64,000 bases of DNA from Actinoplanes italicus (lineage in GTDB: Bacteria; Actinomycetota; Actinomycetes; Mycobacteriales; Micromonosporaceae). Under the pieces are notes generated by a model. That model made no database searches, was not told the DNA's origin, and saw only the letters and a program-made list of their open reading frames with translations. Of this stretch, positions 1 to 64,000 are shown in pieces. Location: positions 186,001-250,000 of the forward strand of contig NZ_PVMZ01000003.1 of assembly GCF_003001815.1 (NCBI RefSeq). The letters are read 5' to 3'. Positions within the stretch are counted from its first letter, which is position 1; every line of letters begins with the position of its first letter. Position numbers and translations under genes: made by a program.

Positions 1-232
1 CGAGGTCGGACGGTGGGGCTGAGCGGAGCGGGCCGCTGGTGGTGCTGGGTGGGAGGTCGGACGGCTGGGTGGGGCGGGCTGCTGGTGGTGCTGGGTGGGA
101 GGTCGGACGGCTGGGTGGGGCGGGCCGCTGGTGGTGCTGGGTGGGAGGTCGGACGGCTGGGTGGGGCGGGCCGCTGGTGGTGCTGGGTAGGAGGCCGGAG
201 GGTGGGGCTGGGCGGAGCGGGCCTGGGGTTGG
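1..232. repeat. 46-bp tandem repeat array (about 4 copies)
   Basis: Three near-identical 46-bp units begin at 64, 110 and 156. They are flanked by a degenerate first unit (12-63) and a decayed last one (from 202). The unit contains the core GCTGGTGGTGCTGGGTGGGA and GGTCGGACGGCTGGGTGGGG. Open frames cross it on the plus strand only because it is G-rich and stop-poor, and I do not read it as coding. It lies downstream of the fab operon terminator, and 1-441 holds no gene I can support. Confidence 0.85.
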
Positions 233-441
233 CGGTGAGTGTCGCTTCAGCCCGTGAGCCGCGCTGTTGGGCGGGAGTGGTCGCCGCCTCGCGTGGCGTG
301 GCCCCGGTTCGCGGTGGTGCGGTTGTGGGTGCACTGGCCGTACCGGATGAAGGGGTTGAGGCCCTTGACGAGGCCGACCGGGAGAGAGCGGCCGGGCCGG
401 GGATGCAGAGACGCCGAGACATCGTCCGACGCGAAAGTGGC

Positions 442-491
442 GCTCCTCGGGGTCGTGGTCCGGCCGGAGGCAGGAACGACGCCCGAGGAGC
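442..491 (-). terminator. Terminator of the fabD-fabH-acpP-fabF operon
   Basis: GCTCCTCGGG (442-451) pairs with CCCGAGGAGC (482-491). The inner part pairs further with one mismatch. It sits just past the fabF stop codon on the minus strand. There is no U-tract, as is common in actinobacteria. Confidence 0.6.
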
Positions 492-499
492 AGGCCGGG

Positions 500-1726
500 T
501 CAGGCGCGGGTGAAGACCAGGGCTACGTTGTGGCCGCCGAAGCCGAACGAGTTGTTCATCGCCGCCTGGATGTCGGCGGTCCGCGCCTTGTGGGCCGCCA
601 CCTCCAGGTCGAGGCGCTCGTCGGGGTCGTCGAGGTTGATGGTCGGAGGGATGATGCCGTCCCGGAGAGCCAGGATCGCGGCGATCGACTCGAGTGCGCC
701 GGCCGCGCCCAGCAGGTGGCCGGTCATCGACTTGGTCGACGTCAGGATCGGGTGACTTCCGATGGCGGCGCGGATGCCCTTGATCTCGCCCATGTCGCCG
801 ACCGGGGTCGAGGTCGCGTGGGCGTTCACGTGGTGGATGTCGGCGCCGGTCAGGCCCGCGTCCTCGATCGCCATCCGCATGGCACGGATGCCGCCGCGGC
901 ACTCGGGGTCGGGCTGGACGATGTCGTATCCGTCCGAGGTGATGCCGGCGCCGGCGAGACGCGCGTAGATCCGGGCGCCGCGGGCGGCCGCGTGGTCGGC
1001 CCGCTCCAGGATCAGGGCGCCGGCGCCCTCACCGAGGACGAAACCGTCGCGGTTCTTGTCCCACGGGCGGGAGGCGCGTTCCGGCTCGTCGTTGCGGGTC
1101 GACATGGCCCGCATCGAGGCGAAACCGGCCACCGGCAGGGGGTGGATGACGGCCTCGGTGCTGCCGGCCACCACCACGTCGGCGCGGCCGAGCCGGATCA
1201 GGTCGAGACCCAGCGCCACCGCCTCGGCGCCGGTGGCGCACGCGCTGGCCATCGCCCGGACGCCGGCCTTCGCGCCGAGGTCCAGCCCGATGTGCGCGGC
1301 GGGGCCGTTCGGCATCAGCATCGGCACGGTGTGCGGGCTGACCCGCCGCGGACCGTGCTGTTCGAGGATGTCGTCCTGGTCGAGAAGGGTGATCGCGCCA
1401 CCTATGCCGCTGCCGAAGCTGACCGCGAGCCGTTCCTGGTCCAGTCCGGCGTCGGCGAGCCCGGAGTCCGCCCAGGCCTCCTTCGCCGCGATCACGGCCA
1501 TCGCCTCGGAACGGTCCATCCGGCGCAGCCGGACCCGTTCGAGCACCTCGGAGGGGTCGACGGCCAGCTGGGCGGCGATCCGGACCGGGAGGGAACCGGC
1601 CCACTCCTGGGTGAGGTGACCCACCCCGGAGCGGCCGGCGAGCAAGGCGTCCCAGGTGGACGCGACGTCCCCGCCCAGCGGGGTCGTCGCGCCGAGCCCG
1701 GTGACGACGACGTCTACGTTGCTCAT
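500..1726 (-). CDS. fabF: 3-oxoacyl-ACP synthase II (KAS II)
   Basis: It condenses malonyl-ACP with a growing acyl-ACP in type II fatty-acid elongation in the cytoplasm. The 408-aa length is typical. The thiolase-fold catalytic set is visible: the nucleophile Cys in MASACATGAEAV, His in VNAHATSTPVGD and His in MTGHLLGAAG, then a Gly-rich NNSFGFGGHN near the C-terminus. I chose the ATG at 1726 (MSNVDVVVTG) rather than a start 12 codons upstream, because the acpP stop lies one base before it and the family begins this way. It is the last gene of the fab operon. Confidence 0.96.
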   Translation of the reverse strand: MSNVDVVVTGLGATTPLGGDVASTWDALLAGRSGVGHLTQEWAGSLPVRIAAQLAVDPSEVLERVRLRRMDRSEAMAVIAAKEAWADSGLADAGLDQERLAVSFGSGIGGAITLLDQDDILEQHGPRRVSPHTVPMLMPNGPAAHIGLDLGAKAGVRAMASACATGAEAVALGLDLIRLGRADVVVAGSTEAVIHPLPVAGFASMRAMSTRNDEPERASRPWDKNRDGFVLGEGAGALILERADHAAARGARIYARLAGAGITSDGYDIVQPDPECRGGIRAMRMAIEDAGLTGADIHHVNAHATSTPVGDMGEIKGIRAAIGSHPILTSTKSMTGHLLGAAGALESIAAILALRDGIIPPTINLDDPDERLDLEVAAHKARTADIQAAMNNSFGFGGHNVALVFTRA

Positions 1727-1727
1727 G

Positions 1728-1970
1728 TCAGTGGTTCGCCTCGATGTAGGTGACGGCGTCACCGACGGTCTTCAGGTTCTGCACCTCGTTGTCCGGGATC
1801 TTGACGCCGAACTTCTCCTCGGCGGCCACCACGACCTCGACCATGGACAGCGAGTCGACGTCCAGGTCGTCGGTGAAGGACTTCTCCTCGGCGACGTCGT
1901 CCGGGTTCACCCCGGCGACCTCCTCGAGGATCTCGGCGAGGCCGGAGGTGATCTCTGTGCGAGTTGCCAT
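1728..1970 (-). CDS. acpP: Acyl carrier protein
   Basis: This 80-aa acidic four-helix carrier has the phosphopantetheine attachment motif DDLDVDSLSMVEVV, with Ser in the DSL triplet at about residue 41. It carries the growing chain between FabD, FabH and FabF. A GAGAGGAAAG ribosome binding site precedes the ATG. It lies between fabH and fabF, the usual actinobacterial order. Confidence 0.97.
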   Translation of the reverse strand: MATRTEITSGLAEILEEVAGVNPDDVAEEKSFTDDLDVDSLSMVEVVVAAEEKFGVKIPDNEVQNLKTVGDAVTYIEANH

Positions 1971-2027
1971 TGTGGGAATCTTTCCTCTCGATGGTGCGGG
2001 TTTGGCGACGGTCAGGCGTCCTGGCCC

Positions 2028-2978
2028 TTAAGGGCAGCGGACTACCTGGCCGGCGTAGGTGAGGCCGCCGCCGAAGCCGAACAGCAGCACGGGCGCCCCG
2101 GAGGGCAGCTCCCCGCGCTCGATCAGCTTGGACAGGGCCAGGGGGACGCTCGCGGCAGATGTGTTGCCCGACTCGACGAGGTCCTTGGCGACGATCGCGT
2201 CGGGGCTCAGGCCGAGCCGCTTCACGATGCCGTCGATGATGCGCGTGTTGGCCTGGTGCGGGACGAAGGCGGCCAGCTCGGACGGGGCGATCCCGGCCTT
2301 GTCGCACACCTCTTTCGCGAACGGGGCGAGAACGGTGGTGGCCCAGCGGAAGACCGCCTGGCCCTCCTGCTTGATGTAGGGCTGCCAGCCGGCGATCTTC
2401 AGGGCGTCGCCCTTCTCCGGCGTGGAGCCCCAGACGACCGGGCCGATCCCGGCCTCCTCACCGTCCGGCACCGCGGAGAGGACCGCGGCTCCGGCGCCGT
2501 CACCGAAGAGCACGGCGGTCGTACGGTCGGTCCAGTCGGTGATGTCGGACAGCTTCTCGGCGCCGATCACCAGGGCGTTGCGGGAGGCTCCGGCGCGGAT
2601 CGCGTGGTCACCGGTGGCGAGGGCGTAGGAGAAACCGGAGCAGGCGGTGTTGACGTCGAACGCGCCGGGCGCGTTGATGCCGAGCCGCTCCGCGACGCGG
2701 GTCGCCACGTTGGGGCAGCGGTCGATCGCCGAGCAGGTGGCGACGATGACGAGGTCGATGTCGGACGCGGTGAGACCGGACGCGGCGAGCGCCTTCTCAG
2801 CGGCGAAGGTGGCCATGTCGGCGACCGACTCGCCGTCGGCGACCCGCCGTTCGGCGATGCCGACCCGGTCCCGGATCCAGGCGTCGTTGGTGTCGAGTGT
2901 GCTGGCCAGGTCGTCGTTGGTGATCACACGCGACGGCTGGTAGTGGCCCATCGCCAGGATGCGGGAACCCGCGGTCAT
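2028..2978 (-). CDS. fabH: 3-oxoacyl-ACP synthase III (KAS III)
   Basis: It starts chain synthesis by condensing an acyl-CoA primer with malonyl-ACP. In actinobacteria it often uses branched primers. The protein is 316 aa. The Cys-His-Asn triad is visible: Cys113 in VNTACSGFSYAL, His in FVPHQANTRIID and Asn in VESGNTSAAS. The start at 2978 overlaps the fabD stop by 4 bases (ATGA), so the two are translationally coupled. The open frame continues far upstream only as a shadow of fabD. Confidence 0.96.
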   Translation of the reverse strand: MTAGSRILAMGHYQPSRVITNDDLASTLDTNDAWIRDRVGIAERRVADGESVADMATFAAEKALAASGLTASDIDLVIVATCSAIDRCPNVATRVAERLGINAPGAFDVNTACSGFSYALATGDHAIRAGASRNALVIGAEKLSDITDWTDRTTAVLFGDGAGAAVLSAVPDGEEAGIGPVVWGSTPEKGDALKIAGWQPYIKQEGQAVFRWATTVLAPFAKEVCDKAGIAPSELAAFVPHQANTRIIDGIVKRLGLSPDAIVAKDLVESGNTSAASVPLALSKLIERGELPSGAPVLLFGFGGGLTYAGQVVRCP

Positions 2979-3904
2979 CGTGGTTCTCCTTCGGTACGGG
3001 AGATCAGGTCGAGGGCGGCCGGCAGGTCGTCCGGGGTGTTGAGCGTGACGATCTCCGGGGCACCGTCGCCCTTGAGTTCGCGTTTGACCAGGCCCGCGAG
3101 GGTGCCGGCGGGCGGCAGCTCGATGACGCCGGTGACGCCGAGGTCCTTCAGTGCCCGCATGCACAGGTCCCAGCGGACCGGCGCGGTGACCTGGCGGACC
3201 AGCCGTCGCAGCATCTCGGCGCCGTCGCCGACCGCGGTGCCGTCCAGGTTCGACAGCAGGGTCCGGGCCGGGGCGCCGGTGGTGACGCCGCCCGCGACGG
3301 CGGCCAGCGCGGTCTCGGCGGGCGCCATGAACGGTGTGTGGAAGGCACCGGCCACCTGCAGCGCGATCACCCGGGCCCGGGCCGGGGGCGCGGCCGCGAA
3401 CTCGGCGAGCGCGGGCAGCGCGCCGGCGGCGACTATCTGGCCGGCGCCGTTGCGGTTGGCCGGGAACAGCCCGTGCTTCTCGATGGTGGCGACCACCTCG
3501 TCCGGGTCGCCGCCGAGGACGGCGCTCATGCCGGTCGGCTCGAGGGCGCAGGCGGCGGCCATCTCGCGGCCGCGGACACCGGCCAGGGTGATGGCGTCGG
3601 CGGGGGTCAGCACACCGGCGAGGGCGGTGGCGCCGAGCTCGCCCACGCTGTGTCCGGCGATTACGCCGACCCGTTCCAGTGGCAGGTGCTCGCCGGCCAG
3701 CAGCGCGGCGGCGACCAGCAGCGGCTGGGTACGGGCGGTGTCCTTGATCTCCTCGGCGTCGGCGCGGGTGCCGAGGTGCAGCAGGTCGACGCCGGCGAGG
3801 GCGGACCACTCGGTCAGACGGGCCTCGGCGCCGGGGAGATCGAGCCAGGGGGTGAGGAAGCCGGGCTTCTGGGAACCCTGGCCGGGCGAGAGTACGGCGA
3901 GCAC
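2975..3904 (-). CDS. fabD: Malonyl-CoA:ACP malonyltransferase
   Basis: It loads malonyl groups onto AcpP. The protein is 309 aa, with the N-terminal PGQGSQ motif, the nucleophile serine in IAGHSVGELGA (about residue 86) and the catalytic His in GAFHTPFM (about residue 195). It starts with GTG. It is the first gene of the operon, preceded by a 200-bp intergenic region holding a palindrome that may be the operator. Confidence 0.95.
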   Translation of the reverse strand: MLAVLSPGQGSQKPGFLTPWLDLPGAEARLTEWSALAGVDLLHLGTRADAEEIKDTARTQPLLVAAALLAGEHLPLERVGVIAGHSVGELGATALAGVLTPADAITLAGVRGREMAAACALEPTGMSAVLGGDPDEVVATIEKHGLFPANRNGAGQIVAAGALPALAEFAAAPPARARVIALQVAGAFHTPFMAPAETALAAVAGGVTTGAPARTLLSNLDGTAVGDGAEMLRRLVRQVTAPVRWDLCMRALKDLGVTGVIELPPAGTLAGLVKRELKGDGAPEIVTLNTPDDLPAALDLISRTEGEPR

Positions 3905-3972
3905 GTCCTCGACTCTTCCGGATCGGACGCCTTTGCGCGGTAGCCGGGCGCAACCAAACCCTACGACTCCCG

Positions 3973-3989
3973 TTGTAGGTTTCCTACAA
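3973..3989. promoter_or_regulatory. Palindrome in the fabD upstream region, candidate FasR site
   Basis: TTGTAGG-TTT-CCTACAA is a perfect 7+3+7 inverted repeat 69-85 bases upstream of the fabD start. It sits in an AT-richer stretch between fabD and the end of fasR. In Streptomyces FasR activates this operon from the fabD upstream region. Assigning this palindrome to FasR is inference. Confidence 0.5.
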
Positions 3990-4053
3990 AACAGGGGTAT
4001 TCTTGGGTAACTTCATCCCCATTTATACCTCCCCTTAACGTCGCGGATGGTGA

Positions 4054-4111
4054 GAGATCCGGGTCACGTCTCGCGGCTGTCCGTACTGGTGACGGGAGAT
4101 CCGGGTCACGT
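4054..4111. repeat. 16-bp direct repeat between fabD and fasR
   Basis: GAGATCCGGGTCACGT occurs at 4054-4069 and again at 4096-4111. The second copy overlaps the fasR stop codon. It could be a regulatory repeat or a simple duplication, and no role is visible. Confidence 0.55.
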
Positions 4112-5320
4112 TGCGGGGTCCAGACGGCCGATGGTGAGCGCCATCCGCAGGGCGAAGGCGTCCCTGCCGTCGAGCGGGGACAGTGCCGTGACCTCGGCGA
4201 CCCGGCGCAACCGGTAACGCACCGTGTTCGGATGGACATAGAGTTCGCGGGCCGCGCTCTCCAGCACGCCCCCGGAGGCGAAGAAGGCATCCAGCGTCTC
4301 GAGCAGCCCGCTGCCGGCCCGGGCCAGCGCGCCGAAGACGTCGTGCCGGAGCTTGCGGCGGGCGTCCATGTCCCCGGAGAGCACCCGCTCGGGCAGCAGA
4401 TCGTCGGCCGCCACCGGGGACGGCGCCCCGGGCCAGGCCGAGGCGGCCCGGAAGCCGGCCAGCGCGGCCCGCGCCGACGCGGTGGCCTGGTCCAGCGACG
4501 GCACCGCCGGGCCCACCACGACCGGCCCCTCGCCGAAGGCTCCGCCCAGTGCCGACGCCGCGGCCACCGGGTCGGTCGCGCCGCCGACCACGACCACGAG
4601 CCGGTCGCCGTGCACCCCGGCGATCACCTCGAGCCGGGCGCGCCGGGCGGCCCGGTAGACGGCGTGCAGCACCGCGGTGATGTCGCCGCCGGGGGAGCGG
4701 CCCACCGCCACGGCGACCGGCGGGGCGTCCGCCCAGCCCAGAGCCGCCGCGCGGCTGGCCAGCACGTCGGAGGAGTCACCGCGCAGCAGGGCGTCGACGA
4801 GCAGTGCCTGTAGCCGGGCGTCCCAGGCGCCGCGGGATTCGGCGGCCCGCGCGTAGACGCGTGCGGCCGAAAAGGCGATCTCCCGGGAGAACCGCAGGAT
4901 GGCCTGGATCAGTGCCTCCTGCTCGCCGGACTCGGCATAGCCGGGAACCTCGGCCTCGGCGACGTCGACGGTCACCTTGATCAGCTGCACGGTGTGGGTC
5001 AGCGTTATCACCCGGGCCAGCGCGCGGGGCGCGGCCGCGAATACCTCGTCGGAGATCTCGGTGCTGGCGGCCACCGTCCCGCCGGAACGCAACCACTCCA
5101 CCAATGACCGAACGCCCGCTTGTGCGACGAGCATCACCCAGGAACGCTGATCGGCCGGGAGCGCGCGGAACCAGGGCAGCGTCTCATCCATGCGGGCGAC
5201 GGCCGCGCTGGCGAGTGCGCCGGCCTGCCGTTCGATGCGGCGCAGAGTGCCCGGGGCCAGGGGTTTCGCCGGGGTCTCCGGCCTTCCCCCGGCCGCTGAG
5301 CCGGTGTCGGTGTCTGCCAC
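4106..5320 (-). CDS. fasR: PucR-type transcriptional regulator of fatty-acid synthesis
   Basis: This 404-aa protein has a central GGDEF-like/CdaR region and a C-terminal PucR helix-turn-helix (LESAARELYVHPNTVRYRLR), which is diagnostic of the family. It lies immediately upstream of fabD in the same direction. That is the position of Streptomyces FasR, the activator of fabDHPF, and the gene name rests on this synteny. The predicted start is GTG. A target palindrome may lie at 3973-3989. Confidence 0.85.
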   Translation of the reverse strand: MADTDTGSAAGGRPETPAKPLAPGTLRRIERQAGALASAAVARMDETLPWFRALPADQRSWVMLVAQAGVRSLVEWLRSGGTVAASTEISDEVFAAAPRALARVITLTHTVQLIKVTVDVAEAEVPGYAESGEQEALIQAILRFSREIAFSAARVYARAAESRGAWDARLQALLVDALLRGDSSDVLASRAAALGWADAPPVAVAVGRSPGGDITAVLHAVYRAARRARLEVIAGVHGDRLVVVVGGATDPVAAASALGGAFGEGPVVVGPAVPSLDQATASARAALAGFRAASAWPGAPSPVAADDLLPERVLSGDMDARRKLRHDVFGALARAGSGLLETLDAFFASGGVLESAARELYVHPNTVRYRLRRVAEVTALSPLDGRDAFALRMALTIGRLDPAT

Positions 5321-5573
5321 CGGCCCAGCGTGTCACGCCGGGGCCCGAGACCGGAATCCGCATGACATGTGCCGGAAACGAGTTTTATGCACTGTTTAGG
5401 GGTTTTTATGACATTTGACCGGTGTAGCGGTGCGCCTCTCCCGTGATTTCGGTCGGTGACCTGGCAAGGTGTCGGACGGCGGTCCGTCGGGAGTTAACAC
5501 CGGGCGTTGCGGTGCCGATGAAAAGTCGGCGCCGACGGAGACTTGCGCCGAGGCCACGGATCGAGGAGGCGAG
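5321..5573. other. Intergenic region between fasR and a small plus-strand ORF
   Basis: There is no gene here. It holds an unusually AT-rich patch (about 5380-5415), the likely divergent promoter area, and a perfect 12-bp palindrome GTCGGCGCCGAC at 5525-5536 just before the small ORF. Confidence 0.45.
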
Positions 5574-5798
5574 ATGATGGAACGGGACGACGCGTTCGCG
5601 TGCTCCGACAGGGATCCCGCCCCAGACGATTCGCCGGCGACGTCGCCGGCCGATGAGGAGCTGATCGTGGACCCGCAGACCGGGCGGGTCGGTTGTCGCA
5701 CCGAACTGCGTGGGTGGGCCGGGGCCCACCTGCACGGCGCGGTCCGGCCGCGCCGGCGTGCGGCCGGCCGTGGCCGTCCCCCCGGCCGCTGGTGCTGA
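5574..5798 (+). CDS. Small acidic hypothetical protein
   Basis: This 74-codon frame begins ATG ATG and is preceded by a strong GAGGAGG ribosome binding site, which is the main reason to accept it. The N-terminal half is Asp/Glu/Pro-rich, the middle reads DPQTGRVGC, and the C-terminus is Arg-rich. I recognise no family. A start further upstream would lack a ribosome binding site. Confidence 0.4.
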   Translation: MMERDDAFACSDRDPAPDDSPATSPADEELIVDPQTGRVGCRTELRGWAGAHLHGAVRPRRRAAGRGRPPGRWC

Positions 5799-5867
5799 GT
5801 CCACGTACGGGTGAGTGACGGGCGCGTTTCCGGGCTCTCGGGCCGCCGGACTGGTCAGGTTGGCGTG

Positions 5868-6470
5868 GTGGACGACAAGAGACGGCAGATCCTCGACCAG
5901 GCGCTCGCACTCGTGGACGAGCGCGGGCTGGCCGCGATGTCGATGCGGGCCGTGGCCGAGCGGGTCGGGCTCACCTCGATGGCGCTCTACCCGTACGTCG
6001 GGGGCAAGGACGCGCTCCTCGACGGTCTGGTCGATCTGCTGCACCTGGAGCTCGGCACCGCGATCGGCGAGGACCCGGCCGACCTGGACTGGCGGCGCAG
6101 GCTCTGCGCGCTCGGCCGTGCCGTCCGCTCACTGGCCCGGGCCCATCCGAGCGCCTTCCCGCTGCTTCTGAACCGCTCCGCGGCCGGGCCCTCGGCCGCC
6201 TGGCTCGCCGCCGCGCTGCAGGGCATCCTGGCCGACGCCGGGGTCCCCTCCTCCGAGGTGCCGCGGCAGGCCCGGCTCATCTGCGCGTTCCTGCTCGGCT
6301 ACACGACCGGTGAGGTCACCGGCGGGCTGCCCGGAGCGGCCTCGGAAATGCTCGAGGGCGCCACCGAGTTCGACGCCGATCTGGAGGACCTGGTCCGCCT
6401 GATCGAGAACTCGGCGACGCCCCGTAAGAGCGCCGACCTGCCGGAGGGTGTCAGACCCGCCGGCGGATGA
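5868..6470 (+). CDS. TetR-family transcriptional regulator
   Basis: The N-terminal HTH (RRQILDQALALVDERGLAAM, then AVAERVGLTSMALYPYVGGK) is classical TetR. The helical ligand domain follows. It looks like the TetR_C/TetR-Tn10 group, with SMALYPYV in place of the more common ALYHHF. I preferred GTG 5868 (or 5865) over 5811 because family members start a few residues before the first helix. The 3' end overlaps the convergent membrane-protein gene by 20 bp. The ligand and targets are unknown. Confidence 0.85.
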   Translation: MDDKRRQILDQALALVDERGLAAMSMRAVAERVGLTSMALYPYVGGKDALLDGLVDLLHLELGTAIGEDPADLDWRRRLCALGRAVRSLARAHPSAFPLLLNRSAAGPSAAWLAAALQGILADAGVPSSEVPRQARLICAFLLGYTTGEVTGGLPGAASEMLEGATEFDADLEDLVRLIENSATPRKSADLPEGVRPAGG

Positions 6471-7116
6471 GGAACGCCATACCGGCCAGACCGGTCAGGA
6501 TCACCAGCAGCACCGCCCCGTTGAGCAGGAACAGCCGCCGGAACTCGGTGAACGCCAGCGCTACCTCCTCGACCGGGTTCACCTCCTTGACCTTCAGGTC
6601 GGTGCCGATGCCGCCACCGATGCCGCTCTGCACGATGTCCGGCTTGCCCTCGATCGGAGCACCACCCAGTCGCAGCGACTCCGGCATCGAGAGCCGTCCG
6701 TAGAACCAGGCCTCGGTCTTCTTGCCGGACGGCTGCTTCGCCGGCCGGTGCGCCCGCGGACCGCCCTCGGCCAGCGGATAGAGGTTGTAGACCTGGTTCG
6801 GCGCGTTCTTGACCAGCAGGGTCACGGTGAACTTCGGGCCCAGTTTCGTGGCCTTCGGCACGGCGCTCGTCGACGCCGAGGCCTGAGCGAGCCAGTTCAC
6901 CTCGCTGAGCAGCATCTGAAAGAGCTTCGGCCGGTCGTCCTGCTGAACCAGGATGGTTTCCTCGATGCCGGTGCCGACCAGCTGCAACGCATCGGGTTTC
7001 GGCGGCGCTTTCGGCGCGGCCTGAGCCGCGGCCGGTGCCGCTCCGAACGCCAGCGTCAACGCCACGGCCACCGCCGTGATCGTCGTCACCAGCCTCGTGA
7101 TCGTCCCCCGCACCAT
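6451..7116 (-). CDS. Secreted, C-terminally membrane-anchored hypothetical protein
   Basis: This is a 221-aa protein with an N-terminal signal sequence (VTTITAVAVALTLAFGAA, then AAAQA as a likely cleavage site). An extracytoplasmic region of about 150 residues follows, and near the C-terminus a single hydrophobic helix (LLNGAVLLVILTGLAGMAFL) ends in RRRV. That topology places it as a type I membrane protein. The ATG at 7116 has a good GGGGAGG site. No domain is recognised. Confidence 0.7.
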   Translation of the reverse strand: MVRGTITRLVTTITAVAVALTLAFGAAPAAAQAAPKAPPKPDALQLVGTGIEETILVQQDDRPKLFQMLLSEVNWLAQASASTSAVPKATKLGPKFTVTLLVKNAPNQVYNLYPLAEGGPRAHRPAKQPSGKKTEAWFYGRLSMPESLRLGGAPIEGKPDIVQSGIGGGIGTDLKVKEVNPVEEVALAFTEFRRLFLLNGAVLLVILTGLAGMAFLIRRRV

Positions 7117-7365
7117 CCGACCTCCCCGCCCCCGTGGATGGACATGGATCACTGACCGCTGCTCATACCCGGTCGGTGGAACCGGTACACGGCCTATGCC
7201 CTAGCCTTCCCGGACTCCGCCCCGGCCGCATCTCGAGGCAGGGTGAATTGGAACCATGTGAGGGATGGCGAGGAAGGTGCAACGGGCCGTTGATCAGCGG
7301 CCGAATAGTACCCACTCCCCGCAATCGATGGGGGCGGTGGTCACCCTGGTGACGGAGAGCATCAC
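7117..7365. other. Intergenic region, no gene seen
   Basis: Between the membrane-protein start and the gltX terminator there is no frame with a credible ribosome binding site or codon bias. It presumably carries the promoter of the membrane-protein gene. Confidence 0.5.
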
Positions 7366-7407
7366 CGCATTCGACGACCGGCTATGGCCTTCCGGTCGTC
7401 GAATGCG
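7366..7407 (-). terminator. Perfect 16-bp hairpin downstream of gltX
   Basis: CGCATTCGACGACCGG (7366-7381) and CCGGTCGTCGAATGCG (7392-7407) pair perfectly around a 10-base loop, 41 bases past the gltX stop. There is no U-tract on either side. Confidence 0.8.
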
Positions 7408-7447
7408 ATAAGACGATTGTCAAGCGCTCGTCAACTGGTCGAGATCG

Positions 7448-8854
7448 TCAGAGGCGGGCGCGAGCAGCGGAGATACGGGCGAGCGTACGCTCCCGGCCGA
7501 GTAGTTCGATCGACTCGAACAGCGGCAGACCGATCGTGCGGCCCGTCACAGCTACGCGTACCGGCGCCTGGGTCTTTCCCAATTTGAGACCTCGCGTCTC
7601 CCCGACTGCCTCGAGCGTGGTCTTCAAGGCCTCGGCCGACCAGTCCGTGAGGGCGCCGAAGGCGGCCGCGGTGTCGTCCAGGATCTCCGCCGCGCCCTCC
7701 TTCATGGCCTTGGCCCACGACGCCTCGTCGTGCACCGGCTCGTCCAGGAAGAGGAAGTCGACGTTCTCGACGATCTCGGCGAGCACCCCGATCCGGGTCT
7801 GCGCGAGCGGGGCGATCGCCATGAAGACGTCGGCGTCGAACTTCTCCGGGTCCCACGACGGGGCCGGGATGGTCTCGGTGCCGGTCAGCCACGGCGCGCA
7901 GACCTGGGTGAACTCGCTCGGGGTCAGGGCGCGGATGTACTCGCCGTTGAACGCCCGCAGCTTCTTGACGTCGTAGAACGCCGGAGCGTGGTTGACGTCC
8001 TCGATCCGGTACTCCTCCTCGATGACCGACCACGGGACGATCTCCCGGTCGCCGGTCGGGGACCAGCCGAGCAGCATCAGGTAGTTGCGCATGGCGGCCG
8101 CCAGGTAGCCCTCGTCGCGGTACGACTCCAGGGCGACCTTGTCGCGGCGCTTCGACAGTTTCTGCCGCTTCTCGTTGACGATCACCGGCACGTGACCCCA
8201 GATCGGCGGGGTCGCGCCCAGCGCCTCCCAGAGCAGCTGCTGCTTCGGGGTGTTGGGCAGGTGCTCCTCGGCGCGGAACACGTGCGTGATCCCGAGGCTC
8301 ATGTCGTCGACCACGTTGGCGAGCAGGAACACCGCCGAGCCGTCGCTGCGGGCGATGACGAAGTCCTCGAGCAGCTTGTTCTCGAAGGTGGGCTTGCCAC
8401 GGACCAGGTCCTCGACGACGGTCTCGCCCTCGTCGGGGGTACGGAAGCGCAGCGCCCGCCCCTCGCCCGGCCCCAGAGCCCGCTCACGGCAGAAGCCGTC
8501 GTAGCCGGTGTGCGTGTTGCCGGTGCGCGCGATGACGTCGTCACGCTTGCAGTCGCAGTAGTAAGCCCGGCCCTCGCCGTACAGGCGAGTCGCCGCCGCC
8601 GTGTGGTCGGCCGCGTAGGAGGACTGGTAGTAGGGGCCCTCGTACGTCCCGCGTTCGATGCCGATCCAGTCGAGGGCCTGCAGGATGCCCTCGGTCCACT
8701 CCGGCTTGTTGCGGGCCGCGTCGGTGTCCTCGATCCGGAGCACGAAGACACCGCCGTGCTGCTGGGCATAGATCCAGTTCTGCAGCGCTGTGCGGGCGCC
8801 GCCCACATGGAACATCCCGGTCGGCGAGGGTGCGAAACGTACGCGAACAGTCAC
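7448..8854 (-). CDS. gltX: Glutamyl-tRNA synthetase
   Basis: A class I aminoacyl-tRNA synthetase that charges tRNA-Glu. The 468-aa length is usual. The HIGH-type motif is [11 protein letters not shown] near the N-terminus and the KMSKS-type motif is KLSKRRDKV at about residue 245. The zinc-site region includes CDCKRDDV. The GTG start at 8854 places [10 protein letters not shown] directly at the N-terminus as in the family, and the ATG further upstream adds nothing conserved. It is monocistronic, with a strong terminator. Confidence 0.96.
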
Positions 8855-8880
8855 GCACCCCAGCGTACCGATGGTTCGGT

Positions 8881-10986
8881 TCACACGGTGAACCGCCCGA
8901 CCAGCCCGGTCAGCCGGTTCGCCGTCGCGGTCAGCTCGTCGGCGGCCTGGTGGGACACCGCGACCGACTCGCGGGTGCTCTGCATCGCCCCGCTCACGGT
9001 GCCGATCCCGTCGGCGATGTCCCGGCTGCCCCCGGCCGCCTCGGCGATGTTGCGGGCCATCTCGGCGGTCGTCGCGGCCTGCTGCTCGACGGCCGCGGCG
9101 ATGGCCGTCTGGTAGTCGTTGACCTGGGCGATCCGCGCCGAGATGGCGTCGATGGCGGTCACGGCGCGGGCCGTGTCGGCGTTGATCGCGGCCACCCGTT
9201 CGGTGACGTCCTCGGTGGCCCGCGCGGTCTCCTGGGCCAGTTCCTTGACCTCGCCGGCGACCACCGCGAAGCCCTTGCCGGTCTCCCCGGCCCGGGCGGC
9301 CTCGATGGTCGCGTTCAGGGCGAGCAGGTTGGTCTGCTCGGCGATGGTGGCGATCAGCTGCACCACATCGGTGATCTTGGCGGTCGAGGCGCGCAGCTCG
9401 GTGATCACGTCGGCGGCCGCGGCGGTCAGCCCGACCCCGTCCCGGCCGGCCTGTGCGGCCTCCTGGGCGTTGTGCGAGATCTCGGTGATCGAGGCGCCCA
9501 TCTCATCGGCGCCGGCCGCCACGGTCTGCACCACGTGTGACACCGACTCCGCCGAGGCGCTCACCGAGCCGGCCCGGTTCGCGGCGGTGTCCGCCGCGGC
9601 GGACATCTCGCCGCCGGTGGCGGTGACCCGCCGGGCGGTTCCGGCGACCTCCTCGGAGGCGCCGGTGACCTCCCGCATGACGGTACGCAGCTCGGCCGCG
9701 GCCGTGTTGAGCGCGGTGCCGGCCTCGCCGATCTCGTCGCGCCCGCGGTCCTCGACCCGGACGGTGAGGTCGCGGCCGGCGAGCCGGGTCAGCGCCCCGG
9801 TCAGCGTGGCCATGCGCCGTGAGATCCGGGACGCCTGCAGATACGCGGCCGCCGCCCCGGCCAGGGCCAGCAGCACCGCGGCGATGACGAAAGAGGTCAG
9901 CATCGTGCCGCGGCCCTCCCGGACCGCGTCGATGGCGGCCGCGGCATCGGCGTCGTAGCCACCCACGGTCACCGCCCACTGGTACGGCGCGTAGTAGCCG
10001 ACCGTGGTGGTGGTGTCCCCGGCGGGTGCCCCGGCGGCGCCCGGCAGCTGATACTTCGCCTGCCAGGTTCCACCGTCGGCGAGTTCCGGGGCCGCGGTGA
10101 CGATCTCCTCGACGTACTTGGTGCCGTCGGCGTCGGCGGCGTCGAGCAGGTTCTGCCCCGCCATGCCCTCGATGTTGGAGACGACGATCCGGCCGCGGTC
10201 GGCGGCGGCGGTGCTGAAGATGGAGACCCACCCGTTCGTCTGGATCTTCAGCTCGCCGATCGTCTCGGTCATGTTGACGAGCGCCTCGGCCTGCGGGACG
10301 CCGACGTAGAGCGCACCGATCACGGCGCCGGCGGCGTTCTTGATCGGGTCGTAGACGGAGACGTACGGCGTACCGACCACCGCCGCGACGCCGCGGTACT
10401 GCTTCCCGTCCTTGATCGCGGCGGCCACGGCGTTGGGCTTGCCGTCCGCGGTGGCCGGGATGTACGTCCCGATGGCGCGGGTGCCCTTCGCCGACTTCAC
10501 CGTCGTGCCGACCCGCAGCAGGTCACCGGCCGGGTTCATCCGCTGGAACACGGTGATGGTCGCGCCGGACAACCTCTTGGCCTCGTCGACGAACGGCGTG
10601 GTCCGTTTCAGGTCGGTGTTCTGCCCGAGCCAGGCGCCGTCGATCTCGACGCGGGGCAGGCGGACCGTCGTCGCCTCCTGGTCGACCTGATTGACGGCCG
10701 TCCAGGCGACCTGCCGGGCCGCGAACCGCATCCCGCCGCTCTGTGCCAGGAACACCGAGGCGCTGTTCATGCTCCGGTCCATGCTCTGCTGGATCTCGTC
10801 GCCGACGGTCCGGACCAGGGCGTTGACGTCCGCGGCGCTCTCCGCGAGCGCGGCCTGGTTCTGCCGTAGCACCTCGCGTTCGGTGCTGTCGGCGAACCGG
10901 CCGCTCTGCCAGGCGCCGACCGCCACCAGCACGATCGCGGTGACCAGGACGCTCCCGAGGCCGAGAAGGAGCAGTTTGTGGCTCAT
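8881..10986 (-). CDS. Methyl-accepting chemotaxis protein with Cache sensor
   Basis: This is a 701-aa transmembrane receptor. TM1 is at about residues 5-25. A large periplasmic-type Cache region (Cache_3/Cache_2-like, with [19 protein letters not shown]) follows, then TM2 near residue 360, HAMP, and a cytoplasmic signalling domain with the invariant hairpin [20 protein letters not shown]. It would control a CheA kinase and so flagellar motility, which suits an actinobacterium with motile spores. An in-frame GTG 15 bases upstream is the alternative start. No che genes are in view. Confidence 0.93.
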
Positions 10987-11081
10987 GCGGAATCCCACCA
11001 CTGGATCATTACGCCGCTACCACCTTGCCGCCCGCTCGTTGCCGTTTTCAATTGGCCCGGCGAGCAACGAGGTGGGAAACC

Positions 11082-11621
11082 ATGGGCAAGATCGTGGCGG
11101 TGGAGTACGTGACCCTCGACGGTGTGTTCGAGGAGCCGGTCTGGAGCGGGCCGTACTTCAACGAGGAGCTCGGCGCCTGGCAGGCCGACAACCTGCGGGA
11201 GGCCGACGCGCTGCTGCTCGGCCGCAAGACCTACGAGGGATTCAAGGCGGCCTGGCCCCAGATGGCCGCCGAGACCGGTGACTTCGGCGCGAAGATGAAC
11301 GGGATGCCGAAGCACGTCGCGACCACGACGCTCACCTCCGCCGAGGCGGAGTGGAACGCCACCTTCCTCGCGGGTGACGTGGCCGAGGCCGTGGCGAAGC
11401 TCAAGACCGGCTCGGAGAACCTGCTGATCAACGGAAGCTCTTCCCTGGTCAACTTCCTGACCAGGCACAATCTGATCGATGAGTACCGGTTGATGATCTT
11501 CCCGGTGGTGGCCGGCGAGGGCCGCAAGCTCTGGGAGCCCGGCACCCGGATCGCCCTGGCCCACACCGGCAGCTGGCGTTCGGCCACCGGCGTCGAAGTG
11601 ATCAACTACGTGCCGGCGTGA
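11082..11621 (+). CDS. Dihydrofolate reductase-fold (RibD C-terminal-like) protein
   Basis: This 179-aa protein begins MGKIVAVEYVTLDGVFEEP and contains LLLGRKTYEGF and a C-terminal YRLMIFPVVAGEGRKLW, the signature of the DHFR/RibD-C family of stand-alone reductases common in actinobacteria. The true substrate is unknown and it should not be taken as the housekeeping folA. The ATG follows GGTGGGAAACC. It is convergent with aceE across a bidirectional terminator. Confidence 0.85.
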   Translation: MGKIVAVEYVTLDGVFEEPVWSGPYFNEELGAWQADNLREADALLLGRKTYEGFKAAWPQMAAETGDFGAKMNGMPKHVATTTLTSAEAEWNATFLAGDVAEAVAKLKTGSENLLINGSSSLVNFLTRHNLIDEYRLMIFPVVAGEGRKLWEPGTRIALAHTGSWRSATGVEVINYVPA

Positions 11622-11626
11622 GCGGT

Positions 11627-11658
11627 TTCCGGGAGGGGCCGTGCGGCCCCTCCCGGAA
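11627..11658. terminator. Bidirectional terminator between the DHFR-like gene and aceE
   Basis: TTCCGGGAGGGGCC (11627-11640) pairs perfectly with GGCCCCTCCCGGAA (11645-11658) around a GTGC loop. It lies between two convergent stop codons at 11621 and 11664. Confidence 0.85.
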
Positions 11659-11663
11659 GGGTC

Positions 11664-14402
11664 CTACGAGTCGCCGCCGGTCTCGCCCACCGGCGCGGCG
11701 TTGACGTCGTCGATCGCGTACTTCTTGGCGGCCTCGGCCGGCACGTGCGCCGGAATCTGGCCCCGCAGTGCCAGCTCACGCAGCGTCGCCACGGTCACCG
11801 ACTCGGCGTCCACGTGGAAGTGGCGGCGCAGCGCGTGCCGGGTGTCGCTCATGCCGAAGCCGTCGGTGCCGAGCGAGGTGTAGCCGTTCGGAATCCAGCG
11901 GGCGATGAGGTCGGGCACGGCCCGCATCCAGTCGCTGACCGCCACCGACGGACCCTCGGTCGCCTCCAGCTTCTGCTGGATGTACGGCTTGCGCGGCGCG
12001 TCGCTCGGGTGGAGCAGGTTGTGCTCCTCCGCCTCGATCGCGTCGCGGCGCAGCTCGGTCCAGGAGGTGACCGACCAGACGTCGGCGCTCACCCCCCAGT
12101 CCTGGGCGAGCAGCTCCTGCGCCTTGAGAGCCCACCGCATGCCGGTGCCGGAGGCGAGCAGCTGCGCCTTCGGGCCGTCCTTCTGCGAGCTCTCGCTGAA
12201 GCGGTAGATGCCCTTGAGCAGGCCCTCGGTGTCCAGGCCGGCGGGCTCGGCGGGCTGGACGGCCGGCTCGTTGTAGATCGTCAGGTAGTAGAAGACGTTC
12301 TCCTGCACCTCGCCGTACATGCGGTGCAGGCCGTTCTCGATGATGTGCGCGATCTCGTACCCGAAGGCCGGGTCGTAGGCCACCACGGCCGGGTTCGTCG
12401 CCGCGATCAGCAACGAGTGCCCGTCCTCGTGCTGCAGGCCCTCACCGTTGAGCGTGGTCCGCCCGGCGGTGGCGCCCAGCAGGAAGCCGCGCGTCATCTG
12501 GTCGGCCGCGGCCCACAGCTCGTCGGCGGTGCGCTGGAAGCCGAACATCGAGTAGAAGATGTACAGCGGGATCATCGGCTCGTCGTGTGTCGCGTACGAC
12601 GTGCCGGCCGCGATGAAGCTCGCCGTGGAGCCCGCCTCGTTGATGCCCTCGTGCAGGATCTGGCCGTCCGTCGACTCCTTGTAGGACAGGAACAGCTCCC
12701 GGTCCACGGAGGTGTAGGTCTGGCCGTGCGGCGAGTAGATCTTCTTGGTCGGGAAGAGCGAGTCCATGCCGAAGGTGCGGGCCTCGTCCGGGATGATCGG
12801 CACCCAGCGGGCCCCGAACTCCTTGTCACGCATGAGGTCCTTGAGCAGGCGGACGAACGCCATCGTGGTGGCGATCTTCTGCTTGCCGCTGCCGCCCTTG
12901 ATCCCGCTGAACGCCTTCGAGTCCGGGATGGCCAGCGACTTCGCCTTGGTACGCCGCGACGGCACGTAACCGCCCAGCTCGCGCCGGCGCTGCTGGAGGT
13001 ACTCGTACTCGTCGGACTTCTCGCCGGGGTGGTAGTACGGCGGGAGGTACGGGTTCTCCTCGAGCTGCTTGTCGCTGATGTCGAGGTAGAGGCGGTCCCG
13101 GAAGCCCTTGAGGTCCTCCAGGGTCAGCTTCTTCATCTGGTGCGTGGCGTTACGGGCCTCGAAGTGCGAGCCCAGCGTCCAGCCCTTGATCGTCTTGGCG
13201 AGGATCACGGTCGGCTGGCCGGTGTGCTCGGTGGCCGCCTTGTACGCCGCGTACAGCTTGCGGTAGTCGTGCCCGCCGCGCTTGAGGTTCCAGATCTCGT
13301 CGTCGGTCATGCCCTCGACGAGCTTGCGGGTGCGCGGGTCACGGCCGAAGAAGTGCTCCCGGACGTACGCCCCGGACTCGCCCTTGTAGGTCTGGTAGTC
13401 GCCGTCGGGCGTCACGTTCATCAGGTTGACCAGCGCGCCGTCGGTGTCACCGGCGAGCAGGCCGTCCCACTCGCGGCCCCAGACGACCTTGATCACGTTC
13501 CATCCGGCGCCCCGGAAGAAGGCCTCCAGCTCCTGGATGACCTTGCCGTTGCCGCGGACCGGGCCGTCGAGGCGCTGCAGGTTGCAGTTGACCACGAAGG
13601 TGAGGTTGTCCAGCTCCTCGCGGGCGGCCAGGCCGATCGCGCCGAGCGACTCGACCTCGTCCATCTCGCCGTCGCCGAGGAACGCCCAGACGTGCTGCTG
13701 GCTCGTGTCCTTGATGCCGCGGTTGTGCAGGTAGCGGTTGTAGCGCGCCTGGTAGATCGCGTTCAGCGGGCCGAGACCCATGCTGACGGTCGGGAACTCC
13801 CAGAAGTTCGGCATGAGCCGCGGATGCGGGTACGACGGGAGGCCGCCACCCGGGTGCGACAGCTCCTGCCGGAAACCGTCGAGCTGGTGGGTGGTGAGAC
13901 GACCCTCCAGGTAGGCCCGTGCGTACATGCCGGGGGACGCGTGCCCCTGGAAGAAGATGTGGTCGCCGCCGCCCGGGTGCTCCTTGCCGCGGAAGAAGTG
14001 GTTCATGCCGACCTCGTAGAGGCTGGCGCTCGACGCGTACGTCGAGATGTGACCGCCGACGCCGATCTCCGGCCGCTGCGCGCGGTGTACCAGCATCGCC
14101 GCGTTCCACCGGATGTAGGCCCGGATCCGGCGCTCGACGAACTCGTCACCGGGGAACCAGGGTTCCTGCTCCGGCGGGATGGTGTTGATGTAGTCCGTGG
14201 ACGTCAGTGGCGGAACGCCGACCTGTCGCTCCCGAGCCTTCTCCAGAAGGCGCAACATCACATAACGGGCTCTTTTCGCGCCGCGTTCGTCGATGACTCC
14301 GTTGAGCGACTCGACCCATTCGTTGGTCTCTTCAGGGTCGATGTCGGGAAGCTGGCTCGGCAGGCCATCGCTGATCACCGGGCGCTTGCGCTCCGTGGCC
14401 AC
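11664..14402 (-). CDS. aceE: Pyruvate dehydrogenase E1, homodimeric type
   Basis: It decarboxylates pyruvate and acetylates the lipoyl domain of E2, feeding acetyl-CoA to the TCA cycle and to the nearby fatty-acid genes. The protein is 912 aa, with the thiamine-diphosphate motif [22 protein letters not shown]-like [18 protein letters not shown], and [11 protein letters not shown] in the pyrimidine half. I set the GTG start at 14402, which has AAGAGGA six bases upstream. The frame's longer N-terminal extension is not conserved. E2 and E3 are not in the window. Confidence 0.96.
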
Positions 14403-14571
14403 AGGCAATCCTCTTGGTTGAGTGTCGGACGTCCGTGCGACCCCTAGGTAACGAATCGCGCGGAATAGGTCTCCATCCTGCCCCCTTACGGTGGGGTCCG
14501 TCACGCCTACGGGCCGTCTCAGCGACGCTCGACACACGTACTGACCAGTAACTTTTGGACGTCCCCGTTGA

Positions 14572-14976
14572 TCAGCCGTTGACGAAGGAGAAACGAACCT
14601 GGCGGATGGGGTTGTCCCCGTTCGGGTCGACGAGGCAGATCGACTGCCAGGTGCCGAGTGCGATCTGGCCGCTGATCACCGGCAATGTGGCGTACGGCGG
14701 AATCCACGCCGGAAGGACGTGATCGCGTCCGTGCCCCCGCGAGCCGTGCCGGTGCACCCACTTGTCCTCGGTGGGCAGCAGATCGTCGATCGCCGTCAGC
14801 AGATCGTCGTCCGACCCGGCGCCGGTCTCGATGATCGCCAGGCCGGCGGTCGCGTGCGGGACGAAGACGTGCAGCAGGCCGTCCTTCTCGGACTGCACGA
14901 AGCTCGCCGCCTCGCGGGTGATGTCCACGACGGCCGGTGAGCCGCCGGTCCGCACGGTGATCAGTTCGGTACGCAT
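14572..14976 (-). CDS. YjbQ-family (UPF0047) protein
   Basis: This 134-aa, single-domain protein has the conserved HATAG (residues 42-46) and the [12 protein letters not shown] metal-binding-like His cluster, with the C-terminal [14 protein letters not shown]. The family has been linked to weak thiamine-phosphate synthase activity, though its physiological role is unsettled. A 31-codon membrane ORF ends 9 bases before it. Confidence 0.9.
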
Positions 14977-14985
14977 CCGACGAGC

Positions 14986-15081
14986 CTAAATGTAGAGATC
15001 GAGCAGCAGGAACGCGGACGCGGTGCCGGTCAGCCAGCACACGCACTGTGCCAGGCGTGCGGCGGCGTACCACAAGATCAT
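14986..15081 (-). CDS. Possible 31-aa membrane peptide
   Basis: ATG at 15081 opens a 31-codon frame starting MILWYAAARLAQCVCWLTG and ending in DLYI. Almost all of it is hydrophobic, with strong GC3 bias, and it stops 9 bases before yjbQ in the same direction. The ribosome binding site is poor (CAGGGAC directly at the start). It may be real and co-transcribed with yjbQ, or chance. Confidence 0.35.
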   Translation of the reverse strand: MILWYAAARLAQCVCWLTGTASAFLLLDLYI

Positions 15082-15175
15082 GTCCCTGAGTACACCACCG
15101 GGTGACGGCCCGTGCGCGCCAGATCGATCCTTCTCGCAGTGGCATCACCGGCCGCGGTCGGCAATGCTGAATTGC

Positions 15176-17395
15176 GTGACGACTCCGCAAAGCCTCGACG
15201 AGCGGTTCCGCGATGCGGTCTCGGCCCTCCGGCCACCGGATTCCGGACGTCCCTCCGGCGACCCGATCCGCGACGGGGCCGGCCTGACCGGCGCCCGTGC
15301 CCGGGAACTCTTCGACGCCCAGCTGACCAGCCGCCACCTCGACCTCGCCGCGCGCTGGCTGCGCAGTTTCAACGAGGGATTCCACACCATCGGCTCCGCC
15401 GGGCACGAGGGCAATGCGGCGGTCGCCGCGGCGTTGCGCGGCGACGACCCGGCCCTTCTCCATCACCGCTCCGCGGCCTTCTATTGCGTACGGGCGGCGA
15501 ACCACCCCGGCATGTCGGGGCACGACACGGCCCGGCGCCTCGAGGAAGCCGCCCGCGACGTCCTGCGCGGCGTCGTCGCCTCCGTCCGCGACCCGGCGAC
15601 CGGCGGCCGCGCCAAGATCTTCGGCAACCCCGCCCTGCACCTGATACCGGCCGTCTCGGCGCCCGGCGGCCACCTGCCCCGGGCCGTCGGCCTGGCGCAC
15701 GCGCTCACCCGGGCCGGCGAGACGGCCTGGCCCGGCGACGCGATCGTGGCCGCCTCCTTCGGCGACGGCGGGGCCGGTGGCGCCGCCGCCTCCGCCGCCC
15801 TGCACGCGGCCGGCCGGCTCGAACGCGCCGGTCAGCGCGTGCCGCTGCTGCTGATCTGCGAGGACAACACACCCGGCGGGCCCGACCCGGACGGCTGGGT
15901 GGCGGCGGCCCTGCGCGGCCGGCCCGGCCTGCGGTACTCGTTCGCGGACGGCTGCGACCTGGCCGCGGCGTACGACGCGGCGGCCGAGGCGGCGGAGTTC
16001 GTACGCACCGAGCGCCGTCCCGCCGTCCTGCACCTGTCCACCGTCCTGCTGCTCGGCAGCCCCGGCGACCCGGACCCCGCCGACGGGCTGGACCGCGACC
16101 CGCTGATCACCGCCGCCCGGCTCCTCGTCCAGGCCGGGCTGTACGGCCCGGACGAGGTCCTCACCCGCTACGACGAGGTCGGCTGGCAGGTCCGCAAGGC
16201 CGCCGAGGAGGTGCTGGGCGAGGCCAAACTCGCCTCCGCCGCAGAGGTCGTCGCCACCCTGGCCCCACGCCGCCCGCTGCGCGTCGCGCACGCCGTCTCC
16301 GAGCACGCCGGCCGGGCCCTCGGCGCCGGAGCGCCCACCCGGCTGCGTGTCTTCGGCGGACGGCTGCCCGAGGACGCCGGCCCGATGACCCTCGCGCAGG
16401 CCATCGGCGCCACCCTCATCGACGCTCTCGCCGCCGACCCCGGGATGCTGGTCTTCGGCCCGGCAACCACCCGTGGCGGCCGGCACGGCGTCACCACGGG
16501 GCTCTCCGGGGCTCACGTGTTCGACAGCCCGCCCGACACCACCACGATCCTCGGCCTCGCCGCCGGCGCCGGGCTGGCCGGACTGCTCCCGGTCCCGGAA
16601 CTCGACTGCCTCTCGGCGCTGCACGGCGGGGCGGAACAGCTGAGGACCGAGGCGGCCGGTCTGGCGTACCTCTCGGCAGGCGCCTATCGGAATCCGATGG
16701 TGCTGCGTGTGCCAGGCCTCGCGAGCCCGTTCGGGATCGGCGGTCACCTGGCCAACGACAACACCGTGGCCACGCTGCGCGACGTGCCCGGCCTCGTCGT
16801 CGCGGTGCCGGCCCGGGCGTCCGACGCCGCGCCGATGCTGCGCTCCTGCCTCGCCGCCGCGGAGATCGACGGCACCGTCAGCGTCTTCCTCGAACCGGTC
16901 GCCCTCTACCAGACGAGGGACCTCTATCAACAAGGCGACAACGAGTGGCTGGCGAGCTATCCGGCCCCCGGCACGTGGGCCGAGGATCACGTTCCGATCG
17001 GCCGCGCCCGCACCTACGGGCTCGGCACCGCCCAGGACCTGACCATCGTGACGTACGGCAACGGCGTCCGGATGGCGCTGCGTGTCGCCGCTCAGCTCGC
17101 CGCCGAAGGATACGGCTCCCGGGTCGTCGACCTGCGCTGGCTCAACCCGCTTCCCACCGCTGACCTGGTACGGGAGGCCACCGTGACCGGGCGCGTACTG
17201 ATCGTCGACGAGACGCGGCGCTCCGGCGGCGTCGGCGAGGGAGTCCTCGCCGCTCTCGTGGACGGATCTTTCTACGGTTCCGTGCGCCGGGTCGCGGCCG
17301 CTGACGTGCCGGTTCCGCTGGGTCCGGCAGCCCAGGAGGTCCTGGTGGGAGAGGATGCCATCACACAGGGTGCCCACGCCCTGCTGGCACGGTAA
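15176..17395 (+). CDS. Fused alpha/beta thiamine-diphosphate 2-oxoacid dehydrogenase E1
   Basis: A 739-aa protein. Residues 1-370 resemble E1-alpha (GSAGHEGNAAVAAAL, AASFGDGGAGG, ICEDNTPG) and 390-739 resemble E1-beta (MTLAQAIGATL, LASPFGIGG, DLRWLNPLPT, VDETRRSGGVGEG). It is probably of the branched-chain or related 2-oxoacid type, but the substrate cannot be read from sequence. No E2 or E3 is adjacent. The GTG at 15176 gives VTTPQSLDERF; an in-frame ATG four codons upstream is the alternative. Confidence 0.85.
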   Translation: MTTPQSLDERFRDAVSALRPPDSGRPSGDPIRDGAGLTGARARELFDAQLTSRHLDLAARWLRSFNEGFHTIGSAGHEGNAAVAAALRGDDPALLHHRSAAFYCVRAANHPGMSGHDTARRLEEAARDVLRGVVASVRDPATGGRAKIFGNPALHLIPAVSAPGGHLPRAVGLAHALTRAGETAWPGDAIVAASFGDGGAGGAAASAALHAAGRLERAGQRVPLLLICEDNTPGGPDPDGWVAAALRGRPGLRYSFADGCDLAAAYDAAAEAAEFVRTERRPAVLHLSTVLLLGSPGDPDPADGLDRDPLITAARLLVQAGLYGPDEVLTRYDEVGWQVRKAAEEVLGEAKLASAAEVVATLAPRRPLRVAHAVSEHAGRALGAGAPTRLRVFGGRLPEDAGPMTLAQAIGATLIDALAADPGMLVFGPATTRGGRHGVTTGLSGAHVFDSPPDTTTILGLAAGAGLAGLLPVPELDCLSALHGGAEQLRTEAAGLAYLSAGAYRNPMVLRVPGLASPFGIGGHLANDNTVATLRDVPGLVVAVPARASDAAPMLRSCLAAAEIDGTVSVFLEPVALYQTRDLYQQGDNEWLASYPAPGTWAEDHVPIGRARTYGLGTAQDLTIVTYGNGVRMALRVAAQLAAEGYGSRVVDLRWLNPLPTADLVREATVTGRVLIVDETRRSGGVGEGVLAALVDGSFYGSVRRVAAADVPVPLGPAAQEVLVGEDAITQGAHALLAR

Positions 17396-17408
17396 ATTGC
17401 CACACACT

Positions 17409-17429
17409 CGGTGCGCCACTTGCGCACCG
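17409..17429 (+). terminator. Terminator after the fused E1 gene
   Basis: CGGTGCGC (17409-17416) pairs with GCGCACCG (17422-17429) around CACTT. An outer CCACACA/TGTGTGG pair extends the stem region. Confidence 0.65.
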
Positions 17430-17506
17430 GCGCTGGAATGTGTGGACTACCCCCAGGTTCCGGTGCAATTTGACGGTGTTTTTTGACGGCTAGGAGGATT
17501 TGGACA

Positions 17507-17938
17507 GTGAGCGCGACCGCGGGTCAGGCCGACGGCGTACGTAGCCTGGCGGACCGGTTCGGCCTGGAGCCGAACATGGTGGTCATGGAGATGGGATACG
17601 ACGACGATGTCGACGAGGACCTCCGTGACGCCCTGACCGAACGCGTCGGTGACATGGTCGACGAGGACACCGACGAGGTCGTTGATGCGGTGCTGCTGTG
17701 GTACCGCGACGGCGACGGTGACCTTTTCGAGATTCTCACCGATGCTCTCGGCCCCCTTGCCGACAACGGCGTGGTGTGGCTGCTGACCCCCAAGGCCGGC
17801 CGCGACGGACACGTCGAGCCGAGCGAGATCAGCGAGTCGGCCCCCACCGCGGGCCTGCAGCAGACCTCCACGGTGAATGCCGGCAAGGACTGGACCGGTG
17901 CACGCCTGGTCTCCCCACGGGGCACCAAGAAGAAGTAG
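17507..17938 (+). CDS. DUF3052 family protein
   Basis: A 143-aa acidic protein with the family core (VRSLADRFGLEPNMVVMEMG, then VDDAVLLWYRDGDGDL-like sequence). In actinobacteria it is usually found near aceE and ahpE, as here. Its function is not established, and the conserved neighbourhood suggests a link to pyruvate dehydrogenase or redox metabolism. GTG 17507 is chosen because AGGAGG lies 9 bases upstream. Confidence 0.88.
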   Translation: MSATAGQADGVRSLADRFGLEPNMVVMEMGYDDDVDEDLRDALTERVGDMVDEDTDEVVDAVLLWYRDGDGDLFEILTDALGPLADNGVVWLLTPKAGRDGHVEPSEISESAPTAGLQQTSTVNAGKDWTGARLVSPRGTKKK

Positions 17939-17958
17939 CTCACTGCCACCCCACTCCA

Positions 17959-17985
17959 GGTCGGCGCCCGAGACGGGCGCCGACC
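17959..17985 (+). terminator. Terminator after the DUF3052 gene
   Basis: GGTCGGCGCCCG (17959-17970) pairs perfectly with CGGGCGCCGACC (17974-17985) around AGA. Confidence 0.85.
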
Positions 17986-18032
17986 ACGCGGCATTGGTCT
18001 GGTTGTACTGGCGTCTGGTTTAGGCTGGGCGG

Positions 18033-18491
18033 ATGCCGATCGAGGTGGGCGCCGAGGCCCCGGACTTCGTCCTCAAGGACCAGAACAATCAGGAAGTACG
18101 CCTCCGTGACTTCCGTGGTCGCAAGGCGGTCCTGCTGGTCTTCTACCCCCTGGCGTTCAGTCGCCGCTGCCACGGCGAACTCACCGAGATCCAGAAGAAC
18201 CTGGCCGACTACGCGAACGACGGGGTCCAGGTCCTGACCGTCAGTGTGGACTCGGCCTACAGCCACAAGGTGTGGGCCGACCAGGAGAACTTCGACTTCC
18301 CACTGCTGGCCGACTTCTGGCCGCACGGAGGGGTGGCGCTGGCATACGACGTCTTCGACGCTGAGCGCGGCTTCGCCAACCGCGGCACGTTCCTGATCGA
18401 TCGGGCCGGCACGATCGCCTACGCCGAGATGAACGGTCCCGGCGAGGCCCGCGACCAGACCGCCTGGCGTACCGCCCTCGCCGCCCTCTGA
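18033..18491 (+). CDS. ahpE: One-cysteine peroxiredoxin, AhpE type
   Basis: A 152-aa thioredoxin-fold peroxidase that reduces hydroperoxides and peroxynitrite. The peroxidatic Cys46 sits in FYPLAFSRRCHGEL, close to the mycobacterial AhpE motif. No resolving Cys is evident, hence the 1-Cys assignment. The neighbourhood DUF3052-ahpE matches mycobacteria and Streptomyces. It is the last host protein gene before the tRNA and the integrated element. Confidence 0.9.
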   Translation: MPIEVGAEAPDFVLKDQNNQEVRLRDFRGRKAVLLVFYPLAFSRRCHGELTEIQKNLADYANDGVQVLTVSVDSAYSHKVWADQENFDFPLLADFWPHGGVALAYDVFDAERGFANRGTFLIDRAGTIAYAEMNGPGEARDQTAWRTALAAL

Positions 18492-18539
18492 TCCCTCGAT
18501 CAGCGGCAGGGTAGGATGACGGCTCCGGTGATTGATACC

Positions 18540-18611
18540 GGGCGCGTAGCTCAGTGGGAGAGCACCCGCCTTACAAGCGGGGGGTCGTAGGTTCGAAACC
18601 TACCGCGCCCA
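18540..18611 (+). tRNA. tRNA-Val(TAC)
   Basis: It folds as a full cloverleaf of 72 nt. The acceptor arms are GGGCGCG and CGCGCCC with discriminator A, the D arm is GCTC/GAGC, and the anticodon stem CCCGC/GCGGG has loop CTTACAA, so the anticodon is TAC (valine GUA). The T arm is GTAGG-TTCGAAA-CCTAC. No CCA is encoded. It is the integration site of the downstream element. Confidence 0.97.
18587..18611 (+). other. attL core region (3' end of tRNA-Val)
   Basis: The T arm and acceptor 3' strand of tRNA-Val lie 100 bp upstream of the integrase start, the usual crossover location for tyrosine integrases. The exact core length needs the attR copy, which is not in the window. Confidence 0.65.
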
Positions 18612-18711
18612 CAGACCCCTCTCACCTGCGGAAACTCAACAAGTTGCCGTAGGAGAGTGAAAGCACGATGCACGGACACCACTCGCTTATGCAGTCCGCT
18701 GGTGATCTCCA

Positions 18712-19737
18712 ATGAGCCAGCATCCAAAGGTACTGAGGGCCGATCCAGGACCCCTGAGAGCCTGGATCGCGTCGTGGGAACTGAGCATGCGAGCCGAAGG
18801 CCTCAAGGGCCGAACCGTCGAGACGTACACCGACGTAGCCGTCCTCCTGGCCGGCTGGCTCATCCACGCGCACGAACCCGCAGTCGACGACTGGGCCGAC
18901 GTCCGCAAGAGCCACCTCAGGTTGTTCTTCGTCTGGCTCCAATCCGGCGGCCAGCCGTGCCCTCACCGGATCAACCCAGCCTCCCCGCCGATCGCCGGCT
19001 GCCAGGGCTACGGCCGGTCCTACGTCAACAACATCGGCAGAGCACTCCAGCAGTGGTGGAACTGGTACGCGCTCGAGGAGGAGGCACCTAACCCGATCGC
19101 CGGGATGAAGATCCCGTCGCCGCCGAAGCTCGACGACAACCCCCCGCCGGTGATCGAGGAGGACGAGCTCCGCACCCTGATCCGGAGCGCGGAGAGCAAG
19201 CGTGACTACACCAGCCGCCGCGACGCCGCCGTGCTGCGTCTGCTCGGGTCGACGGGCATCCGCCTGGGCGAGCTGGCCGGCATCGACCTGGCCGACCTCG
19301 ACCTGCAGAAGCGGGAGGTGCGGGTCACCGGCAAGGCCGACCGCACCCGTACCGTGAAGTTTGACGCCAAGACCGCGATCGCGTTGGACCGCTATTTGCG
19401 GATGCGGCAGCAGAGGCTCATCAAACTGGGCGGTCAGTTCGGCGAGAATGCTGTCAACGCTCTCTGGATCGGGCATCGGCGTTTCGTCCGGATGACAGAA
19501 GACGGTCTTTATCAGGCGATCGTGCGACGGGGAAAGGCCTGCAATCTCAAGATCTATCCGCATCTTTTCCGGCATACCTTCACGCACCGGTACCTCGACA
19601 ATGAGGGCAGCGAGGGCGACGTCATGGAGCTGAACGGCTGGGACTCTCCCCAGATGCTTCGGCGGTACGGCCGCAGCGCCCGGAGCGCCCGGGCGCGACG
19701 CGGATACGATCGCGTGAATGTTATGGGCGACATTTAG
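18712..19737 (+). CDS. int: Tyrosine-family site-specific integrase
   Basis: A 341-aa protein. The N-terminal SAM-like/core-binding domain runs to about residue 145 and the catalytic domain follows. Visible catalytic residues are Arg in STGIRLGELAG, Lys in VTGKADRTR, His-x-x-Arg in PHLFRHTF, the second His position replaced by Trp in ELNGWDS (common in XerC-like enzymes), and the nucleophile Tyr in MLRRYGR. It would recombine attP with tRNA-Val. It reads away from the tRNA into the element. Confidence 0.95.
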   Translation: MSQHPKVLRADPGPLRAWIASWELSMRAEGLKGRTVETYTDVAVLLAGWLIHAHEPAVDDWADVRKSHLRLFFVWLQSGGQPCPHRINPASPPIAGCQGYGRSYVNNIGRALQQWWNWYALEEEAPNPIAGMKIPSPPKLDDNPPPVIEEDELRTLIRSAESKRDYTSRRDAAVLRLLGSTGIRLGELAGIDLADLDLQKREVRVTGKADRTRTVKFDAKTAIALDRYLRMRQQRLIKLGGQFGENAVNALWIGHRRFVRMTEDGLYQAIVRRGKACNLKIYPHLFRHTFTHRYLDNEGSEGDVMELNGWDSPQMLRRYGRSARSARARRGYDRVNVMGDI

Positions 19738-19952
19738 CCGAATATTTCCGGGCCGTTAACGAGCACCGGTTGTGCGACGTCCCCCGATAGGGGTAGTCCG
19801 ACCGTTTTCAATCACCCGCCCACCGGTTCGGGTCTGCGGATCGCACGAATGATCGATTGGATCATTGAACCGTTTTAGGGTTCAACAATCCGCAGGTAAC
19901 GAGGGGTCGTAACCAGGGGAGACCAGGCCGCAATCGGGACGAGGGACGGGGT
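19738..19952 (+). promoter_or_regulatory. Intergenic control region with two adjacent palindromes
   Basis: No gene lies here. AATGATC-GATTG-GATCATT (19848-19866) is directly followed by TTGAACC-GTTTTAG-GGTTCAA (19865-19885). Both have perfect 7-bp arms. They lie 70-105 bp ahead of the next gene, in an AT-richer stretch that likely holds its promoter and operator. Confidence 0.55.
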
Positions 19953-20312
19953 ATGTCAGCACGACCGGAGGCTCAGCGCGCACCAGAGTTCGACACGCCC
20001 CGCCGAGACAAACGGGCCGCCAGGTGGATCCAGGCCGGGCTCTTCGCGGCCACCGGCGCGGCCGGCTCGCTCTGGCTCTGCCAGTTCGAGCCGCTGGAGG
20101 TCACCCACAGCCTGAGCTGGCTGTTCCTGGCCGTCGTGCTCGCCTCCTGGCCGGCCTACCTGGCGTGGAGGCACTCCACTGCCGCTGGCCGCCAGCAACA
20201 GACCCTGGCGGCGTTTCACGAGGGATACGCCACCGGCTACCTGCGTGGAGTCACTGACCGGCTCACCGGCGCCAGCGTCGGCGACGACGAAGGATCCGCC
20301 GACCAGCGCTGA
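19953..20312 (+). CDS. Small membrane protein of the ICE-like module
   Basis: A 119-aa protein with two predicted membrane helices (about residues 25-44 and 53-71), a basic N-terminal tail (TPRRDKRAARW) and a C-terminal cytoplasmic region (FHEGYATGYLRGVTDRL). Small two-helix proteins of this sort are common next to tra/spd genes in actinobacterial integrative elements. No specific family is recognised. Confidence 0.6.
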   Translation: MSARPEAQRAPEFDTPRRDKRAARWIQAGLFAATGAAGSLWLCQFEPLEVTHSLSWLFLAVVLASWPAYLAWRHSTAAGRQQQTLAAFHEGYATGYLRGVTDRLTGASVGDDEGSADQR

Positions 20313-20342
20313 CCGATTTCGATCCTCTGGCTTCACTCCAGG

Positions 20343-20381
20343 CTGCGCCCGGGTGCCGACCGATCACGGCCCCGGGCGCAG
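20343..20381. terminator. Bidirectional terminator between convergent genes
   Basis: CTGCGCCCGGG (20343-20353) pairs perfectly with CCCGGGCGCAG (20371-20381) around a 17-base loop. It lies between stop codons at 20312 (+) and 20388 (-). Confidence 0.75.
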
Positions 20382-20387
20382 TCGCGT

Positions 20388-20624
20388 CTACGCCTGTGGC
20401 ATCTCACCGCGGTGCTCGGCCCGGGCCTGCTCCAGCAGGCGAATGACGTCGGCCGGGTTGACCCGCCGCTGATGCCCGCCAGCGTGCAGCCGCCAGCCGA
20501 TCGTGCCGTCCTCAAGCCGCCGGTGCATGGTCGTGCGTCCGATACCGAGCAGCTGGGCCGCGTCGCCGGGTCGTAGCCACTCGCCCGCCCGGGCGCGTGC
20601 CTCCAGGTCCGGCTGGTCCGCCAT
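20388..20624 (-). CDS. MerR/BldC-like helix-turn-helix protein, excisionase candidate
   Basis: A 78-aa winged-HTH protein (WLRPGDAAQLLGIGRTTMHR, then GGHQRRVNPADVIRLL). This shape is shared by phage/ICE excisionases (Xis) and BldC-type regulators. Location near int favours Xis, although it is transcribed oppositely. I used the ATG at 20624 because the upstream extension is Arg/Asp-rich and unlike the family. Confidence 0.65.
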   Translation of the reverse strand: MADQPDLEARARAGEWLRPGDAAQLLGIGRTTMHRRLEDGTIGWRLHAGGHQRRVNPADVIRLLEQARAEHRGEMPQA

Positions 20625-20741
20625 GCACGCGCCCCTGTCTCGAGTGTTCCGATCGCGCCGATCGTATCGGTCCACCCCGTACGCCCTGGTGATACACCCG
20701 CCTAGACCCTCTAATGTTCCAACTGTTCCATCTGTGCCATC

Positions 20742-21554
20742 ATGGGGCGCATGTCGACCGACACCAGCACGCGCATCCCGGAGGCCGCCCTGAAGCAGGC
20801 CCGTGACGCCGTCGGCACCGGCCCGATCCCGGCACGCACCGCCCTACGCAAGATCCTCGGGGTGGGCTGGCAGACGGCCACCGACATTCACGATCGTCTG
20901 ACGTCCGAACGAGAGCAACACCAGTCCGAGCGCAAGCGCGGCCTCCGCGCCGCCATGGCCCGTGTCCAGGCACGGGGGCCCCGCCCTCGGCACCTCCGGC
21001 TGCCATCCCGGCCCCGTCTCGCCCCCGCCCCCGAGCCGGCCACCATGCCGACGTTGGCCCCCACACCGGTGGAGCCCGAGACGGTCCAGAAGATCAAGGT
21101 CGCCGATCCGGTCCCGGCCGCCCCGACCCCGGTCCGGACGTGGCCGGTCCTCGGCCTGATCCTGCCCGCGTTCGTCGCGATCTGGTCCGGCTGGGTCGAC
21201 CTCGGACGGCTCACCGGCTTCGGCGTCGTCCGCCCGTTCCCCGGCATTCCCGGCGCCGACCGGATCCAGATCAACACCGCCATCACGTTGCCCGTGGGCC
21301 TGGAGACGTACGCGGCATTCGCGCTCTACGTGTGGCTGTCCGGACGAATCCACGGCCGGGCACTGACATTCGCTCGCTGGTCCGCCATCGGCAGCCTCGC
21401 CCTCGGCGCGGCCGGCCAGGTCGCCTACCACCTGATGGTCGCCGCCGGCTGGACCTCAGCCCCCTGGTGGATCACCACCATCGTCTCCTGCATCCCCGTC
21501 GCAGTCCTCGGCATGGGCGCAGCTCTCGCGCACCTCGTCCGCTCGCCAGCGTGA
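20742..21554 (+). CDS. Spd-like membrane protein (DUF2637-like) with N-terminal HTH
   Basis: A 270-aa protein. Residues 15-60 resemble a small DNA-binding helix bundle (ALRKILGVGWQTATDIHDRL). A Pro-rich linker follows (about 75-130), then four hydrophobic helices (about 135-265). The layout matches membrane proteins encoded next to tra genes in Streptomyces plasmids and ICEs that assist spread within mycelium. It overlaps the translocase gene by 4 bases (GTGA). An alternative start is ATG 20751. Confidence 0.65.
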   Translation: MGRMSTDTSTRIPEAALKQARDAVGTGPIPARTALRKILGVGWQTATDIHDRLTSEREQHQSERKRGLRAAMARVQARGPRPRHLRLPSRPRLAPAPEPATMPTLAPTPVEPETVQKIKVADPVPAAPTPVRTWPVLGLILPAFVAIWSGWVDLGRLTGFGVVRPFPGIPGADRIQINTAITLPVGLETYAAFALYVWLSGRIHGRALTFARWSAIGSLALGAAGQVAYHLMVAAGWTSAPWWITTIVSCIPVAVLGMGAALAHLVRSPA

Positions 21555-23284
21555 CCGACGAGGCATCCGGTAAGCAGCGGGACGTCCTGGACGTTCTCGT
21601 ACTGCGGTATCTGTCCGGTCAGCCGCTCTGCGGCGCGGACGGATACCCCTACCTCCGGCCAGGGCTCGGCCAGCTGGCCGGCTACCAGCGGCAGGCGCTC
21701 CGGATCGGCATGCCCGCGCTTGCCGGCGTGGTGTGGGCGTGGCCGCAGGAGTCCGTCGCCGTCGTTGCGATGCTCGCGGCCGTCGCCCTCTGGCGCGCCC
21801 GGCGCCGGTGGGGTCGCATCCGGTTCCGGAATGAATACGTGACACCCACCCTTGCCGCCATCGGCCCGGCTCTCGGGCTGAAAGACGTACGCGTCGACCT
21901 GCATGTCGACCCCGGCCTCGGCCAGCTCACACCCCGTCTCGCGAAGCCGCTGTCACCGGCAGAGGAGTGGGTGCGTGTCCGGTACGGCACGTACCTGGAG
22001 CCGATCCTGCGGTGGCTGCCGGAACACATCCAGCGGGCCGTCTGGACGGTTCAGGGCTGGGTGTATCCGCTCACCAAGCGGTTGGACTGGTTCCGCCGGC
22101 CCGGCGAGAAGCTCGGCCCCAGGATCGAGTTGACCGCAGCCACGCCCTACCTGACGAAGGAACAGCGGCAGCTGGTGTCGGCCATCATCACCGCCAAGAT
22201 CCCCGTCAGTGACCTGGTCGAGTCGTGGCACCAGGTCGGCGCAAACGTGCGCGCCCGGTGGACTGTGAGGCAGAGGCCGCCCTCGTCTGTCGGCGTCGAC
22301 CAGCTGCTCGAGCACCTGCCGCGGCTGCAAGAGTGGGAGTTCTACATCGGCCAGGGCGCCGGTGACCGGCCGGTCATCCTGAGCCTGAAGGACGACAGCC
22401 CCCACATCGCCGTGTCGGCCGGAACCGGCGCCGGTAAGAGCGTGTTCGCTATGGACATTGCCGTGCAGGTGCTTCGCCGCGGCGGCCAGGTCATCATCCT
22501 CGACCGCAAGGGCAGCCACCGCTGGGCGCGGAACCTCGACGGCGTCACGTACTGCACGAAGCCAGCGCAGATGCACAACGCGCTGATCGAGGCAGCTGAG
22601 ATCGCCGATCTCCGCAACGACATGGCGTTCAGCGAGGCCGACGACTGGGACCCGGGCCCGCGCATCCTAGTGATCTGCGAAGAGCTCAACGCCACCATCG
22701 GCATGCTCGCCAACTACTGGGCGGAGATCCGCGGCAAGGGGGATCCGAAGAAGAGCCCAGCGATCGCCGCGCTGGGCGACCTGCTCTTCATGGGCCGCAG
22801 TGCCAAGGTCAACATTTTGGCGATCGCGCAGATGCTCACCGCACGAGCCATCGGAGGCCCCGAGGCCAGAGAAAACTTCGGCATCCGTTGCCTCGCTAGG
22901 TACACGGCGAACGCCTGGAAGATGCTGGTTCCCGAGGCCAGCATGCCCAGGGCCAGCCGCACGCTCGGCCGGTGGCAGATCGTCATCGGCGGGGTTGCGA
23001 CAGAGGTCCAGGTGGCCTACCTGACAACCGCAGAGGCACGTGCCCTAGCAAAGGTCACAAAAGAGCCTGATGAGGGCCTGAGCAGGGATGTCACAGGTGA
23101 CAGTGACATGATGACGTTGCAGGACGCCATCGACGCCGGTGTGCTGCCTTGGAAGTACTCAGCGGCGAGGCAGCGGCTGGCTCGGAACGTCGGCCAGGTG
23201 CCGGCCAAGCGCGGCAAGCGGGGTAAGGCCGATCTCTACACGCGGTCAGACTTGGAGCGTTGGGCAGCGAGCGGACGTCGCTGA
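21551..23284 (+). CDS. FtsK/SpoIIIE-type DNA translocase (TraB-like)
   Basis: A 577-aa protein. There are two N-terminal hydrophobic stretches (about 50-85), a P-loop SAGTGAGKSVFAM (about residues 289-301) and Walker B ILVICEELN (about 370). Then come an LGDLLFMGRSAKVNILAIAQ sensor region and a C-terminal HTH-like tail (LQDAIDAGVLPWKYSAARQR). Proteins of this class pump double-stranded DNA between hyphae in actinobacterial conjugation. The C-terminal DNA-binding tail could recognise a clt-like sequence, which is inference. Such a gene is unusual within a full prophage. Confidence 0.85.
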   Translation: MTDEASGKQRDVLDVLVLRYLSGQPLCGADGYPYLRPGLGQLAGYQRQALRIGMPALAGVVWAWPQESVAVVAMLAAVALWRARRRWGRIRFRNEYVTPTLAAIGPALGLKDVRVDLHVDPGLGQLTPRLAKPLSPAEEWVRVRYGTYLEPILRWLPEHIQRAVWTVQGWVYPLTKRLDWFRRPGEKLGPRIELTAATPYLTKEQRQLVSAIITAKIPVSDLVESWHQVGANVRARWTVRQRPPSSVGVDQLLEHLPRLQEWEFYIGQGAGDRPVILSLKDDSPHIAVSAGTGAGKSVFAMDIAVQVLRRGGQVIILDRKGSHRWARNLDGVTYCTKPAQMHNALIEAAEIADLRNDMAFSEADDWDPGPRILVICEELNATIGMLANYWAEIRGKGDPKKSPAIAALGDLLFMGRSAKVNILAIAQMLTARAIGGPEARENFGIRCLARYTANAWKMLVPEASMPRASRTLGRWQIVIGGVATEVQVAYLTTAEARALAKVTKEPDEGLSRDVTGDSDMMTLQDAIDAGVLPWKYSAARQRLARNVGQVPAKRGKRGKADLYTRSDLERWAASGRR

Positions 23285-23532
23285 GCCGGACCGTCGTTCC
23301 GCGTCCGGCGGGAGGGGCCGTAGCCGATCGCTTCGATCCCGAGCCACTGGACGAAGACCTCGCGCCGCTCGACCGCGATACCGCCGCTCATCTCGTAGCC
23401 GTCCAGCCACACCCAGCCCACGTAAGTCTGCCGCGGCAGCACCCGGATGATGCGGAACAGGATCGGGGTCGCGAACTGGACGGACGCGGCTTTGCCGAGC
23501 CGGACCATGTCGCCGGGTCTCAAGTCTCTCAT
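23236..23532 (-). CDS. Hypothetical protein, small ICE-module gene
   Basis: A 98-aa protein. It begins MRDLRPGDMVRLGKAASVQF and contains IRVLPRQTYVGWVWLDGYEM, suggesting a small beta-barrel. The C-terminal 35 residues are basic. It is convergent with the translocase and overlaps its 3' end by 49 bp. It overlaps the upstream gene by ATGA. Family unknown. Confidence 0.6.
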   Translation of the reverse strand: MRDLRPGDMVRLGKAASVQFATPILFRIIRVLPRQTYVGWVWLDGYEMSGGIAVERREVFVQWLGIEAIGYGPSRRTRNDGPAQRRPLAAQRSKSDRV

Positions 23533-23783
23533 CGTCGGTCACCTCTGTTCAGCTTCTCGGCCAAGGCGAGCGGTTGGCGGATGCACTGCTCGTAGAGCGC
23601 CAGCACCGGGGCAGTGGGGACGGCGTGCGCGGCCTGGTCGAACAGCTTCCACAGGGCCGCGGACAGGGGAAGGCCGAGCCCGTGCTCGTCGACGAGCTGG
23701 GCGACGACGGGCTCACACGGCCAGAGCAGGCCGCAGCCGGCGCACAGCCCTTGGGGCCAGAGCGGCTCGTGGCTGGTCACCAC
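23529..23783 (-). CDS. Small hypothetical protein with CxxC...C motif
   Basis: An 84-aa protein. The N-terminal LCAGCGLLWPCEP looks like half of a zinc site, and the rest is helical (LFDQAAHAVPTAPVLALYEQ). It is translationally coupled on both sides (ATGA with the next gene). Such short Cys-containing proteins are common in actinobacterial ICEs and of unknown role. Confidence 0.6.
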   Translation of the reverse strand: MVTSHEPLWPQGLCAGCGLLWPCEPVVAQLVDEHGLGLPLSAALWKLFDQAAHAVPTAPVLALYEQCIRQPLALAEKLNRGDRR

Positions 23784-23929
23784 AGCCGCCAGGCCGTCAG
23801 CACGGCTGGCCGGGCGACGCCCATGCGTACCGGCGGGCAGGGGAACACCTCGAAGCGGCAGCGGCAGTCCACGCGCCAGGGCCGCAGGATGTGCCGCATG
23901 CGGCCGTGTCTCAGGGTGTAGGTGGTCAT
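23777..23929 (-). CDS. Small basic hypothetical protein
   Basis: A 50-aa protein. ATG 23929 follows a strong GGAGGAG site with 6-base spacing, which fixes this start. The sequence MTTYTLRHGRMRHILRPWR is followed by VDCRCRFEVFPCPP, three Cys. It is the first gene of the three-gene leftward operon 23236-23929. Confidence 0.55.
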   Translation of the reverse strand: MTTYTLRHGRMRHILRPWRVDCRCRFEVFPCPPVRMGVARPAVLTAWRLW

Positions 23930-24084
23930 GCCCAGCTCCTCCGAGGGGTGCTCGGGGATGGGACGGCGGTGGGCCTCACCGTGTGGGCGGCGAGGCCCAC
24001 CGCCAGTGGGTGCGGCGCAGCCGGGCCCACTTTCAACCGGCCGGCCGCTACCCGTGCGATCGAGGCTACACGGGCAGTTGTCGA

Positions 24085-24116
24085 TGGTAAACACGCTGGT
24101 AACGTCCACGGTGGAC
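24085..24116. promoter_or_regulatory. Operator-like repeats between divergent operons
   Basis: TGGTAA occurs twice 12 bp apart (24085, 24097), followed by the 13-bp palindrome GTCCAC-G-GTGGAC (24104-24116). It sits between the leftward operon starting at 23929 and the rightward HTH gene, in a locally AT-richer stretch. Confidence 0.45.
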
Positions 24117-24141
24117 TGCCGTGGTGCTTACGGTGATCATC

Positions 24142-24360
24142 GTGGCGAAGGCGCGGAAGCTGTGGACGACAGGTGACATCGCCAAGCGACTCAGCGTCAC
24201 CCGCCAATACGCCCTGCAGATCACCAACGACCGCCGGCGCAACTTCCCGGAGCCCTTCGACACCCTGCCGGGCGGGGTCCAGGTGTGGCTCATCGAGGAC
24301 GTCGAGGACTGGATCGCTCGACACCCGCAACAGCCGATCGCCGAGGACCCCGAGAACTGA
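24142..24360 (+). CDS. AlpA/MerR-like HTH protein
   Basis: A 72-aa protein with WTTGDIAKRLSVTRQYALQI followed by the wing-like GVQVWLIEDVEDWIARHP, the pattern of excisionase-like or AlpA regulators. It is a second Xis candidate, in the same direction as int. GTG 24142 is chosen as most family-like; a start at 24121 adds seven residues. Confidence 0.6.
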   Translation: MAKARKLWTTGDIAKRLSVTRQYALQITNDRRRNFPEPFDTLPGGVQVWLIEDVEDWIARHPQQPIAEDPEN

Positions 24361-24547
24361 TTGATGGACCGTGTGCGCCACCATGGCCGCCTCCACCGAG
24401 ATCCGGGAGTTAGGGCGGCGGCGGGCCGGCGCTGCTGGACGCCAGACCCACCGCCGCGGCGACGGCCACCTCCCGGCCCACACCTTGGGCGCCGTCGCGA
24501 ATGGCACGCTACGAGCGCACACCGGGTGCGTTGATGACTTCCGGTTA

Positions 24548-25714
24548 TCAGTCCTTGACCAGGTCGGACAGTCCAACAGCGACGGCAGCGTGACGCATCT
24601 GCTTGGTCAGCGCGTTCCGCTTGGTCCGCCTGACGATCGAACCGACCGAGTCCTTGATGGTCGGCCGCAGGCGGAACCACTGCGGGCCGGCGGCTTCACT
24701 CCGGAGCATCATCGCGATGGCCTCGTGGTCTCTGCCCGTCTGGACGTAGGCATTCCCAAGATCAGCGAAGTAGGGGGCCTGCCGGTTCGCCAGCGGGATC
24801 CGCCCCGGCGCGATCAGCTCCGAGGCCTCGATCGCCCGCCGAGGCTCACCCAACTCGAGCTCGACGGCCACCCGCCAGAAACCGGCGTTCGTCGGCCCGA
24901 ACGCAAACCGTGCAAGACCCAGGTCGACGGGTTCACCGAGCGACTGTGCAGCCTCCTCCGCCTCCCGCAGGTGGTCGTGCGCGACGTCCCCACGCCGGTC
25001 CACAGCAGCGCGTAGAGCGGCGTGGAGGTGGAGCATCCCGTACGCCTGCCGGACCTCCGGATCGCCGATGTGCGGCTGGATCTCGTCCGCGATGCGCTGG
25101 GCGAGGCGGGTCGGGGCACCGGGCATCTCCGGCGGCATCGCCAGGATGCGGATGAACTCGGCGATGCCGATCCAGGCCGGGTCGCCGACCTCGCGTGCCT
25201 CCTGGACGGCCAGCCGGGCAGCGTCCCGGGCGAGATCGGCGTAGCCGAGGTGCTTGAGGGTGTAGACGCCGACGTGCGCGACCTGGACCAGGTCCCCGCC
25301 GCGGAGCCCGCCGAGCATGTTCGGCAGCTGCGGGGCGACGGTCGCGAAGTCGTACGCCCCGCCCGCGATCATCAGCTCGCGGACGTCGTGGTGCGGCTCG
25401 ACGAGCTCGCCGACCTCGCGCCGGATCAGAGCCTCCCGGATGGCCGGCACGTGCGCGGCCGCGGCCGCCTTGGTGGCGTCGGTGGGGTCGCCCGGCTGTC
25501 TGGTGAGGTCGGCGATGGACACGTTCAGGGCCTGGGCGAGAGCAACGAGGGTGGAGCGGTTGTTCACGGGTTTGATGCCGCGCTCGATGAGGCTGAGGTA
25601 CGGCTGGCTCATGCCGGCGAGGCCTGCGGCGGCGCGCTGGTTGAGGCCGCGGCGTTTGCGCCAGTAGGCGACCTGGGCGCCGATGTTCTGTGGTTCGCCG
25701 ATGGTGGCGGGCAT
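24548..25714 (-). CDS. XRE regulator with C-terminal TPR-like domain
   Basis: A 388-aa protein. The N-terminal XRE HTH (VAYWRKRRGLNQRAAAGLAG, then MSQPYLSLIERGIKPVNNRS) is followed by about 300 residues of helical repeats (ARDAARLAVQEAREVGDPAW; LGNAYVQTGRDHEAIAMM). This is the architecture of RRNPP-type sensors and of many regulators in actinobacterial ICEs. It may control transfer or excision of the left module. Neither a cognate peptide gene nor a DNA target is visible. The 24361-24547 stretch after it holds nothing recognisable. Confidence 0.8.
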   Translation of the reverse strand: MPATIGEPQNIGAQVAYWRKRRGLNQRAAAGLAGMSQPYLSLIERGIKPVNNRSTLVALAQALNVSIADLTRQPGDPTDATKAAAAAHVPAIREALIRREVGELVEPHHDVRELMIAGGAYDFATVAPQLPNMLGGLRGGDLVQVAHVGVYTLKHLGYADLARDAARLAVQEAREVGDPAWIGIAEFIRILAMPPEMPGAPTRLAQRIADEIQPHIGDPEVRQAYGMLHLHAALRAAVDRRGDVAHDHLREAEEAAQSLGEPVDLGLARFAFGPTNAGFWRVAVELELGEPRRAIEASELIAPGRIPLANRQAPYFADLGNAYVQTGRDHEAIAMMLRSEAAGPQWFRLRPTIKDSVGSIVRRTKRNALTKQMRHAAVAVGLSDLVKD

Positions 25715-25784
25715 TGGTGCTCCCCTGGTTGTGGGCGGGGTGCGGATCTCGGCTGATATCGACGGTACTCAGAAACGACGAAAG

Positions 25785-25823
25785 CGCCCTCGTCACCAGG
25801 CGCTGGGCCTGGTGACGAGGGCG
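25785..25823. terminator. Strong hairpin terminator
   Basis: CGCCCTCGTCACCAGG (25785-25800) pairs perfectly with CCTGGTGACGAGGGCG (25808-25823) around a 7-base loop, 5 bases past the stop of the leftward gene that begins at 26076. Confidence 0.85.
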
Positions 25824-25827
25824 ACTC

Positions 25828-26076
25828 TCAGTTTCGGTTCGCGGCAGTACGGCGCTTGGCTCGCTCGTCCTCGCGCTGTTCGGGGGTCATGCTGGCGAGC
25901 CGGACGCTCTCGCGTGCCATGCCGGTCCAGCCGATGATCAGCTTCTGGGGCACCTTGGCCTGAGCGGCGGCAAAGATCTCGGGCTTCAGCTCTTCGTCGA
26001 GGGTTGCCATCTGCGCGGCGAGCCGCTGCCGACGTTTGCCGAGGTCCTGGAGGCGGGTGGTGTCGTGCTCGCTCAT
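25828..26076 (-). CDS. Small HTH protein, probable autorepressor
   Basis: An 82-aa protein. The first half is a charged coiled coil (LQDLGKRRQRLAAQMATLDE). The second half has a homeodomain/resolvase-like HTH (VPQKLIIGWTGMARESVRLA) and a basic tail. ATG 26076 has GTGGAGAC upstream. It faces a divergent gene across palindromic operators, so binding there is a reasonable inference. Confidence 0.6.
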   Translation of the reverse strand: MSEHDTTRLQDLGKRRQRLAAQMATLDEELKPEIFAAAQAKVPQKLIIGWTGMARESVRLASMTPEQREDERAKRRTAANRN

Positions 26077-26086
26077 GGTCTCCACG

Positions 26087-26165
26087 TTAGCCCAACGTTG
26101 GGCCTAGTGGTGTCATCCATTCGCGGGACAGTTAGGCCTAGCGTTGGGCCCAACGTTGGGCCTAA
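26087..26165. promoter_or_regulatory. Two-site palindromic operator between divergent genes
   Basis: CCCAACGTTGGG occurs perfectly at 26091-26102 and 26149-26160. Around the second, 26132-26165 forms a 34-bp near-palindrome (TTAGGCC ... GGCCTAA) centred on CGTTGGG-CCCAACG (26142-26155). The sites flank the control region of the genes at 26076 (-) and 26198 (+). Confidence 0.75.
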
Positions 26166-26197
26166 GCTGAGGATGCAAACGAGCGAGGGAGAACGAG

Positions 26198-26476
26198 ATG
26201 CGCGAGATGACCGCCGAGAAGGCCGCCACCGAGATCCGCCAGGCCTACGGCACCTGGAAGACCCAGGGCGGCGAGGGCTGGATGCGCACCGTCGAGATCT
26301 TCCGCCGGGCCGACCTCAGCCTCGACGAGGCCGCCGCCGGCGTCCGCCACCTGCTCCGCACCGAGCCGACCTTCACCGCCGCCCACGATCCCGCCCGCCT
26401 CGAGCAGACGGAGGACGACCGGGCCTGCCAGATCCCGCTCGGCCGCGACACGGTCGGCCTGGTCGTCTGGGGCTGA
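26198..26476 (+). CDS. Hypothetical protein under palindromic operator control
   Basis: A 92-aa helical, acidic protein (MREMTAEKAATEIRQAYGTW ... LEQTEDDRACQIPLGRD). The ribosome binding site GGGAG is well spaced. It is the only gene read rightward here and sits just before the leftward phage late operon ends. No family is recognised. Confidence 0.6.
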   Translation: MREMTAEKAATEIRQAYGTWKTQGGEGWMRTVEIFRRADLSLDEAAAGVRHLLRTEPTFTAAHDPARLEQTEDDRACQIPLGRDTVGLVVWG

Positions 26477-26499
26477 GAGCCGGGGCCGGGAGACCGGCC

Positions 26500-26697
26500 C
26501 TACCGATCAGGCCGGTTCCGGGCCCGGTGGAGGGCGCCGGCCTCCACCTCGGCCCACGGGTCCGGTGAAGTCTCCGCAGCCCGCATCCGCTCCAGCGCTT
26601 CCACCGCGACGGGGCGCCAGTCCCCGCCGTAGTCCCGGTCCGCGCGGGCCTTCACCCACTGCCACAGCTCCGGGCTCATGATCTTGTCGCCGCCCAT
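26500..26697 (-). CDS. Small hypothetical phage protein
   Basis: A 65-aa protein, mostly helical and charged (MSPELWQWVKARADRDYGGD ... WRPVAVEALERMRAAE). It follows the endolysin in the same direction and may be the last gene of the late operon. ATG 26679 is an alternative start. Confidence 0.5.
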   Translation of the reverse strand: MGGDKIMSPELWQWVKARADRDYGGDWRPVAVEALERMRAAETSPDPWAEVEAGALHRARNRPDR

Positions 26698-26730
26698 GCG
26701 GCCAGTGTGCGCCGGGCGGCATGCAGCGGG

Positions 26731-27402
26731 CTACCGGCCGAGGATCTTGTCCCAGGTGCGCGCGTCCACCACGCCGGTCACAGGGACTCCCACGATCCGC
26801 TGGTAGCGGCGCACCCGATCCTGGGTGGCCGGGCCGAACCGGCCGTCGTCCTTCGCCCCGACCCACCGCTGCAGGAACGCGACGTCCGGGCCGACCGCGC
26901 CGATGCGCAGGGTGCGGCTGCCCGGCTTCGGTCCGCCGGCCGGCTTACCGCTGCCCTGCAGTGCCTTGGCCGCGGCGATCGCCGCGGTGCGCGACACGTT
27001 GATCTCGAAGTGCATGTCGTCGGGGCGGGAGTAGTCACCGCCCCAGCGAATGATCTTGACGCCGTTGTGCGAGTACCGACCCAGAATGGCCCGGATCTTG
27101 GCCCGCTGCGACGGGGTAAAAGTGTTCCGCCGCCCCTGCGGGTGCACCAGCCAGTTCAGGTCCACCGCGGCACCGATCGCGTGCCGCGACCAGGACGACG
27201 TACCGGCGATCCGGCGCGGGTTGAAGCCCCCACACTGGCCCGGGATCAACTCCTCCACCTCACGGTCGAAATCCCTGGCAAGGCCGAGCAGCAGCGGCGC
27301 GACCTCACGCGCGAGGGTCAGCTTGATGCTGGTGCCGGGCACCAAGTACGTGGCCACCGCGGCGCCGGGCGCGGGGACGGTGAAGCCGAGCAGCGTCGCC
27401 AT
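26731..27402 (-). CDS. Endolysin: M15-type peptidase with peptidoglycan-binding domain
   Basis: A 223-aa protein. The N-terminal M15/VanY-like zinc peptidase has the SxHxxGxAxD-type SWSRHAIGAAVDLN and the later DMHFEI. The C-terminal peptidoglycan-binding domain (LRIGAVGPDVAFLQRWVG, then DGRFGPATQDRVRRYQR) attaches it to the wall. It would cleave peptide cross-links at the end of the lytic cycle. The ATG at 27402 has an AGGAGGAGG site. There is no signal peptide, so release depends on the holin upstream. Confidence 0.92.
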   Translation of the reverse strand: MATLLGFTVPAPGAAVATYLVPGTSIKLTLAREVAPLLLGLARDFDREVEELIPGQCGGFNPRRIAGTSSWSRHAIGAAVDLNWLVHPQGRRNTFTPSQRAKIRAILGRYSHNGVKIIRWGGDYSRPDDMHFEINVSRTAAIAAAKALQGSGKPAGGPKPGSRTLRIGAVGPDVAFLQRWVGAKDDGRFGPATQDRVRRYQRIVGVPVTGVVDARTWDKILGR

Positions 27403-27403
27403 C

Positions 27404-27532
27404 TCAGGCCTCCTCCTGGTCCTCGTCGTCGTGGCCCGGGCAGTGCGGCGGCGGACCAACCTGGTCGGCCGAGTCTGGGGCAACCTCGACCAGGTCGACC
27501 GGCGGCAGGGCACCGACGTCTGCGGCGGTCAT
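27404..27532 (-). CDS. 42-aa acidic protein between holin and endolysin
   Basis: It starts at ATG 27532, overlapping the holin stop as ATGA, and ends one base before the endolysin start, so it is embedded in the lysis cassette. The sequence runs MTAADVGALPPVDLVEVAP ... PPHCPGHDDEDQEEA, with a Cys/His cluster and a very acidic tail. Its own C-terminal codons contain the endolysin ribosome binding site. Function unknown. Confidence 0.6.
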   Translation of the reverse strand: MTAADVGALPPVDLVEVAPDSADQVGPPPHCPGHDDEDQEEA

Positions 27533-27867
27533 CGGATCACGCCCTGCTCGCGGAGCTCGGCGAGCACCTGGTCCGCAGCGTCACGCGAGCCGGCGCGGAT
27601 CCGGGCGTCCAGCTCCCCGTTCGTTCGGTGCTCGATCGTCTGGAGCGTGCCGGTCTGCGCGGTCGTCTCGGCATGTACCGCGGCGACCTGCTGTTGAACA
27701 CCACTCACCGCTGCGGTGCCGGCGAGCGCTCCGCCGCTGATCCCGGCCAGAACCGCACAGACGGCGATGACGTCACTGGCCGGCCACGCGGCCAGCGTGG
27801 CCAGGGCGACGCCGAGAGCGCCGATCACGGCGGTCAGGCCCACGGCCTGCCAGGTGAGTTTGGACAT
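27529..27867 (-). CDS. Holin-like membrane protein
   Basis: A 112-aa protein with two hydrophobic helices (about 7-28 and 33-55) and a hydrophilic C-terminal tail containing a short coiled coil (VQQQVAAVHAETTAQTGTLQ). Size, topology and position just upstream of the endolysin fit a class II holin. No direct sequence motif proves it. Confidence 0.7.
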   Translation of the reverse strand: MSKLTWQAVGLTAVIGALGVALATLAAWPASDVIAVCAVLAGISGGALAGTAAVSGVQQQVAAVHAETTAQTGTLQTIEHRTNGELDARIRAGSRDAADQVLAELREQGVIR

Positions 27868-27877
27868 GAAGCTGCTC

Positions 27878-28399
27878 CTACGAGATCTTGCGGACGGTGA
27901 CAGTGGAGCTCTGGCGGAGCCCGCCAGAGGTGGCCGAGGAGACGTTCGGTGCCCATTGCAGGGACAGGAGCCCGGTGACGGTGACCTCCACCCAGCGGGA
28001 CTGCTCGCGGACGCCCTGCCAGATCGCCGACGACGTGAGGCCGTAGACGGCGTCGACGTTCGCGGCGTAGAGCGCTGTCTGGGTGGAGACGGCGCCGTTC
28101 GGGCCGGTCGTGTTCGCGGCGGTCGGGCCCGTGACGTAGCGGACGGGCACGTTCCACGTGCCCGTGAAGCTCCACCGCGTCTTGATCGCGATCGCGCCCG
28201 CGCCGCCGATCATCGCCAGGAGCATGTCGACTTCCCAGATGCCCGGTGTGAGGGTGATGCCGAACAGCTCGCCGTCGTTGGCCAGCGTGGTCGTCGACGT
28301 CCTCGTCTCCGAGGTGGTCTTGACCGTCGTGGCCGGGATGCGCTCGTCGATGTCGTCCAGGCTGGACGGTGTGACCGGCAGGCCGGGAATGATGGCCAC
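27878..28399 (-). CDS. Virion structural protein, distal tail region
   Basis: A 173-aa Thr/Ser-rich, beta-rich protein. It contains LFGITLTPGIWEVDMLLAMI and later WVEVTVTGLLSLQWAPN, as seen in C1q/fibre-like receptor-binding heads. The GTG start at 28399 has an AGGAGG site. Its position between the large tail protein and the holin suggests a fibre or tip component. Confidence 0.6.
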   Translation of the reverse strand: MAIIPGLPVTPSSLDDIDERIPATTVKTTSETRTSTTTLANDGELFGITLTPGIWEVDMLLAMIGGAGAIAIKTRWSFTGTWNVPVRYVTGPTAANTTGPNGAVSTQTALYAANVDAVYGLTSSAIWQGVREQSRWVEVTVTGLLSLQWAPNVSSATSGGLRQSSTVTVRKIS

Positions 28400-28409
28400 A
28401 GACGTCCTC

Positions 28410-31163
28410 CTATCGGGCCCAGCGCAACGGCTGGTCAAGCACGAGAGCGGCGCCAGCAGAGTGCGCCAGGGTGTAGCCGTCCAGGCCGCGCGTGAGCGTG
28501 AACGTCTGCGGGCTGGTGGCCCCGCTGACCGCCGTCACGGTGACGCGCTCTGCTTTCGCGCCGGACGGGTGCAGGACCCACATCACCATCGGCACCACCG
28601 AGGCCAGCGACCACGGCGTGCCCACCACGGCAACGCTCACGGCCTGGGACGTGCCGGGGGTGACCACCGCCAGGCCGGAGACGAGCGTGGTGCCGTCGGA
28701 GTCGGCCAGGTCCACACCCGCCACGCCGACCACCCACGGTCCGTGCGGCACCGTGTTGAACTGGATCTCCCGACGCCGGGGGCGGATCGTCTCGGCCCAG
28801 CCGTGGACCTGCAGGTCGATCGGCGACGGCGGCAGCCAATCCGGCGGATCGGTGATCACGATCCGGTCGCCCGGTCCGGCGGCCGCGATCGCCCGCGCCA
28901 CCTCCGGTTTCCCCGCGTCGACCAGCCGCGTCAGCGGGATCCGGACGACGGGGTACCGGTACTCGTCCCACGTGCCGAGGTGGACCTCCCACCAGGCGAC
29001 GTCGTGGAGTTGGTCGTCGGTCTCGAGGTCCAGGGTGTCGCTGCCGGGCCGCCGGCCGACGCCGACGGGGTGTTCCTGGATGCTGAGCCTGCCGGCCGTC
29101 GCCGTCGCCTGGTAGCTACTGCCCGCCCGACGTTCGGCGGTGTAATCGTTGACAACGTCCTCGGTCGGCTCGTCGGGTTCCAGGTGCGGGGACTCGCCCT
29201 CTTGCCCGTACTCCAGCGTTGCCCGCGGCACCTGGTTGTAGAGGCTGTACCTGGTCCGGTACTCGAGCATCATCGCGTCGCGGGCCTCGCCGAGCAGGCC
29301 GCGGTCGACGGCCGCGCACGAGGTGAACAGCTCAAGCGCCTTGCCGGGCTGCTGCGGGCCCATCCGCTCGGTGTTGTCCGGGTCGCCGATGATCCGGACC
29401 GGGATGCCGAGCTCCTCGCCGAGACGAAGCAGGCGCCGGCCGGCGGTTTCGCCGTCGTTGCCGACGATCGCCGTGTCGATGCCCGCGGCCAGGGTGGCGG
29501 AGGTGCCGAGCATGACGTGCCCGGCACCTCCGCCCTCCAGCTCGCCCTTCGGGGAAATCCGAACCTGCGAGGACCGGCCCACCGTCCGGGAGCTGAAGGT
29601 CCCGTCGAGCCCAAGCTCGGTCACCGTCAGGTCGGCGTTGATACGCCGGACGAAGACCTGCCAGTAGATGTCGCTGCCGGTCTGGGTGAGCTGCCAGCCG
29701 ATCATCTGACGGCGGCCGAGCACGTCGAAGTTGATGTAGAGGGTGTCGGCGATCTCCGTATCGGTGGAGTCCAGGCCACGCAGCCGCAGCTGGCCCGTGC
29801 TGCTGACCTCGAGAACCCACCGCGTGGCGGATCCGGCGACAGCCCGGACCTCGGCAAGGACGGCGTCGGCGAGCCAACCGGTGGCAGGGGCGTCGGCGAC
29901 CATCCGCATCGCGATCACGCCGGTGCCGGTGTGGGTGTTCGGCTTGCCGGTCAGCGTCGTGCCGTACGTGAACCCGAGTAGCGGGGCGCTGCCGGGGATG
30001 GCTTCGGACGAGCCGAGGTCCGGCTCTCCGGTGATGGTCATGGCGGTGCCGCCGGCGAGGGCGGAGGCGATGCTGGTGGCGTCGGAGCCGTCCTCGCAGG
30101 GCCAGTAGCCGACCATCAGCGGCAGGTTCGCCGCGGCGGTGGCCTCGCGGTAGAGCGGGGACCGGAGCGGCTCGGACGGCTGTTGCAGGCGGCGCAGCCA
30201 GCCGCCGATTTCCACCGGCGCGGTTTTGCGCCGGCCGGAGGTGACCCAGCGGACGGGCCAGTCGGCGACCTCGCCGCAGACGCGGACGTCGAAGTTGCGG
30301 AGCTCGGCACCGGTGAGCGTCCAGGTCTTGCCGGTGGAGTCCGCGAACGACGTCGCCCCGGGCGTCTGGGCCGTGAAGTCCGGGTTGGCCACCACCGAGC
30401 CAGCGATGCCGTTACGCAGCTGCATCGCGTGATAGCGGCCGGTCCCGTCCGCCGAGGCCAGGTCGTTGTAGCCCACCCGCAGCGGCGCAGTCCCGGAGTA
30501 CACGCTCGTGACCCCGACACCGGTGACGGGATCGCCGAGCTGCGTCCACGTGCCGCCGATCGTGTCGGAGGTGTAGAACACCACGGTCCAGCCGCCGCTG
30601 CCGTTGTTGACGTCCAAGGTCACGCGGATCGCGCACCGCCCGGACCCAGCCGGGACGATGTTCTCCGTCGCCTCGACCGTGATCGCCGACGCCAGCGTGC
30701 CGTCCGGCGACCAGCGGAAGGTAGGGGCGAGGTAGCGCATCCACAGCGCCCACGACCGCTGGTTCCCGGTGGTGTTGTACTTCCCGCACAGGCTGAGGAT
30801 GGAGTCGAGGTCCCAGGTCAGCGGCTCCACGTCGATCCGCACGTCCAGGTCCCCGGTGATATCCAGGGCCGCGGCGTCCGGGGTCGAGGCGATGTCACCG
30901 GAGACGCTGATCCACAGGTGAGTGTCGTCTCGCGCCCACGCGCGCATCGGCGTGGACCGGCCGAGGTAGCCGAAGTACGGCGACCTCGGGTTCCGGGAGC
31001 TGAGGTCGCCGTCGTCGTTGCGCAGCGTCAACGAGCACCGGGTCGGATCACCGACCACCGCGTTTTTCTGCCGGCCGCCGGTGATCCGGGCCGGGTCGGA
31101 GGTGAGGACGGAGACGTCAATCCAGTCCCCGTCGATCTGGATCTGGGCACCGAAGTCGGCCAC
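28410..31163 (-). CDS. Large minor tail protein (distal tail/fibre)
   Basis: A 917-aa protein. The N-terminal 120 residues resemble siphophage distal-tail/baseplate proteins (LTSDPARITGGRQKNAVVGD). One or two LamG/concanavalin-like regions follow (residues about 100-270 and 350-560), with later sections containing WWEVHLGTWDEYRYPVVRIP. It lies immediately downstream of the tape measure gene, so it most likely combines Dit/Tal-like roles. GTG 31163 has GGGGAGG upstream. Confidence 0.75.
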   Translation of the reverse strand: MADFGAQIQIDGDWIDVSVLTSDPARITGGRQKNAVVGDPTRCSLTLRNDDGDLSSRNPRSPYFGYLGRSTPMRAWARDDTHLWISVSGDIASTPDAAALDITGDLDVRIDVEPLTWDLDSILSLCGKYNTTGNQRSWALWMRYLAPTFRWSPDGTLASAITVEATENIVPAGSGRCAIRVTLDVNNGSGGWTVVFYTSDTIGGTWTQLGDPVTGVGVTSVYSGTAPLRVGYNDLASADGTGRYHAMQLRNGIAGSVVANPDFTAQTPGATSFADSTGKTWTLTGAELRNFDVRVCGEVADWPVRWVTSGRRKTAPVEIGGWLRRLQQPSEPLRSPLYREATAAANLPLMVGYWPCEDGSDATSIASALAGGTAMTITGEPDLGSSEAIPGSAPLLGFTYGTTLTGKPNTHTGTGVIAMRMVADAPATGWLADAVLAEVRAVAGSATRWVLEVSSTGQLRLRGLDSTDTEIADTLYINFDVLGRRQMIGWQLTQTGSDIYWQVFVRRINADLTVTELGLDGTFSSRTVGRSSQVRISPKGELEGGGAGHVMLGTSATLAAGIDTAIVGNDGETAGRRLLRLGEELGIPVRIIGDPDNTERMGPQQPGKALELFTSCAAVDRGLLGEARDAMMLEYRTRYSLYNQVPRATLEYGQEGESPHLEPDEPTEDVVNDYTAERRAGSSYQATATAGRLSIQEHPVGVGRRPGSDTLDLETDDQLHDVAWWEVHLGTWDEYRYPVVRIPLTRLVDAGKPEVARAIAAAGPGDRIVITDPPDWLPPSPIDLQVHGWAETIRPRRREIQFNTVPHGPWVVGVAGVDLADSDGTTLVSGLAVVTPGTSQAVSVAVVGTPWSLASVVPMVMWVLHPSGAKAERVTVTAVSGATSPQTFTLTRGLDGYTLAHSAGAALVLDQPLRWAR

Positions 31164-31177
31164 GAGCGCCTCCCCTG

Positions 31178-33637
31178 TTACTGGCCGAGGACGACCTGGA
31201 CGTCGCCGCCGCGCCACTTGATCGCGCCGCGCAGGATCTCGACGAGTAGGTCGTCGATGGCGGCGCCGGACGAGCGGAGTTCCAGCACGGTGCGGCCCAT
31301 TAGGTCCCGAAGCTTGCTGAGCGGGATGACGGCCTCGTCCTCGCCGCCCTCAGCGACGCCGACGAGCCGGCCGCCGGGGGTGGCCGGCACGATGCCGCCC
31401 TGGGCGAGGTACGGGATGTTGGGGGTGTCCATGCGGGCGCCGCCGATGACACCGAACGGCGTGCTGACGGAGGGCAGGCTGAAGGAGAGGTTGTTCCACC
31501 TCGCGATCACCCAGTTCACGGCCCCCTTGAAGCTCTCCTTGAGCCCGTTCCACATGCCCGACGCGGCGGAAGAGATCCGGCCAGGGAGCCCGCGCACCCA
31601 GGTGATCAAGGCGTTTCCACCAGCCTTGATCCGGTCATAGGTGGTCTTGGCCGTGTTGTACCAGCTGCCGACCTTTTCACCGGCCTTTTCGAACCACCTG
31701 ACCAAGGATTTGACCTGCTCGATGATGTCCTTGATCTTCTGCTGGTTCTCCGGCCGGTCCAGCCACGCGGAGATCCGCTCCAGGGTGACGTGCGCCCCGT
31801 CGAGCACCGAATCCGTGGCACCCTTGGCGTCCGGGAAAATGATGGCCAGGAATTTCCCGACGACCTCGACGATGTCCTCACCGACGACCCAGATCTTCTC
31901 CATCGTCTCGGCGCTGTCCTCGAAGAACTTCTTCAGCGCGCCGGACTCGTCCGCCTTGCGGATCCATTCCGAGAACTTCTCGACGGTGTTGGCCAGCCGT
32001 ACACCGAAACGCTCCATGAAGGGCCCCGCCTTCGCGGAGAGCCGCCCCCAGGCGTCCATGAACGGGCCCGTGATGGCCTCACCGATCCGGCCGATCATGC
32101 GCTCAAAGGACGCCATCCCGGCATCCATGTTCTTGATGAACGACTTCTTAGAGACCGATTCGCCGAGGTTGTGAAACAGCCCGTTCACCATGCCGGCCAT
32201 GGAGGTCAGCCGCGACTTGAGCGTGCCCTTCCACTTCTCAGCGACCGAGGTAATCCGGTCACCCACGCCCTTGAACAGCCGCTCCTGAACGGCCAGACGA
32301 AGATCCTCAAAGGCGGGCTTGAGCCGCTTGATCGCGTCAACGGCGGCCTGAGCAGCCGGCGCGAGCTTTGTGATCTCCTGACCCGCGCCACCGCCCCCGC
32401 CACCACCGACGGGCTTGCGTGCCTGCTGCAGCGCATGCTCGGCATCCGCGACACCCTCGACCGCGGCACGTTCCCGCTTACGGGCAGCCGCCACCTCGTC
32501 GACAGCGGCCCGGTGCCGCTCCTGCGCGGCCTTGACCTCGTCGCTGCCCTTGATACCTTTCTTGGCCGCCTCAGCGTGCTCCTCGCCCAGGTCCTCGACG
32601 CGGTCCTTGGACTCCTCGGCCGCGTGCTGAGCCTCCCGGAGCGCGAGCTCGGCGCGCTGGATGGCGAGCGGCTCCCACGGACGGCGCAGCGCTTCCTGGT
32701 AGGCGACCTCAGCTTCCGTCACGCGGAGCGCAGCTGACTCCTGGGAGAGCTTCGCCCCGGCCAGATCCCGGCTGAGATCTTGAAGGTTCTCGGCCGCACG
32801 CCGTTCCGCGCGGGCCAAGTCTTCCTGTGCCTCCTTGGCACGGACACGGGCGCGAGTCAGGTTCTCTTGGCTGGCCGTGACCTCTTCGTTCGCGTCCCGG
32901 ACCCGGCGCTCGGCCTGGGCGATCTGGTAAGCCCGGTCGACCATCGCCGCACCGGATCCGCCCCCACCGCCGACCTTCTTGAAGGCGTCGTCGAGCCCCA
33001 TGAACCCGAGCCCGAGGACGCCGGTGAGGGCACCGAGGCCGCCGATCAGGCCGGGCAGCGAACCGAGCGCACCACCGAGGACACCGATCGCGGAAGCCGA
33101 GCTGGCCGCCGCCGCACCGAGAGCAGCGAACCACGCCAGCGTCTGGATGATCGGCCCGCCGGACTGTGCGATCACACCCATCAACGACGACATCGCGCCG
33201 CTGACGACGCCGAACCCGCCCCGGATCCCACCGCCGATGCCTTCGGCAGCCGCACCACCCAGGTTGCGGCCTTCGCTGACGAACTTGCCCCGGCCGTCAC
33301 GTAGCCGGCCGTTCGCGTCCCGGGTGAAGCCCTCGCCGCCCTCCCGGCCGGCACGGCCCATGGCGATCGCCGCTTCGATCGCAGCCTGCTCGGCAGCGGT
33401 GACGAACCGGCCCTTCGTGTCCCGGAGCCGCCCGCCGGCGTCGCGGGTGAACGCGTCCGCACCCCGGGCACCAGCAGAGCCCCAGTTACGGGCGATCCCG
33501 GCCGCCGTGGTCGCGGCGTCGGCCTGCATCGCCTGCCCAGCCGCACGAACCTTGCGCCTGCCGTCGCCCAACCCTTTCTCCAAGGGCCGGTCGTCGGTCT
33601 TCAGGATGGCGACAAGCTCGCCCAGCTTCAGCGCCAT
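31178..33637 (-). CDS. Tape measure protein
   Basis: An 819-aa protein. The start is ALKLGELVAILKTDDRPLEKG. Two copies of a 20-residue FTRDA-GRLRD-GRFV module lie near residues 63 and 100. Then come a hydrophobic Gly/Ala stretch (about 150-220), a long coiled coil (about 245-400) and a C-terminal region with WSRFNNL-like Trp-rich motifs. Length sets tail length, predicting a long-tailed siphovirus of roughly 120 nm (about 0.15 nm per residue, general rule). Confidence 0.9.
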   Translation of the reverse strand: MALKLGELVAILKTDDRPLEKGLGDGRRKVRAAGQAMQADAATTAAGIARNWGSAGARGADAFTRDAGGRLRDTKGRFVTAAEQAAIEAAIAMGRAGREGGEGFTRDANGRLRDGRGKFVSEGRNLGGAAAEGIGGGIRGGFGVVSGAMSSLMGVIAQSGGPIIQTLAWFAALGAAAASSASAIGVLGGALGSLPGLIGGLGALTGVLGLGFMGLDDAFKKVGGGGGSGAAMVDRAYQIAQAERRVRDANEEVTASQENLTRARVRAKEAQEDLARAERRAAENLQDLSRDLAGAKLSQESAALRVTEAEVAYQEALRRPWEPLAIQRAELALREAQHAAEESKDRVEDLGEEHAEAAKKGIKGSDEVKAAQERHRAAVDEVAAARKRERAAVEGVADAEHALQQARKPVGGGGGGGAGQEITKLAPAAQAAVDAIKRLKPAFEDLRLAVQERLFKGVGDRITSVAEKWKGTLKSRLTSMAGMVNGLFHNLGESVSKKSFIKNMDAGMASFERMIGRIGEAITGPFMDAWGRLSAKAGPFMERFGVRLANTVEKFSEWIRKADESGALKKFFEDSAETMEKIWVVGEDIVEVVGKFLAIIFPDAKGATDSVLDGAHVTLERISAWLDRPENQQKIKDIIEQVKSLVRWFEKAGEKVGSWYNTAKTTYDRIKAGGNALITWVRGLPGRISSAASGMWNGLKESFKGAVNWVIARWNNLSFSLPSVSTPFGVIGGARMDTPNIPYLAQGGIVPATPGGRLVGVAEGGEDEAVIPLSKLRDLMGRTVLELRSSGAAIDDLLVEILRGAIKWRGGDVQVVLGQ

Positions 33638-33646
33638 CCCGGCCTC

Positions 33647-34368
33647 CTACTCGTCGGGCACGGGCTCGTGCTCAGGTGGGGGTTTCATCGCGAGAGACAG
33701 CCTGGATTTGGGCATGCTGAGCAGGCCGACGATCCGGGTCTGGAGCCAGCGCCAGGACCGGGACGCCATCAGCCCCGGGTCCTCGACGTCGATGCCATAC
33801 TCCGAATGCAGGTCGGCCTCGATCGCGGCCCAGTGCACGAGCAGGTCGGCCCAGGTGGTTACCGGGGCCGACTCCCGCGCCTGGACTTCCGGCGGGATCT
33901 CGTACCACTCGTAGAGCCCGGTGACGGGGTCTCGCTGGCCCCGCCCGTACTGGTCGCGCCAGTCCTCTCCGCTGCCCGACGCTCCTGGCGGTTCGCCGGG
34001 CTCTGCAGTTTTCCCGGGTCCCCAGCGGACTTCCAGAACAGCTCGGCGGCTTCCTCGCCCCGGACGATCCAGATGAACGCCGTGCTGCCGCAGAACTCGA
34101 TGTACTCGTCCTCGACACCGTCACGCACCATGGCGTCCCAGACCGGGCCGAGGACCCGCTGCGAGAGCGTCATGCTTCCCGGCAGCTTCGGCGCCAGGGC
34201 CCTCGCCTCGCGCTCCTCGTCCTCGTCCTCGGCGACGCCAGCCGAGTAGATGGAGCGGCACCACAGGCCGAGTTCCGCCGACGCGGGCGGGACCTCGTAC
34301 GTCCGGCCTTTGACGGGCAGCTTCAGTGGCTCGGCGACGAGGTAGTTGGTGAGTTCCTCGAATGCCAC
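33647..34368 (-). CDS. Tail assembly chaperone G-T, -1 frameshift product
   Basis: Reading frame 0 from ATG 34368 reaches G GGA AAA at 34015-34009. A -1 slip there opens the frame GKTAEPGEPPGASG ... DWRDQYGRGQRDP ... EWYEIPPEVQARES and continues to a TAG at 33647-33649, giving about 240 aa. The product of the shifted frame is Trp/Tyr-rich and ends just before the tape measure gene, exactly as the lambda gpG-T class. Only a fraction of ribosomes would shift. Confidence 0.85.
33859..34368 (-). CDS. Tail assembly chaperone G
   Basis: A 169-aa protein that begins MAFEELTNYLVAEPLKLPVK, has the acidic DEDEEREARAL and ends in a low-complexity basic tail (RSRRKSRRGSRPR) that is just the unshifted frame. 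Together with the G-T product it would coat the tape measure protein before tail tube polymerisation. It lies directly between the major tail and tape measure genes. Confidence 0.88.
   Translation of the reverse strand: MAFEELTNYLVAEPLKLPVKGRTYEVPPASAELGLWCRSIYSAGVAEDEDEEREARALAPKLPGSMTLSQRVLGPVWDAMVRDGVEDEYIEFCGSTAFIWIVRGEEAAELFWKSAGDPGKLQSPANRQERRAAERTGATSTGGASETPSPGSTSGTRSRRKSRRGSRPR
34009..34015 (-). other. Programmed -1 frameshift slippery site GGGAAAA
   Basis: On the minus strand G GGA AAA is in the X XXY YYZ phase relative to the G gene and is followed by CTGCAG. The new frame stays open for about 120 codons. Confidence 0.85.
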
Positions 34369-34369
34369 G

Positions 34370-35122
34370 TCAGCTGATCACCAGGTCGTCGGCGGCGGTG
34401 TTCGGGCTGGCGCCGGCCGGTGTCGTGACCACGGCGTCCCGGGTGCCGGCGGTGAGCGCGGGCTTCTGCGCGGTGATCAGCCCGTCGTTGTTCACGACGA
34501 ATGTGGTTGCGGCGACGCCGCCGAAGGTCACCGCGGTGGCGCCGGTGAACTTCTGGCCGAAGATCTGGATCAGGCCACCCGCGGCGGTTCCGGCCGCGGC
34601 CGGGGACAGGCTGGTGATGGCCGGGAGCGCGGAGGCGAGCGGATTGGCGATGTCGGCGAGCGGCCCCTGTCCCATGAGGACGAAGTCGATGACCTCGCGG
34701 CCCTTGCCGCCGGACTGCTTCCACTCCTTGACGTACGCGCGGCCCTCGGAGCTGTGCCCGTCGTCGAGGCCGTCGCGGTTGTAGAACCGCACCCCGAACT
34801 CCGAGGCCTGGGCGCTCGCGGATCGGAGGGCCTTGTACTTGGTCCGGAGGAAGGCGTGCTGCGTGTCGACAGCCGATCCGGCCGCGTTCGTCGAGAAGGC
34901 GATCTTGCCCTCGATCTGCCAGCTGTAGCCGGTGACCGCGTCGCGGGCGGCGCCACCGTCCTCGTACGCCTCGTCGTCTTCCGTGCGCAGCGTCTCCGTC
35001 AGCTTCGCCTCTTCCACACCCATCAGCTGGAAGTAGCTGCTGGCGGGGAACGTGGCGGTGTCCAGGTCGATGCGGTACTTGCGGGCGAGGACGGTGACGC
35101 GGGTGCTGGGTGTGGTGGCCAT
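34370..35122 (-). CDS. Major tail protein with Ig-like (IPT/TIG) C-terminal domain
   Basis: A 250-aa protein. Residues 1-160 form the tube domain (TRVTVLARKYRIDLDTATFP, ... VRFYNRDGLDDGHSSEGRAY). Residues 165-250 read PAITSLSPAAAGTAAGGLIQ and GQKFTGATAVTFGGVAATTF, a TIG/IPT fold that would project from the tail surface. Such Ig additions on tail tubes are known in several siphophages. It is next to the chaperone genes. Confidence 0.9.
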   Translation of the reverse strand: MATTPSTRVTVLARKYRIDLDTATFPASSYFQLMGVEEAKLTETLRTEDDEAYEDGGAARDAVTGYSWQIEGKIAFSTNAAGSAVDTQHAFLRTKYKALRSASAQASEFGVRFYNRDGLDDGHSSEGRAYVKEWKQSGGKGREVIDFVLMGQGPLADIANPLASALPAITSLSPAAAGTAAGGLIQIFGQKFTGATAVTFGGVAATTFVVNNDGLITAQKPALTAGTRDAVVTTPAGASPNTAADDLVIS

Positions 35123-35131
35123 GCGGACCTC

Positions 35132-35584
35132 CTAGTCGGTGTTGTTGCTGGTCGGACGCATGGCGTCCACGTGGTAGTTCTCCGACCGCTCCCAGCGCCG
35201 GGAGCCGTCGCGGCCCATCGACGTGTACGAGGAGCGGACGATGTCCTTGACGGGGATGCCTCCCCAGGTGAGCCCGGATGCGCCGTCGAGCAGGTCGAAA
35301 ATCTGGTCGGCGAGGTCGTCGCAGTCGCGTGGGTCCTGGCCGGCCCTCAGCCGGATCTGCACGCCGAGCCGGTGGTCGGCCATGCCCGGCAGGTTCGTGC
35401 CGAGCGGGTACGCAGCGAGCGTGATGAGCCGGTCCGGCTGGGCGGGGATGTCCCGGATCACGATCGCCGTCGCGTTGCTCGAGTAGGCGGCGCCGGTGGG
35501 ATCCCAGGTGCCGATGCCCGCGTCCTGGAGGTGTTCGGCAAGGCCGCCGAGTAGCCGGCTGGTGAAGCCGTCGCCGATCGCCAT
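35132..35584 (-). CDS. Tail terminator protein
   Basis: A 150-aa protein (FTSRLLGGLAEHLQDAGIGT ... LGVQIRLRAGQDPRDCDDLA ... IFDLLDG). The pattern and position directly before the major tail protein match minor capsid/tail-terminator proteins that cap the tube. Confidence 0.78.
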   Translation of the reverse strand: MAIGDGFTSRLLGGLAEHLQDAGIGTWDPTGAAYSSNATAIVIRDIPAQPDRLITLAAYPLGTNLPGMADHRLGVQIRLRAGQDPRDCDDLADQIFDLLDGASGLTWGGIPVKDIVRSSYTSMGRDGSRRWERSENYHVDAMRPTSNNTD

Positions 35585-35585
35585 G

Positions 35586-35951
35586 TCAGCCTCCGAGTAG
35601 GTCGCGGGGCGGGCCGGCGAGCAGCTGCAGCATCGTGTCGCGTTCCTCGGTCATGGGCTGCTCGAGGTATTTCGCCTGCCGTCCTGCGTCGTGGCGCCAG
35701 GTGAGTTCCTCGTGCTGACGGACGGCGTAGGGGCGGTCGTAGGAGACGGCGGCGGCCTGGTCGTCGGCATCGGTGGACACTTCGCCGGACCGCTCCAGGT
35801 CGCCCTCTTCGAGCGGCACGAGGACGGAGGACGCCTGGAGCAGGTGTTCGGCGGCGAGTTCGAGGCCTTCCATGGAGGCGCCGCGGATGGCGGCGAGGAT
35901 GCGGTCGTCGTCCCATGCGAGCCGGTACCCGTCGCTTGCCTCACGGTCCAC
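35586..35951 (-). CDS. Head-tail joining protein, HK97 gp10-like
   Basis: A 121-aa protein with MEGLELAAEHLLQASSVLVP and a C-terminal RQAKYLEQPMTEERDTMLQL, typical of the HK97 gp10 family. The GTG start at 35951 is chosen since it is the first with a ribosome binding site (CTGGAG) and is 2 bases from the preceding stop. The frame upstream is a shadow. Confidence 0.72.
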   Translation of the reverse strand: MDREASDGYRLAWDDDRILAAIRGASMEGLELAAEHLLQASSVLVPLEEGDLERSGEVSTDADDQAAAVSYDRPYAVRQHEELTWRHDAGRQAKYLEQPMTEERDTMLQLLAGPPRDLLGG

Positions 35952-35953
35952 GG

Positions 35954-36301
35954 CTACTCCAGGTTGATCTCTTGGTGCTCGGGAAGAGCGAGGCCGGGGG
36001 CGGTCAGCCGGGCGGCGGCGAGCACGCGGGCTGGCCGGGACCGCCAGGGGACGGTGACGAGCGACCCCGGCTTGATCTCCGGGTCGAGCGGGGCGAACAC
36101 CGTGGTGCTGCTCAGGTGCTCGCTGCCGTAGGCGTCGACGGTCTGCACGGTCACGGCACGGCGGACGTCCTCGATGTAGCAGGGGCTGAGGCTGGTGGCG
36201 GCCGCGAAGGTGTCGCCGTAGGCGCCAGAGCCGGTCCAGGCCTGAACGGTGACGGTGTGCGGGGTGAGGCCGACGGAGGCGAGGAACTCTTCCCAGGTCA
36301 C
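35954..36301 (-). CDS. Head-tail connector protein
   Basis: A 115-aa protein (TWEEFLASVGLTPHTVTVQA ... AYGDTFAAATSLSPCYIEDV ... RVLAAARL), a small beta-barrel typical of head-closure proteins. It starts with GTG overlapping the upstream stop (GTGA). Assignment is by size and position. Confidence 0.68.
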   Translation of the reverse strand: MTWEEFLASVGLTPHTVTVQAWTGSGAYGDTFAAATSLSPCYIEDVRRAVTVQTVDAYGSEHLSSTTVFAPLDPEIKPGSLVTVPWRSRPARVLAAARLTAPGLALPEHQEINLE

Positions 36302-36978
36302 CAGCAGTACCCCCACGGTTCGCCGGGCTGGCCACCGGTGAGGCCGGCGGCCTGCAGGGTGAGCCAGGCCTGGTCGACGAGCCCGTTGGTGCGCGGGACC
36401 GGGCTGGTGGGCGTCGCGGCCTTGGTGCCCTGGAGCTTGCCGATCGTGAAGCTGGTGATCGTGGTGAGGATGCCGCCGAGCCCAGTGGAGTCGCCGTCCT
36501 GGGCGTTGCCTGCGATCTGCTCGAGCGAGGCCTGCCGCAGCGCCTCGACGTACACCGGGTCGGTGATGTCGTAGACGGCGGCGAGGAGTGCCCGGTCGAT
36601 CTCCCGGGCGGCGCGGATGAGCAGCTGGTCGGCGTTGTCGGGCAGCGGGGACAGGATGTCCGACAGGTCGGCTTGGGACGCGTACGCGCCGGTCGGCGGG
36701 ACCGCCAGGGTGGAGCCGTCGACGACTTGGAAGGCGCCGAAGCGGGCGTCGGTGACGGGGCCGGTGACGGCCACCTTGTAGGTCCACTGGCCGAGGTCTG
36801 TGGGTTCGAAGGTGGCGGCCCGGTAGATGCCGAGGCTCGGCGAGGCGACGGATGGGATGACCGGGCTGCCGACGGTGGGCGTGGCAGTGAACACCACGGT
36901 CGCGGCGGCCAGGGCGCCGTCCCGGTCGTAGACGGTGTGCTCCAGGTTGACGCCCTGGCCGAGCAGGTATCTGGGCAC
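36298..36978 (-). CDS. Head-tail adaptor with N-terminal Ig-like domain
   Basis: A 226-aa protein. Residues 1-90 resemble an Ig-like domain (HTVYDRDGALAAATVVFTAT ... LGQWTYKVAV). Residues 100-226 are helical (DNADQLLIRAAREIDRALLA ... DPVYVEALRQASLEQIA), as in gp6-type adaptor rings. It ends overlapping the next gene. Confidence 0.7.
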   Translation of the reverse strand: MPRYLLGQGVNLEHTVYDRDGALAAATVVFTATPTVGSPVIPSVASPSLGIYRAATFEPTDLGQWTYKVAVTGPVTDARFGAFQVVDGSTLAVPPTGAYASQADLSDILSPLPDNADQLLIRAAREIDRALLAAVYDITDPVYVEALRQASLEQIAGNAQDGDSTGLGGILTTITSFTIGKLQGTKAATPTSPVPRTNGLVDQAWLTLQAAGLTGGQPGEPWGYCW

Positions 36979-36994
36979 GGGCGCCTCCAGGCGG

Positions 36995-39052
36995 TCAGGT
37001 GGGTGGTCGGCCAGTGCGGAGAACCAGCGGCCGGGAGACCGTCGCCAGGACGGTTGGCCTCGTGGTGGTGCGGAGCGCGCTGGTGGGCGCGGAGGTGGCC
37101 CCGTCAGGCGGAACGATGATCGCCGTGGCAGTCAGGCTGCCGAGACCAGCAAGGGTCGCCATGGCCGAGGTGGCGCGGGCGACGGTGCCGGTGAGGGCAC
37201 CAACAGCGGCGAGGAGGCCGGTGTCGACGGCAGTGCGCACTGCCGTGGCGCTGAGTGCGCCGGTGCCGGAGAGTGTTGCGGTTTCGACGCCTGGTGGTGT
37301 GACGTCGCCTGCCGCGGTGAGTGTCCCGGTGGCGGACAGAACCGCCGTGCCGAGGCGAGTGGTGGTGCCGGTGGCTGTGAGTGCCCCCGTGGCGCTCAGG
37401 GTGCCGGTCGTGGCTGCGGTGCGTTCGCCGGCGGCGGTGAGGCTGCCGGTGGCGGTGAGGGTGGCGGTCTGGTCGCCGCCGGTGGTGCCGGTGGCGGTGA
37501 GCTCGCCGAGCCCGGCCAGGGCCGCCGTGGTGGCCTGGGTGCGGGCGGCGGTGCCGGTGAGTGCTCCGGTGGCGGCGAGTGTGGCCGTGGTGTCGGTGGT
37601 GCGGAGTCCGGTGCCGGAGAGGCCGCCGGTTGCGGCGAGGGTGGCTGTGGCGTCCTGGGTGCGGACGCCGGTTGCCGCCAGAGTGCCGGTCGCCGCCAGG
37701 GCGGCTGTGCCGCTGGTGGTCTTGGTAGCGGTGCCTGTGAGGGTGCCGTTGGCGGCCAGGGTGGCGGTGGTGCTGGTGTCGCGGGTCGCCGCCCCGGACA
37801 GGGTGCCGGTGGCTGCCAGCGTGGCGTCGGCGTTGTGGGTGACCGGGCCGCCCGCCCCGGCGGTGTAGTCGACGTCGACGAAGTAGTTGGTCTGGCTGCC
37901 GGGGCTGTTCGGGTAGCCCGCCGACGCGTTGATCCGGAACGTGCCCTGGGAGATGGTTTTCCCGGCGACGGTGTCTCCGTCGGCGTCGGCGGTGATGTTG
38001 CCGTTGACCAGGTCGCTGCCGAAGAAACTGGTGGTGGCGACGTACCGGCCGTCACCGGAGAACACGCTGGCCCGGTACGCGGTTCCGGCGGTGACGGAGA
38101 CCGGGCCGATCGGAACCGTGTTCCACGTGCCCGGGTTCGGGGCGCTGCCCATGGTGGCGCTGGCGAGCAGCGTGCCGGTGCCGGGGTCGCTGGTGTCTAC
38201 GGACCAGAGGGCGACGGTGTAGACGCCGGAGACGGTGGTGGTGGCGAACCAGCGGATCGCGGTGACCTGACCGTCAGCGGCGAACCGCATCGTCGTAGCG
38301 ACGGTGATGCCAGGCGTGCCGTCGGACGCGTTGATAACCGCCGGGGTCTGGTTACGGAACAGATGCTCCGCGCCGGACGCCCTGGTGGGCGGGCCGATCG
38401 GATGGCCGTAGCCGATCGGGACCGAGTTAGCCGAGACGGAGGTCCCGACCGTCGAAACCTGGTTCGCGCCACCACCGGTCCAGTCGCGTACAGGAATAGA
38501 AACGGCCGCCTGGTCAAGTACCCAAAACCCAGCCGGACCGGTACATAGCCAGGCCCCCAGTGAGGCCGCAAGCGTCGATACCTCGTCGTCAGAGAGCGCG
38601 CGGGTCCAAGCGGCAGCACACTCCATGTCCCCAACTAGGCGTGCTACACCCGAAACCCAGTCCCCCAGCCCTAGGCCTGTGATCGCCATCGGCGTGATCG
38701 TGAAGGACACCGAGTTTGAACGTGTCCATACGCCTGTACTCATGTTGAGCGCGTGGAACCGAGCTGGTGTATTGCCCGCCGTCTTGCTGACAACCAACAG
38801 GTACCAGGTGTTGATGGCCAGCGTGATGGCAGAGCTTGGGGACCTGTCGAAAGCGTTGATGCGGGCGGTGAATGCACCCCCGCCCGCAATCCGGATGTTG
38901 ACGGCCTGATCAGATGCGCCGGCGGAGGAGTACGGATATTGGGTGCCGGAGGTCGATGTGAAGCGCACCATGATGGCCGCAGCGAACCCGTCGGTGAACC
39001 CGAACGTTCCGGCGGTCAGAATGACCTCTCCGTTGGAGAATGTCCGTGCCAC
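36995..39052 (-). CDS. Repeat-rich surface protein with LamG-like and DUF4082-like domains
   Basis: A 685-aa protein. Residues 1-170 look LamG/concanavalin-like (NTWYLLVVSKTAGNTPARFH, WTRALSDDEVSTLAAS). Residues about 225-400 resemble DUF4082 (VTAIRWFATTTVSGVYTVAL; GTAYRASVFSGDGRYVATT). Residues 410-651 are twelve 20-residue beta-type repeats. It is coded between the capsid and connector genes, where decoration proteins or head fibres are more likely than tail fibres. The role, adhesion to hyphae or polysaccharide, is inference. Confidence 0.7.
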   Translation of the reverse strand: MARTFSNGEVILTAGTFGFTDGFAAAIMVRFTSTSGTQYPYSSAGASDQAVNIRIAGGGAFTARINAFDRSPSSAITLAINTWYLLVVSKTAGNTPARFHALNMSTGVWTRSNSVSFTITPMAITGLGLGDWVSGVARLVGDMECAAAWTRALSDDEVSTLAASLGAWLCTGPAGFWVLDQAAVSIPVRDWTGGGANQVSTVGTSVSANSVPIGYGHPIGPPTRASGAEHLFRNQTPAVINASDGTPGITVATTMRFAADGQVTAIRWFATTTVSGVYTVALWSVDTSDPGTGTLLASATMGSAPNPGTWNTVPIGPVSVTAGTAYRASVFSGDGRYVATTSFFGSDLVNGNITADADGDTVAGKTISQGTFRINASAGYPNSPGSQTNYFVDVDYTAGAGGPVTHNADATLAATGTLSGAATRDTSTTATLAANGTLTGTATKTTSGTAALAATGTLAATGVRTQDATATLAATGGLSGTGLRTTDTTATLAATGALTGTAARTQATTAALAGLGELTATGTTGGDQTATLTATGSLTAAGERTAATTGTLSATGALTATGTTTRLGTAVLSATGTLTAAGDVTPPGVETATLSGTGALSATAVRTAVDTGLLAAVGALTGTVARATSAMATLAGLGSLTATAIIVPPDGATSAPTSALRTTTRPTVLATVSRPLVLRTGRPPT
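37100..37825 (-). repeat. Twelve 60-bp coding repeats in the surface protein
   Basis: Each unit encodes a 20-residue block of the form ATLAATG-LTGTA-RT---T; one has two extra residues. The conserved Ala-Thr-Leu-(4)-Gly-(1)-Leu pattern suggests a beta-solenoid or fibre. DNA copies are diverged, but repeat number could vary by recombination. Confidence 0.8.
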
Positions 39053-39061
39053 TCAGGCCCC

Positions 39062-39580
39062 CTAGCTTGTGGTGTAGCTGAGCCCCACCGCCAGAAGTTC
39101 GGCGTCGCCAGTGGCCGTGTCGGAGCCGTCAGCTGCTGCCCGAGCCACCCGCACCACCACCAGGTCCCCGGCCGCCAACGAGTCCGCGTTGGTCAGCGTG
39201 ATGCTGGTCTCGGCGAGGTACCCGGCCGTTCCCGGCACCGTCGTCGTCCCGGTGTTCGCCGACCCGAAGTCCTGGGCGTCCACATCCGTCGAGTCGCCGG
39301 GGCTGGTCGCGGAGATCCGCACGTCCCAGACCACCGCACCGCTCGTGGCGCTCGCGGCCAGCCATTGCAGCTTCGCGACCGGCGTCGACGCGTAGTCGTC
39401 CGGCATCCGAAACTGCCAGACACACCACTCTTCGCTGCTGGCGTCGAAAAGCAGCTTGAGCGTGTAGACACCCGGCGCGGTTGCCGACGACTTCGTCACG
39501 CTCATGCCCGGCGCCAGGTTGCTGGCAGACCCGTCCGGGAGCGTCGCCGCCCCCGGCGTCAGAACAATCGTCCCGAGCAC
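39062..39580 (-). CDS. Beta-rich virion structural protein
   Basis: A 172-aa protein beginning MLGTIVLTPGAATLPDGSAS, with CVWQFRMPDDYASTPVAKLQ and SITLTNADSLAAGDLVVVRV. These features are typical of trimeric jelly-roll tips or decoration proteins in actinophages. Neighbouring genes are also surface proteins. Confidence 0.6.
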   Translation of the reverse strand: MLGTIVLTPGAATLPDGSASNLAPGMSVTKSSATAPGVYTLKLLFDASSEEWCVWQFRMPDDYASTPVAKLQWLAASATSGAVVWDVRISATSPGDSTDVDAQDFGSANTGTTTVPGTAGYLAETSITLTNADSLAAGDLVVVRVARAAADGSDTATGDAELLAVGLSYTTS

Positions 39581-39581
39581 G

Positions 39582-39971
39582 TCAGGCCGCCAGCCCGCCC
39601 TGCGTCGCCGTCGGCGTGATCGACAGCGTATCCCCGTTTGCCACCGTCTTGTTCGCCCCCAGCGGCCCCGAAATCTGGAAGTTCCCAGAGGTCAGGGCAT
39701 CCCATTCGCTGACGTGGGAGATCGTCTCCGTACCTGCCGACCACGACGTCCAGGAGACCGCCGTACCGGTCATCGACCGGTTCGTGCTCACCGTGGACGG
39801 CGCCGCATACGTCACCGGCTTCCGCGTCGTCTCCGCCGACGCGTTGGCCGTCCCCGCCGCGCCCGGATCACCGGTGTGAACCTTCAGGTGCGGGGTGTAC
39901 GCCGTCCACGTCGTCCCCCGGCGGACATTCAGGATCGCGTCCGCGTGCGTCGTGCTCAGGCCTGTCGTCAC
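39582..39971 (-). CDS. Phage fibre-like protein
   Basis: A 129-aa protein (LSTTHADAILNVRRGTTWTA ... LKVHTGDPGAAGTAN ... VSEWDALTSGNFQISGPLGA). It belongs to the widespread 'tail fibre' family of actinophages with the HTGDPG motif. Here it lies on the capsid side of the connectors. It overlaps the upstream gene by ATGA. Confidence 0.72.
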   Translation of the reverse strand: MTTGLSTTHADAILNVRRGTTWTAYTPHLKVHTGDPGAAGTANASAETTRKPVTYAAPSTVSTNRSMTGTAVSWTSWSAGTETISHVSEWDALTSGNFQISGPLGANKTVANGDTLSITPTATQGGLAA

Positions 39972-40303
39972 TTCTCGGCCCCCTTCGCCTCCAGGTGCGC
40001 CAGCAGGTCCCCGCCGCGCAGCTCCTCAGCCCCCGCCGTCTGCGGCCCACACAGACCCGTCGGGCAGCCCGCCTCACGGCAGCAGTCCATGTGCAGGTAC
40101 AGCCCCGGCTCGTTCAGCTGGTCGATCGCCAGCGCCTTCACCTCCGCCGGGTGGTCGCTGCCCAGGACGATCGCGATAACCGCCTGGCTCGGCCGGTCAT
40201 CGCGGTCCGGATCGGCACCGACCGTGTGCCGAGGGTGGTCGTCGATCAGTCCACAGCGATCACACACCCGGATGGGCCGGTCGTCGCCGATGTTCTCGTG
40301 CAT
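39968..40303 (-). CDS. Cys-rich hypothetical protein, possible zinc-binding
   Basis: A 111-aa protein with VCDRCGLIDDHPRH (CxxC...H) and a second cluster CCREAGCPTGLC. The helical C-terminus LRGGDLLAHLEAKGAEK is coupled to the next gene. It occurs with capsid/fibre genes in actinophages. Role unknown. Confidence 0.6.
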   Translation of the reverse strand: MHENIGDDRPIRVCDRCGLIDDHPRHTVGADPDRDDRPSQAVIAIVLGSDHPAEVKALAIDQLNEPGLYLHMDCCREAGCPTGLCGPQTAGAEELRGGDLLAHLEAKGAEK

Positions 40304-40330
40304 CAGCCCCTCCAGGGCGTGAGATGGAAC

Positions 40331-40371
40331 GGTGCGGGCCCGGGGAACAGCCGGAAACCCGAGCCCGCACC
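40331..40371 (-). terminator. Hairpin between the capsid and surface-protein genes
   Basis: GGTGCGGGC (40331-40339) pairs with GCCCGCACC (40363-40371). It lies 5 bases past the stop of the gene at 40376, and may set the high ratio of capsid to downstream transcripts. Confidence 0.6.
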
Positions 40372-40375
40372 GAGA

Positions 40376-40966
40376 TCAGGTGAGGACGACGTACGGCACG
40401 AACTGCTTCGCCGTCGTGCTCGTGATCGTCAGCGGCGCCGAGGCCGTCAGCGACGAACCCGACGACTGCGACAACGCCCGCTCGCCGGTCACGATCGCCG
40501 GAGCCGCCACCGAACCCAGCAGCGTCGGCGGCGTCGTCGCGGTGACCATGATCCCGACGTAGTAGATGCCAGTCCGCGGCACCGTCACCGGGCTCGCCAG
40601 CGCCAACGTCTTCGTCGTGTTCGCCGCCCACGCCGTGCTGGTCTGGTCCCCGGTCTGCCCCAGCAGCGCCGGAACCGCGCTGTCGTCGTACAACGCGAAC
40701 CAGTAGTTCGTCGGCGTACCGGCCGCGGTCGCACCCGACCGCACCGAGATGTTCGTGATGATGTCGCCGGCCCGCAGGAAGATCGGCACCGACGTCATGA
40801 CACCGGTGGCGAGTGCGACCTGGCCGGTGTCACCGGCGCTGTCGTACAGGCCGATCCGCGGCAGGTTGCGCCGGGCGAACGTCTCCGGGCTGGCCGGGTC
40901 GCTGGCGTTCGCCCACTCCAGCAGGTCACGGACGTTGCGGCGGTAGCCGCCGAGCTGCTCGCTCAT
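40376..40966 (-). CDS. Beta-rich virion surface protein
   Basis: A 196-aa protein. The N-terminal 45 residues are helical (YRRNVRDLLEWANASDPASP ... RRNLPRI). The remainder is beta (FLRAGDIITNISVRSGATAA; VPRTGIYYVGIMVTA), resembling receptor-binding or capsid-decoration jelly rolls. It is directly downstream of the capsid-associated gene. Confidence 0.6.
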   Translation of the reverse strand: MSEQLGGYRRNVRDLLEWANASDPASPETFARRNLPRIGLYDSAGDTGQVALATGVMTSVPIFLRAGDIITNISVRSGATAAGTPTNYWFALYDDSAVPALLGQTGDQTSTAWAANTTKTLALASPVTVPRTGIYYVGIMVTATTPPTLLGSVAAPAIVTGERALSQSSGSSLTASAPLTITSTTAKQFVPYVVLT

Positions 40967-41328
40967 GAGTCCTCCTTCTTGCCGAGGAACTTCTCGGCCA
41001 GCTGGTCACGGGTGAGCGCCTCGGCCTGCTCCTCGGTGAGGCGGAGACCCTCCGGCGCGTCGTTCATCGCGAAGGCCTTCCAGTCGGCCTTCGACGCGCC
41101 CCGAGACGGGGCACCCGGCGGCGGATCGAACGGCGGCGGCTCCTCGGAGTGGGCTGGCTCGACGGCCAGGTCCTCGTCCTCGTCCGGGATGACGCTGTAG
41201 CCAGCGCCCTGGAAGTACGCCAGCGCCGAAGCGGTCAGCGGACCCTCGTAAATGCCCCTGACCAGTGGCACACCAGCGACCTCGCCGGTGTAGTCCGGGA
41301 CGGGGGCAGTGACGGTGTACGTCCTCAT
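40963..41328 (-). CDS. Small head-associated protein
   Basis: A 121-aa protein. The N-terminal beta part (MRTYTVTAPVPDYTGEVAGV) is followed by an acidic/Pro-rich linker (EEPPPFDPPPGAPSR) and a helical tail ending GKKEDS. ATG 41328 has GAGGAG upstream and is 8 bases past the capsid stop. It resembles small proteins that follow major capsid genes. Confidence 0.6.
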   Translation of the reverse strand: MRTYTVTAPVPDYTGEVAGVPLVRGIYEGPLTASALAYFQGAGYSVIPDEDEDLAVEPAHSEEPPPFDPPPGAPSRGASKADWKAFAMNDAPEGLRLTEEQAEALTRDQLAEKFLGKKEDS

Positions 41329-41336
41329 GTCGCTCC

Positions 41337-42371
41337 TCACCGGACCTTGATGTTCCGGAGCACCGCGGCCGCGCGGGTCGCCTTGAGAGCGACGCCGACC
41401 GGGCCGAGCTCGACCTCACCGGTCTTCACCGCGCCGGACGAGTTGAAGTCCGGCAGCCACGAGCGGACCAGCTGGCCGTCGGTGGTGGTGACGCCGTGGA
41501 AGCCGTCCATGCCGATCCGGACCGCGTACAGGTCGGTCAGGTTGGCGATGTTGCCGCCACCACCGGCGCCGTCCGCGTCACGCGTGACGAGCGGGATGAT
41601 CGGGTCGCTCGTGCCGGCCTTCTCGCCCGGGTCGAAGAACACGATGCCGCCGTACGACTCGCGGACGATCGGCCGGCCGTTCGGGCCCATCAGGCCGTCC
41701 ATCGGGTCGGCGGTGTACATCCCGGACCGGCGTGCCATGGCCCGGATCCGGGCCAGCGCCCACTTGTTGCCGAGGATCAGGGTCGGGGTGCCGTCGAGCA
41801 GGGACAGCCACTCGTCGATCCGGTCCTGAGCCTTGAAGTGGCTGCGGGTGTCGGTGTCGAAGTCGGTCCAGTCCAGGTAGCCCGAGGTGATGCCGTAGTT
41901 GATCGGCAGGTACTCGGTGGTGGACCCGGCGAGGGCCTTGTTGAGGCCGTCGAAGGAGTTGGCGTCGACCGCAGTGTCCCCGTTGATCACGACGTCCTGG
42001 AACTTGGTCCGGGTCGCCTTGATCTTCTGCTGCATGTTCAGTGTGACCGCGCCGGACGCGGCCGCACCGAGGCGGGCCAGCACCCGGTCGATGCCGAACG
42101 AGCCACCCATCACCGCGAGGGTGGTGGTGTACTTCTGGGTCTTGACCTCGGTCGGCGTGTACTCCGTGTTGTAGGCACGGGTGTCCGCGGTCGGCTGCGT
42201 GATGAGCCGCCGGTAGCCGTAGTCGAGGGTGCCACCGCCACCGCTGGGGTTGACGGCGTCGTCGAAGACGAGCGCGTCCAGGATCGGCGATTCCTTGCGG
42301 AACTCGTCGATGACGGTGAGGTCGACGTCGTCGTTGGTGTTGTTCTTCGCCTCAAGCAGCGAAGTGGGCAT
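41337..42371 (-). CDS. Major capsid protein (HK97 fold)
   Basis: A 344-aa protein. The central part, with NMQQKIKATRTKFQDVVING (E-loop/spine-helix region) and TPTLILGNKWALARIRAMAR, and the C-terminal YAVRIGMDGFHGV match HK97-fold coat proteins of actinophages. It follows the scaffold gene by 11 bases and comes before the small head proteins. Confidence 0.9.
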   Translation of the reverse strand: MPTSLLEAKNNTNDDVDLTVIDEFRKESPILDALVFDDAVNPSGGGGTLDYGYRRLITQPTADTRAYNTEYTPTEVKTQKYTTTLAVMGGSFGIDRVLARLGAAASGAVTLNMQQKIKATRTKFQDVVINGDTAVDANSFDGLNKALAGSTTEYLPINYGITSGYLDWTDFDTDTRSHFKAQDRIDEWLSLLDGTPTLILGNKWALARIRAMARRSGMYTADPMDGLMGPNGRPIVRESYGGIVFFDPGEKAGTSDPIIPLVTRDADGAGGGGNIANLTDLYAVRIGMDGFHGVTTTDGQLVRSWLPDFNSSGAVKTGEVELGPVGVALKATRAAAVLRNIKVR

Positions 42372-42382
42372 GATCGCCCCTT

Positions 42383-43102
42383 TCAGCCGGCCATCTTCTT
42401 GGCGACGGCGGATTGGAGGTTGGCGGATCGGGCGGGGCCGTGTCCGCCGCCGGTGTGGTCGCTGCTGCCGGACCTCGTGCCGCCGCCCTTGGCGCCGGTG
42501 GTTCCGTATCGAGCGGGGTTGTCTTTGACCGCTTTTTTGACCAGGTCGCCGACCTTGTCGGCGTAGTCGTCAGCGGTGACGTCCAGCTTCTTGAGCTGGT
42601 CGAGGAACTTGGTGCTGTCGAGCAGCTCGGCGGCGTGGGCCGAGTGCTTGGTTGCCGCGTCCCGGACGGCCAGCTGCACGGCCAGGGCTTCAGCGCGCTG
42701 CTCGGCCGCGGTTGCGCGGTCGGTCAGCTGCTTGACCTGGGTCTCCGGGTCGGCCTTGCCGTCGGAGCCGATGCCGAGCGCCTTGAGGACGCTGGCCAGC
42801 TTGTCGCTGCTGTCCTTGGCCGCCTGCTTGGCCTTTCGCTCGGCCTCGCGGGCGGAACCGAGGGCGCGAGCGGCGCGTTCCTTGTCGAACTCGCCGTCGT
42901 CCAGCTTCGGCTTCTTGTCGCCGTCGCCGGTCTTGTCGTCACCGGCGTCGTCGTTCTCGCCGCCACCTGCAGGGCCGCCACCGGCGGACCCGTCCCCTCC
43001 GCCGTCGCCCGGATCGTTGCGGTGCCAGCCGCCCCGAGGCGGTCGTGGCGTCAGCTCGATTCCGGAGAGCAGGCTCAGGGCACGGCGACGGGTGTGACGC
43101 AT
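42383..43102 (-). CDS. Capsid scaffolding protein
   Basis: A 239-aa protein. The Gly/Asp-rich N-terminus is followed by a long charged coiled coil (about 75-150; AREAERKAKQAAKDSSDKLA) and a helical C-terminal region (KFLDQLKKLDVTADDYADKV). It lies immediately before the capsid gene, as is usual for scaffolds. Confidence 0.85.
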   Translation of the reverse strand: MRHTRRRALSLLSGIELTPRPPRGGWHRNDPGDGGGDGSAGGGPAGGGENDDAGDDKTGDGDKKPKLDDGEFDKERAARALGSAREAERKAKQAAKDSSDKLASVLKALGIGSDGKADPETQVKQLTDRATAAEQRAEALAVQLAVRDAATKHSAHAAELLDSTKFLDQLKKLDVTADDYADKVGDLVKKAVKDNPARYGTTGAKGGGTRSGSSDHTGGGHGPARSANLQSAVAKKMAG

Positions 43103-43215
43103 GGGTACTCCTGGGTGTCATCGGCGGCACCTTGTCCGCGGACTGTGTGTCCGTCAGCCCTTGGCTGGCGGGTCGTACCGTGCGCCCCATTTGCCATCCG
43201 TAGAGGGAATGATCA

Positions 43216-43605
43216 ATGAAGGCACGTCACGTCATGTTGGCCAGCGCGATCGCGTTGGCCGGCTGCTCCAGCCCAGCTCCAGCCGCACACACCGAAGGCC
43301 AATCCCCGGTGGTGGCCGAAACGTCGCTACCGAGCGCCCCGGCGCTACCGGCCTGCTCGGAGGTGTTCATCCCGGGCAAGACCGTCGACGAGAAGAAGGC
43401 CCTCGCCGGGTGCCTCAGCACGCGTGGTCAGGTCGTGGCCGTGGGCTTCTTCGAGTGCCAGGACGGCGGGGTGCTGTTCCAGGTCGACGCCAGCACCGGA
43501 GCGCCGGGCGGCTACGGGTTCGGCGGCAAGCCGTACCGCGTGGTGACAGGCGAGGCCGCGGCCGACAAGGGCTACAAGAAGGCCTACAACACCTGCGTGG
43601 GCTGA
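43216..43605 (+). CDS. Lipoprotein encoded antisense to the head operon (moron)
   Basis: A 129-aa protein. Signal sequence MKARHVMLASAIALAGCSSP has a lipobox LALAGC-like site (IALAGC, Cys17). The mature part has two or three further Cys (PACSEVFIPGKTVDEKKALA; FFECQDGG) and would be exported and anchored outside the cell membrane. The ribosome binding site GAGGGA precedes the ATG. It is read rightward between the scaffold and MuF genes, with its own upstream region (43103-43215). Superinfection exclusion is a plausible but unproved role. Confidence 0.75.
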   Translation: MKARHVMLASAIALAGCSSPAPAAHTEGQSPVVAETSLPSAPALPACSEVFIPGKTVDEKKALAGCLSTRGQVVAVGFFECQDGGVLFQVDASTGAPGGYGFGGKPYRVVTGEAAADKGYKKAYNTCVG

Positions 43606-43607
43606 CC

Positions 43608-44132
43608 GTGCCTCCCCAGAAGCACAAACCCTCCGTGCCCGGCTTGGTTCTCCTGGCCGTCGTACTACTGGGCCTTTGCGCCTTCTGCAGCTGCGGCACC
43701 GACGACGAGGACGAGCCGAGGAGCCTGAGCAGCTCCCCGAGTCCAAGTCCGAGCTCGAAGCCGACGCCGATCCGAGTGGTGCCCACGGCCGACGTGTACG
43801 CCGGGATCGCGTGTGACACGTTCAGCAGCGGCTACCGGGCCACGATGACGGCTTCCGCGCGTATCGACCTGGCGAAGCAGATCAGCGGCTACGCCGAGGA
43901 CTCGGAGACCGCCGGGGTACGCAAAGCGACCGGATCGCTGGCCAAGAACGCGCTGACCGGGGGAAAGGGCTGGAAGGCCAGTGGTGCAGCGTTCGTGAAG
44001 TGGTGCAAGGCGCGCGGCTGGGTCGACTACACCGACTCCGAGGATGGCCGGTCCCGGGGTGACAGCTACAACGGAGGCGGCGACAGCGACGGTGGCGGCT
44101 GGTCGCGCAGGCGTGGGCGGGGGTGGTGGTAG
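43608..44132 (+). CDS. Second exported/lipoprotein-like moron protein
   Basis: A 174-aa protein with start GTG 43608, two bases past the upstream stop, so it is co-transcribed. The N-terminal signal GLVLLAVVLLGLCAFCSCG has Cys in a loose lipobox. A Ser/Pro linker (SSSPSPSPSSKPTPI) spans the wall, then comes a globular domain with CDTFSSGY ... KWCKARGW, and a Gly/Arg/Trp-rich tail. Unrelated to the first by visible motifs. Confidence 0.65.
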   Translation: MPPQKHKPSVPGLVLLAVVLLGLCAFCSCGTDDEDEPRSLSSSPSPSPSSKPTPIRVVPTADVYAGIACDTFSSGYRATMTASARIDLAKQISGYAEDSETAGVRKATGSLAKNALTGGKGWKASGAAFVKWCKARGWVDYTDSEDGRSRGDSYNGGGDSDGGGWSRRRGRGWW

Positions 44133-44135
44133 CCG

Positions 44136-44273
44136 CTACTGCTCGTCGTCCGGTTCCGGGGCCCACACCGGGATCGGACCACCGCGCGGTTCGGCCAGGA
44201 TCGGCGGCGTGTAGTCGCCGTCCTGCCGTTCCCGCATCCGCTCCTCGCCGTCGGTGAACTCCTCGTCAGCCAC
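44136..44273 (-). CDS. 45-aa acidic phage protein after the MuF gene
   Basis: GTG 44273 overlaps the MuF-toxin stop by 8 bases. The frame runs DEEFTDGEERMRERQDGDYT, PPILAEPRGGPIPVW and DDEQ. Codon bias is good. Its place directly behind the toxin domain raises the possibility of a toxin partner, but nothing in the sequence shows that. Confidence 0.5.
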   Translation of the reverse strand: MADEEFTDGEERMRERQDGDYTPPILAEPRGGPIPVWAPEPDDEQ

Positions 44274-46059
44274 CGGTCACCACCTCTACGTCGATGTGGC
44301 GCACGCCCTGGGGGTCGCGGCCGCGGTCGGCCACCACACGCAGGCGCTGGCCTCGGGCGATCAGGACCTCGGCTTCCAGGCGCATGTCGGAGGCTTCGAC
44401 GGCGGGTGTGCCGGCCGGGGCCAGGATCCGCATGACGACGGGTGTTTTTCCGCCGCTGGCGAAACTGACCGCGGTCGCCTCCTTGACGGTGGTGGAGAGG
44501 AAAGCCTCCTCGCGCCACTCGGTGCCGGTCAAGTCCCCGTCCAGGCGGTCGCCGAACAGCTGGCTGCCGTGGAGCACACCGCGGTGCACGGCGATGTCCT
44601 GGGTGAGGGTGGAGGCGGCCATGGCCTGGTCCATGCGGGCGATGATCGGCGTGACGTCCGCAGCCTCGTACCCGTACGGGAGCGTCTGCCCGCGCAGGTG
44701 GCGGTTGATCGCCGCGTACTCCGCGCCCGTGTAGGTGTTGACCGCCCGCAGGCTGTCCGCGTGCTCCTCGGGCCGTGGCCGGCGGGAGACGCCGAGCTGC
44801 GGGGTGTCGAGTGCCTGCTGGCCGGTGGCCGCCGCAGCGAGACGTTCCGCGTAGGGGATGGGCCGCGGCGCTGGCGCTGAGCCGGACGCCAGCACCGCGG
44901 TGTTCGTGGCCCGCCGCTGGCGGGGCAGGTTGCCGCCGCCGATCTGCTCCCGATAGGCCAGCCGCTTCAGCGCCGGGTTGGCCTTGAGGTGCTCGCGCAT
45001 CTCGTTCTGCCATTTCCGTACCCGGGCCTTCGCGCCGGCCTTCGCCTCAGGAGTCAGCGCGGCCTGCTCGCGTTCCTTCCATCGGCGGATGTTGCGCTCG
45101 ATTGCCCGCTGCCGCTGCCGCGCGAGGTCGCCCTCCGGGTCGGCAGTAGGGATCGTGGGATGTTTCGTCACGCCGGGCAGGTACGCGCGCACCGAGTGGC
45201 GGCAGTTCGGGTGCTGAAACCCGGCCCGGCGGGCGTTCTCCAGCACCGCGCGGATCTCGATCTGCACAGGTTCGCCGGTGATCTGGTGCGGCACTGTCAC
45301 GTCGCCGGTCGGGCCGCGGTCGATGCGCAGGATCTGGCCCTCGTACGGGCGGCAGCGCTCGCACTCGTCGGCGACGTTGGACACGATGACCAGTTGCAGG
45401 CCGAGGCGCTGCTGCCGGTCGGTCTGGCCCTGCACGGCGGCGCGGGCGGTCACGGTGCGGACGCCCATCTCGACGTAGGAGGTGAGCCGCCAGCGCCGGC
45501 CGGACCGGTCGGCGAACGAGGTGAGGCCGCGGTCGACGAACCGGGCGTAGGCCATCTGGGAGGCCTCGCGGCGAGTGATGCCGCCGGCCACGCTGGCTGC
45601 GGTCGCCTGGGCGATCACCTTCCGGTACGCATCGAGCACGTCACGGAGGACGTTCTGCGAGCGCTCGCCGATGTCCCGGACGAGGGCCGCAGCAAGGTTG
45701 TGGATCACGCTGGCACGCGGGATCTCGCCGAGCACGGCGGGCGCGCGGGCGGCATCGGGGTCGCGGGGCAGAAGCCTCGCGGGGATGCCGAACAGGGCCG
45801 ACGCGCTTCCGGCCCGGTAGGCGGCGGCGAGCGCGGTCCGGATCGCTAGCGCGGAGGCGCGCTGCACGATCGTCAGGATCCGCTCCACGCTCGTGCGCAG
45901 CGTCGACAGGGCACCGAGGCGGCGGGCGGCCCAGTCGGGTGCGTCGAGGCCTTCGGCCAGCCGGCGAGTCACCTGGGCGAGGACAGCCTGTTCGGCGGCC
46001 CGGTACAGGTCGACGGTCTCCCGGACGATCTCCTCCATCTGGTCCGGGTCGACCGCCAT
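44266..46059 (-). CDS. MuF-type minor head protein fused to ADP-ribosyltransferase
   Basis: A 597-aa protein. Residues 1-300 are a phage minor capsid (min_cap2/MuF-like) domain with SNVADECERCRPYEGQILRI and FQHPNCRHSVRAYLPG. A charged linker runs to about 400. Residues 450-597 carry the R-S-E signature of VIP2/exotoxin ADP-ribosyltransferases: Arg493 in DIAVHRGV, FLSTT (520-524) and the ExE pair E562-A-E564. The toxin would be packed in the head and could be delivered with DNA. The order portal-MuF-scaffold is normal. Confidence 0.85.
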   Translation of the reverse strand: MAVDPDQMEEIVRETVDLYRAAEQAVLAQVTRRLAEGLDAPDWAARRLGALSTLRTSVERILTIVQRASALAIRTALAAAYRAGSASALFGIPARLLPRDPDAARAPAVLGEIPRASVIHNLAAALVRDIGERSQNVLRDVLDAYRKVIAQATAASVAGGITRREASQMAYARFVDRGLTSFADRSGRRWRLTSYVEMGVRTVTARAAVQGQTDRQQRLGLQLVIVSNVADECERCRPYEGQILRIDRGPTGDVTVPHQITGEPVQIEIRAVLENARRAGFQHPNCRHSVRAYLPGVTKHPTIPTADPEGDLARQRQRAIERNIRRWKEREQAALTPEAKAGAKARVRKWQNEMREHLKANPALKRLAYREQIGGGNLPRQRRATNTAVLASGSAPAPRPIPYAERLAAAATGQQALDTPQLGVSRRPRPEEHADSLRAVNTYTGAEYAAINRHLRGQTLPYGYEAADVTPIIARMDQAMAASTLTQDIAVHRGVLHGSQLFGDRLDGDLTGTEWREEAFLSTTVKEATAVSFASGGKTPVVMRILAPAGTPAVEASDMRLEAEVLIARGQRLRVVADRGRDPQGVRHIDVEVVTGG

Positions 46060-46062
46060 CGC

Positions 46063-47682
46063 CTACTCCTCGGGCTTGTCCTCCGCCGCGTCGTCGTCCT
46101 CGTCTTCGCTGCCGGGCGGTCCGTTTCCGGCGTGGCCGCCGAGCGTCTCCTCAACAGAGATCGCCGAGCGTTGGTCCTCCCGGATCCGGGAGATCTCCTC
46201 GCGGACCTGGGTGTCGTCCCAGTCGGGGTGCACCATCCGCACTGAGGTTTCGATGGAGATGGCGGAGGCGGCGTTGAGGAGCTGGATGACGCGGGCGACG
46301 GTCTCGGGGCCATCGCTCACCGAGTCGCCGAACTCGACGTTCGGCTTCTCCGGATCGACCGCCGCGGCGAGGCCCCAGGCGCGTTCGTACTCCAGCAGGA
46401 GCTCCACCGCGTCGCGGATGCCCGGCTTCCACGCGCCCGAGATGCGGTTGCCGCGCGTCGTGAAGCTCATCCGCTCCTTGGCCTGGGCTTCGGTCGCGGT
46501 GACCGCGATGTTGCCCTCTTCGCCGAGCGTCTGCGACGAGAGGCCAGCATGCCGGAGGGCCTGAGTGTTGAGCGACTCGGCGGTCTCCTTGTGCTCTTGC
46601 CAGCGGATGGCGAACTGGTGCGCCGAGATCTGTTGGCCCATCGCAGCTTCTCGGTTGCCCATCGAGTTAACGGCTGCCCACACCTCGCGGTCCGCGTCGA
46701 AGGTGGCGCCGTTGCCGCGGCCCTGCGACTGGAGGAAGTGGTCGGGGACGACGAGCCGGGCCTTGGCGAGCCGGACGTCGCGCATCCACGAGGTCCACGT
46801 TTCGTCGATCTGGTCGAAGATCGGCTCGTTGCCCTGGAAGTCGGAGCGGCCGAGGTACTTCAGCCCGGCGATGGTGCGCCAGGTGCGTTGTGGGCCTGCG
46901 TTCGGGATGCGGACGACGTCGAGCCGGTCGAGCTTTGTCTCCTCGCTGCCGGTCTCGTCGACCAGGTCGGCGAGGTGCGCGGAGGCGCTGTAGTCCGTCA
47001 GCGGTACGGGGCGGCCGAGCTTGTCGTGCGTGCCTTCGTGGACGGCGTGGACGATGCGGCCGCGTTCGTGGTGCTCGAGCAGGCGGACGACTTTGTCGCC
47101 GTCGGAGGCGAGCACGGACCAGAACGTGACCTCGATGAGGCGGCCCCAGCGGATGAGCGGGATCGCTCCGTCGGCGTGCACCGTGGCCAGGAACGCGCGG
47201 TCCTTGTACACCTCGGGGTCGCGGACGGGGCGGAGGTAGACGTCGCCGAGGGCGGACGCAGCCTCAGCAGCGTGGAGGAGCAGGGTGTGGAGGCCGTCTT
47301 CTTCGAGCTGCTCCAGGCGGGCCGTCACGGCGTCGTTCTCGCTGGTGATGGCGGGCGGCTCGGAGAAGATCAGGTCGGCGGCGGTGCGGGCGAGGTCGGC
47401 GGGGAGCGGGATGTGGATCCGCCCGTCCCGGGCGCCCTGCGGGGGCGGTGAGCCCCAGAGCCAGCGGGAGATGGTGCCGACGAGCCCACCGGCGTACTGC
47501 CCGGCCCGTGCACGCTGCGAGGGCGGGAGGGACTGGCCGTTGCTGTCGCGCCAGCGGTAGACGTTGCGGAGCTTGTCGGCGGTGCCGTCGTACCAGGCGT
47601 CCCAGTCGGTGTATGCCTGGTAGGCGGGGGCAAATTCCGGGGGTGGCCAGGCGCCTTCGGTGGGGATCGGCACGCTGGCCAC
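46063..47682 (-). CDS. Portal protein (SPP1 gp6-like)
   Basis: A 539-aa protein with the family core DWDAWYDGTADKLRNVYRWR, IPLPADLARTAADLIFSEPP and a long C-terminal helix region ending in an acidic tail (GSEDEDDDAAEDKPEE). It forms the dodecameric DNA gateway. It is located between terL and the MuF gene. Confidence 0.92.
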   Translation of the reverse strand: MASVPIPTEGAWPPPEFAPAYQAYTDWDAWYDGTADKLRNVYRWRDSNGQSLPPSQRARAGQYAGGLVGTISRWLWGSPPPQGARDGRIHIPLPADLARTAADLIFSEPPAITSENDAVTARLEQLEEDGLHTLLLHAAEAASALGDVYLRPVRDPEVYKDRAFLATVHADGAIPLIRWGRLIEVTFWSVLASDGDKVVRLLEHHERGRIVHAVHEGTHDKLGRPVPLTDYSASAHLADLVDETGSEETKLDRLDVVRIPNAGPQRTWRTIAGLKYLGRSDFQGNEPIFDQIDETWTSWMRDVRLAKARLVVPDHFLQSQGRGNGATFDADREVWAAVNSMGNREAAMGQQISAHQFAIRWQEHKETAESLNTQALRHAGLSSQTLGEEGNIAVTATEAQAKERMSFTTRGNRISGAWKPGIRDAVELLLEYERAWGLAAAVDPEKPNVEFGDSVSDGPETVARVIQLLNAASAISIETSVRMVHPDWDDTQVREEISRIREDQRSAISVEETLGGHAGNGPPGSEDEDDDAAEDKPEE

Positions 47683-47704
47683 CTCCTTGATTGCGCAGGT
47701 GGCC

Positions 47705-47710
47705 TACGCT
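47705..47710 (+). promoter_or_regulatory. Likely -10 element of a leaderless moron gene
   Basis: TACGCT (TANNNT) lies 8 bases before the GTG of the rightward gene. There is no ribosome binding site, so a leaderless transcript is likely. An inverted repeat GGCCACCT/AGGTGGCC (47677-47704) just upstream could bind a regulator. Confidence 0.5.
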
Positions 47711-47718
47711 CGAACGTC

Positions 47719-48258
47719 GTGGATCTCTCGCCTGACTGGGTGGAAGCCGTCGGTACGTGGGTCGGCGGCATCGGCACCGTCGGAACTCTCATCTACGCTG
47801 GCCGGGCTCTGCGCCATGAGACCGAGCGTCGACGGCAAGACGTTGATGATCTGCGCAAGGCAGAGCGAAGCGCACAGGATGCGCAGGCAAGAACCGTGGT
47901 GCTCCACGATGCAGGTGTGGACGGTCATCTCTTCGGCCGGATGGACCAGTACAAGATCGTCGTCGGGAATTACGGCATGCATCCGATCACCAACGTGGTC
48001 GGGAAACTGGTGTACCGCGAAACTCAGGCCCAACTAGGCAAGTTCATCGGCGGCCCAGCACCGTTGCCGGTTCTCGAAGGCGGCAAGCGGCAACAACTTC
48101 AGTGGGAAGTCATGATCAAATGGCCGGGCGCCGCTCAGCAGCATGAACTGCCGGATCATTTCGATCTGGAGGTCCAGTTCACGGACGTCAATGGTATCCG
48201 ATGGGCCGTGCGGCCCGGCCTGGGCCAACAACCGTCACGGGTATACGACATCGAGTGA
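47719..48258 (+). CDS. Membrane-anchored moron protein, antisense to late operon
   Basis: A 179-aa protein. One N-terminal membrane helix (AVGTWVGGIGTVGTLIYAGR) is followed by a short coiled coil (TERRRQDVDDLRKAERSAQD) and a beta-rich cytoplasmic domain (QYKIVVGNYGMHPITNVVGK). Base composition is less GC-rich than its neighbours, a sign of recent gain. Proteins of this layout occur widely in actinobacterial genomes and are of unknown function. Confidence 0.7.
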   Translation: MDLSPDWVEAVGTWVGGIGTVGTLIYAGRALRHETERRRQDVDDLRKAERSAQDAQARTVVLHDAGVDGHLFGRMDQYKIVVGNYGMHPITNVVGKLVYRETQAQLGKFIGGPAPLPVLEGGKRQQLQWEVMIKWPGAAQQHELPDHFDLEVQFTDVNGIRWAVRPGLGQQPSRVYDIE

Positions 48259-48285
48259 CCATGCCAAACGGCGTTCCCCGGACGA

Positions 48286-48558
48286 TCAGACGCGCGGCGG
48301 CCAGAACCACGTGCCCGGGCGGTCCCCGAACGTGCGGGACGTAGCCCAGTAGCAGTCCTCACCGTCGAGCTGGACCTTCAGGTTCGCCGTCACATCGCTG
48401 CCGTCGAAGATGGCGGTGACGACGGCCGGGAGGACCTGGCCCACGCTGACCAGGTTACGGACCTGGTGGCCTCGGGTGAGCGGCAGGTTCCGGTCGATGG
48501 CGTCAACGTCGCCGGCGGACAGCGTGTAGAAGACGGTGCAGCCCAGGGACAGCGTCAC
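48286..48558 (-). CDS. Small hypothetical phage protein
   Basis: A 90-aa beta-rich protein (GCTVFYTLSAGDVDAIDRNL ... VLPAVVTAIFDGSDVTANL ... DCYWATSRTFG). The GTG start at 48558 overlaps the tad2 stop (GTGA) and has AAGGAG upstream. It belongs to a small-protein family common in actinophages and tectivirus-like contexts. No function is known. Confidence 0.62.
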   Translation of the reverse strand: MTLSLGCTVFYTLSAGDVDAIDRNLPLTRGHQVRNLVSVGQVLPAVVTAIFDGSDVTANLKVQLDGEDCYWATSRTFGDRPGTWFWPPRV

Positions 48559-48863
48559 GGGTTCTCCTTGTCGGTGGTGGGTCGGACGATCCCGCCGGCC
48601 AGGAGCCAGTCCTCGGCGAGCAGGTCGGTCTGCGAGGCGACCCACGGCACGAACTCGCCGTCGACGGTGCGCATCGTCAGGTACGGGCGGAACACCAGCA
48701 CCGTGCCCTCGTCGACGCCGAGGGCCTCGGCGGTGTTCGCGTTCGCGCCGATGCCATCCGGATAGCCCTTCTGGAGCACGACGTACATGCCCTTGCCGTT
48801 CCAGCCGCTACGGCTGACCTTGCTGCCACTCTTCAGCGCGCTCAGTGCCTGGCCGAAGTCCAT
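48555..48863 (-). CDS. tad2: Tad2-family (DUF2829) anti-Thoeris protein
   Basis: A 102-aa protein with the classic DUF2829 pattern: MDFGQALSALKSGSKVSRSG, WNGKGMYVVLQ, DGEFVPWVASQTDLLAEDW. Tad2 proteins sequester cyclic ADP-ribose signals made by Thoeris defence. I moved the start to ATG 48863, which has AAGGAG six bases upstream; the earlier GTG would use that same site as codons. It overlaps the upstream HTH gene by 56 bp. Confidence 0.85.
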   Translation of the reverse strand: MDFGQALSALKSGSKVSRSGWNGKGMYVVLQKGYPDGIGANANTAEALGVDEGTVLVFRPYLTMRTVDGEFVPWVASQTDLLAEDWLLAGGIVRPTTDKENP

Positions 48864-49050
48864 CAGGGGCTCCTTCACGGATCGGGACGATGATGGCGCG
48901 GATCTCCCGCTCCAGATAGCGACGGTGGCCGCCCAGCGTGAAGACGACCGACAGCTTCCCGGCGTCCGCCCACCGGCGCACAGTGTCCGGGCCGACGCGG
49001 AACGTCTCGGCCACCTCGGAGGTGCGAAGCAGCGGCTCGACCTCGTGCAT
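48808..49050 (-). CDS. BldC/MerR-like DNA-binding protein
   Basis: An 80-aa protein with LLRTSEVAETFRVGPDTVRR and GGHRRYLEREIRAI, close to BldC-type small winged HTH proteins. ATG 49050 has GAGGAG. It is located between terL and tad2, so it may regulate late or anti-defence genes. Target unknown. Confidence 0.8.
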   Translation of the reverse strand: MHEVEPLLRTSEVAETFRVGPDTVRRWADAGKLSVVFTLGGHRRYLEREIRAIIVPIREGAPDGLRPGTERAEEWQQGQP

Positions 49051-49064
49051 CGGGGCTCCTCGGA

Positions 49065-50348
49065 TCAGGCCGCGGCGAGCACGCCCGGCGTCTCCCGCAC
49101 CAGCGGCCGCCACAGCACCTCAGGCGTCTTGATCGCGTACCGACCGGCGTCCATCGAGTGGTCCATCAACTTGATCGGCTTGTCCTCGCCCTTCAGCGCC
49201 GCGTCCGGGTCCCACACGTAGCCGGGGCACTCCTCGATCCAGCCCGCACACGACTCGTGCACGCGGAGCAGGCCTTCGGAGAGCAGCGAGTCGACCAGGC
49301 GGATGCCGTCCTCGACGGCGTTGTCCGCCTTGATCGGGGTGAAGCCGTCGTCGTGCATCTGCTGCCGGAAGTTCGCGGCTGACGGGTCGACGCACACCCA
49401 CTCGGGGTTGATGCGCAGGTGGTCAAGCCACTCGCGTAGCCGGCGGGAGTACTGCACGTCGGACAGCTGCCGCTGCTTCTTCTTGCTGTCCCAGCGCCAC
49501 TCGCGGGCCAGGTAGAGCAGCCCGTCGACGCCGACGCCGAGGATGAGGCCGGCGAACGGGTTGACCGTGCCATGGTCGATACCCAGGCTGATCCAGCGGT
49601 CGATCGGGGGCAGGTCTTTGACGACGTGCCGGTCCGGGTCCCAGGACTCGTAGATGGCGCCCTCGGCCATCACCCACAGGCCCAAGATGTTGCGCTTGAA
49701 GTAGAGGCCCTTGTACTGCCGGTGGTAGCGGTCCTTCACCTGCTGGGACAGGACGGGGTTGTCGTCGAGGAGGAACTTCAGGACGTACCAGTCGCCGGCC
49801 AGCTCGCCGCCCGGTCCGGCACGGTCGATGCCGTCGGTCTTGAGCCAGTGCATCGGGTTGTCGGGGTTGGTGTTCCCGAAGATCTGGGAGCCGTCGACGG
49901 AGCAGCGGCCGAGGAGCTGCTCGTGGAATGGCTGCTGCATCAGGGACCACTCGTCGACGTAGGCTCCGCGGCAGGTCATGCCGCGGAGGCGGCCTTCGGC
50001 CTTGGCGTCGTTGAAGGTGATCACTTCGACGGTTTCGCCGAGGATGGTCGCCGTCGACGAGCCGCGGGTGTAGCTGGTGGCCTTGGCGAGCGGGCCGAAC
50101 AGGCGCGGGTCGCGGAGCGGGTTGAAGATGTTGCGGACCGCGGTGTCGTACGTCTTCGCCGTGACGAGCAGGTCCCCGGTGGTGGGGGTCTTGGGGTCGG
50201 CGATGAACATCAGCCACCGCAGCAGCCCACTGGCGGTCTTCCCGGAGCGGATGGCGCCCTCGGCGAGGTTGACGAACCGGTCCGATTCGACGAGGTATTG
50301 GACCTGCTTCTCGGAGACCGGCAGGTCCCGGAGGTCGAGTCCCGTCAC
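49065..50348 (-). CDS. terL: Terminase large subunit
   Basis: A 427-aa protein of the PBSX type. The ATPase P-loop is EGAIRSGKTASGLLR (about 32-46). The Walker B region is GAYVDEWSLM, and the C-terminal RNase H-like nuclease has LGIDHGTVNPF (first Asp) and WVCVDPSAANF. It packages DNA through the portal. It overlaps terS by ATGA. Confidence 0.95.
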   Translation of the reverse strand: MTGLDLRDLPVSEKQVQYLVESDRFVNLAEGAIRSGKTASGLLRWLMFIADPKTPTTGDLLVTAKTYDTAVRNIFNPLRDPRLFGPLAKATSYTRGSSTATILGETVEVITFNDAKAEGRLRGMTCRGAYVDEWSLMQQPFHEQLLGRCSVDGSQIFGNTNPDNPMHWLKTDGIDRAGPGGELAGDWYVLKFLLDDNPVLSQQVKDRYHRQYKGLYFKRNILGLWVMAEGAIYESWDPDRHVVKDLPPIDRWISLGIDHGTVNPFAGLILGVGVDGLLYLAREWRWDSKKKQRQLSDVQYSRRLREWLDHLRINPEWVCVDPSAANFRQQMHDDGFTPIKADNAVEDGIRLVDSLLSEGLLRVHESCAGWIEECPGYVWDPDAALKGEDKPIKLMDHSMDAGRYAIKTPEVLWRPLVRETPGVLAAA

Positions 50349-50857
50349 TGGTTGCGGGGTGCGCCGAACGCCTGGATGAGCCGGTCCCGCAGGTCCGTCA
50401 GCATGGACTTCTCGCCCTCGTCGCCGGTGTCCTTGTCGTACTCAGCCAGCTTCAGGGCGGTGTCGGCGAGGGCTTTGACCGCGATGGCGATGGACTGCTT
50501 GTCACGGAACGGCGGCTCGGGCACCGAGCGCTCGTTGTAGTCGTTCTCCTTGCCGCCGAAGTTGTAGATCTTCGACTCGGTGAACATCTGCTCCATGAGG
50601 CGCTGGGCGCCGGCGAGTGCCTCGTCCTGGAGCTTCGCGCGCCGGTGGGCGGCGTCGACGACTCTCGCGGCGACGGCTTCAGCGACCAGGTGCCGGTCGA
50701 AGGAGAGGCCGGCTTCGGCGCACACCTTGGAGACGGTGGCCTGGGAGCGCTTCGCCAGTTTGGCGATCTTGTTGCGGGACAGGCCTTCGGCGTGGAGGGA
50801 GATGATCCGGCCGCGGTCTTCGTCGGTGATCGGGTTGTATGGGCCTCTGGCCGGCAT
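50345..50857 (-). CDS. terS: Terminase small subunit
   Basis: A 170-aa protein. The N-terminal resolvase-like HTH (DEDRGRIISLHAEGLSRNKI, AKLAKRSQATVSKVC) recognises pac/cos. A helical oligomerisation part follows. ATG 50857 has GGGAGA. It opens the late packaging operon. Confidence 0.88.
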   Translation of the reverse strand: MPARGPYNPITDEDRGRIISLHAEGLSRNKIAKLAKRSQATVSKVCAEAGLSFDRHLVAEAVAARVVDAAHRRAKLQDEALAGAQRLMEQMFTESKIYNFGGKENDYNERSVPEPPFRDKQSIAIAVKALADTALKLAEYDKDTGDEGEKSMLTDLRDRLIQAFGAPRNQ

Positions 50858-51117
50858 GGTGTTCTCCCGAGGGGTGCGGGCCGGGCCTTGCCGGCGGCGC
50901 GCGCGACCGCCTTGCGGTGCGCTGTGGTTTGGGGGCCGGCGCACGGCTGTCCGTGACGTGCGCCGGCCGCAGGGCTGTCTCCGACCGCAGGTGCCCGCCG
51001 CAGACCCCGGAGACAGCAACAGCCCCGACGCCTGTGCGGAGCGCCGGGGCTGAGCAGTGAAGAGACTCCACCTACTGGGTTGGAGTGCTCAAATAGTGCA
51101 AGCCGTGATCGAAGGTG
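50858..51117. terminator. Intergenic region with two hairpins upstream of terS
   Basis: There is no gene here. GCTGTCTCCG (50974-50983) pairs with CGGAGACAGC (51008-51017), and CAGCCCCG (51020-51027) pairs with CGGGGCTG (51045-51052). They could end the early/middle transcript and separate it from a late promoter nearer terS. Confidence 0.5.
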
Positions 51118-51360
51118 TCAAGCAGCTCGTACCGTTCGGGGCCTTCCGCGTCGTGAGCTGCGTTTACGCTGTTCGATCTCTTCTGCGGCGGGCAGCGGGT
51201 AGTACACCGCGCCGCGTCCGGGGCCGGTAAGGCGGGCGGCGGGGAGGCCGTCGCGTGTGGCCCAGTTGCGGATCATCTTCGGGGTGATGTCGGCGCCGAG
51301 GGCAGCGGCGATCTCGAAGGCGGTGCCCCACTCCTCGCCGGTAACTGGATTCGTGATCAT
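51118..51360 (-). CDS. MerR-like HTH protein upstream of terS
   Basis: An 80-aa protein (GTAFEIAAALGADITPKMIR, NWATRDGLPAARLTGPGRG) with a basic tail. It is likely a small DNA-binding regulator of the late region. It overlaps nothing, and starts 4 bases after the upstream gene ends. Confidence 0.6.
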   Translation of the reverse strand: MITNPVTGEEWGTAFEIAAALGADITPKMIRNWATRDGLPAARLTGPGRGAVYYPLPAAEEIEQRKRSSRRGRPRTVRAA

Positions 51361-51364
51361 GCGC

Positions 51365-51511
51365 TCACCAGTACTTCGCGGCGAAGTGCCAGCCCGCGTA
51401 GATCAGGGTGCCCCAGAAGGTCAGGCCGAGCAGCACGCTGAAGGCGCCCCAGAGCCGGAACCACCACGGTTCCCCGAGTCCGCGGGTGCCGTAGCCGAGT
51501 CGCCTGGCCAT
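51365..51511 (-). CDS. 48-aa single-helix membrane protein
   Basis: ATG 51511 overlaps the upstream stop as TGATG. MARRLGYGTRGLGEPWWFRL is followed by one hydrophobic helix (AFSVLLGLTFWGTLIYAG). Position in the middle operon argues for a real gene. Function unknown. Confidence 0.55.
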   Translation of the reverse strand: MARRLGYGTRGLGEPWWFRLWGAFSVLLGLTFWGTLIYAGWHFAAKYW

Positions 51512-51795
51512 CAGAACGGTGCCTCGTCGTCGAAGGCGGGCCGGTTGCGGGTCTGCCAGAACCGGTCGTTGGCGTGCCGCTCGATCTTCCGCCAGCGTCG
51601 ACGCCGCTGCTGCCACCGACGCTTCTGCTGACGACGCACACGAGCGGGTGGCAGCTCGCAGAACCAGCAGAACTGGTCCCAGGAGCACCAGCAGGGCGGC
51701 TCGTCAGGTTCGTAGTCGAGGAGGTCGTCGAGCCGGTCGTACACCGGGTCGTAGCCGTCGTCGCCGTAGTCGGCCATCCAGCCCTGGTCGGTCAC
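51511..51795 (-). CDS. Cys/Trp-rich hypothetical phage protein
   Basis: A 94-aa protein with an acidic N-terminus (ADYGDDGYDPVYDRLDDLLD), then PPCWCSWDQFCWFCELPP and a very basic coiled tail (RRQQKRRWQQRRRRWRKIER). Start GTG 51795 overlaps the upstream gene (GTGA). Four Cys suggest metal binding. Confidence 0.55.
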   Translation of the reverse strand: MTDQGWMADYGDDGYDPVYDRLDDLLDYEPDEPPCWCSWDQFCWFCELPPARVRRQQKRRWQQRRRRWRKIERHANDRFWQTRNRPAFDDEAPF

Positions 51796-52562
51796 GCTGC
51801 CAGTCCCATCGTCCGTACCCCGGCCGCGATCGATGCTGCGAGCGCCGAGTCTGCTGCCCAGATGTGCCGTACCCCGCGCGTCGGGACGTCCATGCCGCAC
51901 TCGCACCCGTCACCGATGCACACGCACGAGGACGCGCACGTCACCGTCCACCGCGCGCTGTCCGGCGCCGATGACTGGATGCGCAGGCGCCGTCGGTCGC
52001 ACGCCGGGCACGGTGGGGCGAGCGGCGGGGCGATCAGGTCCGCGTCCAGGCCGGCGTACGAGCGCACCAGCTGGTCCGCGTCGACGAGGGCCAGGGCGAC
52101 CGCCTCCGCGATCCGGGCCGGGGTGGCTGGGAGGACGACGGACAGCCACGTCCACCGGGCGTCGCGCCGGATATCCCACTCGTCGAGGACCTCGTGCCAC
52201 AGCGGGGTCCAGGCGAGCAGCGGATCACGATGGTGCGCGTACGCCAGCAGCCCATGCACCTCGACGAGGACCTGGTGGAGGTCGCGTTCGAGGTCGGCGA
52301 GACCTGGGGCGTCACCGGGCGCGGCTGAGCCGGCGGAGGGCTTCAGCCCGGTCAGGCTGCCCGCCTTGCGCTCGGCGCGCTCGGTCCGGAGCAGTTCGTC
52401 GTGGCGGGCCAGCTGGGCGAGCGTGCGGGGGCGGGACTCGGCGGGGCCGAGCTGGGGGCGGCGGATGAGCAGGGCGTCGCGGTGTTCGTCGAGGTGGCGG
52501 AGGGCGCGGCGGAGGGACCAGAGGGCGGCTTGGGCGTGGAGCTGGTGCGGATGCCGGATCAC
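51792..52562 (-). CDS. Hypothetical phage protein with C-terminal zinc-ribbon-like Cys
   Basis: A 256-aa, largely helical protein (HAQAALWSLRRALRHLDEHR; ADLERDLHQVLVEVHGLLAY). The C-terminal half contains PPCPACDRRRLRI and CASSCVCIGDGCECG, two Cys pairs typical of ribbon-type zinc binding. It is a family common in actinophage middle regions. Start GTG 52562 overlaps the upstream sigma-like gene. Confidence 0.62.
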   Translation of the reverse strand: MIRHPHQLHAQAALWSLRRALRHLDEHRDALLIRRPQLGPAESRPRTLAQLARHDELLRTERAERKAGSLTGLKPSAGSAAPGDAPGLADLERDLHQVLVEVHGLLAYAHHRDPLLAWTPLWHEVLDEWDIRRDARWTWLSVVLPATPARIAEAVALALVDADQLVRSYAGLDADLIAPPLAPPCPACDRRRLRIQSSAPDSARWTVTCASSCVCIGDGCECGMDVPTRGVRHIWAADSALAASIAAGVRTMGLAA

Positions 52563-53272
52563 GCGGCCACCCTCGCGGCCTGGGCACGCGCCCGCTTCCG
52601 GCCACGGCCGTACGAGCGCCAGGCCTCGGCACAGGGCTCGCACGCCGTCTCTTTGCGGCGACGGTGCCGGGTGTAGCCAGCGGTCGTGCCGCATCCCTGA
52701 AGCTGGCCGACGGGCCGCTCAGCGTAGGTCTTTCGCCACTGCCGCGACGGGGTTTCGTGCTCATGCCACAGTGCCCGGAACGCTGCTCGTGCCCTGTCGA
52801 TGCGTTGCTGAGCAGCGTGGGCGGTGACGTCGAGGAGCCGAGCGGTCTCATAGATCGTGCCAGCCGCTGCGAACGTGGCGAGAACCGTCTTGTGGTGGCC
52901 AGAAAGCCGACGCCAGATCTGACGTGCCGCGAAACGTTCGACCATCGGTGAACTGAAGTCCGGCGTGACAACGTTGCCCCAGTAGCGGACGAAGCCGGGA
53001 GCGCTGGCGAGCTCGGAGTTCCGGTCGAAAGCCGAAGCTCCGTAGTGGCGGCGGTCATCACGGATGGCGGCGTGCACTGCGTCGAGGCCTGCATACCAGA
53101 GCGCTTGGCGGTCAGGGGCGGCGTCCGCCGAGTAGAGGGTCTCCACAACGGCGGACCAGGCCTCGTCGTAGCGGTCGGCGAAGTTGGATGGCGCGTAACC
53201 GGCTGCTACGACTGCGGATCGGGCAATGTCGCCCACTTGGTTCAGTGTGTATCCGTGCACGAGTGCGGTCAT
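52559..53272 (-). CDS. Sigma-factor-like (region 4) DNA-binding protein
   Basis: A 237-aa protein. Residues 120-180 (ARQIWRRLSGHHKTVLATFA; TIYETARLLDVTAHAAQQRI) match sigma region-4 HTH. The C-terminus has a Cys/His cluster (LQGCGTTAGYTRHRRRKETA, CEPCAEAW). No clear region 2 is present, so it is likely an activator or anti-sigma-bound partner. It is located ahead of the packaging operon, a typical place for a late gene activator. ATG 53272 has AGGAG. Confidence 0.7.
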   Translation of the reverse strand: MTALVHGYTLNQVGDIARSAVVAAGYAPSNFADRYDEAWSAVVETLYSADAAPDRQALWYAGLDAVHAAIRDDRRHYGASAFDRNSELASAPGFVRYWGNVVTPDFSSPMVERFAARQIWRRLSGHHKTVLATFAAAGTIYETARLLDVTAHAAQQRIDRARAAFRALWHEHETPSRQWRKTYAERPVGQLQGCGTTAGYTRHRRRKETACEPCAEAWRSYGRGRKRARAQAARVAA

Positions 53273-53321
53273 CGGGTGCTCCTGGGTGTGGTGGGCCGTC
53301 ACACGGACGGCCCACAGCGGG

Positions 53322-53495
53322 CTACTTCGGCGGGGTCGCGACGACCTGGTTCATGCCGTCCGTCAACAGCGAGACCTCGGTGTAGCCGAGCTTCTCGGCG
53401 GCCTCACAGATCGCCTTGAGCAGAGCGCCGGCGGTTTCCAGCGGCAGCGGGAGCGCGAGGGTGACCAGGTGCTCGCGGCCGAGGGCGTCTTTCAC
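53322..53495 (-). CDS. 57-aa hypothetical phage protein
   Basis: KDALGREHLVTLALPLPLET, then GALLKAICEAAEKLGYTEV. It is a small alpha/beta fold. GTG 53495 has AAGGAG at ideal spacing. It is the first gene after the four-gene overlapping block ending at 53506. Confidence 0.55.
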   Translation of the reverse strand: MKDALGREHLVTLALPLPLETAGALLKAICEAAEKLGYTEVSLLTDGMNQVVATPPK

Positions 53496-53505
53496 GTGCG
53501 CTCCT

Positions 53506-53649
53506 TCACGGGTGTGGGGTGTGGCGCCAGCACAGGTCCGTCCACGGCGGACACACACGGCCGCACCGGACGCACAGGCCCAGACCGGTCCACAGCGCAG
53601 TGGCCACCACAGCGGCGTACAGGGCGATGAAGAACGCGAGCAGGGTCAT
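53506..53649 (-). CDS. 47-aa membrane protein with Cys pairs
   Basis: ATG 53649 overlaps the upstream stop (ATGA). The sequence begins MTLLAFFIALYAAVVATALW (membrane helix), followed by LGLCVRCGRVCPPW and CWRHTPHP. Its stop codon lies inside the ribosome binding site of the next gene, implying tight coupling. Confidence 0.55.
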   Translation of the reverse strand: MTLLAFFIALYAAVVATALWTGLGLCVRCGRVCPPWTDLCWRHTPHP

Positions 53650-53747
53650 CGGTACCTCAGCCAAATACCGAGGCCGATCAGCGCGAACGCAATCAAGGCC
53701 ATGCCGAACAGCTCACGGTTCATCGGATCGGTGAGGATCTCCCGCAT
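53646..53747 (-). CDS. 33-aa single-helix membrane peptide
   Basis: ATG 53747 overlaps the Lsr2-like gene's stop (TGATG) and the frame ends overlapping the next ATG. The sequence has a hydrophobic core LFGMALIAFALIGLGIWLRY. Coupling on both sides supports it despite its size. Confidence 0.5.
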   Translation of the reverse strand: MREILTDPMNRELFGMALIAFALIGLGIWLRYR

Positions 53748-54139
53748 CACGCCACCCTCAGGTCCTCGGCCATGAGCCGCTCGTGCGCGATCCGCACGTA
53801 CGCCGGCACCCGCCCGTGCGGGCTGACGGGGATGCCTCGGCCGGCGGCCCAGGCGCGCAGCTCGTCGTTCGAAGCGGGCGGCGGCGGGGCGATCGCCGTG
53901 ACGCGCATGGCGTCGACGAGGCTCTGGCCGGTCTTGTGCTGCCAAGCCAGGGCCATCTGGGCGGCCCGGCCGCGCTGGTGCTTCGCGGCGGCCAGGACGT
54001 GGGCGACGGTGGTCGGGTCGTGGCCGGTGTCGCGGCAGATGTCGGCGAAGGTGCGGCCGATGCCGAACATGGCGAGGGCTTGGGCGGCGTCGGGTCCGAC
54101 CGGGTAGCCGTTCATGACGATGGTGTCGGTGTCGGTCAC
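53747..54139 (-). CDS. Lsr2-like nucleoid protein (C-terminal domain)
   Basis: A 130-aa protein. Residues 88-125 (ASNDELRAWAAGRGIPVSPH, GRVPAYVRIAHERL) match the Lsr2 DNA-binding domain that reads the minor groove through an RGR-like loop (here SPHGR). The N-terminal 80 residues contain an HTH-like segment (GRTFADICRDTGHDPTTVAH). It may silence or compete with host Lsr2. Confidence 0.75.
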   Translation of the reverse strand: MTDTDTIVMNGYPVGPDAAQALAMFGIGRTFADICRDTGHDPTTVAHVLAAAKHQRGRAAQMALAWQHKTGQSLVDAMRVTAIAPPPPASNDELRAWAAGRGIPVSPHGRVPAYVRIAHERLMAEDLRVA

Positions 54140-55089
54140 TGGGTGCCGTCCTCGACGTCCATGGGGATGCGGATGACGTAGCCCTGCAGTTGGGTGCCCA
54201 CGGCTACGACCCGGCCGTCGTACTCCTTGGTCTCCTCGGGCGTGAGTTCGCGCGTCGAGGTCTTGGGGAAGCGGACGCCGATGAAGCCGCCGCCTTCGAC
54301 CCAGGAGCCGATCCAGTGCTCGTCGTCCTCGCCGGTGATCGAGGCGAGGTTCGGTTCTGGGCGGGAGAGGTCGCCGAGCTTGTGGTGGGCGATGGTGGCC
54401 ATCATGTACCGCTCAGGAAGCGAGTTTTCCTCACTTTCGGGCATAGGATAATCACTCTTATGCAATGAGTGCGTCCCCCCGGGGCCACCGGAAAAATCTT
54501 GGTCACCCTCCCGTGTATTACGTACGACCGAAGTCGTGTCGCCGCTTGACGGGGTGGTCTCCAGGAGTTCGATTGCGGCCTCCGTGAGTTCCATTCGCGT
54601 GTCGTCTTCGCGTTCGCCTCTGGTCTCGTGGAGGGCTTCGCGGAGTCGTTCGATGCGGCCGATGGTGTCGATGTCGCCCTCGTCGAGTGCGTCGATCAGG
54701 TTGTCCGCGGCGGTGCGGAGACGGTCGAGGCGGCCGACGACGGTGGCTCGCATCTGGTCGAGGGCTTGGATCTGCTCGAAGCGGATGCCGAGGCGTCGGG
54801 CGAGGCTGTCGCGTTCGCGGGTGGTCTGGCGAAGGCGTTGGTCCCAGTCGTTGAGGCGGCGCTGGAGGGCGTCTGCATCGCTTCGGGCCTGGTCGCGTTC
54901 GCGGGTGAGCTGGTCGACCTGTTCGCGGAGGGCGCCGACGGTGGGCAGTTCGAAGTCGGGGGTGTTGGGCCATTGGGCTCCGATGGCGCCGCGGTGGGGT
55001 CCGGGGTGTCCGGTGTCGAGGTGGCAGTAGTCGAAGGAGGCGGGCTTGGTGTTGCGGCAGAGGGTGGGGTCTGGGGTGGGCTCGGTCAT
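54136..55089 (-). CDS. Coiled-coil phage protein, possibly two genes joined in frame
   Basis: A 317-aa protein. The N-terminus has CRNTKPASFDYCHLDTGHPG (Cys/His), a long coiled coil (about 50-170), a low-complexity and less GC-rich middle (about 185-225), and a C-terminal domain EDDEHWIGSWVEGGGFIGVR ... EEYDGRVVAVGTQLQGYVIR-like. An internal ATG at MPESEENSLPERYMMAT could start a separate 100-aa protein. It overlaps both neighbours by ATGA. Confidence 0.65.
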   Translation of the reverse strand: MTEPTPDPTLCRNTKPASFDYCHLDTGHPGPHRGAIGAQWPNTPDFELPTVGALREQVDQLTRERDQARSDADALQRRLNDWDQRLRQTTRERDSLARRLGIRFEQIQALDQMRATVVGRLDRLRTAADNLIDALDEGDIDTIGRIERLREALHETRGEREDDTRMELTEAAIELLETTPSSGDTTSVVRNTREGDQDFSGGPGGTHSLHKSDYPMPESEENSLPERYMMATIAHHKLGDLSRPEPNLASITGEDDEHWIGSWVEGGGFIGVRFPKTSTRELTPEETKEYDGRVVAVGTQLQGYVIRIPMDVEDGTQ

Positions 55090-55508
55090 CGGGTGGCCTC
55101 GGCCTTCTCGGCGAGGTAGCGGGCGACGGGGCCGTCAGGGGCCGGCTCTCCGGCGAGCGGGAAGCCCCACACGGACTTCTCGGCGTGGCCGGTGTTCTCG
55201 GCGGGGATGACGATCTCCCAGGGGCCACGGAAGAGGCCGTAGGCGGCCCAGTTGCAGCCGCGGCCCTTGTACTTCTGGGTCTTGTACTTGGCGTCGAGGG
55301 CACCACTGTGGCGGCCGATGCACTCCTGGCCGCATCGGCCGGGGTCGGCGCCGAGGTCACGGAACTCGCCGAAGGTGGCGATGTCGTCGCAGTGCGGGCA
55401 CTGGAAGGCGATGGCCATGGTGTCGTCTCCGAAGCGGAGCCGGGCTTCGGTGACGAGGTCGGCCTGGGTGATGCGGACGTGCTTGAGGCGGGCGTCGAGG
55501 TTGGTCAT
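55086..55508 (-). CDS. VVA0879-family phage protein
   Basis: A 140-aa protein with the family pattern: FQCPHCDDIATF, GQECIGRHSGAL, GCNWAAYGLF and a C-terminal SVWGFPLAGEPAP. CxxC and Cys-His residues suggest zinc binding. It is common in phages of many hosts and of unknown function. Confidence 0.75.
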   Translation of the reverse strand: MTNLDARLKHVRITQADLVTEARLRFGDDTMAIAFQCPHCDDIATFGEFRDLGADPGRCGQECIGRHSGALDAKYKTQKYKGRGCNWAAYGLFRGPWEIVIPAENTGHAEKSVWGFPLAGEPAPDGPVARYLAEKAEATR

Positions 55509-55681
55509 CGGGTGCGCTCCGATTCGAGTCGTAGGCGGATCTGGCGGGCGGCTGTGGGCGTGATGTAGGTGAAGCCGGGTTCGGGCTCTGGTGGTGGTGT
55601 GGCGCGGGCCTGTGCGCGGGCTACGGCGGCTGCGGCTGCTGCGGCGGTGCGTTTCTCACCTGGGGTTCGGTGTGGCTGCAC
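55505..55681 (-). CDS. 58-aa basic/Ala-rich phage protein
   Basis: GTG 55681 with GGAG upstream; the C-terminus ITPTAARQIRLRLESERTR looks structured. It overlaps the upstream gene by 26 bases. Real gene by coupling (stop overlaps the next ATG), family unknown. Confidence 0.5.
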   Translation of the reverse strand: MQPHRTPGEKRTAAAAAAAVARAQARATPPPEPEPGFTYITPTAARQIRLRLESERTR

Positions 55682-55931
55682 GGGGCTGCTCCGGTCGGCA
55701 GTGGAGGGCCAGCTCGGCAGCGACCATGACGGCCAGGCCGAACTGGTCGTGGAGGCAGCAGTCGGCGCCCATGGTGATCTCGGTGGCGATCGGGCCGATG
55801 GCGAGCTGGTGCGCGGCGTCGAGGCGCGGTTTGCCGGCGGGGAGTGCGTCGGCTGCGGCGACGATGCGGCGGGCGATGTCGCGGGCCTGGGCGTGGAGCT
55901 GTTCGGTGTACTGGCTGGGCTTCTGGTCCAT
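55656..55931 (-). CDS. Hypothetical helical phage protein
   Basis: A 91-aa protein: YTEQLHAQARDIARRIVAAA, LDAAHQLAIGPIATEITMGA, DCCLHDQFGLAVMVAAELAL. It is a regular helical protein with codon bias typical of the phage. No domain recognised. Confidence 0.6.
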   Translation of the reverse strand: MDQKPSQYTEQLHAQARDIARRIVAAADALPAGKPRLDAAHQLAIGPIATEITMGADCCLHDQFGLAVMVAAELALHCRPEQPRAATPNPR

Positions 55932-55943
55932 GGCGGGGGCCTT

Positions 55944-56171
55944 TCAGGCGGCGGTGCGGCGTGCGCGGGCGCGGGCGGCGGCTTTGCGGCGGAGTTCGGC
56001 GAGGTAGGCGGCGTGGTCTTCGAGGCTGTTCCAGATCGGGCCGTCGTCCTCGTCCGGCTCGGGTGCCGGGGCTGGCGGTGGGGGCCGAAAGTCGAACTCG
56101 AGTTGGACGTGGTCGACGCCGGGGATGACGGTGAGTTCGGGTTCGTGCGGTAGTCGGTGAGGTGCGGGCAT
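55944..56171 (-). CDS. Hypothetical phage protein
   Basis: A 75-aa protein. The N-terminus has VDHVQLEFDFRPPPPAP followed by an acidic linker and a helical basic end (NSLEDHAAYLAELRRKAAAR). The QLEFDF piece resembles the clamp-binding type motif (QLxLF/QFDF) and could contact the host sliding clamp, which is inference only. Confidence 0.5.
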   Translation of the reverse strand: MPAPHRLPHEPELTVIPGVDHVQLEFDFRPPPPAPAPEPDEDDGPIWNSLEDHAAYLAELRRKAAARARARRTAA

Positions 56172-56180
56172 CGGGGGCTC

Positions 56181-57071
56181 CTACGCGGTTTTCCGGGCCA
56201 CGCCGGGGTGGCAGGTGGGGCAGCGTTTGGCGCGGCCGTCGTCGAGTGGGATGAGCCGGCCGGGGCCGCATTTGCCGCACTGGTCGGGCATGCCGGGCCC
56301 GCTGGGGCTGTGGGTGTCGCGGTGTTCGCCGAGGAGCTCGCGGAGGTCGCCCTTGCGCATGCCGCGGACGTAGGCGCCGAGAGAGCGGGGCCGGTACCGC
56401 TTGGCAACGGTTTTCAAGATCAGGCGTGCCTCATCCTCGGTCGCTCCGGTCTGGTCCACGACGTAGGCGAGAGTGGGTCGCGAGCCTTGATCGAGGACGG
56501 GTACGGCACGGGATGGATATGGGGGCGATGGGTCGCCACCTGGCGGCGACTGGTCGACACCTGACGGCGATGTGTCGCCGCCTGCCGTCGACTGGTCGCC
56601 TCCTACGAACGGAGGAGGCGACGTATCGCCACCTTCCGTGACCTGGGGTTTCTGGGTAGGTGTCGACTGGTCGCCACCTACGGGACCGGCTCCGGCGTCC
56701 TGGACGGGCTGTGGGGGTGTCGAGGCGTCGTCCCCTTGCCGGCACCCTTCACAGCGGCATCCGACCGGTGCCGGGAAATCCGGGACCGTCCATCTCGGGG
56801 CGATGCCCGGCAGCGCGTACAGGGGGAACCCGCGTCGATCCACGCCGACCGGGATGCGGACCCTGATGCCGTTCCGGGCGAGCCGGGAGATCGCGTCCCG
56901 CAGCGCCGACTTCGACAGCCGGGCCCGACGCGCGAGGTCGTCGGTGCCGATCTGCCGGGTGTCTCCCGTGCCGCGTAGCTGCTCGGCGATCGCGACGAGG
57001 ACGAGGGCCTCGGCGGGGGTGAGGGAGGCGGGGGCGTGGTCGAGTACCGCGGCGACCTGGCGGTAGCTCAT
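56181..57071 (-). CDS. Winged-helix replication initiator-like protein
   Basis: A 296-aa protein. Residues 1-90 are a wHTH (HAPASLTPAEALVLVAIAEQ; IGTDDLARRARLSKSALRD). A low-complexity section encoded by iteron-like DNA runs from about residue 125 to 185. A DnaD-like or helical C-terminal segment (TGATEDEARLILKTVAKRYR) and a zinc-ribbon (CGKCGPGRLIPL ... RCPTCHPG) follow. This layout, origin repeats inside the initiator gene, resembles lambda O. Assignment as initiator is inferred. Confidence 0.7.
   Translation of the reverse strand: MSYRQVAAVLDHAPASLTPAEALVLVAIAEQLRGTGDTRQIGTDDLARRARLSKSALRDAISRLARNGIRVRIPVGVDRRGFPLYALPGIAPRWTVPDFPAPVGCRCEGCRQGDDASTPPQPVQDAGAGPVGGDQSTPTQKPQVTEGGDTSPPPFVGGDQSTAGGDTSPSGVDQSPPGGDPSPPYPSRAVPVLDQGSRPTLAYVVDQTGATEDEARLILKTVAKRYRPRSLGAYVRGMRKGDLRELLGEHRDTHSPSGPGMPDQCGKCGPGRLIPLDDGRAKRCPTCHPGVARKTA
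56524..56679. repeat. Six iteron-like repeats, candidate replication origin
   Basis: An 18-bp repeat with consensus GGCGACTGGTCGCCACCT starts at 56524, 56545, 56566, 56587, 56617 and 56662. The first four are exactly 21 bp apart, two helical turns. Most carry the inner dyad GGCGA-N4-TCGCC. They lie in the low-complexity part of the winged-helix gene. Confidence 0.7.
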
Positions 57072-57121
57072 ATGTGCCCATCCCTAGGTTTCGTCAATGT
57101 GCGTGGTTCCGATCTGGGGGC

Positions 57122-57159
57122 GCTCTCCGGCCCGGTCCTCCCCTGGCGGGCCGGAGAGC
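57122..57159 (-). terminator. Terminator upstream of the replication gene
   Basis: GCTCTCCGGCCCG (57122-57134) pairs perfectly with CGGGCCGGAGAGC (57147-57159) around 12 bases. It follows the stop at 57168 and so may end the early transcript. A minus-strand TTGACG at about 57091-57096 could belong to a new promoter for the replication gene. Confidence 0.7.
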
Positions 57160-57167
57160 AGGGCGGG

Positions 57168-57437
57168 TCAGGCGTCGGGGAAGCAGGCCTGTTCGGTGCA
57201 GGCGACGGCGCCCTTGTGGTCGGCCCAGGCCGCGGAGTACAGCGGCGACGGCTCGCCCTTCGGGTCACACGCCGGGACGTTCACCGACACCTGGACCGGC
57301 TGGTTGGAGCCGACCACCCGGCGGGTGTTGGGCCGCTTGTCGGTGGTGTGGCGGTGAGCGATCGCGTCGGGGCCGAGCTGGCCACGGACGGCGACACTCA
57401 GCCCGCCGGACATCAGGTCACGGGGCAGTTTGGGCAT
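57168..57437 (-). CDS. Hypothetical phage protein
   Basis: An 89-aa beta-type protein (GLSVAVRGQLGPDAIAHRHT; SNQPVQVSVNVPACDPKGEP; YSAAWADHKGAVACTEQACF). Three Cys at the end. It is a plausible small structural or regulatory phage protein. It overlaps the upstream gene by 20 bp. Confidence 0.58.
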   Translation of the reverse strand: MPKLPRDLMSGGLSVAVRGQLGPDAIAHRHTTDKRPNTRRVVGSNQPVQVSVNVPACDPKGEPSPLYSAAWADHKGAVACTEQACFPDA

Positions 57438-57639
57438 GGCTGGTCTCCTCGAGTTCGAACAGCGGGAGTTGGCCGAGCACGGATCCGGCCGGGGCCGAGC
57501 GGATAGACGGGACGAGCACGGTGTTGCAGCGGGGGGATGGGGTGAGGCCGAGCCGGCGGGCGCACTTCGGGCCGACTCCGCGGACCCGGGCGAGCTGGTT
57601 GCGCAGCTTCCGGCCGCACACCCGGCAGCGGCGGATCAC
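57418..57639 (-). CDS. Small Cys-containing phage protein
   Basis: A 73-aa protein with N-terminal RRCRVCGRKLRNQLARVRGV, GPKCARRLG: two CxxC/C sites as in the DUF6011-like zinc-ribbon protein family. GTG 57639 overlaps the upstream gene (GTGA). Confidence 0.65.
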   Translation of the reverse strand: MIRRCRVCGRKLRNQLARVRGVGPKCARRLGLTPSPRCNTVLVPSIRSAPAGSVLGQLPLFELEETSHAQTAP

Positions 57640-57776
57640 AGGACTCCCAGGCGGACCGCGGTGACGATCTCGATGTACGCCTGGTCGTGCACCTCGTCAC
57701 CCAGGCAGGCGCCGCCGCACGGGCCGCAGTAGTCGTCCTCGTCCGGCTCCGGCGGGTCGAAATCCTCGGCATTCAC
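57636..57776 (-). CDS. 46-aa acidic protein with CxxC...C motif
   Basis: GTG 57776 with an AGGAGG site. Sequence runs NAEDFDPPEPDEDDYCGPCG, GACLGDEVHDQAYIEIV. It is coupled to both neighbours. A metal-binding mini-protein of unknown role. Confidence 0.6.
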   Translation of the reverse strand: MNAEDFDPPEPDEDDYCGPCGGACLGDEVHDQAYIEIVTAVRLGVL

Positions 57777-57967
57777 CGGCGCCTCCTCTGTGCCTTGTGG
57801 CCCACGTGCCAGTGACTGGCGTAGGGGCAGCGGTAGACGTTGAGCTGCTGGTAGCGGGTGCCGGTGCGCCGGGCCAGTGCGGACATTCCGACCGCAGCTG
57901 ATGCCCTTGTCGGGTAGGGGTGCTTGCTCTTGCAGGCGTGGTCGGGGCCACCTCCCCGGCGGCTCAC
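57773..57967 (-). CDS. Small basic zinc-finger-like protein
   Basis: A 64-aa protein: DHACKSKHPYPTRASAAVGM, TRYQQLNVYRCPYASHWHVG. The C...H...C...H-W-H pattern is a common actinophage mini zinc finger. GTG 57967 overlaps the upstream stop (GTGA). Confidence 0.65.
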   Translation of the reverse strand: MSRRGGGPDHACKSKHPYPTRASAAVGMSALARRTGTRYQQLNVYRCPYASHWHVGHKAQRRRR

Positions 57968-58191
57968 CGGTCGCCTACCCGGCGCTGGTGCTCGGCCTGG
58001 GCGGCGTCTCGCTCGGCCTCGGCCGCGGCGATCGCGGCTTCGTCGTGCACCGAGTTCGACTCCGACAGCGGGCAGCTTGCGCAGACTCCCGGCACCTCGC
58101 TCGGCTGCCACGGGTGCAGGTCGATCCCGCGGTGCGGCTGCCGGGGCGCCCGGACCGGCCGGCGGCGGCCGGTCCGGGTACCCCTGCTCAT
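57964..58191 (-). CDS. Small WhiB-like or Cys-pair phage protein
   Basis: A 75-aa protein. The N-terminus is basic (MSRGTRTGRRRPVRAPRQPH). The middle is HPWQPSEVPGVCASCPLSES and the C-terminal helix is acidic (DEAAIAAAEAERDAAQAEHQ). Only one Cys pair is present, so a WhiB cluster is unlikely. ATG 58191 overlaps the helicase stop. Confidence 0.58.
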   Translation of the reverse strand: MSRGTRTGRRRPVRAPRQPHRGIDLHPWQPSEVPGVCASCPLSESNSVHDEAAIAAAEAERDAAQAEHQRRVGDR

Positions 58192-60020
58192 GCGACCGCT
58201 CCGGCCAGCTGCGGTGTGGTGCAGCCGCACGCCGAGCACCGGACTCCCCGGCCGGCGGGGCGGTGGGCGATCGTCGTGTGCTGGCAGTCCGGGCAGGACC
58301 GACGCGGCGCCGGCACCGGTGTCTCCAGGGCGATCCCTGCCGCTGCCCGGCCGATCCGGAGCGCCTCAGCCGGGTCCAACAGCGACTCGCCGGCGTAGAA
58401 GCAGCGGGGCAGGTGGAAGCCGTTGTCGCAGCCGATCGGCTGGCACGGTCCTGGGACCCCGTCCTCGTCGTCCTGGGTGTTGGGGTCGTACGGGTTGGGT
58501 AGGTCGTCGAGGATCGCGTCGGGGTGTTCCCGTACCGCGGTGGCCAGCCACGACGACGGCCCCGGGACACCGCGGTCGAAGTCGTCGAGCCAGGCCAGGC
58601 CGCCCCGGTCCAGGACCTTCCGGGCCCGGGTCACCGCGACGTACGCCAGCATCAGCTCGTCCTTGCGCCACAACGGACGCCCGGTCAGAGGGTCGACGCG
58701 GGGCTCCCGGAAGTCCGGGGCGATCCGAACCTGATCCCATTCGCGGCCCTTGGCCTTGTGCGCGGTCGAGATGATGACGTCGGCCTGCTTCTCGTCGACC
58801 AGCGACGACACGATGGCCAGGATGCGCTCCGGCGTGTGCTCGTTGATCAGCTTCACCAGCACCTTCAGCGAGCCGGAAGCGTCGTCGAGGGCGGCGTGCT
58901 CTTCCACCTGGTCCCAGGTGGAGAAGGCGATCAGCTCGGGGTGGGCCGTGCCCTTGCCGGACATGAGGTCCATGGCGGCCTCGGCCAGCCGTACGAGCTC
59001 GGTGCCGCCACCGACCAGGGCGGCGCGGCGGCCGGCGGATACGGCGGCGACCAGCTGGCCGATCGCTCCGGCGTTGGACCGGCACAGGACAGCATCCGGG
59101 CGGTCCAGCATGCCGATCGTCGAGCCAGCGGGTTCGAAGCCGCGGAGCCGCAGCGGGGCGCGGAGCAGGTCCAGCCAGCGGTTGGCCTCACCGGCGATGG
59201 CCGGCCCGAACCGGAACGACTGAGAGAGGGTGAGGCGCTGGTCGGCGACGAACTTGCGCATCGCGTCGATCGCCCCGCGGAAGCCGTAGATGGCCTGGGC
59301 GGAGTCGCCGACCATGATGCGCTGGGCGTGGTCCTGGAAGTGGAACAGGCTGGCCATGACGGGGCTCAGGTCCTGGGCCTCGTCGAGGAGTACGAAGTCG
59401 ACCGGGATCCGCGGCCGCGACAGCTGGTAGATCTTCAGGTAGGTGTCGTGCGTGAACTGCAGCCGCCCGCCCCGGACCAGCTGCAGGTCGTCCCAGGCCT
59501 TGCGTGCGAACGGCACCAGGTACTTCGCGAGCTCGGCGTTGTCGGTGTCGCTGTACCCGTCCACCGGCACCAGGTGCTGGACGCCGGGCTCGTTGTCGGC
59601 GGAGTTGAGGAACATGCCGACCATCGCCATCACCAGGCGGGCCAGCTTCACCGGCGACAGCGGGGCGAGCGCGTCGGCGATCTGCACCGGGTTGTTGAAG
59701 CCGAGGACCTCGGCGGCGGTCTTCGCGGGGACGCGGGGTCCGGACAGGCGGGCCGAGAAGTGACGGCCGACCGGCCCGAACGCCAGCGAGTGCGCGGTCC
59801 GGCAGTCGACGGAGGCGGGGAAGTCGCGCTTCGCTTCGGTGGCCAGGGCCCTGTTGTACGCGACGTACAGGCCGCGGCGTCGGGGCTGGGCGTTCGCAGC
59901 CATCTTGAGCGTGCTGCTCTTGCCGCAGCCAGCGCCGGCCTGCACGACGATCGTGGGCCGGGCCTCGCTGGTGAAGGCGTCGATGACGGCGGCCTGCTCG
60001 GCGGTGGGTGTGTGGCTCAT
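58188..60020 (-). CDS. UvrD/PcrA-like superfamily 1 helicase
   Basis: A 610-aa protein. Motif I is QAGAGCGKSSTLKM (about 27-40), motif II LLDEAQDLSP (about 210), motif III GDSAQAIYGFRGA, motif V STAHKAKGREWDQV and motif VI YVAVTRARKVLD. A C-terminal zinc ribbon follows (CPDCQHTT, CSACGCTTPQ). It unwinds DNA in phage replication or recombination. It overlaps the ATPase gene by ATGA. Confidence 0.92.
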   Translation of the reverse strand: MSHTPTAEQAAVIDAFTSEARPTIVVQAGAGCGKSSTLKMAANAQPRRRGLYVAYNRALATEAKRDFPASVDCRTAHSLAFGPVGRHFSARLSGPRVPAKTAAEVLGFNNPVQIADALAPLSPVKLARLVMAMVGMFLNSADNEPGVQHLVPVDGYSDTDNAELAKYLVPFARKAWDDLQLVRGGRLQFTHDTYLKIYQLSRPRIPVDFVLLDEAQDLSPVMASLFHFQDHAQRIMVGDSAQAIYGFRGAIDAMRKFVADQRLTLSQSFRFGPAIAGEANRWLDLLRAPLRLRGFEPAGSTIGMLDRPDAVLCRSNAGAIGQLVAAVSAGRRAALVGGGTELVRLAEAAMDLMSGKGTAHPELIAFSTWDQVEEHAALDDASGSLKVLVKLINEHTPERILAIVSSLVDEKQADVIISTAHKAKGREWDQVRIAPDFREPRVDPLTGRPLWRKDELMLAYVAVTRARKVLDRGGLAWLDDFDRGVPGPSSWLATAVREHPDAILDDLPNPYDPNTQDDEDGVPGPCQPIGCDNGFHLPRCFYAGESLLDPAEALRIGRAAAGIALETPVPAPRRSCPDCQHTTIAHRPAGRGVRCSACGCTTPQLAGAVA

Positions 60021-60943
60021 GCCGGGGCTCCAGCGGGCTCCTGCTCAGCAGCACGCGCGGAACGGGCCTTCGCCTCCAGGCCACGGCCCCGGATGAAGTC
60101 GCCGAGCGCAGCGCTGTCCCCGGTGTCCGTGATGATCGCGGCCATCAGCAGGCCGTGCCGCTCGGCTTTGCGGTACACGTCGATCAGCTCGTCGTACGTG
60201 GCGTGAGGCGCCGCCAGGACCTCGTCGCGGATCTCCTCGGCGGTCGGTCCGGCCTCGCCGTCCTGCAGCCAGTCTCCGAGGGTCTGCCCGAAGGAGGCGT
60301 CCGGGCGGTTGATCACCGCACCGGAAAGCGTCTTGCAGCGGCTCTTCGTGACGACCAGGGTGTTGTCCAGGTCCATCGTGCCGACCAGGGTGAACTCGTA
60401 CTCCAGGCCCTCACGCTGCTCGGCCTTCAGGCCGATCTTCTTCGGCACCTTCTTGCCGCGGTCGTTCTCTTCGACGACCCATTCGGTCTTGGTGCGGAGC
60501 GTTGCGATCAGGTGGCCCGGATAGGCCAGCATCGCCTCGATCATGCGACGCTCGGTGGGCCGCATCTCCTTCCAGCCGCCGAACGTGTTCCCGCCGGCGG
60601 AGCGCTTCGCGGCCCGGTCGACCTGTTCGAGCATGCCGTCGGTGCCCATCCAGAAGTGCGACAGGCTGTCGATGACGATCACGTCGTAGCCCGCCTTGGC
60701 GGCGGCGGCGAGCGCGCCGGTGAGCAGCTGGGGGTCGTAGCTGTCGAGTTCCAGGGTGTCGAAGTCGAACTCGTCGGCGTACAGGCTGGCCGAACGGTGC
60801 TCAGTGTCGATCAGTGCGATGCGCTGGCCGAGGGCGCGGGCGGTGGTCAGGGCGGTGTAGGTCTTGCCGCTGCCTGACGGGCCCTCCAGCGCGATGCGGG
60901 CCTTAGCCGCCTTCTTGGTGGCCTTGGTGAAGGTGAAGCTCAT
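60017..60943 (-). CDS. RecA-like AAA ATPase (Sak4-type)
   Basis: A 308-aa protein. P-loop ALEGPSGSGKTYTALT (about 18-33), Walker B YDVIVIDSLSHFW (about 86) and a downstream NTFGGWKEMRPTERRM. It matches AAA_24/Sak4 single-strand annealing ATPases of phages, which work with an SSB and helicase. No SSB is obvious in the window. Confidence 0.88.
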   Translation of the reverse strand: MSFTFTKATKKAAKARIALEGPSGSGKTYTALTTARALGQRIALIDTEHRSASLYADEFDFDTLELDSYDPQLLTGALAAAAKAGYDVIVIDSLSHFWMGTDGMLEQVDRAAKRSAGGNTFGGWKEMRPTERRMIEAMLAYPGHLIATLRTKTEWVVEENDRGKKVPKKIGLKAEQREGLEYEFTLVGTMDLDNTLVVTKSRCKTLSGAVINRPDASFGQTLGDWLQDGEAGPTAEEIRDEVLAAPHATYDELIDVYRKAERHGLLMAAIITDTGDSAALGDFIRGRGLEAKARSARAAEQEPAGAPA

Positions 60944-61134
60944 CGGGGGTGTCCCTTCGCGTCGAACTTGGTGTTGGCGGCGGCGCGCATGGCGGCCAGC
61001 AGCGGGTGGACGGCGTCGCGCTCAGCACGGGCGGCGTCGGCGGCCGGCCCGGTCGCGAGGACGATCGGCGGCTTCTCGCGGAGGACCTCGGCCCACTCCG
61101 CAGCTGACTGCGCAGCGGTGATCGGCTCGCTCAC
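60940..61134 (-). CDS. Small hypothetical phage protein
   Basis: A 64-aa helical protein (ITAAQSAAEWAEVLREKPPI, ADAARAERDAVHPLLAAMRA). It overlaps both neighbours by ATGA, between the sigma factor and the ATPase. Family unknown. Confidence 0.6.
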   Translation of the reverse strand: MSEPITAAQSAAEWAEVLREKPPIVLATGPAADAARAERDAVHPLLAAMRAAANTKFDAKGHPR

Positions 61135-61721
61135 GACGACCGCCTCATGTACCGGGCCAGCGACTGGGTGGCCCGCCAGGTGAGGGTCTTGAGCGCCGCA
61201 TCGGTCATGCCCATCTCGGCGCTGGCGTCGGCGATCGACAGCTCACGGAAGAACCGCAGGATGATCACGTTGCGCTGCGGCTCCGTCAGGAGCTCCAGTG
61301 CGACCAGCAACCGGGCACGCAACTCGGCGTGCGCCATCGCGGCCAGCACCGGCTCATCCGCAGCCGGAGCCCGGCTGTCCCGCAGCCGGTCCGCGCTGTC
61401 CTCCGGGACGATGTCGAACAGAGAGGACGAGCGGTTGGACTTCTTCTTGAAGTGGTCGGAGATCAAGTTTCGGGCGATGGTGACGAGCCAGGCCCCGATC
61501 GCCTTGTCGCGGCACTCGAAGTTCGTAGTGAGCCGGGCGAACGCCCTGGTGAACGTGTCGTGTGTGAGGTCTTGGGCCAGATACTTGTCCGGCAACCGCC
61601 GGTACACGAAGCGGTAGACCGTGTCGTAGTGGCTGCGATAGATCTCGGCGAACGCGTCGGGGTCTCCGGCCTGGTGGCGGCGCACCAGGTCCAGGCCCTC
61701 GTCGACCGTGGGCGCGGTCAT
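61131..61721 (-). CDS. ECF-type RNA polymerase sigma factor
   Basis: A 196-aa protein. Region 2 (DPDAFAEIYRSHYDTVYRFV; DLTHDTFTRAFARL) and region 4 (LELLTEPQRNVIILRFFREL; SIADASAEMGMTDAALKTL) are both complete. No anti-sigma is adjacent. It lies in the early phage operon, so it could direct transcription of middle genes. ATG 61721 overlaps the upstream stop (ATGA). Confidence 0.9.
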   Translation of the reverse strand: MTAPTVDEGLDLVRRHQAGDPDAFAEIYRSHYDTVYRFVYRRLPDKYLAQDLTHDTFTRAFARLTTNFECRDKAIGAWLVTIARNLISDHFKKKSNRSSSLFDIVPEDSADRLRDSRAPAADEPVLAAMAHAELRARLLVALELLTEPQRNVIILRFFRELSIADASAEMGMTDAALKTLTWRATQSLARYMRRSS

Positions 61722-62086
61722 GCCCCGCCTGCCTTGCGAGGAACGGACTGGAAGCTGGGAATGATGCGGGTCTGCTCGAGTCCGCGGCGCCGTTCGGCGG
61801 CGGTCGGCGGCATCCAGCCCGGAGACACCCGCTCGATCGTGTCCTGGCGATGCCGGCCGACCGGCTGTGCCGGGGCGGCTGGGGCGAACGGCGGCCACGG
61901 GTGCGGGACCGGAGTCACCCTGGTCGGCTCGTCCGGAGGCAGCGGCGGTGTGGAGACGGTGGCGCCGGGGTGCTCGGGGCCGAGCTGGCGCAGGCGGGAC
62001 TGCCCGATGCCGATCAGGATGATCGCGGCGCCGATGGCGATCGCCGCGACGACGATGGCGCAGCCGATCAGGACGGTGCGGTTCAC
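61718..62086 (-). CDS. Single-pass membrane protein before the sigma factor
   Basis: A 122-aa protein. The N-terminal hydrophobic helix TVLIGCAIVVAAIAIGAAII is followed by a Pro-rich region (TPPLPPDEPTRVTPVPHPWP). It lies in the same operon as the ECF factor, but it does not look like a zinc anti-sigma (no HxxxCxxC). Confidence 0.6.
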   Translation of the reverse strand: MNRTVLIGCAIVVAAIAIGAAIILIGIGQSRLRQLGPEHPGATVSTPPLPPDEPTRVTPVPHPWPPFAPAAPAQPVGRHRQDTIERVSPGWMPPTAAERRRGLEQTRIIPSFQSVPRKAGGA

Positions 62087-62496
62087 TGGTGGTCTCCCTG
62101 CTCGTGCGGCGGGATGAAAGCGGGCGCCTCGAAACGGGCGTTCCAGGCCGATTCGAAGGCGGCGCGGTCGATGTCGTCCTGGCGCTGCCGTCGGGTGCGC
62201 TTCGGGTGGGGCTTGTCCATCAGGTAGGAGGCCCGCTCGACGGCGGCCTGCCGGAGCTCGTTGCGCCAGCGCAGGCCCTCGTCGTACTTCGCGATCCGGG
62301 CGTTCGCCTCGTCGAGGAGCTCGACAGCGGCGTCACGTTCGCCGGTGGCGATGGTCAACTCGCGGCGGAGCTTGTCGGCGCGGTCGAGGAGGTGCTTGCG
62401 GGCGTCGCGGAGCCGGGTGGCCTCGCGCTTGTGGATGCGCAGTCGGAGCAGCGCGACGACCAGGGCGAGGACCGCGGCGACGGCGGTGGCGGTCAC
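62083..62496 (-). CDS. Membrane-anchored coiled-coil protein
   Basis: A 137-aa protein. The N-terminal helix AVAAVLALVVALLRLRIHKR leads into a charged coiled coil (about 25-80) and ends with a basic/acidic tail (HEQGDHQ). GTG 62496 overlaps the upstream gene (GTGA). Function unknown. Confidence 0.6.
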   Translation of the reverse strand: MTATAVAAVLALVVALLRLRIHKREATRLRDARKHLLDRADKLRRELTIATGERDAAVELLDEANARIAKYDEGLRWRNELRQAAVERASYLMDKPHPKRTRRQRQDDIDRAAFESAWNARFEAPAFIPPHEQGDHQ

Positions 62497-63167
62497 CGGT
62501 TGCCCCCGGCGAGCTTGGCCTCCAGCTCGGCAATCCGGGCCTTCAGGACGGCCGGGTTCTCCTCGTCGGGCGCCGGAATCGGCGTCTGGACGCAGATGTC
62601 GAGGCCACAGGTCAACTTCTTCTGGGCCTCGTACTCCCAGGAGTTGCTGATCTTCTTCGCCACGGGCGCCGTGTCGATCAGCGCGGTGGCAAGCCGCTCG
62701 ACAGCGAAGGTCTTGGTGCCCGCCGGGACGACGAAGTGAAAGGTCAGCCAAACCGAGCGGGGCAGCTCGCCGGTGAACGCGGCAAGGCGATCGCCGAGGT
62801 CGTGGAAAGCGGCGGACAGCTCGGTGCCGCGGTTCCAGTCGCCCTGGTTGGCGAGCGCCCCGTTGAGGCCAGCGGCCATCGCCTGGGCGGCCTTAAGCTG
62901 GGCGTCGATGTGGTCGGTCTCGCCGATGTCGTCGACCATGTCGAGCTTCCACTCGACGGCGATGTCGGCCTCGTCCTCGGGCCGGTTGGTCAGCCACCAA
63001 CCGTTGCTCATCTGAGTCGGGAGAGCGGACAGGCGGCGAATGCTGACCTCGACGTTGCTTTCCTGCCCGTACTCGTCGAGGGCCTTCGCCGTGGTGGTGA
63101 CGTATCCCTCCTCGTCAGCGAGGAGGACCTGCCACAGGCTCGGGTTGGTCGGCGGTTCGTACGTCAC
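62493..63167 (-). CDS. Hypothetical early phage protein
   Basis: A 224-aa protein with a mixed fold (GYVTTTAKALDEYGQESNVE; HIDAQLKAAQAMAAGLNGAL; SVWLTFHFVVPAGTKTFAVE) and a C-terminal coiled coil (VLKARIAELEAKLAG). A family found in early regions of actinophages, with no assigned function. The 63168-63236 gap before it holds its ribosome binding site only. Confidence 0.6.
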   Translation of the reverse strand: MTYEPPTNPSLWQVLLADEEGYVTTTAKALDEYGQESNVEVSIRRLSALPTQMSNGWWLTNRPEDEADIAVEWKLDMVDDIGETDHIDAQLKAAQAMAAGLNGALANQGDWNRGTELSAAFHDLGDRLAAFTGELPRSVWLTFHFVVPAGTKTFAVERLATALIDTAPVAKKISNSWEYEAQKKLTCGLDICVQTPIPAPDEENPAVLKARIAELEAKLAGGNR

Positions 63168-63236
63168 TGTGGTACTCCTTGGGTGTCTGGGCGGTCCCGT
63201 GCGCTGGCGAGCTGGCGGGGCCGCCTGGTGTTTGTG

Positions 63237-63512
63237 CTAGGAGGCCTTGCGGGCCGCGCGGGCCTGGGCCGAGCGCAGCGACATCAGCGCGAAGTGCGCC
63301 TTCTTGAGCCGCTCGACGCCCGCCGCAAGCTCCTCCGGCGACAGGACGCCGTCCGGGTCGACCTGCTGCTCCCACTTCCGGCGCTGACCTTTCGAGGCCT
63401 TCTCCGTCGCCTGGCGTCGCTCAGCCGGGGAATTCACACGCGCCCACCGCGTGTTGGCTGCGCGCGCAGCGATCAGAGATCTGTGCGTAGCGGGGAGGCT
63501 AGCGGTTGACAC
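63237..63512 (-). CDS. Conserved small basic actinophage protein
   Basis: A 91-aa protein with the recurrent actinophage pattern SPAERRQATEKASKGQRRKW, EQQVDPDGVLSPEELAAGVE, AHFALMSLRSAQARAARK. The family is very common in early operons of actinophages; function unknown, likely nucleic-acid-associated by charge. It overlaps the repressor gene by 14 bp. Confidence 0.7.
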   Translation of the reverse strand: MSTASLPATHRSLIAARAANTRWARVNSPAERRQATEKASKGQRRKWEQQVDPDGVLSPEELAAGVERLKKAHFALMSLRSAQARAARKAS

Positions 63513-63759
63513 CGGCGGCCTCCGGGGTGCGCATCAGGTCAGCGGAGGTGGTGTTGAGGGCCTTGGCGATGCGGCTGAGCAGTACGGGCGAGGGCTTCCG
63601 GCGTCCGCGCTCGATGTCGCAGATGTGCTGGAGGCTCGCGGGCTTGGCCTTTCTCGCCAACGTTGCGGCGGTGAAGCCCTGCTCCACGCGGAGTTTGCGG
63701 ATGAGCTGGCCGTCTACGTCGCCCGTTACCTGGCGGTGCGGCGGTGCCGTGTCGGTCAT
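63499..63759 (-). CDS. XRE-family Cro-like repressor
   Basis: An 86-aa protein. HTH RKLRVEQGFTAATLARKAKP, SLQHICDIERGRRKPSPVL. First gene of the leftward early operon, facing a second HTH gene across repeated TGCGCA sites. It could serve as Cro or as the first regulator of the lytic genes. ATG 63759 is preferred over 63765. Confidence 0.8.
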   Translation of the reverse strand: MTDTAPPHRQVTGDVDGQLIRKLRVEQGFTAATLARKAKPASLQHICDIERGRRKPSPVLLSRIAKALNTTSADLMRTPEAAGVNR

Positions 63760-63769
63760 GTGCACAGCA

Positions 63770-63888
63770 TTGCGCAGTCGTGCGCAGTGCGCAAGTGGCT
63801 GCGCACCAAAGAGTGCGCAGCATTATGCGCAACACTGCGAGGATCGACGCAATTCACTCATGTTTGATGTTGCGTAGTCGTGCGCAGT
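63770..63888. promoter_or_regulatory. Lysogeny-switch operator region with repeated TGCGCA
   Basis: TGCGCA occurs at 63771, 63781, 63788, 63800, 63814, 63826 and 63881, plus TGCGTA at 63871. A 19-bp direct repeat TTGCG-AGTCGTGCGCAGT lies at 63770 and 63870, exactly 100 bp apart. The region lies between divergent HTH genes. Confidence 0.8.
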
Positions 63889-63906
63889 AGGCCTTAGGGT
63901 GAGCTC

Positions 63907-64000
63907 ATGACTGACGCGCTCGCGCCCACCGAGCTCGGCCGTCTCCTGGAAGCAGCACGCGAGAAGGCCGGCATCTCCGGCCGCCAAGCCGCGGCGCGAT
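63907..64000 (+). CDS. HTH regulator, truncated by the window end
   Basis: Frame TDALAPTELGRLLEAAREKA, GISGRQAAAR runs off the window. It looks like the first helices of an XRE repressor. It is divergent from the Cro-like gene and so is the candidate prophage repressor (CI-like). Only 31 codons are visible. Confidence 0.6.
   Translation, partial: MTDALAPTELGRLLEAAREKAGISGRQAAAR

What the first reader, a model, noticed from the sequence alone, without database searches (positions are those of the whole stretch)
18587..64000. Complete siphophage joined to an ICE-like transfer module in one tRNA-Val integration
The sequence shows one integrase at a tRNA, then a Spd-like protein and FtsK/TraB-type translocase, with no second tRNA end between them and the phage genes. 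Mycelial phage-plasmids with tra-type genes are known in Streptomyces (such as pZL12), but a chromosomal element with full head, tail and lysis genes plus a translocase could spread both by virions and by hyphal transfer. Whether the two modules act as one element is inference.
Basis: partly seen in the sequence, partly recalled or inferred. Interest (0 to 1): 0.8.

Follow-up and report, generated by a model that had tools for sequence, protein, structure and literature searches.

The report
Prophage with built-in DNA transfer motor
A complete-looking bacterial virus dormant in a soil bacterium carries, as a lasting part of its own genome, a DNA-pumping motor of the kind that plasmids use to move between filaments, so it may have a second way to spread besides making virus particles; that use is inferred, not shown.

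Summary
The 3' end of tRNA-Val(TAC) recurs at window-equivalent 64449-64491, just past the window, and at 81352-81395. Element 1 (18569-64491) is one siphoprophage with one integrase found; it includes the slot membrane gene and the FtsK-class translocase.

The join is no local accident. Two same-genus prophages at tRNA-Ser hold the module and a phage within one att pair. Of 26 family-wide copies, 7 lie beside phage genes, 14 in small integrative elements, 5 are undetermined. In a tree 11 phage-borne copies group (86/89, moderate), and at least 3 changes between phage and other carriers are forced. A second prophage of the same genome carries a homologue of plasmid TraB in the same slot.

The parts
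18540..18612 (+). tRNA-Val (TAC), attachment gene
   Evidence: ARAGORN
18569..18612 (+). attL (44 nt of the tRNA 3' end); further copies lie outside the window at window-equivalent 64449-64491 (right att of the phage, left att of element 2) and 81352-81395 (right att of element 2)
   Evidence: BLAST in own genome; single copy in window
18712..19737 (+). tyrosine integrase, the only integrase found in element 1
   Evidence: PF00589 E 4.8e-22; phrog_1; profile scan
19953..20312 (+). 119-aa protein of unknown function
   Evidence: gene call only; no family
20388..20624 (-). small HTH_17 protein, with homologues just left of the slot in G014, G033, G058
   Evidence: PF12728 E 2.1e-8; 49-58% homologues
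20742..21554 (+). slot protein g20: two predicted membrane segments in the C-terminal half; Spd-like by position only
   Evidence: 2557 homologues at E<=1e-5 among the candidates scored; hydropathy; weak GntR hit (E 1.2e-4, below cut-off) in its homologue L030
21551..23284 (+). FtsK/TcpA-class DNA translocase g21 (577 aa)
24133..24360 (+). small DNA-binding / excisionase-like protein
   Evidence: phrog_597 E 4.4e-9, phrog_66 E 4.5e-5
24548..25714 (-). HTH_31 regulator
   Evidence: PF13560 E 8.3e-11; phrog_5823 E 6.7e-50
26731..27402 (-). endolysin (M15 peptidase + PG_binding)
28410..31163 (-). phage protein of phrog_5313 (unknown function)
   Evidence: E 8.6e-196
31178..33637 (-). tail tape measure protein
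34370..35122 (-). major tail protein
41337..42371 (-). major head protein
   Evidence: phrog_212 E 1e-70; 66-67% to SV1 and REQ3
44266..46059 (-). head morphogenesis protein with ADP-ribosyltransferase-like C-terminal part
46063..47673 (-). portal protein
49065..50348 (-). terminase large subunit
58188..60020 (-). DNA helicase
   Evidence: phrog_1967 E 1.7e-83
60017..60943 (-). Sak4-like protein
   Evidence: phrog_1366 E 1.6e-94 (unknown), phrog_124 E 4.8e-11
61131..61721 (-). RNA polymerase sigma factor
63907..64000 (+). start of an HTH_31 regulator gene that ends at 64350, beyond the window
   Evidence: L005:407-850

Best explanation
Element 1 is a complete-looking temperate siphophage (about 45.9 kb, window 18569-64491) integrated at tRNA-Val. 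A conjugation-type cassette, a membrane slot protein plus an FtsK/TcpA-class translocase, is a resident part of its lysogeny arm. In the excised circle the order reads regulator - attP - integrase - slot protein - translocase on one strand, opposite to the lytic genes (inferred from the integrated map). Most likely the translocase pumps double-stranded excised phage DNA across hyphal contacts or cross-walls, as TraB does for Streptomyces plasmids, while the Spd-like partner anchors or guides the DNA at the membrane. Virions would serve for distance, the pump for local mycelial spread. Shown: one att pair, one integrase found, predicted fold of the motor, the same layout in other prophages, a TraB homologue in a sister prophage. 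Inferred: excision, virions, DNA transfer, and a cis transfer site.
Against: No clt-like array of 8-nt repeats was recognised near the module (exact repeats only). g20 matches no known Spd or DUF2637 family. g21 shows no significant similarity to the TraB candidate of the AICE-like element next door and matches Pfam DUF87, not PF01580; its NCBIfam hits to conjugation proteins are far below the cut-offs. No strong transmembrane segment is seen in g21 by hydropathy, though the model has long N-terminal helices. The spread is narrow: 22 of 354 family genomes, own included, and 2 of 394 genomes drawn from the class, own included. Isolated phages almost lack it: one weak match in 50,697 records. 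In the Dactylosporangium vinaceum genome that holds a copy, no relative of the window's head protein was found.
Confidence: 0.55

Rival explanations
1. The translocase works inside the lysogen: it moves or sorts excised or replicating phage DNA within the multigenomic hypha or into spores, as FtsK/SpoIIIE do for chromosomes, with no transfer between strains.
Against: Best match is the conjugation protein TcpA. Close homologues lie in small integrative elements, more distant ones on plasmids. The sister prophage uses a homologue of plasmid TraB.
Confidence: 0.22
2. The cassette is a defence, exclusion or regulatory module built on a HerA/FtsK-like ATPase, not a DNA export system.
Against: HerA rows rank well below TcpA and FtsK. 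No nuclease or SIR2 partner was recognised among the neighbours scanned (g18, g19, g20, g22, g25); g23 and g24 were not scanned and no PADLOC scan was run. Gene order matches that of plasmid pRL2.
Confidence: 0.1
3. The phage is helped by, or helps, the neighbouring AICE-like element: recombination between the outer att sites would excise a 62.8-kb composite that travels with either motor.
For: Three copies of the att core in tandem; element 2 has its own integrase, excisionase-like gene, replication gene and a TraB candidate by position and length. Tandem AICEs are reported at one tRNA (PMC3218068, passages).
Against: The phage module recurs in prophages whose flanks show no match to element-2 genes in the stretches read. 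Composite excision is untested.
Confidence: 0.1
4. 18.6-26.5 kb is an ICE remnant and the phage a separate element whose shared att was lost: a chance fusion in this genome.
For: The module resembles those of small integrative elements; an integrase 49% identical to g17 lies with the translocase in L115, where no tail gene was recognised.
Against: The same order occurs in three other prophages with other integrases and in IMG/VR viral contigs; no second integrase or att was found.
Confidence: 0.03

Closest known systems
Streptomyces plasmid-phage pZL12 (Zhong et al. 2010; seen only as a citation and one passage in PMC7157519; paper not held)
   Same: A phage genome for which plasmid transfer has been studied, by the paper's title
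   Different: Extrachromosomal (passage of PMC7157519), whereas this one is integrated at a tRNA; gene relatedness not compared here
AICEs (pSAM2-type; PMC3218068, passages)
   Same: tRNA integration by tyrosine integrase, FtsK-class translocase, partner membrane gene
   Different: Carries a full siphophage; PF01580 not matched; no RepSA/RepAM/Prim-Pol gene recognised among the genes scanned
Streptomyces linear plasmid pRL2
   Same: DUF2637 gene followed by the translocase homologue pRL2-11
   Different: Plasmid; no phage gene named in the stretch shown; 36% identity over 63% of the query
TraB of pSN22, and the matching gene of pJV1 (annotated hypothetical there, after traA; its name TraB is recalled)
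   Same: The sister prophage's slot gene is 31.5-32.2% identical to these over 68% of the query
   Different: The window's own translocase is of another sequence family
Siphophages SV1, REQ3, ToastyFinz; Micromonospora phage pMLP1
   Same: Head protein 66-68% identical to SV1, REQ3 and ToastyFinz, 45% to pMLP1; terminase 51% to pMLP1
   Different: The translocase search of this collection found only phage Dagobah, 34.6% over 47% of the query
Streptococcus pyogenes conjugative prophage Phi1207.3 (PMC4260502, abstract and outline)
   Same: A prophage reported to move by conjugal transfer
   Different: Different host and genes; no FtsK-type motor is named in its abstract

Membership tests
Temperate siphophage | Head, packaging, tail and lysis genes with open frames in one block | tested here: met
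Temperate siphophage | Integrase and attachment sites bounding the phage | tested here: met
Temperate siphophage | Infectious virions after induction | not testable with these tools
   Needs mitomycin C induction and plaques or particles
AICE | tRNA integration with tyrosine integrase | tested here: met
AICE | Tra protein with FtsK/SpoIIIE domain PF01580 | tested here: not met
   g21 matches DUF87 and, below cut-off, AAA_10 and TrwB_AAD_bind, although its fold is FtsK/TcpA-like
AICE | Rep protein of RepSA, RepAM or Prim-Pol type | tested here: inconclusive
   Not recognised among 32 of 73 called genes scanned
FtsK-class DNA translocase | Motor fold | tested here: met
TraB (pSN22, pJV1, pSVH1 type) | Sequence homology of the window's translocase to TraB | tested here: inconclusive
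   No name with TraB is shown among its 120 listed homologues of 455 found (names cut); no significant match to the neighbour's candidate. The sister prophage's gene is homologous
TraB | C-terminal winged helix | tested here: inconclusive
   Helix-helix-strand-strand-helix at 523-574 in the model; structure search spans mainly 223-504
TraB | clt site with 8-bp TRS repeats | tested here: inconclusive
   No array recognised by exact 8-mer search
TraB | Transfer of dsDNA between hyphae | not testable with these tools
   Needs mating assay

The most novel reading that the evidence does not exclude
A set of Micromonosporaceae temperate siphophages has a standard transfer slot in the lysogeny arm, filled by interchangeable plasmid-type DNA pumps (pRL2-11/TcpA-like in one prophage, TraB-like in another of the same genome), so that these phages are dual-mode elements that spread by virions and by hyphal conjugation and trade the pump with AICE-like elements.
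Probability: 0.45. Interest if true: 0.82.

Novelty: new variant of a known kind. Interest (0 to 1): 0.63.

Why it matters
If the pump works, a tailed phage has a built-in second route of spread suited to mycelial hosts, and the line between prophage and conjugative element is blurred as a recurrent design, not as a one-off. It also gives a direct test: the same genome holds two prophages with different pumps in the same slot, so transfer, immunity and maintenance roles can be separated by single gene deletions. In the searches no listed title or abstract start describes it in these phages; only the best-ranked papers are listed and most subscription journals are not held. Relatives of the sister gene already sit unnamed in a phage family library (phrog_24831, E 1.9e-55), and both prophages are in IMG/VR as unnamed viral contigs.

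Tried and rejected
Rejected: a chance fusion or tandem elements split at 26-27 kb, because no att or integrase was found there and two relatives hold both modules within one att pair.

Not supported: homology of the window's slot protein with the DUF2637 type (hhalign probability 0.4%) and of the phage translocase with the neighbour's TraB candidate by BLASTP.

Led nowhere: exact 8-mer search for clt. Three TGTCATGACA-like palindromes precede the slot operon in L028, L030 and L032, none by exact match in the window stretch, L034 or L036; they look like an operator rather than clt. No att pair was found for G058 or for the second prophage. pMLP1 papers: none held. pZL12 paper: not held.

Limits: genes were called by my own codon-usage script. 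I scanned 32 of the 73 genes called in element 1 against family libraries. Absence of phage genes in the 14 small elements rests on BLAST against reference prophages, scans of a few cluster representatives and the short distance from translocase to recombinase, not on a scan of every gene; recombinases other than L121, L113 and L115 are assigned by BLAST clustering. L109 is placed with phages by a phage family without a named function. L109 and L124 also hold a serine recombinase 11-13 kb on, so they may be remnants. In the tree, L031 was labelled phage on IMG/VR's word only; its one tested protein showed no tail match. The integrases of G014, G033 and G058 are named from BLAST matches to the neighbour's integrase. 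The search for the integrase in relatives did not complete. The label AICE for element 2 rests on gene content; its 723-aa TraB candidate matched no Pfam family and only weakly EccCa in NCBIfam.
Full report
Where it lies. The window is contig C3:186001-250000 of an 11.15-Mb genome.

Boundaries. The 3' 43-44 bases of tRNA-Val(TAC), 18569-18612, recur at C3:250449-250491 and C3:267352-267395, that is window-equivalent 64449-64491 and 81352-81395. Inside the window the 23-base core occurs once with up to 3 mismatches. Element 1 therefore runs about 45.9 kb and element 2 about 16.9 kb. Empty site: in 9 of 29 same-genus loci examined, DNA matching our flank at 81.5-85.1 kb lies within 1.5 kb downstream of the same tRNA (in one of the nine, L055, the match is inverted). 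In the other 20 no such match was seen, through divergence, other inserts or, in one, an unmapped tRNA end. These 29 are the loci handed out besides our own; 55 of 60 genomes, own included, had a match.

Element 1. One tyrosine integrase was found, with a small HTH protein, the membrane slot protein g20, the translocase g21, an excisionase-like protein, regulators, endolysin, tail, head, terminase and early genes including helicase, Sak4-like protein and sigma factor. I scanned 32 of its 73 called genes against family libraries. The major head protein is 66-68% identical to SV1, REQ3 and ToastyFinz. g21 also matches phrog_1358, an FtsK/SpoIIIE-like phage family, weakly (E 1.8e-5).

Element 2, outside the window. 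An integrase, HTH_17 excisionase-like gene, DnaB-N/DUF3987 replication gene, DUF2637 gene, a 723-aa TraB candidate, a NUDIX gene and cargo (DUF4145; a NACHT ATPase) lie between the second and third att; a GntR-like gene and a second NUDIX gene are named by eye. Tandem AICEs with different integrases at one tRNA are reported in PMC3218068 (passages seen), so this tandem is unusual mainly in pairing a phage with an AICE-like element.

Is the module part of the phage? A search of 150 genomes, own included, found the translocase in three besides its own. All three copies lie in prophages with the same order: HTH, slot protein, translocase, tail, head, portal, terminase, early genes, integrase (by BLAST to the window's genes; lysis genes were not identified there). 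G014 and G033 are bounded by 25-nt tRNA-Ser(TGA) repeats (24 of 25 and 25 of 25 identical) that enclose 44.2 and 42.9 kb; for G058 no att pair was found. Their integrase sits on the other side of attP, so the circular order is kept while the integrase differs. Twelve IMG/VR loci carry relatives; two of them are this prophage and G058. One large protein from each of the other ten was tested: 8 of 10 match named tail tape-measure families, L032 matches only an unlabelled family shared with some of these, and L031 shows no tail match.

Family-wide. 22 of 354 family genomes, own included, hold 26 copies. By context: 7 of 26 lie beside phage genes. Of these, window, G014, G033 and G058 read as whole prophages; L123 shows tail to head genes where the stretch ends; L124 has a tape measure; L109 (Dactylosporangium vinaceum) has a phrog_5313 protein, the family of window 28410-31163, function unlabelled. 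L109 and L124 may be remnants, and no relative of the window's head protein was found in the L109 genome. 14 of 26 lie in small integrative elements with a serine recombinase (8) or tyrosine integrase (6) and no tail gene recognised. 5 of 26 are undetermined (L110, L116, L119, L125, L130). One of the 14, L111, has a single HK97-type head protein. In 394 genomes drawn from the class, only one besides the own had a match at E<=1e-60, a partial one.

Tree. In a tree of 38 translocases, the 17 rows labelled phage need 4 changes (3 forced by well-supported branches; shuffled mean 12.8, 0 of 500 as low), and 11 phage rows including the window group together at 86/89, a moderate, unstarred support. 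So the cassette seems to have stayed in phages over a long divergence and to have crossed between phages and other elements several times. The window row itself has a long branch and lies in no starred set; its nearest row by identity, L110, is undetermined. Labels of L031, L109 and L124 are unsure.

Partner protein. In Streptomyces, conjugation requires a single plasmid protein, TraB, which recognises 8-bp repeats at clt; spread proteins are highly diverse, and SpdB2 is a DNA-binding membrane protein that contacts TraB (PMC4170104, passages). The slot proteins here fit that pattern: at least two sequence types by profile comparison, a third by lack of a BLAST match, membrane-spanning by hydropathy in the six tested, several with weak HTH hits, DUF2637 in 5 of 10. 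pRL2 has DUF2637 followed by the translocase homologue.

Mechanism. Best reading: after excision the circular phage DNA is pumped between hyphae by the translocase with its membrane partner. Steps shown: element structure, conservation, predicted fold, homology of the sister gene to TraB. Steps inferred: excision, hexamer formation, a cis site, transfer. The main gap is the missing clt; FtsK-like internal DNA handling is the chief rival.

Literature. Their listings show AICEs, phage-plasmids and a conjugative streptococcal prophage, and none by title or abstract start with this design in actinomycete siphophages. I read passages of PMC3218068, PMC7157519 and PMC4170104 and the abstract and outline of PMC4260502.

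Noticed in passing
window-equivalent 64449-81395 (L005): A tandem AICE-like element with its own integrase, DUF3987 replication gene, DUF2637 gene, a NUDIX gene (a second by eye), low-GC ends, a DUF4145 gene and an 875-aa NACHT-type ATPase as cargo.
   Followed up: partly
G000 C3 about 367.7-413.6 kb (L074-L077): A second complete-looking prophage whose slot translocase is homologous to plasmid TraB of pSN22.
   Followed up: yes
L111 (G670 contig C370): A small integrative element with the same translocase, a primase/AAA-like gene by BLAST to L113 and a lone HK97-type major head protein, with no tail genes recognised; perhaps a capsid-bearing satellite.
   Followed up: partly
L028, L030, L032 upstream of the slot operon: Three TGTCATGACA-like palindromes at spacings of about 34 and 25 bases, a likely operator.
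   Followed up: partly
26090-26165: Three close copies of CGTTGGGC between divergent small genes, probably an operator.
   Followed up: no
44266-46059: Head morphogenesis protein with an ADP-ribosyltransferase-like C-terminal part (phrog_3895).
   Followed up: no
IMGVR_UViG_2728369518_000002: IMG/VR lists this locus as one 57-kb virus starting at window 18787; its length implies that it runs into the neighbouring AICE-like element.
   Followed up: yes
L115 7716-8648: An integrase 49% identical to the phage's own lies beside tRNA-Thr in an element with the same translocase but no tail genes recognised.
   Followed up: partly
7027-7124: ARAGORN calls a 98-base tRNA-Val (GAC), an odd length that may be a false call.
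   Followed up: no
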